Positions 1 to 24,930 of a DNA stretch of 24,930 nucleotides are shown piece after piece. Every line of letters begins with the position of its first letter. Within the stretch, counting starts at the first letter, position 1. The position numbers and the translations under genes are program-made. This stretch comes from a virus, in the IMG/VR virus record IMGVR_UViG_3300012919_000037, positions 1-24,930 of that record. The stretch is one strand, 5' to 3'. The notes beneath the pieces are model-generated. The model saw only the letters and a list, made by a program, of their open reading frames with translations, was not told where the DNA came from and did not search any database.

Positions 1-63
1 CGAAGTGGAGCGATTCACTTCTTGAGATTTTAACTTCGCTCTTATTTCAGCCAATGTAGCCAT
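1..63 (-). CDS. Probable gp32 single-stranded DNA-binding protein, N-terminal fragment
   Basis: Only the first 21 codons are in the window; the frame stays open to the left edge. The peptide begins MATLAEIRAKLKSQEVNRST. This short Leu/Ile/Arg/Lys helix resembles, from memory, the starts of gp32 proteins in marine T4-like phages, which coat ssDNA during replication and recombination. The start is firm: an AGGAGG (72-77) lies 8 nt before the ATG, the strongest ribosome site in the window, as expected for an abundant protein. The 93-bp leader region holds a late-type promoter motif and a perfect palindrome. Too little protein is visible to prove the family, so another abundant phage protein is possible. 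Confidence 0.45.
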   Translation of the reverse strand, partial: MATLAEIRAKLKSQEVNRSTS

Positions 64-106
64 AATGTAAGCCTCCTATTTTGCCTATGTTTGTGCCTAA
101 GTTGTA

Positions 107-124
107 ATTAAGCATATGCTTAAT
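107..124. promoter_or_regulatory. 18-bp perfect palindrome in the gp32-like leader
   Basis: ATTAAGCATATGCTTAAT reads identically on both strands. As RNA it could form a 7-bp stem with an AUAU loop within a few nucleotides of the predicted 5' end. It may be a protein-binding operator, an mRNA-stabilising 5' hairpin or a translational control element. T4 gp32 represses its own translation through leader RNA structure, but homology of this element is not shown. Confidence 0.45.
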
Positions 125-133
125 ATACACATA

Positions 134-141
134 TATTTATC
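134..141 (-). promoter_or_regulatory. Late-promoter-like motif GATAAATA before the gp32-like gene
   Basis: GATAAATA on the minus strand matches the T4 late consensus TATAAATA at seven of eight positions. Initiation about 6 nt downstream would give a leader of roughly 64 nt carrying the palindrome at 107-124 and the AGGAGG site. A sigma70-type element cannot be excluded in this AT-rich gap. Confidence 0.4.
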
Positions 142-156
142 TAAAGTCTACTACTA

Positions 157-1050
157 TTATTGGTAATCTGCAAATATTTTGAAAAAGTGTTCTTTTGCTT
201 TTTTAAATTGAGTTTTATTTGGATATTCCAAATGACTTGTGGGTGTGGCATCTTCTGTAGGCAAGAATAATTCTGTGTTTTTTAATTTAGAAAAATATTC
301 ACTAAACTGTTTAGCCTTAGATTCTAGTGATTCTAGATTACTTTTTGGTTTTAATTTTTTATCTAGTATTGGTTTGAAATATGTTTTAAAATAATCAAAA
401 TGACACAAAGAGTTAGGATGTAATTCATTTATACTTTGCACATTTACCAATTGTTTGTTTGATAACAAGTGTTCCCATAATCCTGTATGAAGGTCTTGTA
501 CAAATTTTTCTTTTTTAATTTTACTATTAATTTTTTTATATAAAGGATTGTCCAAAAACTGCTTGTCGCTTACAGTAGTTTGATCAGTTAAAGATATGTG
601 TTTTGAATCATTATATAAATTTTGCCAGGTGCTAAAAGTAAAATCAATATTCCTTGCTTCCAAATAGTTCTGGCAATCAAAAATCTGTTCAAGCATATTA
701 TATATAAGTTGGAAATTTGAAAATGTGGTCTTTGTATTTCTTTTATCTAACTGAATAAAACTAGATTTATCTGCTTTAAAATATTCTACTCTTTTTAAAT
801 TTTTTTTGTAGAGATTAGAGTCGTAATTTATGCTATTGTCTATGCCAACATGAACACGATCATAACCTGAAAATTTAATGAACACATGATCGGAATCGTC
901 TATTGTGTATAAATGTTTTTTAATAATGTCGTTGCCCTGTGCTGGATAACCCAAATTAATTACTTCGCAGTCATAGTGCATTGATATGAAGTCTGACCAT
1001 GTTGGGTATATCCAGTTGGTAAAACTGCAACCGATTGTATGGATTCTCAT
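157..1050 (-). CDS. SGNH/GDSL-hydrolase-like protein
   Basis: 297 aa. The N-terminus has a block-I-like GCSFT at residues 8-12 (the nucleophile-serine region of SGNH enzymes), then NLGYPAQGN, which resembles the glycine/asparagine oxyanion block. Near residue 210 a segment HPNSLCHFDYF resembles the terminal block carrying the catalytic His. These suggest a serine esterase fold acting on an acyl or carbohydrate ester; such proteins occur in marine T4-like phages with unknown substrates. The canonical block-III GxN is not clear (FSGYDR instead), so activity is uncertain. The gene follows the 699-aa gene after 17 nt. No Shine-Dalgarno or TAAATA motif precedes its ATG. It could be a virion-associated hydrolase or an inactive relative. 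Confidence 0.55.
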   Translation of the reverse strand: MRIHTIGCSFTNWIYPTWSDFISMHYDCEVINLGYPAQGNDIIKKHLYTIDDSDHVFIKFSGYDRVHVGIDNSINYDSNLYKKNLKRVEYFKADKSSFIQLDKRNTKTTFSNFQLIYNMLEQIFDCQNYLEARNIDFTFSTWQNLYNDSKHISLTDQTTVSDKQFLDNPLYKKINSKIKKEKFVQDLHTGLWEHLLSNKQLVNVQSINELHPNSLCHFDYFKTYFKPILDKKLKPKSNLESLESKAKQFSEYFSKLKNTELFLPTEDATPTSHLEYPNKTQFKKAKEHFFKIFADYQ

Positions 1051-1067
1051 ACAATTAATTATTGGTG

Positions 1068-3167
1068 TTATTTGTAGTTTGCTAGTGTTGTGATTCTGTC
1101 TAGTTCAGGATTAGATTCTTGTGCTTCTTCTTTTTCTTTTTTCATGAAGTCGCCTACTGTGGGTTTTGGTCCTCTTAACTTATCGAAATTTTTTGATAGG
1201 TAAGCCATTGCTTCTTTTCCGCTATGTGTTTTGAACACCGATTTACCATCTTTGTCTAGCACATCATTTACAATTTTACCTTTTTCATCTCTGTACATTG
1301 ACACATAAGGTTTTATATCTTCAAAAGTTAAACCTTCTAATTGGTTTTCATCAGTTTTGTCAGCATACTTTGGATCTCCTGCCTGCATTCTTTTGTATGC
1401 AGTTGTGTTCATCATTTTGTCTGCTTTTGTAACGTCCAATTTTGCAGTTGCATTTTCTTTATCTTTTTTTGCTATTTCTTTATCTTGATGCTTAGGTTCT
1501 GCATATTCGTTTGATACCGTCTCCGCCCAATTTTCAAAAGTTGATGTTTCTGTTTCTTTTGCTTTGCCTTTTAGATCTTTTTTAGGATTATATTTTGCAG
1601 GATCCATTCTTACTTCGTCAGCATAGTTAGGATCTTTTTTCATTTTGTTGTAATCGTCGATATATCTTTTTGCTAACATAACAGCAATCTTTTTATTTTT
1701 TGGATAGTCTGCATCTGGTTTAAAGAAAGGTTGTCCCTCTTTTGATATCTCATCTGCAATACGTGAAGCAAAGTTTGCCACTCTATCTTCTTCATTACTT
1801 TTTGTAAGCATTCTACCTGCTATGTCTGAAAGTATTGATCCAAGCATTGTATTTTTGTCAGTAAATTTTGTTACTCTTAACATTTTGTCTTGTGTGTCAT
1901 CTTTTCTTAAAACTAATTTGCTTTTAGGATCAGTTAAAAAACTTTGTACAACAGCACCGTGATCAACTGGTGGTTCAACAACTGCATCTTTATCAGTTGG
2001 TTCGTCTGGTTTGTATTCACTCATTATTCTGTGAATTAATGGTAATGCTTCTTCTACTCTTGAATCTAAATTTTTAAGAGTAAATTTTTCTTTGTAAGTG
2101 TTTGCTGTCTCATCATCTAGCACAACTTCGTCTGCAGATTTAAAATTTTTACTTGCTTCGTCATAGTGTGCTTGTTTAGATATGTTCTTCATGTATGTTC
2201 TTAAATTTTCAAGAGTTAATTTTGTTTGCTCTATTATATCACCTGCGTTGTCATTCAATTGATCTTTGTGTGATACGTATCTTGCAAATGAATTTAATTT
2301 TGCTATATCTTCAGATGTGTTTATAATGTGTTGACCAAAGTCATCGTGTGGTCTTCCACCGTTTGCAACGTGTCTTGTCATTGCTCTAGCACCTGCTAAA
2401 TGTGTAATTGGATACTTAAATCTTTCGCCATCTTCGTTTTCGATGTATAATGCGTTAATATGTCTTGATCTTGCACCCGGTACTTCTTCGTCAATTGGAC
2501 CAGAGTGTCTAATAATTAATCTTGTTTTGTCTAAATTTTCATATGAACTTTTTCTAGTACCTGTTAAACCTTCATTTATGGATTCGTCTTTAATTAATTC
2601 TGCTTGATGTTTTTGTAAGTCTTGCATATTATCAAATGTACCAGTCAATTTGCCATGTCTGTAAGAGTAAAATTTGCCACCTATGTTTTTGGCCGCTAAT
2701 CCGTACTTGTTCATACCCATATCGGACACTTCTTCTATTCCTGATAATTTAGTGAGTCTGTTTAATTCTTCTGACATTTCATCAGTATTTACCGTTGTGT
2801 TCGTATCTGCAAGGTTCTTATAATCTTGCTTCGTTAGGTTCGATTTAGTAATATCTCTTACGTCAAATCTTAAACTGTGTTCCACAGCAAAGTCTTTTAG
2901 TTCCTTTAGAAATGCATACCACTCGTCTCTGCTATTCTCGTCTATTTTGTCTACTAAATTTCTATTGTAATAAACTTTCATACTTTCGGAATCTGCTAGT
3001 GATACAGATATTCTACCAAATGTATCGGAGTCTTCTTTAAATTCAAAGTCAAAAAATACTGCTTCTTTTGGATCAGCAGTAGGTTCACCGCTTTCATTAC
3101 CTATCGTAATGTTAGCAAACTGTGAACGTATTTTGTTAAACAAATCTTGTGATATTTTAGGGTTCAT
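1068..3167 (-). CDS. Large hypothetical protein, probable virion-associated protein
   Basis: 699 aa, very rich in Lys, Asp and Glu, with no signal peptide or membrane segment. The first ~115 residues look like a folded domain and include RDEWYAFLKELKDFA and FDVRDITKSNL, segments I recall from structural proteins of T4-like marine phages. Residues ~130-145 hold LNRLTKLSGIEEV, and the C-terminus ends with a similar LDRITTLANYK. The middle and C-terminal thirds are charged and probably helical or disordered. It lies directly downstream of gp17 (11-nt gap) in the late strand, which favours a capsid or packaging-related role, but no function can be assigned. The start has no Shine-Dalgarno; AATAAATA ends 5 nt before the ATG. 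Confidence 0.7.
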   Translation of the reverse strand: MNPKISQDLFNKIRSQFANITIGNESGEPTADPKEAVFFDFEFKEDSDTFGRISVSLADSESMKVYYNRNLVDKIDENSRDEWYAFLKELKDFAVEHSLRFDVRDITKSNLTKQDYKNLADTNTTVNTDEMSEELNRLTKLSGIEEVSDMGMNKYGLAAKNIGGKFYSYRHGKLTGTFDNMQDLQKHQAELIKDESINEGLTGTRKSSYENLDKTRLIIRHSGPIDEEVPGARSRHINALYIENEDGERFKYPITHLAGARAMTRHVANGGRPHDDFGQHIINTSEDIAKLNSFARYVSHKDQLNDNAGDIIEQTKLTLENLRTYMKNISKQAHYDEASKNFKSADEVVLDDETANTYKEKFTLKNLDSRVEEALPLIHRIMSEYKPDEPTDKDAVVEPPVDHGAVVQSFLTDPKSKLVLRKDDTQDKMLRVTKFTDKNTMLGSILSDIAGRMLTKSNEEDRVANFASRIADEISKEGQPFFKPDADYPKNKKIAVMLAKRYIDDYNKMKKDPNYADEVRMDPAKYNPKKDLKGKAKETETSTFENWAETVSNEYAEPKHQDKEIAKKDKENATAKLDVTKADKMMNTTAYKRMQAGDPKYADKTDENQLEGLTFEDIKPYVSMYRDEKGKIVNDVLDKDGKSVFKTHSGKEAMAYLSKNFDKLRGPKPTVGDFMKKEKEEAQESNPELDRITTLANYK

Positions 3168-3172
3168 GTATG

Positions 3173-3180
3173 TATTTATT
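3173..3180 (-). promoter_or_regulatory. Late-promoter-like AATAAATA 5 nt before the 699-aa gene
   Basis: AATAAATA overlaps the gp17 stop codon and is followed by only CATAC and then ATG. If used as a late promoter, the transcript would start at or next to the initiation codon. Confidence 0.4.
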
Positions 3181-4774
3181 ATCCGTATAGGTTTGCAAAT
3201 ATAGGCATTGGTGTGGTTAATTCGCTGGATCTATCCGTCCATTTTTCGAATATTTTAGGGTCAAAATCCGCTAATACTTTCATCATTCTAGTCATCAATA
3301 AACAAGAACTTACTAGATCGTCGTGTTGTCCTGGTTTTGCTTTATAACTCATGCCCGTTGCAACGAAGTCCTTTAACTCTGATATTAATAATTTAGAATT
3401 GATCCTCATTTTCCCACTTTCGACAAGTTCTTTAAATTTCGTACAAGCGTCGATTTTGTGTTTTGCCGTGGTGTTAAAGCCTCTTCTAAACTTACGTCTG
3501 TGTCCTTTTCTTATAGGTTCACTTAAAAACATACCAACAATATTTTCTTCGCCAATATCCATAACTCTCATAAGAGCGGCTTCACCTATTGTGTTATTTT
3601 CCATACTATAAAATACTTGTGGTGTTGCGGTTGAATCTTTTTCCATTATCGAATCGTGTATGTGCTTGTTAATACTTTGTAAAACTCTTACCTGTTGATT
3701 CATTGGTGTCATGTTGTGGTGCCATTCTGCAACCTGTTCAAATGATGGTAACTCGAATACTTGTATGGCCGCGAAATCTCCGCCTGTTCCCATACTAGGA
3801 TCGAGACTTGTTAGATATGTCATTCCCGGCACAGGACGTTTGAACCATCTTACTTGTCCTGTTGTTTCCACAGGAGACGTACCTTCCATCTCTGCTAAAG
3901 TTACACTGTTAATTAATGTTTCGTCAAAGATTAAGAATTCACATTCGTGTTCCCTTCTAAATCTTTCTTCACCTATTCTGGATCTTTCTTGGTCTGCCCA
4001 TGAATCATCTCTGTCTGGATGTTCGCTCCAATGAGCCTTCATAGCATAGAAACCGTTTGTACCTACAATTTTGTCATTGCCATATTCATCAAATCTTTTA
4101 TTTGCTTCTTTCCAGATTAACGCAAATTGGTCTTCGTCACTGTTTGGTGTTGAAGTAATTAAGCATTTACCTCCAGTTGACAAAGTAGGAGATAGTGAAG
4201 TCCAAAACTCAGATGCTTTTTCAGGTGGTTGCACGAATGCAAACTCATCACAATATATCATTGTTAAGGACATACCCCGTCCAGTGTTTTCAGTTGTAGT
4301 GGTTGCCATTATTTTAGAACCATTATCAAATTCTATTGAGTTTCTATTGTATTGTGTAACACCTGCTTTAATCCAACCAGGCAACATTTCGTAAGCATAA
4401 CGCACCCTTGACATAATGTCCGATGCACCTGCGTATTTGTGTGCCGCGATTAGTATTTGTGAATCTGGTTTAAACATAGCATACCATATTAGGTATCCTG
4501 ATGCACAGGTAGTTTTTCCTGTTTGTCTTGGTAACATTGAAATAGAAAATCTATGGTCGTTGTATGCTTCTATCAATCTTTTTTGATATGGGTAAGGCTT
4601 GAAAGGCATCTCACCTTTTGTAGGATGTTGTATCCTCATGAAGTTTTCCATGAAGAACAAAGGTCCAGTTTTTTCGTGCATACACTTTTCAAGTTGTAAA
4701 ACTTGTTCTTTAGTGTATTTGTGCTTTTTGTTCGCTTTTTTAATCTGTTGCGAATCTAAACTTACATACGCCAT
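3179..4774 (-). CDS. 17: Terminase large subunit (gp17)
   Basis: 531 aa, typical for T4 gp17-type motors. The N-terminal ATPase has Walker A PRQTGKTT (residues 82-89), Walker B MIYCDE (172-177, D176 and E177) and the coupling motif TSTPN (207-211). The C-terminal RNase-H-like headful nuclease has its acidic residues at D325 (SLDPS), E392 (MEN) and D485/D486 (HDD), all present, so the enzyme should be intact. It docks on the portal, translocates DNA into the prohead and cuts the concatemer. Its small-subunit partner gp16 is 2.8 kb upstream with four other genes between them, unlike the adjacent 16-17 of T4. No Shine-Dalgarno; ATTAAATA lies 7 nt before ATG. Confidence 0.97.
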   Translation of the reverse strand: MAYVSLDSQQIKKANKKHKYTKEQVLQLEKCMHEKTGPLFFMENFMRIQHPTKGEMPFKPYPYQKRLIEAYNDHRFSISMLPRQTGKTTCASGYLIWYAMFKPDSQILIAAHKYAGASDIMSRVRYAYEMLPGWIKAGVTQYNRNSIEFDNGSKIMATTTTENTGRGMSLTMIYCDEFAFVQPPEKASEFWTSLSPTLSTGGKCLITSTPNSDEDQFALIWKEANKRFDEYGNDKIVGTNGFYAMKAHWSEHPDRDDSWADQERSRIGEERFRREHECEFLIFDETLINSVTLAEMEGTSPVETTGQVRWFKRPVPGMTYLTSLDPSMGTGGDFAAIQVFELPSFEQVAEWHHNMTPMNQQVRVLQSINKHIHDSIMEKDSTATPQVFYSMENNTIGEAALMRVMDIGEENIVGMFLSEPIRKGHRRKFRRGFNTTAKHKIDACTKFKELVESGKMRINSKLLISELKDFVATGMSYKAKPGQHDDLVSSCLLMTRMMKVLADFDPKIFEKWTDRSSELTTPMPIFANLYG

Positions 4775-4781
4775 AGTAAAG

Positions 4782-4789
4782 TATTTAAT
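4782..4789 (-). promoter_or_regulatory. Late-promoter-like ATTAAATA 7 nt before gp17
   Basis: ATTAAATA is followed by CTTTACT and the gp17 ATG in a 38-bp gap that has no Shine-Dalgarno. The position fits the recurring TAAATA-to-start spacing seen at seven other genes here. Confidence 0.4.
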
Positions 4790-4812
4790 TGATTTTGAGG
4801 GGTATTAAAGAC

Positions 4813-6027
4813 TTATTTTGCTTCTTTGTCTTTAACGGCTTTTTTCATTGGTTCTTTTTTATTGCCGTCTTTGTCCATATCTAAAAAGTCAGGCTTTGCT
4901 TTTTTTGCCTCTGCTTGATATGTTTTTTTAAAGTCTTCGTATTGTGTTCTTAATGAATTAGATAATTCTTCTTCTGAAATTTTATCTTCAACTGCAAGTG
5001 GATTATCGCCTGGATATTCTTTTCTTACTTGTTGCTTTTGTTTGTTAGCACCACCTGAGTGTACATTTACCAAAGTATCAACGTCTTGAACTTTTTCATT
5101 AGGTTCATTGTCAAAAGTTTCGTCTTGTTTTTCTTCGTCTGGTTTTGTAACCATGTTTCTGTACATTGCCATTTCGTCACCATCGGTTTCTGGTGCATCC
5201 ATTTGTTTATTCAATTCGCCTGGATCCATTTCTGAACCTGGTTTTGGTTCCATACTTGGCATTTCAGCACCCATTGGTTGGATACCTGCTAATTTTAAAA
5301 TTTGCATCATCATTCCTGCTTCTTCAGGAGAATCAGTTTTAATTTGGATTGCTTCTTTAATCTCTTTTTTGTGTTTTGTTTCCATAGTGTTTGTATTTAC
5401 CTGTTCAAAATCAGAATCTTTTAATGTGTACTCCTGATCTCCAACTTTAAATTTATCTCCTGCCTTCATACCAGCCGCTTTTGCTTTCTGCACGGCTTGA
5501 GCGAACTCATTGCCCTCGTCTGCAGGTTGTTCTGAGTCCATTGCAGGCTCCATATCAGGTTTTCTAGCACCATTGTCATCAAATTCGTCTTGTATCATTT
5601 GCATGGCAGTTTCTATTTCATATGATCTAGGAAAAGGTGCTTTTGCTTTTTCCATGTCCATTGCTTTTAACACTTGATCTTTTGGCATATCTAAATCGCC
5701 GTCATCGTTGATATATTGACCAACAACTTCTTGGGCACCAATGTGTATGTCACTCATTCCGCCTTCGTTAGTTTCGTCTTCTTTTTTAGCCATTTTTGTT
5801 GCAGTTGCATACATTACTGCTTTGGCATCATCTCCATATCGTTTCTCAAAGCCTTCTTTGTCTTTTTTCATAGACTTAACAATTTTTTCTTTTTTGTTTT
5901 CTTCACCTTGTGATAAAGGTCTTTCCGTAACCGGATTAGTTGCTTCTACTGATCTGATTGCTTTTTCAACTTCAGGACTTTTGTTTGCAATTTCTTGTAG
6001 TTTTTTTAAAACGTCGATCATTTCCAT
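4813..6027 (-). CDS. Acidic, low-complexity hypothetical protein (possible head-core or packaging-associated protein)
   Basis: 404 aa dominated by Glu, Asp, Lys, Met and Gln, with no membrane segment or catalytic motif recognised. Residues ~40-80 contain a Lys-rich stretch followed by RYGDDAKAVMYATATKMAKK, which looks like a small helical DNA- or protein-binding motif found in phage hypothetical proteins. Around residue 240 is a helix ending MMMQILKLAGI. Much of the C-terminal half appears disordered, and the protein ends with a basic Lys-rich tail. An AAGGA lies 7 nt before the ATG, and the preceding 197-aa gene stops 2 nt before the start, so translation is probably coupled. Position beside gp17 and composition suggest a scaffold or internal protein, by inference only. 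Confidence 0.65.
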   Translation of the reverse strand: MEMIDVLKKLQEIANKSPEVEKAIRSVEATNPVTERPLSQGEENKKEKIVKSMKKDKEGFEKRYGDDAKAVMYATATKMAKKEDETNEGGMSDIHIGAQEVVGQYINDDGDLDMPKDQVLKAMDMEKAKAPFPRSYEIETAMQMIQDEFDDNGARKPDMEPAMDSEQPADEGNEFAQAVQKAKAAGMKAGDKFKVGDQEYTLKDSDFEQVNTNTMETKHKKEIKEAIQIKTDSPEEAGMMMQILKLAGIQPMGAEMPSMEPKPGSEMDPGELNKQMDAPETDGDEMAMYRNMVTKPDEEKQDETFDNEPNEKVQDVDTLVNVHSGGANKQKQQVRKEYPGDNPLAVEDKISEEELSNSLRTQYEDFKKTYQAEAKKAKPDFLDMDKDGNKKEPMKKAVKDKEAK

Positions 6028-6029
6028 AA

Positions 6030-6623
6030 TTATTTCCTTTTTGGATCAGGATGAGGATTAGTTGATTTTGTCAAAGGTGATTCTGCCGGAGCATCTTCTT
6101 TGCTTTGAATATTTTCTTTTTCTTTTGGATGATCGTTTTTTTCTTTGTCTTTTAGTAATTCTTTAAGCAAACTCATGTTTGCTTTTGTAGAGTGGAATTC
6201 TTCGCCTTTTACTTTAGGTGCGTCCTTGTATTCTAAGTCAAGTAATTTGTTTTTGTATTCTGAATTTTTTGCAACTTGCATTTGATCCTGATATTCCTCT
6301 GTTGGTTCACCAGGTTTTCTCACTACAACGTGTGCTGGAGAAATGTTCATGTAATCTGCTATGTACTCTTTCATTTCTCTTACAGATGCTGGATAGTTCG
6401 TGCTAACGTCAAAAATTGTTACAGCCTCATTTGACAATGCAGGAAAGTCTAAAGGCATACTTTGGATTGGAGTTTTCTTACCTGCAGACATTTTTGCTAC
6501 TTCAAATTTCTGCAACGCAGTTTCTAACCTATTAGCATCTATATCCTTAGGTTCGCCTGCTATTTTTATTTTGTAGTCATATGACTTAACTGATTCTGTA
6601 AAATACTCTTTAAACGTGCTCAT
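6030..6623 (-). CDS. Hypothetical protein with a capsid-targeting-like N-terminus
   Basis: 197 aa. It begins MSTFKEYFTES, which resembles the T4 capsid-targeting peptide of internal head proteins (MKTYQEFIAEA from memory): polar start, aromatic, Glu, hydrophobics, then Glu plus a small residue where the prohead protease would cut. Residues ~15-105 look folded (YKIKIAGEPKDIDANRLETAL..., with a later VSTNYPASVREMKEYIADYM segment). The last ~60 residues are Lys/Glu/Pro-rich and probably disordered. No enzyme motif is visible. It shares a transcription unit with the acidic 404-aa protein and gp17. No Shine-Dalgarno; ACTAAATA lies 8 nt before the ATG. Real gene, function unknown. Confidence 0.75.
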   Translation of the reverse strand: MSTFKEYFTESVKSYDYKIKIAGEPKDIDANRLETALQKFEVAKMSAGKKTPIQSMPLDFPALSNEAVTIFDVSTNYPASVREMKEYIADYMNISPAHVVVRKPGEPTEEYQDQMQVAKNSEYKNKLLDLEYKDAPKVKGEEFHSTKANMSLLKELLKDKEKNDHPKEKENIQSKEDAPAESPLTKSTNPHPDPKRK

Positions 6624-6631
6624 ATTAGTAT

Positions 6632-6639
6632 TATTTAGT
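6632..6639 (-). promoter_or_regulatory. Late-promoter-like ACTAAATA 8 nt before the 197-aa gene
   Basis: ACTAAATA includes CTAAATA, a late-type variant I recall as proposed for marine T4-like cyanophages. It lies in the 31-bp gap after the 2OG-oxygenase-like gene and ends 8 nt before the ATG. Confidence 0.4.
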
Positions 6640-6654
6640 CTTTTGAATCACTTA

Positions 6655-7380
6655 TTAGTCTATGTTGATTACGCCGCCTTGCTGTATTTTCTCTAATGTG
6701 TGTTTGCTAGGAGCACCTGTTATACGTAAAGAATAGCGTCTATACCTACTGCAATTAGCGGTTCCGTGAGGTACGTTTTTGTCGTATGCTATTGTATCAC
6801 CTGCTTTCCATTGTGTTATCACTCTATTCCCCCATTGTAGCAGTTGTCCTGGCTCCCAATCCTGTAAATGTATTATAATCCTTGCAAGTTCTTTGACTCC
6901 ATATCCGCTAGGATGTCCGTCCATTGTATCCACGTGATATGTTTCAAAATTACCCACGTTTTTTTCCATTATAATTGGTTGCGGTTCGTCTGCCCACTCA
7001 AACCAATCAACAATTTTACATAAAGTAGGATGTTTTTCAGGTTTGACTACTTCCTTGAAACCAACATGATCCATACCTCGCACTTCTTGTTCATGTAGCC
7101 ACCATGCCCCATACAATACTCCAATATCGTTAGGGTGCATATTCCGAGATTTTTCTCTAACAAACGGAAAAATTTCTTTTGTTATATCTGTTTTCCATCT
7201 AAATTTAAGTTTGTCATCTATACCAGGATAGTTTGAATCATCTCGCCATTTGTCAAAATGGTAGTTGCTTTTTGAATCTAAATAATCCAACCAACTAGGG
7301 TAATTGTAGCACTCATGCGTAACCGCAAGGTGATGATCATCAGGTAGTTTGGGAATCTCATTTACGTATTTTTTACTCAT
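6655..7380 (-). CDS. 2-oxoglutarate/Fe(II)-dependent oxygenase-like protein
   Basis: 241 aa. The C-terminal half has a double-stranded beta-helix signature: HVD at residues 149-151 and a distal H205 (NVPHGT) would form the iron-binding H-x-D...H triad, and the arginines in RYRRYSLRITG just after it could bind the 2-oxoglutarate carboxylate. This resembles aspartyl/asparaginyl hydroxylase-like oxygenases, common as accessory genes in marine myoviruses. The substrate is unknown. The start at 7380 is chosen because its ATG overlaps the upstream TGA as ATGA, indicating coupling to the membrane-protein gene; a longer frame to 7425 would run into that gene. The pair lies between the two terminase subunit genes and looks like an inserted accessory cassette. 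Confidence 0.7.
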   Translation of the reverse strand: MSKKYVNEIPKLPDDHHLAVTHECYNYPSWLDYLDSKSNYHFDKWRDDSNYPGIDDKLKFRWKTDITKEIFPFVREKSRNMHPNDIGVLYGAWWLHEQEVRGMDHVGFKEVVKPEKHPTLCKIVDWFEWADEPQPIIMEKNVGNFETYHVDTMDGHPSGYGVKELARIIIHLQDWEPGQLLQWGNRVITQWKAGDTIAYDKNVPHGTANCSRYRRYSLRITGAPSKHTLEKIQQGGVINID

Positions 7381-7613
7381 TTGACGTAATTTTTTTTCCA
7401 GATAGAATGAAGTACGTAGAACCAAACTCCATTTATAGAAGGTTCAATCAATGCAACTGCACCAGCCTCCCATAAACTTGCTCCAGTAAGCACACTAACA
7501 ACTGTCATAGCAATTACGATATGTCCTAGTGTGTATATTAATGCTAACATGATGCTTGAACCGGAAATCAGTTTCTTAAAAGCACCCTGTATACCGTGGG
7601 TGAATTCTGTCAT
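7377..7613 (-). CDS. Small DUF2061-like membrane protein
   Basis: 78 aa with one clear long hydrophobic segment at about residues 19-42 (IMLALIYTLGHIVIAMTVVSVL) and a second weaker one towards the C-terminus. The end, INGVWFYVLHSIWKKN, matches the pattern of DUF2061 proteins, which finish with an aromatic-aromatic-x-x-His-x-x-x-Trp motif. It is predicted to sit in the host inner membrane; the family has no established function. A strong AAGGAG precedes the ATG, inside the end of the gp16 gene, and the downstream oxygenase overlaps it by ATGA. The strong ribosome site contrasts with most neighbours and fits a separately acquired gene. Confidence 0.65.
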   Translation of the reverse strand: MTEFTHGIQGAFKKLISGSSIMLALIYTLGHIVIAMTVVSVLTGASLWEAGAVALIEPSINGVWFYVLHSIWKKNYVK

Positions 7614-7617
7614 AAAT

Positions 7618-8163
7618 TTACTCCTTGCTTTTTTTAATTGTACTATCTTTTTCTTCAGTACGCAAGAGTTTTTTCATGAGTTCATTCCTGTCTGTGACAA
7701 CAAAACCATCCTGTTCTTCCATGGCTGGTCCGTCGTTATTGGTTTGATCTATTTTTTGTTTTTTAAGTTGAAGTTCTACCATTTTTAATTTTTTATCAAT
7801 CTTGTTTGATTTAGCATCAATGGCATTTCTTAACATTGTACTTGCAACCTCAAATATCCTACCAGAATATCTAGAGTCTACATTCATGCCCAAATCCATT
7901 AGGTTTTTGTAGGATTCTTCCGCTTCAACAGACAATTTATCAAGTTCTAAATCTGACAATTCTCCTAGACCTTTTACTTGTGGTAAAGCGGCCGCAATCT
8001 TGTCAAATTCTGCATATGTTTTTTCCAATGCTTTTTGTGTTTGTGGATCAACATTTTTTTGTGCAGGTTTACCATTTGCTTTGTCTTTTTCTTTTTTGTC
8101 TACCTGTGCAAATGCTTCTTTGACATTTGGTAAATTTAAAATGTCTTCTAATTTCTTTGTCAT
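7618..8163 (-). CDS. 16: Terminase small subunit (gp16)
   Basis: 181 aa, close to T4 gp16 (164 aa). The central helical region, with DSRYSGRIFEVASTMLRNAI followed by a KKLKMVELQLKKQK helix, corresponds to the helical hairpin/coiled-coil oligomerisation core of gp16 (T4 has a similar MEVFATLMGQM region). The N-terminus (KLEDILNLPNV) also resembles the family start. gp16 rings regulate gp17 ATPase and initiate packaging. The C-terminus is Lys/Glu-rich. It starts 4 nt after the gp4 stop and has no obvious Shine-Dalgarno, so re-initiation from gp4 translation is likely. Confidence 0.8.
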   Translation of the reverse strand: MTKKLEDILNLPNVKEAFAQVDKKEKDKANGKPAQKNVDPQTQKALEKTYAEFDKIAAALPQVKGLGELSDLELDKLSVEAEESYKNLMDLGMNVDSRYSGRIFEVASTMLRNAIDAKSNKIDKKLKMVELQLKKQKIDQTNNDGPAMEEQDGFVVTDRNELMKKLLRTEEKDSTIKKSKE

Positions 8164-8167
8164 ACTA

Positions 8168-8617
8168 CTACTTACGCGATCCTGAGTGAAATAATTGGTC
8201 TTCTGATATTACTCTAAAACGTATTTTTTGTTGTTTACAATATGCGTTGGCCGCCTCCCACTTGCATTGATTTATTGCTACTTGTTTTCTTTTGCCTAAA
8301 CTTCTGCCTGCGGCTTCCATAGAGATTTGACTTTTAGGTTTAACTTCAATTAACTCTGCGTGTTTCTTTCCCAACTTATCTTGATACACAACAAAAAAGT
8401 CTGGTACGTACACAGTATATTTTCCTGTGAAAGGATGTCTGTATGGTATCTTGATACTTTCACTTGCCCATTTGGCAACGTTAGGATGTTCGTCACATAA
8501 ACGCATGAATGCTTGTTCCCAACTTGATCTGTAAGTTGGCGTTTTTAATCCAATATATTTTTCTGGAAATTTTGGATTAAACTTTCCCTTTGCGAATTTA
8601 GGTAATCTTGGATTCAT
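8168..8617 (-). CDS. 4: Head completion protein (gp4/gp50-like, TnsA-type nuclease fold)
   Basis: 149 aa, the same size as T4 gp4 (about 150 aa). The residues E34 (SSWEQ), PD at 72-73 (VPDFF) and E91-V-K93 (IEVKPK) form the E...PD...ExK pattern of the TnsA/PD-(D/E)XK nuclease family to which gp4-type head completion proteins have been linked. The basic N-terminal arm (FAKGKFNPKFPEKYIG) is also typical. It acts after packaging to finish the head before tail joining. The ATG overlaps the upstream stop as TAATG, indicating coupled translation. Confidence 0.85.
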   Translation of the reverse strand: MNPRLPKFAKGKFNPKFPEKYIGLKTPTYRSSWEQAFMRLCDEHPNVAKWASESIKIPYRHPFTGKYTVYVPDFFVVYQDKLGKKHAELIEVKPKSQISMEAAGRSLGKRKQVAINQCKWEAANAYCKQQKIRFRVISEDQLFHSGSRK

Positions 8618-8994
8618 TAGTCTAGTACGTTTCTAGACACAACCTCGTTCGAAGTTCTATTACTTCTTACTCCCAACTTACTAGTTTTGTGTCTGTTTTC
8701 ATTTAACACAATGGTTATTAATTCTGACAACTGTGCCGGAGAGGCATAAGTCAATTTATCTAATATTTCTCCAACAGATACTTCGTCAATTTTTGCTTGT
8801 TGCAAAATGATGTACGCAGTAGATTCTGCAGATACTCTAGTAAAACCTCTTTTAACAAAAAACGCAATCGCGGCATCGTAGTCATTTTGATTCATTTCAA
8901 AAGGCTCAACGTATGTTCCGTCCTTAAGTGTATCGATGGTCTTCTGTAAAGAGTCTTGATCTTTTGGGGGTAAATTTGTGTAAAAATCAGCCAT
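8617..8994 (-). CDS. Conserved small protein of the head/tail cluster, function unknown
   Basis: 125 aa. It begins MADFYTNLPPKDQ and contains a compact helical region (YDAAIAFFVKRGFTRVSAESTAYIILQQAK) and a C-terminal NENRHKTSKLG segment. I recall a similarly patterned small protein next to the baseplate and gp4 genes in cyanophages, which supports a conserved structural or assembly role, but no T4 gene can be named. It is translationally coupled at both ends: its ATG overlaps the upstream stop (TAATG) and its stop overlaps the gp4 ATG (TAATG). No membrane or catalytic motif is visible. Confidence 0.7.
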   Translation of the reverse strand: MADFYTNLPPKDQDSLQKTIDTLKDGTYVEPFEMNQNDYDAAIAFFVKRGFTRVSAESTAYIILQQAKIDEVSVGEILDKLTYASPAQLSELITIVLNENRHKTSKLGVRSNRTSNEVVSRNVLD

Positions 8995-10388
8995 TATGTT
9001 GTTATACTCGCTTTCTCTGTTGCAACTGTAACATTTTGATTATCCCTGCCAACTTTTATATAACCTTTGTTAACAAGTTTTCTTATGTCAGTAGTTACCT
9101 TTGTTCTGTAAACAGTTTTTACAGAGTCGGTTTGTGTGTTAAATTCTACATCGCTTTGTGCAACTGATAAACCTTTTCTCGAACCTATATCTTTATAGTA
9201 GATACCTGCCGCAACTTGATCTCTTACTGTTGTGTTATTTGAAACTAATCTAAACACTTCGTCTGCTGTTAAAAAATCAACTGAATTTGGAGTGTTGTTT
9301 ATTATTGTTGCATTTTTCTTTTCGTCATCTGATAAAGCAGTATCAACAGCAATAGCAGTTGCCAATCCTGTACCCACAATTATATCGCCAACTTGTGATC
9401 CTGTGCCACCTGTTGCTGTTTTTACAACTTCTTCTTTTATTATTCCTTTTAATTCTTGTTTAACATCTTTTGCTTTTTTCTTTTTAATTTTATTGGCAGT
9501 GTTTATTCCTGATAATATTGCACCAAGATAGTTTCCTGACCTCGCCGCACTTAGAACTGAACCCACTCCATCAATAATACCACCAGGTCCGAAAATACTA
9601 TTTCCTGTACCACCAAACACTGTTAAAGGTGAAGGTTCTTTATCATAGTGTAATTTTGCAAAACCAAATTTGCCCATCTCTTTTACAATGCCTGTGTCGT
9701 ACACAACAGTTTCGTAAAAAACTTGCATCTGATTTTGTAATATTCCTGCGCCATCACCTGCATCTAAATTGTCGTGACTAAAAGATCCTATTCTTGGATT
9801 GACTAAAGTAAATGATGTAAATCTTTGTTTTTGTAATGTAAAAATTTGTATGCTTCTTAGATATGGCTGACGTCTTGCTTTTGGTGTGTCCATGCCGTAT
9901 CTATTTGCAACTCTTGATTTGCTGTTATCATACATATCATCACGGCCATTTAAAACATAATCTTCTATAGATAAACCTTTACTATCTGCTATTTCATATT
10001 CATAATATTTTTTCCAAAAAGCATTTACAGTATCGGCATGGTCGTCATGAAAACTTATTACTATAGGTTGATATCCAATTCTTGTACCAACATATGTTTT
10101 TTTGTTATATTGATTTTTTTCTTCAACATTGAAATCGTATTTTGGAAGGTCACAAGCCTTCACAAGCATATTAAGTTCGTATTTTTCTTCTTTAGAAAAT
10201 TCAGTAGTACCAGATCCACCAGCACTCATTGATCCTTCGTTTATATCAAAATATACATGAAACAGGAACTTCTGTTTCGGCATGAGTTTATGATTGTCAG
10301 CAATATAGAGTTGCGAGGCATGACGGTAATCCTTCATACCTGGAAGGCCTGATGTGAATCCTTTTAAAAAATCATTTATACTTGGCAT
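8994..10388 (-). CDS. Tube-fold baseplate protein (gp48/gp54-like tail tube cap or initiator)
   Basis: 464 aa from the ATG at 10388 (MPSINDFLKGF). Residues ~40-140 (KFLFHVYFDIN..., LVKACDLPKYDF, YQPIVISFHDD, NAFWKKYYEYEIAD) have the pattern of T4-type tail-tube-fold proteins: a soluble beta domain, the binding loop and a helix before the last strand. Two T4 proteins with this fold, gp48 and gp54, cap the baseplate and nucleate the gp19 tube; which one this represents cannot be decided by eye. The ~250-330 region is Gly/Ala/Lys-rich and probably flexible. A GTG in frame at 10409 is rejected because it sits in the terminator T-tract. Confidence 0.65.
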   Translation of the reverse strand: MPSINDFLKGFTSGLPGMKDYRHASQLYIADNHKLMPKQKFLFHVYFDINEGSMSAGGSGTTEFSKEEKYELNMLVKACDLPKYDFNVEEKNQYNKKTYVGTRIGYQPIVISFHDDHADTVNAFWKKYYEYEIADSKGLSIEDYVLNGRDDMYDNSKSRVANRYGMDTPKARRQPYLRSIQIFTLQKQRFTSFTLVNPRIGSFSHDNLDAGDGAGILQNQMQVFYETVVYDTGIVKEMGKFGFAKLHYDKEPSPLTVFGGTGNSIFGPGGIIDGVGSVLSAARSGNYLGAILSGINTANKIKKKKAKDVKQELKGIIKEEVVKTATGGTGSQVGDIIVGTGLATAIAVDTALSDDEKKNATIINNTPNSVDFLTADEVFRLVSNNTTVRDQVAAGIYYKDIGSRKGLSVAQSDVEFNTQTDSVKTVYRTKVTTDIRKLVNKGYIKVGRDNQNVTVATEKASITT

Positions 10389-10396
10389 TGTATAGA

Positions 10397-10404
10397 TATT
10401 TATG
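10397..10404 (-). promoter_or_regulatory. Late-promoter motif CATAAATA between the gp19 terminator and the baseplate gene
   Basis: CATAAATA (seven of eight to TATAAATA) ends 8 nt before the ATG at 10388. It is the only promoter-like element seen between the terminator T-tract (to 10410) and the start codon, so this gene must be expressed either from here with a leader of about 3 nt or by read-through. Confidence 0.6.
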
Positions 10405-10409
10405 GCCAC

Positions 10410-10436
10410 AAAAAAAGCGCCATATAAAGGCGCTTT
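10410..10436 (-). terminator. Rho-independent terminator after tail tube gene 19
   Basis: On the minus strand an 8-bp stem (AAAGCGCC with GGCGCTTT, 10414-10421 and 10429-10436) closes a 7-nt loop and runs into a T-tract at 10416-10410. It lies 26 nt after the gp19 stop and is the only clear intrinsic terminator found in the window. It would isolate abundant gp19 transcription from the baseplate gene. Confidence 0.85.
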
Positions 10437-10461
10437 CCTTGTTTATAATTGCTTACGAAAC

Positions 10462-11088
10462 TTATTGTCCGCCACCAGTACTTAAAGTACCAAGTGTTCT
10501 TGTTACTGCTGTACCTATTCCTGTACCTTGTGGTGTTTGTATTGCGTTATCGTATCTCACTGACAACGTTATTGTTGCAGGATCTGATGTGTTGTATGCT
10601 AGTGTGTTGTAGTTAACGTTCTCTACATATGCACCATATAGTTCAAATGTTTCTAATACATTTGGTGCACTTGCGCCGTTACCACCATCAAGCATTTCAA
10701 TTCTTGCTGTAAATTTGTAGTCAATACCTGATGCCGCACTTGATTGTTCAAAGAAATCAAATTGTTTTTGAATCTGTTCACCAACTAATTTAGTTACTGA
10801 ATTGTTTACGTCATCTCTTAGGTTAATTGTAATCGGTTCCCAAGTATGTTTACCAGCAACGTATACTCTTGAGTTGTAAACATCTAGTGTTACGTTATCA
10901 AAAGTCAAGTTAGGTCTTGTAATATCTATAACTTGTTTTGTAAGTTCTGATCTTGGTGTTGATACTCCAAAATTTTCCAGGATCGCTCTAAAACGATATT
11001 GTAGTTTTGGCATCAATAAACCTTGTGATGCACTACTCTGGTCGTTTGCTAAAGGTACTGTAAATTTTGATAATGTTGATATTGCCAT
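10462..11088 (-). CDS. 19: Tail tube protein (gp19)
   Basis: 208 aa, against 163 in T4. It has the tail-tube pattern: LQYRFRAILENFG near the N-terminus, ITRPNLTFDNVTLDVYNSRVYVAGKHTWEPITINLRDD in the middle, and NVNYNTLAYNTSDPATITLSVRYDNA towards the C-terminus, typical of gp19 strands and the loop that stacks hexamer rings. It forms the inner tube inside the gp18 sheath through which DNA passes. It follows gp18 by 23 nt with an AGGAG and 6-nt spacing. A GGTAAATA (11099-11106) just upstream could add an independent late start. A strong terminator follows. Together these imply high, separately regulated expression. Confidence 0.92.
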   Translation of the reverse strand: MAISTLSKFTVPLANDQSSASQGLLMPKLQYRFRAILENFGVSTPRSELTKQVIDITRPNLTFDNVTLDVYNSRVYVAGKHTWEPITINLRDDVNNSVTKLVGEQIQKQFDFFEQSSAASGIDYKFTARIEMLDGGNGASAPNVLETFELYGAYVENVNYNTLAYNTSDPATITLSVRYDNAIQTPQGTGIGTAVTRTLGTLSTGGGQ

Positions 11089-11098
11089 GTGTTTCTCC

Positions 11099-11106
11099 TA
11101 TTTACC
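11099..11106 (-). promoter_or_regulatory. Possible weak late motif GGTAAATA before gp19
   Basis: GGTAAATA matches the late consensus only in its TAAATA core and ends 10 nt before the gp19 ATG, with GGAG directly after it. It lies between the gp18 stop and gp19. Weak evidence; gp19 may simply be co-transcribed with gp18. Confidence 0.25.
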
Positions 11107-11111
11107 TAAAA

Positions 11112-14100
11112 TTAGTTCCCTAATTTTGCAATTTCTCCTGTGTTTTTAATTCTCAACGGTATGTAAATAAACTCAACTGATTTAACTGGTTCAATTGCTA
11201 TATCAACATACAACTCGTTTCTATCTATTCTAGTTGGAGTGTTGTTTGTTTCATCACAAACTACCAAGAAGTCAAATAATGCTCTTTGACCAACTAGTTC
11301 TAGTAAGAACGATTCAATTGCTTGTTTGATTTCGTTTCTAGTCAATTCATCGTTTGGTTCAAAGATGAACGGTTTTCCAATAGCATCTAATTGAGTTCTT
11401 AGATAAACTGCTAATCTAGAAACGTTAATTCTGTCAAGTGCCGAACTTGCAGATGTTTTAGTTAAGTTACCGAAGTTTACAATTCCTGCACCTGCAAAGA
11501 ATGTAATTGGGTTAACTTTTACTGTGTGCATCGCATCTCTGACACTTTCAGTTAGTGAAACTGTGTTAAACTCACCAGTTGATGCTTTAATATATCCAAC
11601 TGATGTTGCATTATCAACAATACCTCTTCTTGTACCTGCCGGAGCAAACCAAGGGAAAGCAATATTGTCGTTGTTCGCCAACACTCTCATAATCATATGT
11701 GATGGTGGAACAACAATATTCATTCCAGTATTGTCTGTTGCTAAACCTGATGGATAAAACACACCTAAGTGATCACTTGAACTTATTAGTCCGTCTTCAC
11801 CGTTATCAGTTGCGCCTGCTGTGTTATTTGCCCAAGACTGAATTTCTGTTGCAGTAGATCCTAATCTCATTGGAGTATCACCTACAACAAATGATGTGTT
11901 GTTTCTGTCAGTGTTTAAGTTTATCATGTTACTAATCAATTCTGGATATCCAGGTGTTGCAATTACGTTGAATCCTCTTTGGTCTTCTCTAATTGCTTGG
12001 TTAGTATCAATCTCTGATTTTAATTGTTGTACAACAACTTTTCTTTGTGCTTTTCTTCCAAATACGCCTGAACCATCTGCGTTGTTGTTAGATTTAGTTA
12101 CCCATCTGTCTGGGTAGTAACCTGCAACAGATTCATTGCTGAATCTTATGTTTCCTAATCCTGATGATCCTGAACTTGGATATTTTGTTGTTGTAATATA
12201 ACTGTTTTTGTACTCTTTAACGTTGTATCCAGAACGTCTTGTGTTCCATAGTAATATACCATTTGGATAATTTGCTGGATCAGGTGCATCTGGATCTAAG
12301 AAGTTATCACTTAAAAGATCTTTAATTGAACTTCCTGTTCCTGCTCCAGTATTTCCTGATGCATTTCTTTCGTTTTGAGTATGATATCTTGCGTCTGCAA
12401 ATACAACTCCGTCTTCTGTTGTTTGGTCTGTTTTGTCAACTAGTTCCCATGCCGCACCTGTTGTAGTTACTGCTACACTGTTAGATGTGTTAGATGAACT
12501 TATTGTTGCAGAAGTGTTGTATTTGTAAAGTTTTGGATAATTTTCTAAATCACTTGTATCAATCCATAAGTCTTTGTCAACTAGTGGAGTACCATCTGAC
12601 TGAGTAGTTGGTGCTGTTGCACTAAATTGTGGACCATTTGGATCTGTTGTACTGTAAGCATTTGCGTATCCAATGAAAGTAGTTCCGTTGTGTACCATAA
12701 TATCTGCTTCGTCAGTATTTGTATTGTACCATAATGCTCCGTCCGCCGGTTCATTAGATGGTGAATTAACTCCTGCTGTGTAACTTAATCTCTTCCAGTT
12801 AGAAGCCATTATGTCATTACCTACAGTTGAGTCTTCCGAATCACCTGTTGGTGTCACATACAAGTTGTCAATTAATGTTGTTGAATTTGCTGTGTAAGTT
12901 CCGTAAGCATGAGCAGTTGCGGTACTGAAACCAGCATCTGCTAATGGTGTTCCTGATGTTTCGTTCATTCTAAACTCACCACCAAGTTTGTGTTTGATTC
13001 TGATTGCACCTGCAAACTCACCTGAAGTAACTATGTCTGCTACTAGGTTAGTATGAGCACCACCACTTGATGGAGTGTTAAATGCAGTAACAAAGTCTTC
13101 TGAGTCTGCCGCAGTTGATCCATCTCCTGATTGTACAGTTATTGTTCTAGCACTGTCTAATGCTGATTGGTTCTTGATTGACTCTCTTACTGTGAAAGTT
13201 TCGTTGTGTGTGAAACTTGGATTTGTATTTTTAGAAATAATAACAGTTTCTCCACCTTCGTATCTAAACATTTGGAAGTCACCTAAGTTACCACTTGAGT
13301 TAGCACTGTCAACTGAACTTTCAGTTATGTTGAATTGTGTGTATAACGCACCAACTGATATACCTGTACCACCGTTTGTTGGATCGATGTTGTATATCGC
13401 CGCGTTGTGTGTTGCATACAATGGTGCTGACACAGTTGAAAATGTTCCTGATGCTGTGCTGTAAAGTTTAGCACTTATGTTCGCACCTGAATTTGCAGAA
13501 GTTGTTTTAAACCAAACTGATCCAGTTGGTCTATTGTCGTCTGCTGTTTTCCAAGTTGGTCTGCTAGTGTGAGCCGCTTGTAAGAATTGAGCACCTCTGT
13601 AAACACCTGAAGTAAATCCTAAATCTGCTAAAAGTGTTCCTGATACTGCTTCAACTCTAATTGAGTTACCACCTGCTATCGAACTGTCTCCAAGTCCAAT
13701 ACCACTGTGGAATAATTCTAGTTGTGATGTTGTTGCATTTACTGAAGCACTAACACCATCTATTCCTGCATTGTTAATGTCTGTTGCAGTTTGTGATAAT
13801 GTTGTACTTGTAGTTGTTACAGTTATGCCATTTATTTTAATTGCATGGCCCGCCGTAACTGATGCTGATGCAGTTGATTTCAATACTGGATGTGATCTAT
13901 GCCAAGCATTAGAACCTAATTGCACCCAAGTACCACTTGAATTTTTCAAGTAAATTTTGTTTGAAACGTGTGTTGTGTTGATCGCATAATCACCATTTAC
14001 GCCAACTGAAGTTTTAGGTGCTCCTGTTGAAGTGTTACCTACTAGATCATTTACACTTGTAATCAATATTGGAGTTATAGTTGTAAATTTTTGATCTGTT

Positions 14101-14552
14101 TGTGACCATTCAAATATTCCATATTTGCTTGTTGCAAGGTCAAACCAATATGTTCCATTTGCTGGTGCTGAAGTTGGTGCTGATGCACTTCCTACTAATT
14201 CGCTCATGTCTACGTTTGCTCTTAAAACGTATGCTCTGTTGGCAATTCCTAAAAATGAATATGCCGATTGTAATCCCCATTCATTAAGTTCGTAACCATG
14301 AATTGGGTTTCCTGAAGCGTCTTTGTAAAACTTTGGATCTCCAAAAGTTTCTGTTAATTCTCTTTGTGATGTAAGCAAATATACTGTATTTGCAGTTGCT
14401 GATTGTGTACCAGCCGCAGTTCCGTTGCCAGAACCTTTTGTTTTATCTGTCTGTGATGCTACTATAAAAAGTGGAGTTGTACCCGCATCTGATGGTACAT
14501 AAAAACTCTCGTTTACTACTGAAACTTCTACTCCTGGTGATGTTAAAGCCAT
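11112..14552 (-). CDS. 18: Tail sheath protein (gp18) with a very large insertion
   Basis: 1146 aa, against 659 in T4. Residues 1-118 match the sheath N-terminus (SPGVEVSVVNES, then ELTETFGDP and AYSFLGIANRAYVLRANVD), and residues ~770-1146 match the conserved C-terminal core (FNVIATPGYPEL, HMIMRVLANND, INVSRLAVYLRTQLD, ending YIPLRIKNTGEI) that contacts the tube and forms the contractile lattice. Residues ~120-770 are an insertion of Ser/Thr/Gly-rich beta modules expected on the outer tail surface. They include at least five short Gly-aromatic modules and two ~100-aa domains that end alike (SGTxLADxGF). Expression is strongly signalled: exact TATAAATA 40 nt upstream and AGGAG 8 nt before ATG. 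Confidence 0.95.
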   Translation of the reverse strand: MALTSPGVEVSVVNESFYVPSDAGTTPLFIVASQTDKTKGSGNGTAAGTQSATANTVYLLTSQRELTETFGDPKFYKDASGNPIHGYELNEWGLQSAYSFLGIANRAYVLRANVDMSELVGSASAPTSAPANGTYWFDLATSKYGIFEWSQTDQKFTTITPILITSVNDLVGNTSTGAPKTSVGVNGDYAINTTHVSNKIYLKNSSGTWVQLGSNAWHRSHPVLKSTASASVTAGHAIKINGITVTTTSTTLSQTATDINNAGIDGVSASVNATTSQLELFHSGIGLGDSSIAGGNSIRVEAVSGTLLADLGFTSGVYRGAQFLQAAHTSRPTWKTADDNRPTGSVWFKTTSANSGANISAKLYSTASGTFSTVSAPLYATHNAAIYNIDPTNGGTGISVGALYTQFNITESSVDSANSSGNLGDFQMFRYEGGETVIISKNTNPSFTHNETFTVRESIKNQSALDSARTITVQSGDGSTAADSEDFVTAFNTPSSGGAHTNLVADIVTSGEFAGAIRIKHKLGGEFRMNETSGTPLADAGFSTATAHAYGTYTANSTTLIDNLYVTPTGDSEDSTVGNDIMASNWKRLSYTAGVNSPSNEPADGALWYNTNTDEADIMVHNGTTFIGYANAYSTTDPNGPQFSATAPTTQSDGTPLVDKDLWIDTSDLENYPKLYKYNTSATISSSNTSNSVAVTTTGAAWELVDKTDQTTEDGVVFADARYHTQNERNASGNTGAGTGSSIKDLLSDNFLDPDAPDPANYPNGILLWNTRRSGYNVKEYKNSYITTTKYPSSGSSGLGNIRFSNESVAGYYPDRWVTKSNNNADGSGVFGRKAQRKVVVQQLKSEIDTNQAIREDQRGFNVIATPGYPELISNMINLNTDRNNTSFVVGDTPMRLGSTATEIQSWANNTAGATDNGEDGLISSSDHLGVFYPSGLATDNTGMNIVVPPSHMIMRVLANNDNIAFPWFAPAGTRRGIVDNATSVGYIKASTGEFNTVSLTESVRDAMHTVKVNPITFFAGAGIVNFGNLTKTSASSALDRINVSRLAVYLRTQLDAIGKPFIFEPNDELTRNEIKQAIESFLLELVGQRALFDFLVVCDETNNTPTRIDRNELYVDIAIEPVKSVEFIYIPLRIKNTGEIAKLGN
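12885..13871 (-). repeat. Duplicated ~100-aa domain within the gp18 insertion
   Basis: Two divergent copies, at residues ~228-321 (13590-13871) and ~448-556 (12885-13211). Both have a middle strand region followed by a matching end, SGTLLADLGFTSGVYRG and SGTPLADAGFSTATAHAYG. The first copy also has INGITVTTTSTTLSQTATDI and SASVNATTSQLELF, which resemble the flagellin/hook-type IN motif. The module at ~330-380 lies between them. Confidence 0.5.
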
Positions 14553-14591
14553 TTACGTGTCTCCTTGCAAGTTTATACGTATTAACAAGTA

Positions 14592-14599
14592 TATTTATA
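14592..14599 (-). promoter_or_regulatory. Exact T4 late promoter TATAAATA for the tail sheath gene
   Basis: TATAAATA on the minus strand is a perfect match to the T4 late consensus. Predicted initiation about 6 nt downstream gives a leader of ~33 nt that carries the AGGAG (14561-14565) of gp18. It is the only exact copy noticed in the window and precedes the most abundant tail protein. Confidence 0.8.
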
Positions 14600-14640
14600 A
14601 TTATTTTGCGTTTATACGACTTAATGTTCGTAATTTTGGT

Positions 14641-14652
14641 GCCTATATAGGC
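14641..14652. repeat. 12-bp perfect palindrome in the gp18/HNH-like divergent region
   Basis: GCCTATATAGGC reads the same on both strands. It ends 2 bp before the CGTAAATA motif of the plus-strand HNH-like gene, where it could be an operator or recognition site. The 115-bp divergent gap also holds two copies of GTTTATACG, near 14571 and 14610. Confidence 0.35.
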
Positions 14653-14654
14653 GA

Positions 14655-14662
14655 CGTAAATA
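14655..14662 (+). promoter_or_regulatory. Late-promoter-like CGTAAATA 5 nt before the HNH-like gene
   Basis: CGTAAATA is followed by CAGTT and the ATG at 14668. Only the TAAATA core matches the T4 late consensus, but the spacing equals that at the 699-aa gene and gp13. It supports the start at 14668 rather than a longer frame from 14557. Confidence 0.35.
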
Positions 14663-14667
14663 CAGTT

Positions 14668-15027
14668 ATGAATATAGGTACCAGACCATTATGTACACAA
14701 TGTAAGGCAAAGCCACGTGCCTACGGCTATAAAAAAGGAACTAAAATTTATTGGCGTAGACTGTGTGATACCTGTATAAGGAAGCAGAAAAATAAGAAAA
14801 TAGGTGGTGTAACACCTTTGCAAAGGTCTGGATACAAAAAATTGAAGAAGTGTGAAATGTGCGGATTTAAGGCGCAAAGTCCAGGTCAACTAGATGTGCT
14901 ATTTGTTGACGGAAATTTAAGGAATACAACGTCTTCAAATTTGAAAACGGTTTGTGCTAACTGTCAAAGGTTGGGTAGTATCCGTAGACTTGGATGGCGG
15001 GTTGGTGATCTCGTTGCTGACGATTAA
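14668..15027 (+). CDS. Four-CxxC zinc-binding, degenerate HNH-endonuclease-like protein
   Basis: 119 aa and basic. CxxC pairs lie at C9/C12, C33/C36, C62/C65 and C96/C99, enough for two zinc sites. The C-terminal half follows the HNH layout (CEMCG, then LDVLFVDGNLRNTTSSNL, then CANCQ), but the positions normally occupied by the HNH histidines are changed: no HH before the DG turn, and Q100 replaces His after the last CxxC. It is therefore probably a non-cleaving DNA- or RNA-binding relative, or uses other ligands. Start 14668 is chosen because the upstream frame is promoter-like DNA lacking conserved sequence. It is alone on the plus strand, and its last 93 nt overlap the dNMP kinase gene tail to tail. 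Confidence 0.7.
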   Translation: MNIGTRPLCTQCKAKPRAYGYKKGTKIYWRRLCDTCIRKQKNKKIGGVTPLQRSGYKKLKKCEMCGFKAQSPGQLDVLFVDGNLRNTTSSNLKTVCANCQRLGSIRRLGWRVGDLVADD

Positions 15028-15576
15028 GTTATCAACATTTTCAAAAAGTTGTTCTTTTGTACCACTGTTTTCTATAACAAAATCAAAGTCGCTATTCAAC
15101 CAATCCCATTCTGACCTATGAGCACCACGTTCTTGCATCTGTTTTTGTGTGGGTAATTCCCCTCTTTTTACACAGATAATTTTGCCGCCGTGTGCCCTGA
15201 TTGTTTTAATTTCATTAATGAATCTTGTATCTGATATAACAGTATTTTGACCTTTATATCTTCCTATGCAACTGTCCACCCAAATTGCATCATACATTTG
15301 TCCACGCATTACTTCAGTACCAAAGTATTGTAATACCCAACGCGGAGTAATAGGTTTGCCAAATTTTTCACTCCAATATTTGTCTGGTTGTTCTCTCCAA
15401 TGTCTGCTAGAAGACGTATTACCTTCCAACATTTCTCTATCCCAATTAAACATTGAACTTACTGCATCTTTTAAACTTTTTGCAAAACTATCACGTATAA
15501 AGCCATGTTTACTGACTAATCTTTCCGCAACTGTGTCTTTCCCAGAACCTATAAGTCCTACAATTCCTAATAGCAT
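14935..15576 (-). CDS. 1: Deoxynucleoside monophosphate kinase (gp1-like)
   Basis: 213 aa, against 241 in T4 gp1. A P-loop GLIGSGKDT (residues 7-15) matches the T4 gp1 GVKRSGKDT. ISDTRFINEIKTIRAHGGKIICVKR corresponds to the conserved DTR/arginine segment, and the C-terminal DFVIENSGTKEQLFENV to the family end. The enzyme phosphorylates dNMPs using ATP to feed phage DNA synthesis. The last 30 residues, Ser/Thr/Pro-rich and not kinase-like, are encoded opposite the end of the HNH-like gene and look like an extension created by the overlap. The gene has its own sigma70-type promoter with TATAAT 6 nt before the ATG and no Shine-Dalgarno, suggesting early, leaderless expression. Confidence 0.85.
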   Translation of the reverse strand: MLLGIVGLIGSGKDTVAERLVSKHGFIRDSFAKSLKDAVSSMFNWDREMLEGNTSSSRHWREQPDKYWSEKFGKPITPRWVLQYFGTEVMRGQMYDAIWVDSCIGRYKGQNTVISDTRFINEIKTIRAHGGKIICVKRGELPTQKQMQERGAHRSEWDWLNSDFDFVIENSGTKEQLFENVDNLIVSNEITNPPSKSTDTTQPLTVSTNRFQI

Positions 15577-15582
15577 TACACT

Positions 15583-15611
15583 ATTATACTATTTTTTTAA
15601 ACGTTTTTCAA
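15583..15611 (-). promoter_or_regulatory. Sigma70-type promoter directly abutting the dNMP kinase start codon
   Basis: TTGAAA (15606-15611), a 17-bp spacer and TATAAT (15583-15588), inside the end of the 59-aa gene. Only 6 nt separate the -10 box from ATG, so +1 would be at or beside the A of ATG. Five of six and six of six matches at the ideal spacing make this a strong host-type promoter. Confidence 0.7.
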
Positions 15612-15768
15612 TGACTTTTTTGGCTTCTTGGACAGCACCTAAAATACTTTTACGTATGTCTTTTTTCCTGTGTTTTAATGCCGCAATACTCATGTTTTCC
15701 AGATCGTTGACTATCTGTTCTAGTTCGTCTATATTGCATTCAGAGTATTTTTTATACCTATTATCCAT
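15589..15768 (-). CDS. Small basic helical hypothetical protein
   Basis: 59 aa from the ATG at 15768; a TTG six bases upstream is also in frame. It is charged and almost wholly helical: NIDELEQIVNDLENMSIAALK, then a Lys/Arg-rich second helix ending VIEKRLKK. The pattern suggests a two-helix hairpin that could dimerise or bind nucleic acid. Its end carries the dNMP kinase promoter. TTTAAATA lies 6 nt before ATG, with no Shine-Dalgarno. The function is unknown; coding status is supported by composition, fit between gp13 and the kinase, and the shared start architecture. Confidence 0.6.
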   Translation of the reverse strand: MDNRYKKYSECNIDELEQIVNDLENMSIAALKHRKKDIRKSILGAVQEAKKVIEKRLKK

Positions 15769-15774
15769 CAACAA

Positions 15775-15782
15775 TATTTAAA
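15775..15782 (-). promoter_or_regulatory. Late-promoter-like TTTAAATA 6 nt before the 59-aa gene
   Basis: TTTAAATA is followed by TTGTTG and ATG in the 30-bp gap after gp13. It matches the TAAATA core only. Confidence 0.3.
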
Positions 15783-15798
15783 ATGATTTGATTATGAA

Positions 15799-16560
15799 TT
15801 AACCAATAACAAAACTATGTGGAGTGCCACCTTCTGCAAAATTGTTCACTTCTGCATCTAGTTTTTCCATCTCTTGCATACCTTGATTTTTAAGGTCTGC
15901 ACCGTTCAATGATGTTCCGCCTTGTGGTCCAGCGATTGTGTTGAACTTAGATCTTGCTTCACCTAACATTACTTTTGAAACTGCTAGTGTGTAATCTCTG
16001 ATCCATGGTTTTGCGTATATGTCTTTGAACAAAGTTATATCAGGTCTAAAATTGTCAGTGTGCATCAATACTGTTTCTATGTCGGATCTAGGTTTTTGTG
16101 TAATAGTTAATTTTTTAGTTGCAACGTCAAAATGAAATTGAATAAATGAACCAAATAACTTTCCTACTAATTCTTGGTATGAAGCAAACGCATAGTAAGT
16201 CGCAAGTCCACCAGTCGCACCTGCTCTCAAAAGATATGTGTTTGTATATGCTAAATTAAATGGTTCAAATAATGTTCCACCTTCGCCACCTTCTGTTCTA
16301 GATCCTACTGTACGTCTAAACAATTTTCTCACGTTAATTACTTCATCAGGCAAAATGTAAGTGTTCTGATTTTCCTGCAATTTCAAGAATCCATATGATT
16401 CTTCAACAGCATTTGAACTTCTTTGTCTATATCTGTTTATTGCTCTTTCCAGTGCTATTTCGTAGTGTTTAGGGTCTAATTCAACGTCAATCATGCCCTC
16501 ACCGAGGTTAGTTTTAACGTATTCGAATATTTCTTGTTGACCTGTTTGTAGTTCTGACAT
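15799..16560 (-). CDS. 13: Neck protein (gp13)
   Basis: 253 aa from the ATG at 16560 (MSELQTGQQEIFEYVKTNLG); T4 gp13 is 309. The segment VELDPKHYEIALERAINRYRQRSSNAVEESYGFLKL is the characteristic helical N-terminal region of gp13 in T4-like phages, followed by NVRKLFRR and a mixed beta region, then DYTLAVSKVMLGEARSKF, the conserved helix of the neck ring. It sits on the completed head with gp14 to form the tail-docking site. A second ATG 6 nt upstream (16566) overlaps the CATAAATA motif and is less likely if that motif is the promoter. Its partner gp14 is divergent. Confidence 0.85.
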   Translation of the reverse strand: MSELQTGQQEIFEYVKTNLGEGMIDVELDPKHYEIALERAINRYRQRSSNAVEESYGFLKLQENQNTYILPDEVINVRKLFRRTVGSRTEGGEGGTLFEPFNLAYTNTYLLRAGATGGLATYYAFASYQELVGKLFGSFIQFHFDVATKKLTITQKPRSDIETVLMHTDNFRPDITLFKDIYAKPWIRDYTLAVSKVMLGEARSKFNTIAGPQGGTSLNGADLKNQGMQEMEKLDAEVNNFAEGGTPHSFVIG

Positions 16561-16565
16561 ACTCA

Positions 16566-16573
16566 TATTTATG
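16566..16573 (-). promoter_or_regulatory. Late-promoter motif CATAAATA 5 nt before gp13
   Basis: CATAAATA is followed by TGAGT and ATG. It is paired back to back with an AATAAATA for gp14 on the other strand, 15 bp apart, in a 44-bp divergent gap. Confidence 0.55.
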
Positions 16574-16588
16574 TGATGACCCGCATTC

Positions 16589-16596
16589 AATAAATA
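16589..16596 (+). promoter_or_regulatory. Late-promoter motif AATAAATA 8 nt before gp14
   Basis: AATAAATA is followed by TGTATGCT and the ATG at 16605. No Shine-Dalgarno is present. An ATG at 16596 overlaps the motif itself and is not the preferred start. Confidence 0.55.
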
Positions 16597-16604
16597 TGTA
16601 TGCT

Positions 16605-17771
16605 ATGCCACGATTATCAATTTTTAAGCCGGAAAAGGGCAATGATTACAAGTTTTTTGATCGCAACATCAAAGAGATGTTTACGGTCGGAGGCACCGAT
16701 TTACACCTACACAAATACCTAGGTCCATACGATCAAGGTGATACACAAAAAGATGGTGACGCTTCACCTACGCAACCAAATTATGCAGGTAGCAATATCA
16801 ACGAAAGAACAATTCAAGATTTACTATTTTTAGAAAACAGAGATAGAAAATATGCATCTGATATCTATCAAATACGTGGTATCTATAATGTGCAAGATCA
16901 AGATTTTAACCTATCACAATTTGGTATGTTTTTGCAAAATGATACACTATTCTTAACAGTTCATTTAAATGATACAGTTGAAAGAATTGGCAGAAAACCA
17001 ATGTCTGGTGATGTAATTGAATTGCCTCACATGAAAGAAGATTACAGTTTAGACGAAACTATACCAATTGCACTAAAAAGATTTTATGTTGTGGAAGATG
17101 TTAACAGAGCGGCAGAAGGATTTTCACAAACTTGGTGGCCTCACTTATTGAGATTAAAAATGAAATCATTAGTAGATTCACAAGAATACAGAGATATATT
17201 GGGCGACGCTACAACAACAGGATCTTTAGCAAGTTACATGAGTACGTTTAACAAAGAAAAAGAAATTAATGACAAAATTGTTGAACAAGCAGAATCAGAT
17301 GCACCAAAATCTGGATTCAATTACAAACAATATTATGTACAACCAATCGACGAAAGAGGTAACATTAGAACAGACAACGTAAATTCAACAGATCCGGTCA
17401 GTGGTGATAAACCAATCAATGCAACAATTGACACACCGGCAAGTTCACATTATGGATTTTACTATGACGGTGATGGTGTTGCACCCAACGGAGAACCAGC
17501 AGGATTTGGCACGTCATTTCCTCAATCAAACGTTGAAAAAGGCGATTACTGGTTACGCACAGACTTTTTACCAACTAGATTATTTAGATATGATGGTACC
17601 AGATGGGTCAAGGTCGAGGACAATATAAGATTAACTACAACAAACAATGACAGTAGAAGCAACTTTAAAACAAGTTTTGTTAATAACACTGCATCAGACA
17701 CAATTAACGGACTTACAGTGGAACAGAGACAGTCATTATCAAATGCATTGAAACCAAAGGCTGACGATTAA
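16605..17771 (+). CDS. 14: Neck protein (gp14) with a C-terminal extension
   Basis: 388 aa, against 256 in T4. The start MPRLSIFKPEKGNDYKFFD fits the gp14 N-termini of marine T4-like phages. DFNLSQFGMFLQNDTLFLTV followed by PMSGDVIELPH aligns in order with the T4 gp14 segment FFSNFGMQVQDEVTLSI...PKEGDLIYFP. gp14 joins gp13 on the head portal for tail attachment. Residues ~240-388 are an extension absent from T4, containing a module at 294-338 (GDYWLRTDFLPTRLFRYDG then TRWVKVED) related to ones in gp15 and gp18. The gene is co-transcribed with gp15 through a TAATG overlap. Confidence 0.85.
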   Translation: MPRLSIFKPEKGNDYKFFDRNIKEMFTVGGTDLHLHKYLGPYDQGDTQKDGDASPTQPNYAGSNINERTIQDLLFLENRDRKYASDIYQIRGIYNVQDQDFNLSQFGMFLQNDTLFLTVHLNDTVERIGRKPMSGDVIELPHMKEDYSLDETIPIALKRFYVVEDVNRAAEGFSQTWWPHLLRLKMKSLVDSQEYRDILGDATTTGSLASYMSTFNKEKEINDKIVEQAESDAPKSGFNYKQYYVQPIDERGNIRTDNVNSTDPVSGDKPINATIDTPASSHYGFYYDGDGVAPNGEPAGFGTSFPQSNVEKGDYWLRTDFLPTRLFRYDGTRWVKVEDNIRLTTTNNDSRSNFKTSFVNNTASDTINGLTVEQRQSLSNALKPKADD

Positions 17772-19114
17772 TGTTACATTTTTACGAAGGACAAGTTAGA
17801 AAATTTTTAACTCAATTCATAAGAGTATTGAGTAATTTTTCTGTGGAAACAGGAAAACGTGCAGATGGACAAATTAATTTAAGATCGGTGCCTGTTATGT
17901 ACGGGGATCTAACAAGACAAGTTGCAAACATAATAAGAAACAATTCAGAAAATGCATTACAATATGCACCAAGAATTGCTTGTTATGTTAGAGAATTAAA
18001 CTACGATAGGGAAAGAATGCAAAATCCATATCATGTAGAAAAACAACATTTAAGACAAAGAGACAAAGATTCAGACGGAAATTACACTAATAAATTAGGT
18101 GCTGGGTACACAGTTGAAAAAGTTATGCCATCTCCTTTTAGGTTAAACGTAAGTGCAGACATTTACAGTTCAAATACAGATCAAAAATTACAAATTTTAG
18201 AACAAATTTTATATCTTTTCAATCCAGATTTTGAAATACAAAAAACAGACAACTACATCGATTGGACTAGTTTAAGTTATATTGAACTTACAGGTATACA
18301 ATTCAGTTCAAGAACGATTCCTGTTGGTGTAGACAGTGAAATTGATGTAGCGTCATTAACTTTCAGTATGCCAATTTGGTTATCTCCACCAGTTAAAGTT
18401 AAAAAATTAGGTGTAGTAGAAAAAATTATAATGAGCATATACGACGACGAAGGAACAATTAACAAAGGATTAATAAGTGGCGATTTACTTTCAAAAAGTT
18501 TTATTACTCCAAACAATTTTGGATTATTAGTTACTGGAAACAAATTAAGATTGTTAGGTACAACAGGAGTGAACGTTAAATCAGGAGGAGATGGATTTTA
18601 CACAGGTGCAAACGAACCATCGAATTATGATCCTTTCGACACATTCGGACCACCTGTAAACTGGAAACTACTATTGGATCAATACGGAAAAGTTACAAAC
18701 GGTACTAGCCAGGTCAGATTGATGCAACCAAATGGCAATGAAATTGTAGGTACTATTTCTACCACAACACTTGATGACACAATTTTATTATTCAATATTG
18801 ATTCGGATACTATTCCAGCAAACACACTTACGTCAGTTAAAAAAATAATTAATCCAACAACATTTGCGCCAGGTACACCTGCTTCGGGTGATAGATATTT
18901 GATTATCGACCAGTTAGGAGATTCAACTGCCACACAACAAAGCAGTACTTGGGGAAATATAGTTGCAAGTGTTGGAGATATTATTGAATATGACGGAAGC
19001 AAATGGGTGAAAAAGTTTGACGCATCACATCCAGACAGCACACAACATTATGTAACTAATTTAAACACAGGTATTCAGTACAGATTCAATGGTACTGAAT
19101 GGGTAAAATCATAC
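17484..19114 (+). repeat. Recurring Gly/aromatic/Trp beta module in gp14 and gp15
   Basis: Copies lie in gp14 (17484-17618) and gp15 (18866-19114, two copies). The shared pattern is a Pro-rich lead, G-D-x-Y/W-hydrophobic strand, a gap, then hydrophobic-x-Y/F-D/N-G-T/S-x-W-V-K. Similar units occur in the gp18 insertion on the opposite strand. The copies are divergent in DNA, so this is a protein-level repeat. Confidence 0.55.
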
Positions 19115-19198
19115 GAAGGAATATACACTGCTGGTAATTGGACCATTGTTGTAGATGGTGGTTATACTGGATATGATTCAGCAACTGATACTCCTTGA
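17771..19198 (+). CDS. 15: Tail completion/sheath stabiliser protein (gp15) with a C-terminal extension
   Basis: 475 aa, against 272 in T4. Residues 1-225 match gp15: HFYEGQVRKFLTQFIRVLSN at the start, SVPVMYGDLTRQ (T4 RVPITYASKE), MPSPFRLNVSADIYSSNTDQ followed by QILEQILYLFNPDFE (T4 EQILPYFQPHF), and LTFSMPIWLSPPV (T4 FEVNGWMYPPV). gp15 forms the hexameric cap on the completed tail that binds the neck. Residues ~230-475 are an added beta-rich extension with two Trp modules (GDIIEYDGSKWVKKF at ~402-416 and IQYRFNGTEWVKS at ~435-447). The start overlaps the gp14 stop as TAATG. Confidence 0.88.
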   Translation: MLHFYEGQVRKFLTQFIRVLSNFSVETGKRADGQINLRSVPVMYGDLTRQVANIIRNNSENALQYAPRIACYVRELNYDRERMQNPYHVEKQHLRQRDKDSDGNYTNKLGAGYTVEKVMPSPFRLNVSADIYSSNTDQKLQILEQILYLFNPDFEIQKTDNYIDWTSLSYIELTGIQFSSRTIPVGVDSEIDVASLTFSMPIWLSPPVKVKKLGVVEKIIMSIYDDEGTINKGLISGDLLSKSFITPNNFGLLVTGNKLRLLGTTGVNVKSGGDGFYTGANEPSNYDPFDTFGPPVNWKLLLDQYGKVTNGTSQVRLMQPNGNEIVGTISTTTLDDTILLFNIDSDTIPANTLTSVKKIINPTTFAPGTPASGDRYLIIDQLGDSTATQQSSTWGNIVASVGDIIEYDGSKWVKKFDASHPDSTQHYVTNLNTGIQYRFNGTEWVKSYEGIYTAGNWTIVVDGGYTGYDSATDTP

Positions 19199-19223
19199 TC
19201 TCAAATAAAATAATTGCTATAAT
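19195..19223 (+). promoter_or_regulatory. Sigma70-type extended -10 promoter directly abutting the Nudix start codon
   Basis: TTGATC (19195-19200), a 17-bp spacer and TATAAT (19218-19223), with an extended-10 TGC directly before it. Exactly 6 nt separate TATAAT from ATG at 19230, the same geometry as the dNMP kinase promoter. The -35 overlaps the gp15 stop codon. Confidence 0.7.
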
Positions 19224-19229
19224 AATATT

Positions 19230-19658
19230 ATGAAACCAGATATAGTTTGTTCAGGTGCGTTATTTTACGCAACAAGCACAAAACGTTTTTTGTTATTGCA
19301 AAGAACTGACAAGAAAACTAAAGGTATGTGGGGTTTGGTAGGTGGCATGGCACATTACACTGAATCAGCATTTGAAGGTTTACAAAGAGAAATTGAAGAA
19401 GAAATTGGTACTACACCAAAATTTAAAAAAACTATTCCACTAGAAATGTTCACATCAAACGATCAAAAATTTTATTTTAACACTTATCTTATTGCAGTGG
19501 ACGGCGAATTCATTCCAAAATTAAACAGAGAACATTCTGGATACTGCTGGTGTGCTTTTGAATGTTGGCCCAAAAATTTACACGCAGGTTTGAGAAATAC
19601 TTTGAATAACAAAAGTATAAAAGGTAAGTTACAAACTATTTTAGATTTAATAGTTTAA
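19230..19658 (+). CDS. Nudix hydrolase
   Basis: 142 aa, a usual single-domain Nudix size. The box runs G39-x5-E45-x7-R53-E-I-E-E57-E58-x-G60, an exact GX5EX7REUXEEXG match with all metal-binding glutamates present, so it should be an active pyrophosphohydrolase. The substrate cannot be read from the sequence; nucleotide sugars, dNTPs, ADP-ribose or RNA caps are family options (T4 encodes NudE). It has its own host-type promoter and no Shine-Dalgarno, implying early expression apart from the late gp14-gp15 unit that ends 31 nt upstream. Its stop TAA overlaps the opposing fibre gene stop within a shared TTAA. Confidence 0.92.
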   Translation: MKPDIVCSGALFYATSTKRFLLLQRTDKKTKGMWGLVGGMAHYTESAFEGLQREIEEEIGTTPKFKKTIPLEMFTSNDQKFYFNTYLIAVDGEFIPKLNREHSGYCWCAFECWPKNLHAGLRNTLNNKSIKGKLQTILDLIV

Positions 19659-22600
19659 ATTTTTAATATACATTCAACTAATTTTTCTTTTGGATTATCA
19701 TTTGTTTCTACTGCAACACCAATGAATTCTTTTCCTTGAATACTTGCGGTACCATCGCCGTAACCATAAATTTTACACCCTTTTAAAACAATTCCAATAC
19801 ATCTTACAGGTACTTTTCCACGTATTGCGTGTGCTTGACCGTTTGCGGATTTATTCATTAAGTAGGCAGGTTTATCACTTATTACTCCAATACAAACATT
19901 TCCTTCAGTCCATTCTGTAGTTTCTTTTTCACCACCTACCATCATTAGTGTTCCCACAGGATATTCTTTGTCATTTTCGTATTTCTCAGCCAAGTCAGCG
20001 TAGTGAGCCGATGTGGATACTGCGTGAACAGTATTTGCTCTTATATCTACTAGATTATTGGCATTAGGTTTTTCTGTTCCGGTTCTTGGTCTTCTAAATG
20101 CTGTGAAGGCTCCGCCACTGTTTCCGTAAGTTGTGGTGCCATCATCAGCAAATGATTCGTCCCATGCCCAAAGTAGAGCCTGTTCTGTAACTGTTGAGTC
20201 TTCACCCCTGCTAATCTGTATACCAGACACTGTTGGAGTTCCTGCATTTGATGATACATTCCTGTTTAATTCTATAATGTTATCTTCTACCGATAAAGTT
20301 GATGTGTTTAGAATTGTTGTGGTGCCATCAATAGTTAAGTTTCCTGTAACTCTCATTGTGTTTGCCGTCAATGTTGTGCCATCGAAAGTTAAATTACTTG
20401 ATCCTGCTAATGACCCACTAGCATTATATTGTACTTGCGTTGTGGATCCACCAGCACCTGCTGTCACTGTGTCAAATGATAAAGCACCCGACCCGTCAGT
20501 TTGCAATACTTGATTTGCAGAACCGTCTGCTGTTGGAAGTGTGTAGGCACCGTTTATCTGTACCTTACCTGTACCTTGAGGGTCAAGATTTAAGTTTGCA
20601 TTTGATCCCGGGGTACGTATTGTGTCTGTTAATATAGCGGAAGTAAATGTTTTAGAACCCGTAATAGTTTGATCATTTCCTTTCAACATCACTAGGTCAG
20701 TTGAGGCTCCTGCCGCACTTCTTAATAATTGTACCCTATATCCATTTACAGTTGTTGATCCTCCACTTGTACTTGCTGTGGAAAGTGTTACTGTTGAGCC
20801 GGCCAGTGCCGCTGTGAATGTTAGTTGGTCTGTGCCTTTAGTTGACACTTGTGGTCCTGCGGAAACATATGCGTCTGTACCGTCAGTCACTACAAATACT
20901 TCGCTTATAGATGCCGCACTTTCAGAAGAATTATTTCCAACAATTACATAGTGAGCACCATTAAATGAATCAGTACTGAATGTGTCAAAAGCAGTAGACG
21001 AACTTGATACAGAAACTTGTCCAACAGTTTTGGTGTTATCACTGGTTGCATCTGATTCTGCATCTCCTAGCAACACTCTGTACATTTTCACTGCTGTGTT
21101 TGGTTCATTACCTGATGCTCTTAGTCTTACGTTACCGCTATCGATGTCTGCTGATAAACTTAATAAACTATTACTTCCTGTGAAAGTATCATTGTAAATT
21201 GTGATAAATGCATCACTGCCGTTATGCACAACCAAACATTCTATATTTGTTAATTCTGTTTTGGAAGTGTTGTTTGCACTGATATAATATTTCGCTCCTC
21301 TGTATGTTGATGCAGACCAAGTATCTAAATTTTCTACAGCACTATCAACATCGGAGTTGATAACTGTTGCTGTGTTTCCTGAACTCGATGCAGAAGTGTT
21401 ATCTCCAAGGCCAATCCTAAAGAATTTAACCGAGTTAACGTCTGAAGTACCTGTACCTCTCAATCTTACTGTTGTGCCTGACAGGTCTGCATCAAAAGCC
21501 AACTGCGTGTTAGATCCTGTTCTTATGATACCACTTGCTGAAACAAATGCATCTGTATTGTTATGCACCAAACTTACTGTTTGTGTTGCAAGTTCACCGT
21601 TAATCTCGTCTCTTGTGACCATTTGGTAAAATGCACTGTCAAAAGATCCTCTGTCAAAAGTGTCTACGTTTGTTGCGGTAGTTGAAATACTTGTTGCTTC
21701 GCCTGTTGTTGTGCCACTTGCTTCTGTTGTAGTTGCTGTCTTGGCAATGTTTACCCAACCTGTTGTGTCATATCTTTCATAGGTATCTGTTGACGTGTTA
21801 TATCGAATCATCCCAGTTGCGGCACTGCTAGGTCGATTGCCTGTGGTACCTTTTGGCAATGTTAGTGCGCCTGGCTCTAGTTTTAAGTTATTGTGCGTAA
21901 TATATAAATCGTCTGATGTTTGTTGAGATCCTCTGTAAATGTTTGAAGATTCCATCGCCAATCTAGCATAATACACAACATTGTTGGCTGGCGATCCCGC
22001 CATCCTTAATCTTGCTTTGCCTCCCGAAACATCTGCTGAGAATGTCGCCAAATCATTTCCACCAGTTTCGGTAGAAACTATTGTTTCAGAAATACTTGCA
22101 CCTGTACCGGCACTATTCACAACAAGGTTTATCTCACTGTTTTGATATTCAGTATTATCACTGTTGCTGATATTGACAAAGTATCTTGCAGACTTGAATT
22201 TGAAAACATCAAACGAATCTACTGTTGTAACAGCCGAGTCTAAATCTCCAATTTTTCCATATGTAACATTGTCAAAGGTTCCAAGTATAGTTTTAGAACC
22301 TAGTCCTACTCTATACAATAAAGCAGTTGCAGTTGTGTTACTATCAGACAATGCTGATAATGTTACTGTTGCTCCTGATATCGCGGCACTAAACGTGTGT
22401 CTTATTCCGCTAGTGCTTGATACTTTTGCATAATCATTTAGGAAACAATCTGTACCATCATGAACCAAACTCATTTCTGATATTTGATATTCACCTGCTG
22501 TACTATCTTTTGTTAGTATAATATATTTTACGCCTTGATAATCTGTTTTTGTAAATTGATCTAATGTTGTTGCAGTAGAACCAATCGCTGTTGATGCCTT

Positions 22601-24930
22601 AATGATTTTTGTATTGGTTGCATCTTTTTGTTCGTTGTGGTCTCCAAGTGCAACTCTATGACATCTCAAATTCGTGTGTGTGGATACGTTTGTTACTGCT
22701 GAAAGTTGAACTTTATTGCTTGATATTGCCGCTGTAAAATCACATATCCTAGTTGAATCTTCATTGACATCGTATACTGATATGTAAGGTGTTGAATCAT
22801 CGTGTATAATACTTACTTTTAGGTGACCAATCATGTTGAGGTCGGTATCTTCGATTTCGATATCGTATATTGCACCTCTAAATTCTGCAATATCAAATTC
22901 GTCAATAACTTTTGATGTTGTACCTAATTTGAAAAAATTAAATATTTTAGTTGCATGGTTATCGGTTCCTGTTCCGCCACCAGAGTCAGCGAACGATACG
23001 GTTCCTGCACCGTCTGTCATTAATACTTGCGTGTTGCTTCCGTCTGCTGTTGGAAGTGTGTAAGCACCGTTGACATTAATTGTTCCTGTTGTTTGAACTC
23101 CTGTAGAAATTGTTTTTAATTTTTGTGATCCGTAATGGAATAGTTTTACTTCACCTGTTGAACCATCTGCTATAATATAATCCGCTAAACCACCACTGCC
23201 GTCGTCGGATCCTATCACAACATCTTTGTTGTCAGCATAAGTTCTGATGTTTATATCACCAGTTGTTTCGTTAAAATTAAGATTAGTTCCAGTATGTTTG
23301 ATGTTAGCATCTGCACCAGTACCAAATCTTAATTCAACACTATCGTTGAAAGTAACATTACCGGTTACTGTGGCTCCATTTATTGTTGGAGATGTTAATG
23401 TTTTGTTTGTTAATGTATCAGTAGTTGCCCTACCAACTAATGTGTCAGTAGACGTAGGTAACGTTATTGTGCCTGTGTTTTTGATTGTTCCAAACTGTGG
23501 TGTGTAATTGAAGTTTAATATACCAGTTCCTGTTGCTTCGTAGTTTGTAAATTCTTTTGAAATGGACATCCTAGCAACATAAATTTCATTATTTGCTGGT
23601 GATCCAGCCATTCTCAGCCTTGCTTTACCGCTGGATACATCTGCTGTGAAAGTTGCTAAATCAAAAGTACCTGTGCCTACACTGGTTTGTGATATTGTTG
23701 CATCACTTTTTGCAGAATTTACGTTTAAAGTTATTTCTGCATTTTGATACTGTGTGTTGTCACTGTTAGCAACTGATATAAAATATTTTGCAGAAACAAA
23801 CCTGTACACATCAAAGTCGTCGATTGTTGCTACTGCCGAGTCAACATCCTTAATTTTTTTGTATGTTACGTTGTCGAATGTTCCAATTTTAGTTTTAGAT
23901 CCTAAATCTATTCTGTATAATATTGCAGTGGCAGTTGTGCCCATTGTGGTTGTACCTGACAATGTTAGTGTGTCTGATGCAATCGCGGCACTGAAAGTCA
24001 TGGGAGCAGTATCTCTTGAACTTACTGTTCCGTATGTGTTATGGAACACTGTTGTACCGTCGTGCACCAAACTCATTTCTTGAATTGAATAGTCGTCCTG
24101 TGTCGTGTCTTTGGTTAATATGATATATTTCGCAGATTGAATGTCTGTCTTTGTAAAATAATCTAGTGCTGTTGCTGTTGATCCTATTGTGCTTGTAGTC
24201 TTTATAATTTTTGAATTTGTGTTTGCAACGCTCTCATGATGATCACCTAGTGCAACTCTTTGCATTCTCAATGTAACGTTAGTAGATGTATTGTTTGCGG
24301 CTGATAATTGCAAATTATTTCCGGAGATCGCCGCTGTGAAGTCTACTATCCTAGTTGAATCTTCGTTGACATCGTATACCGATATGTAAGGTGTGGTACC
24401 GTCATGAACAACAGAAACTTTTAAGTGTCCTGTAAAACTATTTCCTATGTCTTCTATCGATACATCATAGATAGCACCTCTGTACTCTGTTAGGTCAAAT
24501 TGATCTACTACTGTTGAACTTGTTGTAAGTTTATAGTAATTTATTTCTTTTACTGCTGTGTTAGTTCCACCACCACCGCCTGTTGAATCTGCGAATGATA
24601 ATGTTCCTGATCCGTCTGTTGTTAAAACTTGACCGTTGTTACCGTCAGCACTTGGATAAGTTAAACTTGATGCTGTCAATGTCCCAGCAACTTCTAAACT
24701 TGTACTATTAAGTAATTGAAGTTTATCTGATTTTAATCTAGCAGTAATTGTTTGCGAGCCTGCTTTTATATTGGCAAATTCTAATATTCCATCCTCAGTG
24801 CCATCGCTGGCATCTTGGATTTTTGCAGTCATTTTTGCATACACAATAGATTGATCTGCATCATTTTCACCAACAAATTTTAGTTGTCCTAGATAATCAG
24901 CATCAGCCGGACTAGCACTTTGTCTATCCA
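19655..24930 (-). CDS. Giant modular tail-fibre-type virion protein (5' end outside window)
   Basis: At least 1757 aa; the frame is open to the right edge, so the ATG/GTG codons near 24840 are internal, not starts. The visible beginning (QLKFVGENDADQSIVYAKMT...DGTEDGILEF) is a motif common in marine phage fibres. Three triplets of ~105-aa modules follow, separated by beta-strand linkers with repeats of PTADGSNTQVLMTDGAGT type. Then comes a TLTANTMRVTGNLTIDGTTT region and a C-terminal domain with ADLAEKYENDKEYPVGTLM, VCIGVISDKPAYLMN and IRGKVPVRCIGIVLKG, found at the end of many marine phage structural proteins, possibly as a folding or attachment domain. The protein probably contacts the host surface. 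It lies convergent with Nudix. Confidence 0.8.
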   Translation of the reverse strand, partial: DRQSASPADADYLGQLKFVGENDADQSIVYAKMTAKIQDASDGTEDGILEFANIKAGSQTITARLKSDKLQLLNSTSLEVAGTLTASSLTYPSADGNNGQVLTTDGSGTLSFADSTGGGGGTNTAVKEINYYKLTTSSTVVDQFDLTEYRGAIYDVSIEDIGNSFTGHLKVSVVHDGTTPYISVYDVNEDSTRIVDFTAAISGNNLQLSAANNTSTNVTLRMQRVALGDHHESVANTNSKIIKTTSTIGSTATALDYFTKTDIQSAKYIILTKDTTQDDYSIQEMSLVHDGTTVFHNTYGTVSSRDTAPMTFSAAIASDTLTLSGTTTMGTTATAILYRIDLGSKTKIGTFDNVTYKKIKDVDSAVATIDDFDVYRFVSAKYFISVANSDNTQYQNAEITLNVNSAKSDATISQTSVGTGTFDLATFTADVSSGKARLRMAGSPANNEIYVARMSISKEFTNYEATGTGILNFNYTPQFGTIKNTGTITLPTSTDTLVGRATTDTLTNKTLTSPTINGATVTGNVTFNDSVELRFGTGADANIKHTGTNLNFNETTGDINIRTYADNKDVVIGSDDGSGGLADYIIADGSTGEVKLFHYGSQKLKTISTGVQTTGTINVNGAYTLPTADGSNTQVLMTDGAGTVSFADSGGGTGTDNHATKIFNFFKLGTTSKVIDEFDIAEFRGAIYDIEIEDTDLNMIGHLKVSIIHDDSTPYISVYDVNEDSTRICDFTAAISSNKVQLSAVTNVSTHTNLRCHRVALGDHNEQKDATNTKIIKASTAIGSTATTLDQFTKTDYQGVKYIILTKDSTAGEYQISEMSLVHDGTDCFLNDYAKVSSTSGIRHTFSAAISGATVTLSALSDSNTTATALLYRVGLGSKTILGTFDNVTYGKIGDLDSAVTTVDSFDVFKFKSARYFVNISNSDNTEYQNSEINLVVNSAGTGASISETIVSTETGGNDLATFSADVSGGKARLRMAGSPANNVVYYARLAMESSNIYRGSQQTSDDLYITHNNLKLEPGALTLPKGTTGNRPSSAATGMIRYNTSTDTYERYDTTGWVNIAKTATTTEASGTTTGEATSISTTATNVDTFDRGSFDSAFYQMVTRDEINGELATQTVSLVHNNTDAFVSASGIIRTGSNTQLAFDADLSGTTVRLRGTGTSDVNSVKFFRIGLGDNTSASSSGNTATVINSDVDSAVENLDTWSASTYRGAKYYISANNTSKTELTNIECLVVHNGSDAFITIYNDTFTGSNSLLSLSADIDSGNVRLRASGNEPNTAVKMYRVLLGDAESDATSDNTKTVGQVSVSSSSTAFDTFSTDSFNGAHYVIVGNNSSESAASISEVFVVTDGTDAYVSAGPQVSTKGTDQLTFTAALAGSTVTLSTASTSGGSTTVNGYRVQLLRSAAGASTDLVMLKGNDQTITGSKTFTSAILTDTIRTPGSNANLNLDPQGTGKVQINGAYTLPTADGSANQVLQTDGSGALSFDTVTAGAGGSTTQVQYNASGSLAGSSNLTFDGTTLTANTMRVTGNLTIDGTTTILNTSTLSVEDNIIELNRNVSSNAGTPTVSGIQISRGEDSTVTEQALLWAWDESFADDGTTTYGNSGGAFTAFRRPRTGTEKPNANNLVDIRANTVHAVSTSAHYADLAEKYENDKEYPVGTLMMVGGEKETTEWTEGNVCIGVISDKPAYLMNKSANGQAHAIRGKVPVRCIGIVLKGCKIYGYGDGTASIQGKEFIGVAVETNDNPKEKLVECILKI
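20710..21720 (-). repeat. Fibre protein module triplet 3 (divergent)
   Basis: Three further modules (approximately 21390-21700, 21055-21370, 20710-21025) keep the same pattern: VDTFDRGSF, VSLVHNNTDAF, LSGTTVRLRG and FFRIGLGDN in the first, with equivalents in the others. They are much less similar to triplets 1 and 2 than those are to each other. Confidence 0.6.
21950..22955 (-). repeat. Fibre protein module triplet 2
   Basis: Second copy of triplet 1, offset by about 1.6 kb, with modules at approximately 22630-22955, 22290-22605 and 21950-22290. The segment HDDSTPYISVYDVNEDSTRI matches HDGTTPYISVYDVNEDSTRI of triplet 1, and KARLRMAGSPANN ends the third module of both. The similarity points to a fairly recent duplication of the whole triplet. 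Confidence 0.75.
23560..24555 (-). repeat. Fibre protein module triplet 1
   Basis: Three related ~105-aa modules (approximate bounds 24245-24555, 23900-24205, 23560-23895). Each has a D-x-F pattern near the start, an Ala/Gly-x-Y strand, a valine/histidine/Asp-Gly strand (VHDGT) and an Arg-containing end such as RVALGD. It is closely similar to triplet 2 in order and in DNA: the stretches near 24353 and 22752 are almost identical. Confidence 0.75.

Follow-up and report, generated by a model that had tools for sequence, protein, structure and literature searches.

The window, by which we mean the whole 24,930-nt stretch of viral DNA analysed here, contains eight genes in which the hexamer TAAATA ends 5 to 8 nt before the ATG (Table 1). 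Inspection of the sequence placed all eight at the positions claimed in a preliminary description of this DNA, and our own inspection of the window agreed with its claim that none of them has a Shine-Dalgarno (SD) sequence. With the start codons as given, the motif is found at this distance in 8 of the 21 window genes, against 0.03-0.06 by chance; it is otherwise depleted (17 sites in the window overall versus 34.5 in shuffles). Two gene names had to be changed: for the 388-aa gene labelled "gp14" the match is to a virion structural protein PHROG, and for the 464-aa gene labelled "baseplate" it is to tail-tube PHROGs. In the gp13-like and 388-aa genes, an in-frame ATG further upstream (at 16566 and 16596, respectively) overlaps the motif (TAAATATG) and is a second possible start. 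The HNH-like gene is divergent from gp18. The 181-aa gene has a one-base variant in the window versus TAAATA at 5-8 nt in 58 of 64 distinct orthologs. An intrinsic terminator lies 3' of gp19 and ends shortly before the 464-aa gene's TAAATA. Neither Rfam (gathering scores) nor a tRNA scan gave a match in the window.

Table 1. Features at gene starts in the window. The last column gives distinct orthologs with TAAATA at 5-8 nt or, for SD rows, with an SD; counts in brackets were obtained when starts with the motif were preferred.
Feature	Coordinates	Strand	Gene and position	Orthologs
SD AGGAGG	72..77	(-)	gp32-like gene, ATG 63	16/16
TAAATA	3173..3178	(-)	5 nt before ATG 3167, 699-aa virion gene	38/38
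TAAATA	4782..4787	(-)	7 nt before ATG 4774, TerL (gp17)	61/61 (61/62)
TAAATA	6632..6637	(-)	8 nt before ATG 6623, 197-aa virion gene	36/36
TAAGTA (one-base variant)	8169..8174	(-)	5 nt before ATG 8163, 181-aa gene	
TAAATA	10397..10402	(-)	8 nt before ATG 10388, second tail-tube-like gene (464 aa)	39/40
Intrinsic terminator, GCGCC hairpin + T-run	10410..10440	(-)	fold -20.7 kcal/mol, z -3.55	
TAAATA followed directly by SD GGAG	11095..11104	(-)	gp19, ATG 11088	26/26
SD AAGGAG	14561..14566	(-)	gp18	43/43
TAAATA, leadered type	14592..14597	(-)	39 nt before ATG 14552, gp18	
TAAATA	14657..14662	(+)	5 nt before ATG 14668, HNH-like gene	54/58
Sigma70-type promoter TTGAAA-N17-TATAAT	15583..15611	(-)	ends 6 nt before ATG 15576, dNMP kinase	
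TAAATA	15775..15780	(-)	6 nt before ATG 15768, 59-aa gene	44/44
TAAATA	16566..16571	(-)	5 nt before ATG 16560, gp13-like gene (head-tail adaptor Ad2)	28/28 (28/29)
TAAATA	16591..16596	(+)	8 nt before ATG 16605, 388-aa virion gene	27/27
Sigma70-type promoter TTGATC-N17-TATAAT	19195..19223	(+)	ends 6 nt before ATG 19230, NUDIX gene	

The preliminary description had named a sharp peak of TAAATA at -5 to -8 over expectation as support for its claim, and such a peak is present in all six records profiled (the window and five large relatives, including G001, G002, and G003) as well as in orthologs. In the five relatives, TAAATA lies at 5-8 nt in 101 of 648 called genes, and offsets 0-4 and 9 are nearly empty; with the window added, the count is 108 of 669 called genes, with one at 0-4 and one at 9. 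Because the large records are related, these 108 genes are not independent, and G001 alone contributes 29 of them. No permuted hexamer exceeds roughly half this number of genes, and the top-scoring ones mostly overlap the TAAATA core. Out-of-frame ATGs inside the same genes carry the motif in 9 of 8521 cases, compared with the 108 genes for 1563 early ATGs that are in frame. For the eight window genes, 327 of 332 distinct ortholog starts, chosen without preference for the motif, keep TAAATA at 5-8 nt (327 of 334 when the motif is preferred), and the offset slides almost only within this range.

Phage start calling is error-prone, and the starts might have been mis-called, the true start being a later ATG with an SD. 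Such a candidate exists in the 464-aa gene, for which 61 of 70 sequences have a further in-frame ATG at codon 18. However, in the other nine of ten genes compared, a second in-frame ATG within 20 codons is missing from most orthologs, and in the ten genes purifying selection on codons 2-9 resembles that on codons 10-21, with synonymous changes at 2.7-4.9 times expectation. We regard mis-calling as extremely improbable. The start codons of the close-TAAATA class are ATG in 114 cases, GTG in 2, and TTG in 1; those of the SD class, which was chosen permissively, are 156, 20, and 20, respectively. A T stands directly before the ATG in 70% of the close-TAAATA class, 23% of SD genes, and 43% of others; the combination of T at -1 and a purine at +1 of the predicted transcription start fits offsets 5 and 8, and offsets 6 and 7 less cleanly. 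An SD is found in 0 of 108 close-TAAATA genes versus 218 of 561 other genes, a statistic that is partly geometric because the box occupies the SD position.

The hexamer shares features with a T4-type late-promoter core. As with T4 late promoters, which depend on gp55, gp33, and gp45, it stands upstream of late (virion) genes, and relatives encode a gp55-like late sigma factor, which matches phrog_12791 / phrog_234 with E 1e-81 or better in the three largest records (G001, G002, and G003); the window is a fragment without gp55. The AlphaFold model of the long gp55-like protein has a mean pLDDT of 54.5, too low for structural conclusions. Homologues of gp45 and gp33 were not found with a two-sequence HMM or a single-sequence search, and PF02916 matched nowhere, controls included. 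According to the portion of PMC1524935 consulted, the T4 late box spans -13 to -6, which puts +1 exactly at offset 5, in line with the earlier statement that T4 transcripts start about 6 nt after the motif; leaders of 0-3 nt are predicted on this basis.

What separates the clade from T4 is the placement of the box. Across the 49-kb structural region of T4, distances from the box to the ATG range over 9-46 nt and peak at 27-28, with one overlap at -1; none falls at 5-8. The full TATAAATA is present at 0-26% of clade sites versus 77% in T4. The -35 region is described as unconserved in T4 in the available part of PMC7892883, whereas the clade has a T-tract ~21 nt before the box. It is mild, with no clear -35 box (among 72 sequences that differ at residues 2-5, the fraction of T is 0.57 at -28 and 0.51 at -27, counted from the end of the TAAATA box, versus 0.28), and it persists without the terminator cases. 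T4-type phages served as negative controls for the peak: T4, KVP40, two cyanophages, PA5oct, Phosso, Atu_ph07, and an Ochrobactrum phage each have 0-1 close-TAAATA genes in a region of ~50 kb. The late promoters of cyanophages and KVP40, given as NATAAATA and TATAAATA in the part of PMC2984593 consulted, share with the clade the core motif before late genes; yet at offset 5-8 there is no gene in Syn9 or KVP40 and one in P-SSM2, in ~50 kb each.

Several other genes of the window are led by an SD. The preliminary description had proposed that genes without the close motif use an SD or are coupled by stop/start overlaps, and this split largely stands: an SD is found in all distinct orthologs of gp18, gp19, and the gp32-like gene, and 35 of 39 orthologs of the 404-aa gene have one. 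It is incomplete as an either/or, because both TAAATA and an SD are absent from the 297-aa gene (1050-) in the window. In gp19, listed before as lacking the close motif, the SD is confirmed, but TAAATA is present 10 nt before the ATG, with the SD between them. TAAATA lies further upstream in the gp32-like gene (134-139). All 43 distinct gp18 orthologs have it within 50 nt of the start, 42 of them at 35-41 nt and the remaining one at 29 nt. In the relatives, a run of GGGGAA at the major capsid gene does not pass the four-letter SD test. The predicted mode of initiation is gene-specific and conserved.

The earlier account of the TAAATA class is supported, but it missed the same layout at sigma70-type promoters. 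Neither the dNMP kinase gene nor the NUDIX gene has an SD; each carries a -10 box of the sigma70 type 6 nt before its ATG. Across the records, TATAAT occurs at 5-7 nt before the start in 31 cases versus ~4 expected. A -35 box with at least five of six letters accompanies 15 of the 31, compared with 1.1 in shuffled sequence, mostly at a spacing of 17 nt; these 15 are not independent, as they include five dNMP kinase and three NUDIX copies. This second, putatively near-leaderless class is new in this analysis.

A same-strand gene ends within 25 nt upstream of 48 of the 108 close-TAAATA genes, and read-through mRNA could therefore serve them. This leaves room for two other readings of the motif. 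In the first, TAAATA is not the gene's own promoter but an RNA-level signal on longer transcripts, such as an A/U-rich, unstructured site for the ribosome or S1. A-rich start regions do generally help initiation. On the other hand, same-letter permutations free of overlap with the core show far lower enrichment, and TAAATA is the rarest of the 15 permutations in five of six records. At gp18, 42 of 43 orthologs combine an SD with the same box 35-41 nt upstream. The upstream T-tract, the terminators that precede some sites, and TATAAT in the same geometry with its -35 box mostly 17 nt upstream likewise speak for promoters, and we consider an RNA signal improbable.

In the second reading, the promoters are real but serve mainly downstream cistrons, the first gene being translated from read-through mRNA and the placement merely saving space. 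The genome is compact, with many consecutive same-strand genes. However, no nearby same-strand source exists behind a terminator or a divergent neighbour. The former lies just upstream of 13 of 108 close-TAAATA genes versus 1 of 506 (the 13 come from related records and are not independent), and the latter is found at 27 of 108, hardly commoner than at "other" genes (58 of 267). The gp13-like gene and the divergent 388-aa gene have start codons only ~45 bp apart. Space saving alone also leaves unexplained the near-empty offsets 0-4 and 9 and the scarcity of GTG and TTG; this reading, too, has little probability.

We think it very probable that T4-type late promoters are fused to the start codon in an uncultured marine clade of the T4 superfamily, giving near-leaderless mRNAs and two modes of initiation. 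A gp55-like sigma factor would read the TAAATA core, and RNA polymerase would start ~6 nt past the box, so that, by T4 geometry, the 5' end of the mRNA would be the AUG or lie 1-3 nt before it. The host ribosome would then initiate on the 5'-terminal AUG without an SD. Sigma70-type promoters would be placed likewise before a smaller gene set. Several high-copy proteins (sheath, tube, and SSB) would use an SD instead, with a long leader where TAAATA is distant; having both close-promoter and SD-led genes, each genome would use two initiation modes. The earlier interpretation of leaderless late genes beside SD genes is supported at the level of sequence, and near-leaderless mRNAs should be expected for about a fifth to a half of the clade's genes.

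A similar arrangement is seen in the pelagimyophage HTVC008M, whose host is Pelagibacter. As in the clade, TAAATA occurs at 5-8 nt, here in 14 genes (11 counts at exactly 5); 7 of the 11 offset-5 genes encode neck, baseplate, or tail proteins, and gp18, gp19, gp23, and gp32 have SDs. Unlike the clade, it peaks at 5 only, 4 of the 11 offset-5 genes are not virion genes, and there is no TATAAT peak. For permuted hexamers that overlap the core, the counts are 10 and 8 genes versus 14 for TAAATA, and in the tape-measure gene an SD-like AGGA is additionally present 11 nt ahead of the ATG. One published search for pelagimyophage late promoters is reported as unsuccessful in the part of PMC7029224 consulted. 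In mycobacteria, as predicted for the clade, 5'-terminal start codons without an SD occur genome-wide beside SD genes. There, the mode was shown by RNA-seq and ribosome profiling and uses GTG too (PMC4633059, in part), whereas in the clade it is predicted, is almost restricted to ATG, and is tied to phage late promoters. The passages seen of the AR9 paper call phage transcripts "often leaderless", yet AR9 leaders measure 26-491 nt. Among the open-access titles and abstract openings searched, none describes late genes of the T4 superfamily or of pelagimyophages as leaderless, and in the open-access pelagiphage texts that mention leaderless, as far as these were available, the word occurs only in reference titles.

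More tentatively, leaderless initiation may be hard-wired independently of promoter type (host sigma70 and phage gp55), keeping virion proteins of low copy number, such as terminase and parts of the neck, baseplate, and tail, separate from SD-driven high-copy ones. A weaker form might have arisen separately in pelagimyophages, and in late infection the phage may favour initiation at a 5'-AUG over leadered host mRNAs. We see this broader proposal as possible, though rather doubtful.

Late transcription in T4 is a textbook subject, and in the eight control regions from T4-type phages the box is almost never this close. A marine branch with the late promoter welded to the ATG would be a direct, countable case in which the position of a promoter dictates how translation is initiated. 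The uncultured marine phage group with close promoters is common and widespread. Gene-start and promoter calling in marine myophages should improve, and a simple prediction for metatranscriptome 5' ends follows from the close-promoter geometry.

A phage-encoded S21 as a ribosome switch was considered and rejected, as G001-G003 have no S21 family match. Five related TerL loci are present in MAGs labelled Betaproteobacteria, Pelagibacter, Rickettsiales (two), and Gammaproteobacteria, with possible misbinning. The host as the cause of the pattern was also rejected: stretches of two MAGs with related, possibly misbinned TerL contigs (145 kb, Pelagibacter-labelled, and 220 kb, Rickettsiales-labelled) show no clear leaderless peak, which also counts against the main interpretation. 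The Pelagibacter-labelled stretch has TATAAT at 5-7 nt in 7 cases, too small a number for a judgement.

In the window, a complete IMG/VR virus record of 24,930 b, TAAATA, the core of T4-type late promoters, occurs 17 times on both strands, compared with 34.5 expected from dinucleotide shuffles. Eight of these sites lie 5-8 nt before a gene ATG (offset, counted from the end of the hexamer), where chance would give 0.03-0.06 genes (21 starts, four offsets); the placement claimed for eight genes in the preliminary description was seen in all eight. The T4-superfamily virion genes matched in the window are those for TerL, gp13-like Ad2, the tail tube and its paralogue, head closure (gp4-like), the tail sheath/stabiliser, and dNMP kinase. 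The isolates closest in TerL are PA5oct-type Pseudomonas phages (54%), Sinorhizobium Phosso (48%), and Agrobacterium Atu_ph07 (47%). The 297-, 241-, and 78-aa genes are nearly private to the record, with only 2, 3, and 1 matches (conserved neighbours, about 100), so their conservation says little; they look like recent insertions among conserved virion genes. A 1757-codon frame reaching the window end has no Pfam match. The small HNH-like gene, located between gp18 and the dNMP kinase gene, has its own near-leaderless promoter and recurs across 103 loci or records, a number that includes overlapping ones.

Orthologs were collected by tblastn against 159 loci and five large related records (G001, G002, G003, G004, and G006), taking the ATG closest to the aligned start and dropping rows where the alignment began after residue 12, no ATG was near the aligned start, or an end was <=45 nt away. 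For the eight genes, TAAATA is at offset 5-8 in 327 of 332 distinct ortholog starts. Spacing before TerL shifts (7 in 54, 8 in 5, 6 in one, and 5 in one), always inside this range. The 181-aa gene looks coupled in the window and has TAAGTA at offset 5; 58 of its 64 orthologs have TAAATA at 5-8. A Shine-Dalgarno (SD) sequence precedes the orthologs of gp18 (43/43, with TAAATA 35-41 nt before the start in 42 and 29 nt in one), gp19 (26/26, TAAATA 10-16 nt before), gp32-like (16/16), and the 404-aa gene (35/39). In the window, TAAATA directly abuts the SD GGAG of gp19; an active box would put this SD upstream of +1.

Features of the window and related records, and conservation of TAAATA at offset 5-8
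Feature	Record	Position	Orthologs with TAAATA at 5-8
699-aa gene	window		38/38
TerL (gp17)	window		61/61
197-aa gene	window		36/36
464-aa gene	window		39/40
HNH-like gene (opposite strand)	window	14668-15027	54/58
59-aa gene	window		44/44
gp13	window		28/28
388-aa gene	window		27/27
TAAATA abutting SD of gp19	window	11095-11104	
Nearly private genes	window	157-1050, 6655-7380, 7377-7613	
1757-codon frame	window	19655-24928	
gp55-like sigma factor	G001	16869-17846	
gp55-like sigma factor	G003	3686-4663	
gp55-like sigma factor	G002	11027-12004	
Ribosomal protein S21	HTVC008M	91228-91431	
Ribosomal protein S21	Mosig	9932-10141	

Relatives were gathered by TerL (retaining 80 of at least 597 confirmed) and by gp18 (80 of 575). 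The resulting 162 loci are partly redundant and include three fragments of the window's record itself; their 1654 TAAATA sites gave 919 site-ATG pairs at offset 5-8 (frame >=50 codons). With identical pairs removed, 226 pairs were left in the TerL set (819 sites) and 218 in the gp18 set (826 sites); the two sets combined have a single pair each at offsets 4 and 9, and offsets 0-3 are empty. We then profiled the five large records, accepting every in-frame ATG located roughly within the first quarter of a called gene. TAAATA was at 5-8 in 29/213 genes of G001 (best permuted hexamer, 14), 21/142 of G002 (10), 19/125 of G003 (6), 19/106 of G004 (10), 13/62 of G006 (5), and 7/21 of the window (3), where the simple gene caller omits one of the eight. 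ATAAAT and AAATAT, frequently the best permutations, overlap the TAAATA core, and TAAATA is the rarest of 15 permutations in five of the six records, the exception being G004. Out-of-frame ATGs in the same genes matched in 9 of 8521 cases. A genome-wide peak at -5 to -8, set as the test beforehand, is found in five relatives and the window.

The ~50-kb virion-gene regions of T4, PA5oct, Phosso, Atu_ph07, Syn9, KVP40, and vB_OspM_OC contain no gene at offset 5-8, and that of P-SSM2 contains one. Among pelagimyophages, Mosig has one in 50 kb, and the whole HTVC008M genome has 14, exactly offset 5 accounting for 11 counts, although permuted hexamers that overlap the core are found at 10 and 8 genes of this genome. 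Seven of the 11 are gp2, gp4, gp48, gp25, baseplate initiator, gp3, and tape-measure protein genes, and four are not virion genes. In HTVC008M, gp18, gp19, gp23, and gp32 carry an SD, whereas gp14, gp16, gp17, and gp22 have neither an SD nor a TAAATA signal; the low-copy and high-copy labels for these proteins are ones we assume from T4. Four larger sets of HTVC-like and Mosig-like contigs have 9, 14, 22, and 18 distinct pairs at exactly 5, with offsets 3, 4, and 6 empty or nearly so; per TAAATA site, however, their 5-8 rate exceeds that of the best permuted hexamer only moderately in three sets and falls short of it in the fourth. A published search for pelagimyophage middle and late promoters is described as unsuccessful (PMC7029224). 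Ribosomal protein S21 is annotated in HTVC008M and Mosig and was not found in G001-G003.

The T4 late box is placed at -13 to -6 (PMC1524935), so the sixth base after the box is +1, and an mRNA from an offset-5 site would have no leader at all. At any smaller offset the ATG would precede +1, and those offsets are nearly empty. T directly precedes ATG at 27 of 32 offset-5 sites; at offset 8, the predicted -1 is T in 20/23 and +1 is a purine in 19/23. The signature is less clear at offsets 6 and 7, where initiation could slip by one base. Overall, T precedes ATG in 70% of the TAAATA class, 23% of SD genes, and 43% of others. Start codons also show a preference for ATG: 114 ATG, 2 GTG, and 1 TTG in the TAAATA class, with GTG or TTG in 40/196 of the permissively chosen SD class. 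Purifying selection acts on codons 2-9 much as it does on codons 10-21 (by pairwise counts, which are not independent of each other), so these ATGs are real starts. Geometry, conservation, and ATG preference are direct observations.

TAAATA is probably a promoter element rather than an RNA-level motif, although a same-strand gene end is close to 48 of the 108 genes of the TAAATA class, and these could also be served by read-through mRNA. An intrinsic terminator lies just upstream of 13/108 TAAATA sites, versus 0/239 SD genes, 1/267 others, and 0/30 sigma70-class genes (13/108 versus 506 SD and other genes, Fisher 1e-9), several of the 13 being the same gene in different records; the window terminator after gp19 folds at -20.7 kcal/mol. 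Divergent neighbours are similarly frequent in the TAAATA class (27/108) and among other genes (58/267). The best explanation is that near-start promoters would yield mRNAs with 0-3 nt leaders, which would be translated via recognition of the 5'-terminal AUG, alongside SD-led translation of several abundant proteins. The RNA 5' ends, how ribosomes behave, the host, and any benefit of this layout are inferred. In mycobacteria, a 5'-terminal ATG or GTG is reported to be enough for leaderless initiation (PMC4633059), a parallel that makes the leaderless reading plausible without proving it. Two modes, with SD for the most abundant proteins, had been proposed earlier: gp18 and gp32-like agree, but the major capsid gene of relatives has a GGGGAA run that does not match the SD test, and the abundance rule therefore does not hold cleanly.

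G001, G002, and G003 each encode a gp55-like late sigma factor, 326 aa long in the aligned reading; that of HTVC008M has 185 aa (annotated span). The clade's protein, at ~326 aa, carries ~120 extra N-terminal residues ahead of its alignment to the short gp55 profile; the long form is conserved across 25 aligned sequences, and structure prediction was too poor to interpret the extension. Homologues of gp45 and gp33 were not found by two-sequence HMM or single-sequence search, and PF02916 had no match, controls included. A mild T-tract lies ~21 nt upstream of TAAATA at near-leaderless late promoters in all six records (T 0.57/0.51 versus 0.28), whereas the -35 region of T4 late promoters is reported to show no conservation.

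Scanning every hexamer by offset placed TAAATA at 5, 6, and 8 in the lead. Next came ATAATA (offset 5) and TATAAT (offset 6), and the SD-like AAAGGA and AAGGAG (7-8) also ranked high. TATAAT, the mark of a second near-leaderless class of sigma70 type, lies 5-7 nt ahead of ATG at 31 starts in the six records (~4 expected), a count inflated by orthologous copies (dNMP kinase in six records, NUDIX in five). Fifteen of the 31 also have a -35 box that agrees with TTGACA in at least 5 positions (1.1 in shuffles), including 5 dNMP kinase and 3 NUDIX copies, and the spacing to -10 is 17 in 14 of these 15. Near-leaderless architecture extends to 11/21 window genes, the TAAGTA variant counted in, and to 40/213 genes in G001.

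Follow-up and report, generated by a model that had tools for sequence, protein, structure and literature searches.

The locus at 10388-10442 raises the question of how a phage gene is expressed when a terminator, a promoter-like box and the start codon follow directly upon one another. An earlier note on this DNA held that the gene must be either near-leaderless or served by read-through, and the positions on which it relied, namely a terminator ending at 10410, a box at 10397-10404, an ATG at 10388 (10388-10386) and 21 bp between the T tract and this ATG, were all confirmed on the minus strand. We put at about 85% the probability that the box, CATAAATA, is a gp55-type late promoter which gives a near-leaderless mRNA and is insulated by the terminator from the sheath/tube unit, a reading built on sequence comparison.

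The window, i.e. the whole stretch of DNA that was analysed (24,930 nt), represents 24.9 kb of the genome of an uncultured T4-superfamily jumbo-type myovirus. The encoded terminase shares 44-54% identity with those of the jumbo phages PA5oct, Atu_ph07, Phosso and CBB, the nearest cultured relatives (54% to PA5oct, 47-48% to Atu_ph07 and Phosso); its tail tube protein is 42-49% identical to those of PA5oct, Atu_ph07 and Phosso, and the gene order is similar. Host assignment via MAG contigs returned Pelagibacter, Rickettsiales, Betaproteobacteria and other labels, likely through mis-binning, and we claim no host; when one Pelagibacter MAG was scanned for TATAAT-ATG, the result was barely above control. 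Tail tube and gp55 genes of the present phage type are found on the contigs PBPT01000082 (L228, 153 kb) and PBPT01000016 (L229, 335 kb), which are labelled as Neomarinimicrobiota MAG RS350 and are probably mis-binned jumbo phage genomes.

The gene beginning at 10388 had been called a baseplate gene, an identity drawn from its position. Its sequence says instead that the 464-aa product is a tail tube paralogue (PHROG 4542; profile comparison E = 2.4e-5), the PHROG tail tube profile matching residues 35-240. A gp48-type tail-cap/baseplate identity was not supported, the profile comparison against the gp48-type proteins of HTVC008M and Mosig giving E = 0.52, with only two sequences and low sensitivity. 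No sequence relative of the protein was found in the PDB, and its AlphaFold model was poor (pLDDT 43). By comparison of relatives, translation begins at ATG 10388, because variation in the first 17 codons falls mainly on third positions, with a summed heterozygosity of 3.0/1.5/7.5 over the three codon positions in 138 distinct relative sequences.

On the minus strand, the end of the tail tube gene is followed by a hairpin, a T7 tract, GTGGC, CATAAATA, the spacer TCTATACA and the ATG. The hairpin, AAAGCGCC-TTTATAT-GGCGCTTT, lies at 10436-10414 and is extendable; it folds at -20.7 kcal/mol, with z = -4.9 against shuffles. Its arms covary among relatives (GCGCC/GGCGC vs GCGTC/GACGC, with G-U intermediates present). 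A G+C-rich hairpin supported by covariation is followed by at least five U, here the T7 tract at 10416-10410, and the intrinsic terminator claimed from the letters alone is borne out by fold, tract and covariation. The interval between T tract and box (10405-10409) holds a GTGRC which is nearly invariant in relatives, lies outside both hairpin core and box, and is absent before other late boxes. An Rfam search gave no match. The features are collected in the table.

Table. Features of the locus and other promoter-start pairs in the window.
Feature	Position	Strand	Basis
AATAAATA box, 5 nt before ATG 3167, virion structural protein; predicted fully leaderless	3173..3180	-	box spacing
TTAAATA variant box, 7 nt before terminase ATG 4774	4782..4788	-	box spacing
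CTAAATA variant box, 8 nt before ATG 6623	6632..6638	-	box spacing
Predicted near-leaderless gene, tail-tube-like structural protein, 464 aa	8994..10388	-	PHROG 4542/13438; tube paralogue; coding from ATG
Predicted +1, 3-nt leader ACA before AUG	10391..10391	-	inferred from T4 late-promoter geometry
CATAAATA, T4-type late promoter box (-13 to -6)	10397..10404	-	conservation, spacing; T4 geometry PMC1524935
Intrinsic terminator (hairpin + T7 tract), 3' of tail tube gene	10410..10442	-	fold z -4.9; arm covariation; conserved in about 140 loci
Tail tube protein; GTAAATA box then GGAG before ATG	10462..11088	-	PHROG 4542
Tail sheath gene; late box 14598-14592, 39 nt upstream, SD AAGGAG; leadered control	11112..14552	-	SD in 23/23 relatives
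GTAAATA variant box, 5 nt before ATG 14668, about 119-aa protein	14656..14662	+	box spacing
Sigma70-like TTGAAA-17-TATAAT, 6 nt before dNMP kinase ATG 15576; predicted leaderless	15583..15611	-	promoter spacing
CATAAATA box, 5 nt before ATG 16560, Ad2-like connector	16566..16573	-	n = 5 in 15/15 distinct sequences
AATAAATA box, 8 nt before ATG 16605, virion protein	16589..16596	+	box spacing
Sigma70-like TTGATC-17-TATAAT, TG before second hexamer, 6 nt before NUDIX hydrolase ATG 19230; predicted leaderless	19195..19223	+	promoter spacing

Conservation was assessed in relatives from IMG/VR, with n denoting the number of nucleotides between box and ATG and with start codons assigned from ORFs, except that of the cassette gene. 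The order of tube stop, hairpin, T7, GTGRCY, NATAAATA, short spacer and ATG is retained in about 140 relatives. A terminator followed by NTAAATA, 4 to 8 nt and ATG was found in 115 distinct contexts, at spacings of 4 (1), 5 (81), 6 (17), 7 (8) and 8 (8), so that the length of the spacer is held while its letters vary widely. Two distant relatives keep the layout with different hairpins, L226 with CTAAATACTCATATG and the box CTAAATA, and L228 with GATAAATATTAATATG and the box GATAAATA, both at n = 5. Where terminator and promoter are both missing (L143, L144, L150, L225), GAGGAGG precedes the ATG instead. By these alignments, the arrangement of terminator, box and ATG is not a matter of chance. 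In L135 and L136, an insertion of about 380 nt separates the conserved cassette from the tail tube gene.

The 8-bp box at 10404-10397 agrees with the late-promoter pattern NATAAATA, which is known in T4 and cyanophages (PMC1524935; PMC2984593), and it is conserved in relatives. In T4 the late box extends from -13 to -6 (PMC1524935). With a spacer of 5 nt, +1 would therefore fall on the A of the ATG, and the 8-nt spacer at this locus predicts a leader of 3 nt rather than 0. For a sigma70-like hexamer, at -12 to -7, n = 6 leads to the same +1. An unbiased count of positional 6-mers upstream of 732 gene starts was topped by TAAATA at n = 5 (121 vs 0.2 expected). Across relatives, TATAAT peaked at n = 6 (44, with 2 and 5 at the neighbouring positions), mostly before dNMP kinase and also before NUDIX genes. 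That two promoter types with different spacings imply the same +1 is the strongest argument, at the level of sequence, for leaderless mRNAs.

Distinct copies of ATAAATA in relatives precede an ORF in 196 of 211 cases, and their spacing falls at n = 4 (4), 5 (73), 6 (31), 7 (11) and 8 (23), with only 2 below 4, which makes a sharp floor at 5. The families with ATAAATA close to the start are the tail-tube-like gene, the virion proteins of 3167 and 16605 and the connector of 16560; variant boxes lie upstream of the terminase, 6623, 8163-type and 14668-type genes. An SD was found in none of the late-box starts at n = 5-8 and is often present at n = 12-60 (14 genomes or fragments). In relatives, the sheath box lies 29-41 nt upstream, and all 23 distinct sequences have an SD. 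Relatives are not independent of one another, and the pooled family-level data are partly phylogenetically dependent; the strength of the evidence lies in this pooling, as single-genome box counts in larger relatives are small and barely above permuted-motif controls.

Within the window, the raw count of ATAAATA is uninformative, since 6 copies were found against 10.3 expected, i.e. there is no over-representation, and it is position that matters. All six lie just upstream of gene starts, four of them at a distance of 5-8 nt from an ATG; for 20 permuted 7-mers, the corresponding mean was 0.5 and the maximum 1. At 16560-16605, two genes predicted to be leaderless, with their ATGs 44 bp apart, would be served by divergent late boxes about 16 bp from each other. 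The longest-ORF starts 16590 (TTG) and 16596 (ATG) are probably wrong, because they precede the predicted +1 or overlap a promoter box. At the tail tube gene, the box is followed directly by GGAGAAACAC-ATG, and many relatives have a perfect box, ATAAATAGGAGAAACAG. A transcript from this box would exclude the SD, which would thus serve read-through mRNA only.

In the textbook system of T4 late transcription, promoters of the form TATAAATA are used with gp55, gp33 and gp45, and late genes usually have SD leaders. The locus resembles it in its 8-bp box with a variable first base (NATAAATA, as in cyanophage S-PM2), in the late structural genes served and in the gp55 homologue of its relatives. This homologue (PHROG 234) adjoins a gene resembling a gp47-type nuclease in a 121.8-kb relative that carries the cassette (gp55 match E = 3e-26), and is also present in a 335-kb relative and in PA5oct; the gp55 gene lies outside the 24.9-kb fragment and is known here from relatives. 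The present phage, with boxes mostly at 5-8 nt and no SD, contrasts with T4, where the boxes keep a distance of 12-35 nt from the ATG, 24 of 34 come with an SD, and 5-8 nt is not represented. The jumbo phages PA5oct, Atu_ph07, Phosso and CBB likewise differ, their late boxes lying mostly 10-40 nt upstream with n = 5-8 absent or at chance level. The distances were 10-39 nt in Syn9, 20-40 in Atu_ph07 and 14-39 in CBB, none at 5-8, and boxes at n = 5-8 were near chance level in PA5oct, P-SSM4 and Melnitz.

For some genes, a similar spacing was observed in the cultured pelagimyophages HTVC008M and Mosig EXVC030M (SAR11, Kyanoviridae), where SD-less late boxes at n = 5-8 stand beside SD-leadered late genes. 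HTVC008M has 12 such starts (permuted motifs: mean 1.2, maximum 7) and Mosig has 7 (mean 1.9, maximum 5), although their proportion is lower than here and the structural gene families are different. All five annotated CDS starts checked in HTVC008M (6280, 7562, 19456, 31132 and 49760) coincide with n = 5 sites. The start at 19456 (KC465899) belongs to an annotated tail-tube-associated baseplate gene with a late box exactly 5 nt before its ATG, a parallel case with no detected homology. No description of this feature in the two phages was found in the literature searched. Leaderless middle and late mRNAs with no leader or SD are described for the Thermus phage phiYS40 (PMC3594737). The likeness to our phage, for which such mRNAs are predicted, is limited by the other phage lineage and host of phiYS40, and by the T4/gp55-type promoter and the coexistence of leadered and leaderless genes here.

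Most of the mRNA for the tail-tube-like gene might instead come from the sheath/tube promoter through a leaky terminator, the box being weak or redundant. The sheath, tube and tail-tube-like genes do lie in order on one strand, and some relatives without the terminator have an SD start (L144, L225). However, the hairpin is strong, covarying and followed by T7, box and spacing are conserved in about 140 loci, and a read-through mRNA would itself be without an SD, whereas the relatives that rely on read-through have AGGAGG instead. We consider this explanation unlikely. Between the two options of the earlier note, the near-leaderless one is favoured by a spacing that is conserved while the spacer letters change, by TATAAT at n = 6 and by the lack of an SD. 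Read-through mRNA, also without an SD, could contribute to expression of the tail-tube-like gene.

It is more improbable still that the A/T-rich box acts in translation, for instance as an enhancer of the S1 or A/U kind, or that it arises as a side effect of TAA stops before the ATG. The TAA of upstream genes does lie within some GTAAATA boxes, and composition alone hardly separates leaderless promoter signals from S1-binding A/U signals (PMC5397173). But ATAAATA is a known late promoter of T4 and cyanophages (PMC1524935; PMC2984593), the box at 10404-10397 lies about 57 nt past the preceding stop codon, and an identical box stands 39 nt upstream of the sheath gene, together with an SD. Permuted A/T motifs moreover lack the sharp 5-nt floor, and TATAAT has a different spacing, one consistent with a promoter. 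Least probable of all, the promoter could be real with a transcription start inside the gene and use of the downstream in-frame ATG (M18). The N-terminal residues do fall outside the tail tube profile match, yet coding periodicity and a conserved MPSINNFLxGF are seen over codons 1-17, and hardly any box stands at n < 5, which fits a need for the ATG to be transcribed.

Under the gp55-type promoter reading, CATAAATA would be read by host RNA polymerase with a phage gp55-like sigma, presumably initiating at about 10391 and giving an SD-less leader some 3 nt long (relatives: 0-3 nt). Such an mRNA would be translated through recognition of its 5'-terminal AUG. The hairpin-T7 terminator would stop the transcripts of the presumably highly expressed sheath/tube unit, and the tail-tube-like protein, probably needed in fewer copies, and the genes after it may depend mainly on their own late promoter, which suggests a role in dosage. 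Several other genes of the phage would use the same promoter-ATG design.

Our literature search, which was not exhaustive, found nothing that joins T4-type late promoters with leaderless mRNAs, and their leaderless use on many genes appears to be new. Gene calling is also affected, as longest-ORF starts such as 16590 and 16596 show. We lean slightly towards the broader idea that a marine T4-superfamily lineage, in part including HTVC008M and Mosig, has converted its gp55 late regulon to leaderless expression. Most promoter-proximal structural genes would then be translated by 5'-AUG recognition and a few high-output genes, the sheath gene among them, would retain SD leaders, a two-level translation scheme matched to leaderless-tolerant hosts. 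In these phages the promoter appears to abut the start codon, coupling the start of transcription to that of translation, and leaderless translation is predicted for very abundant uncultured marine T4-related giant phages.
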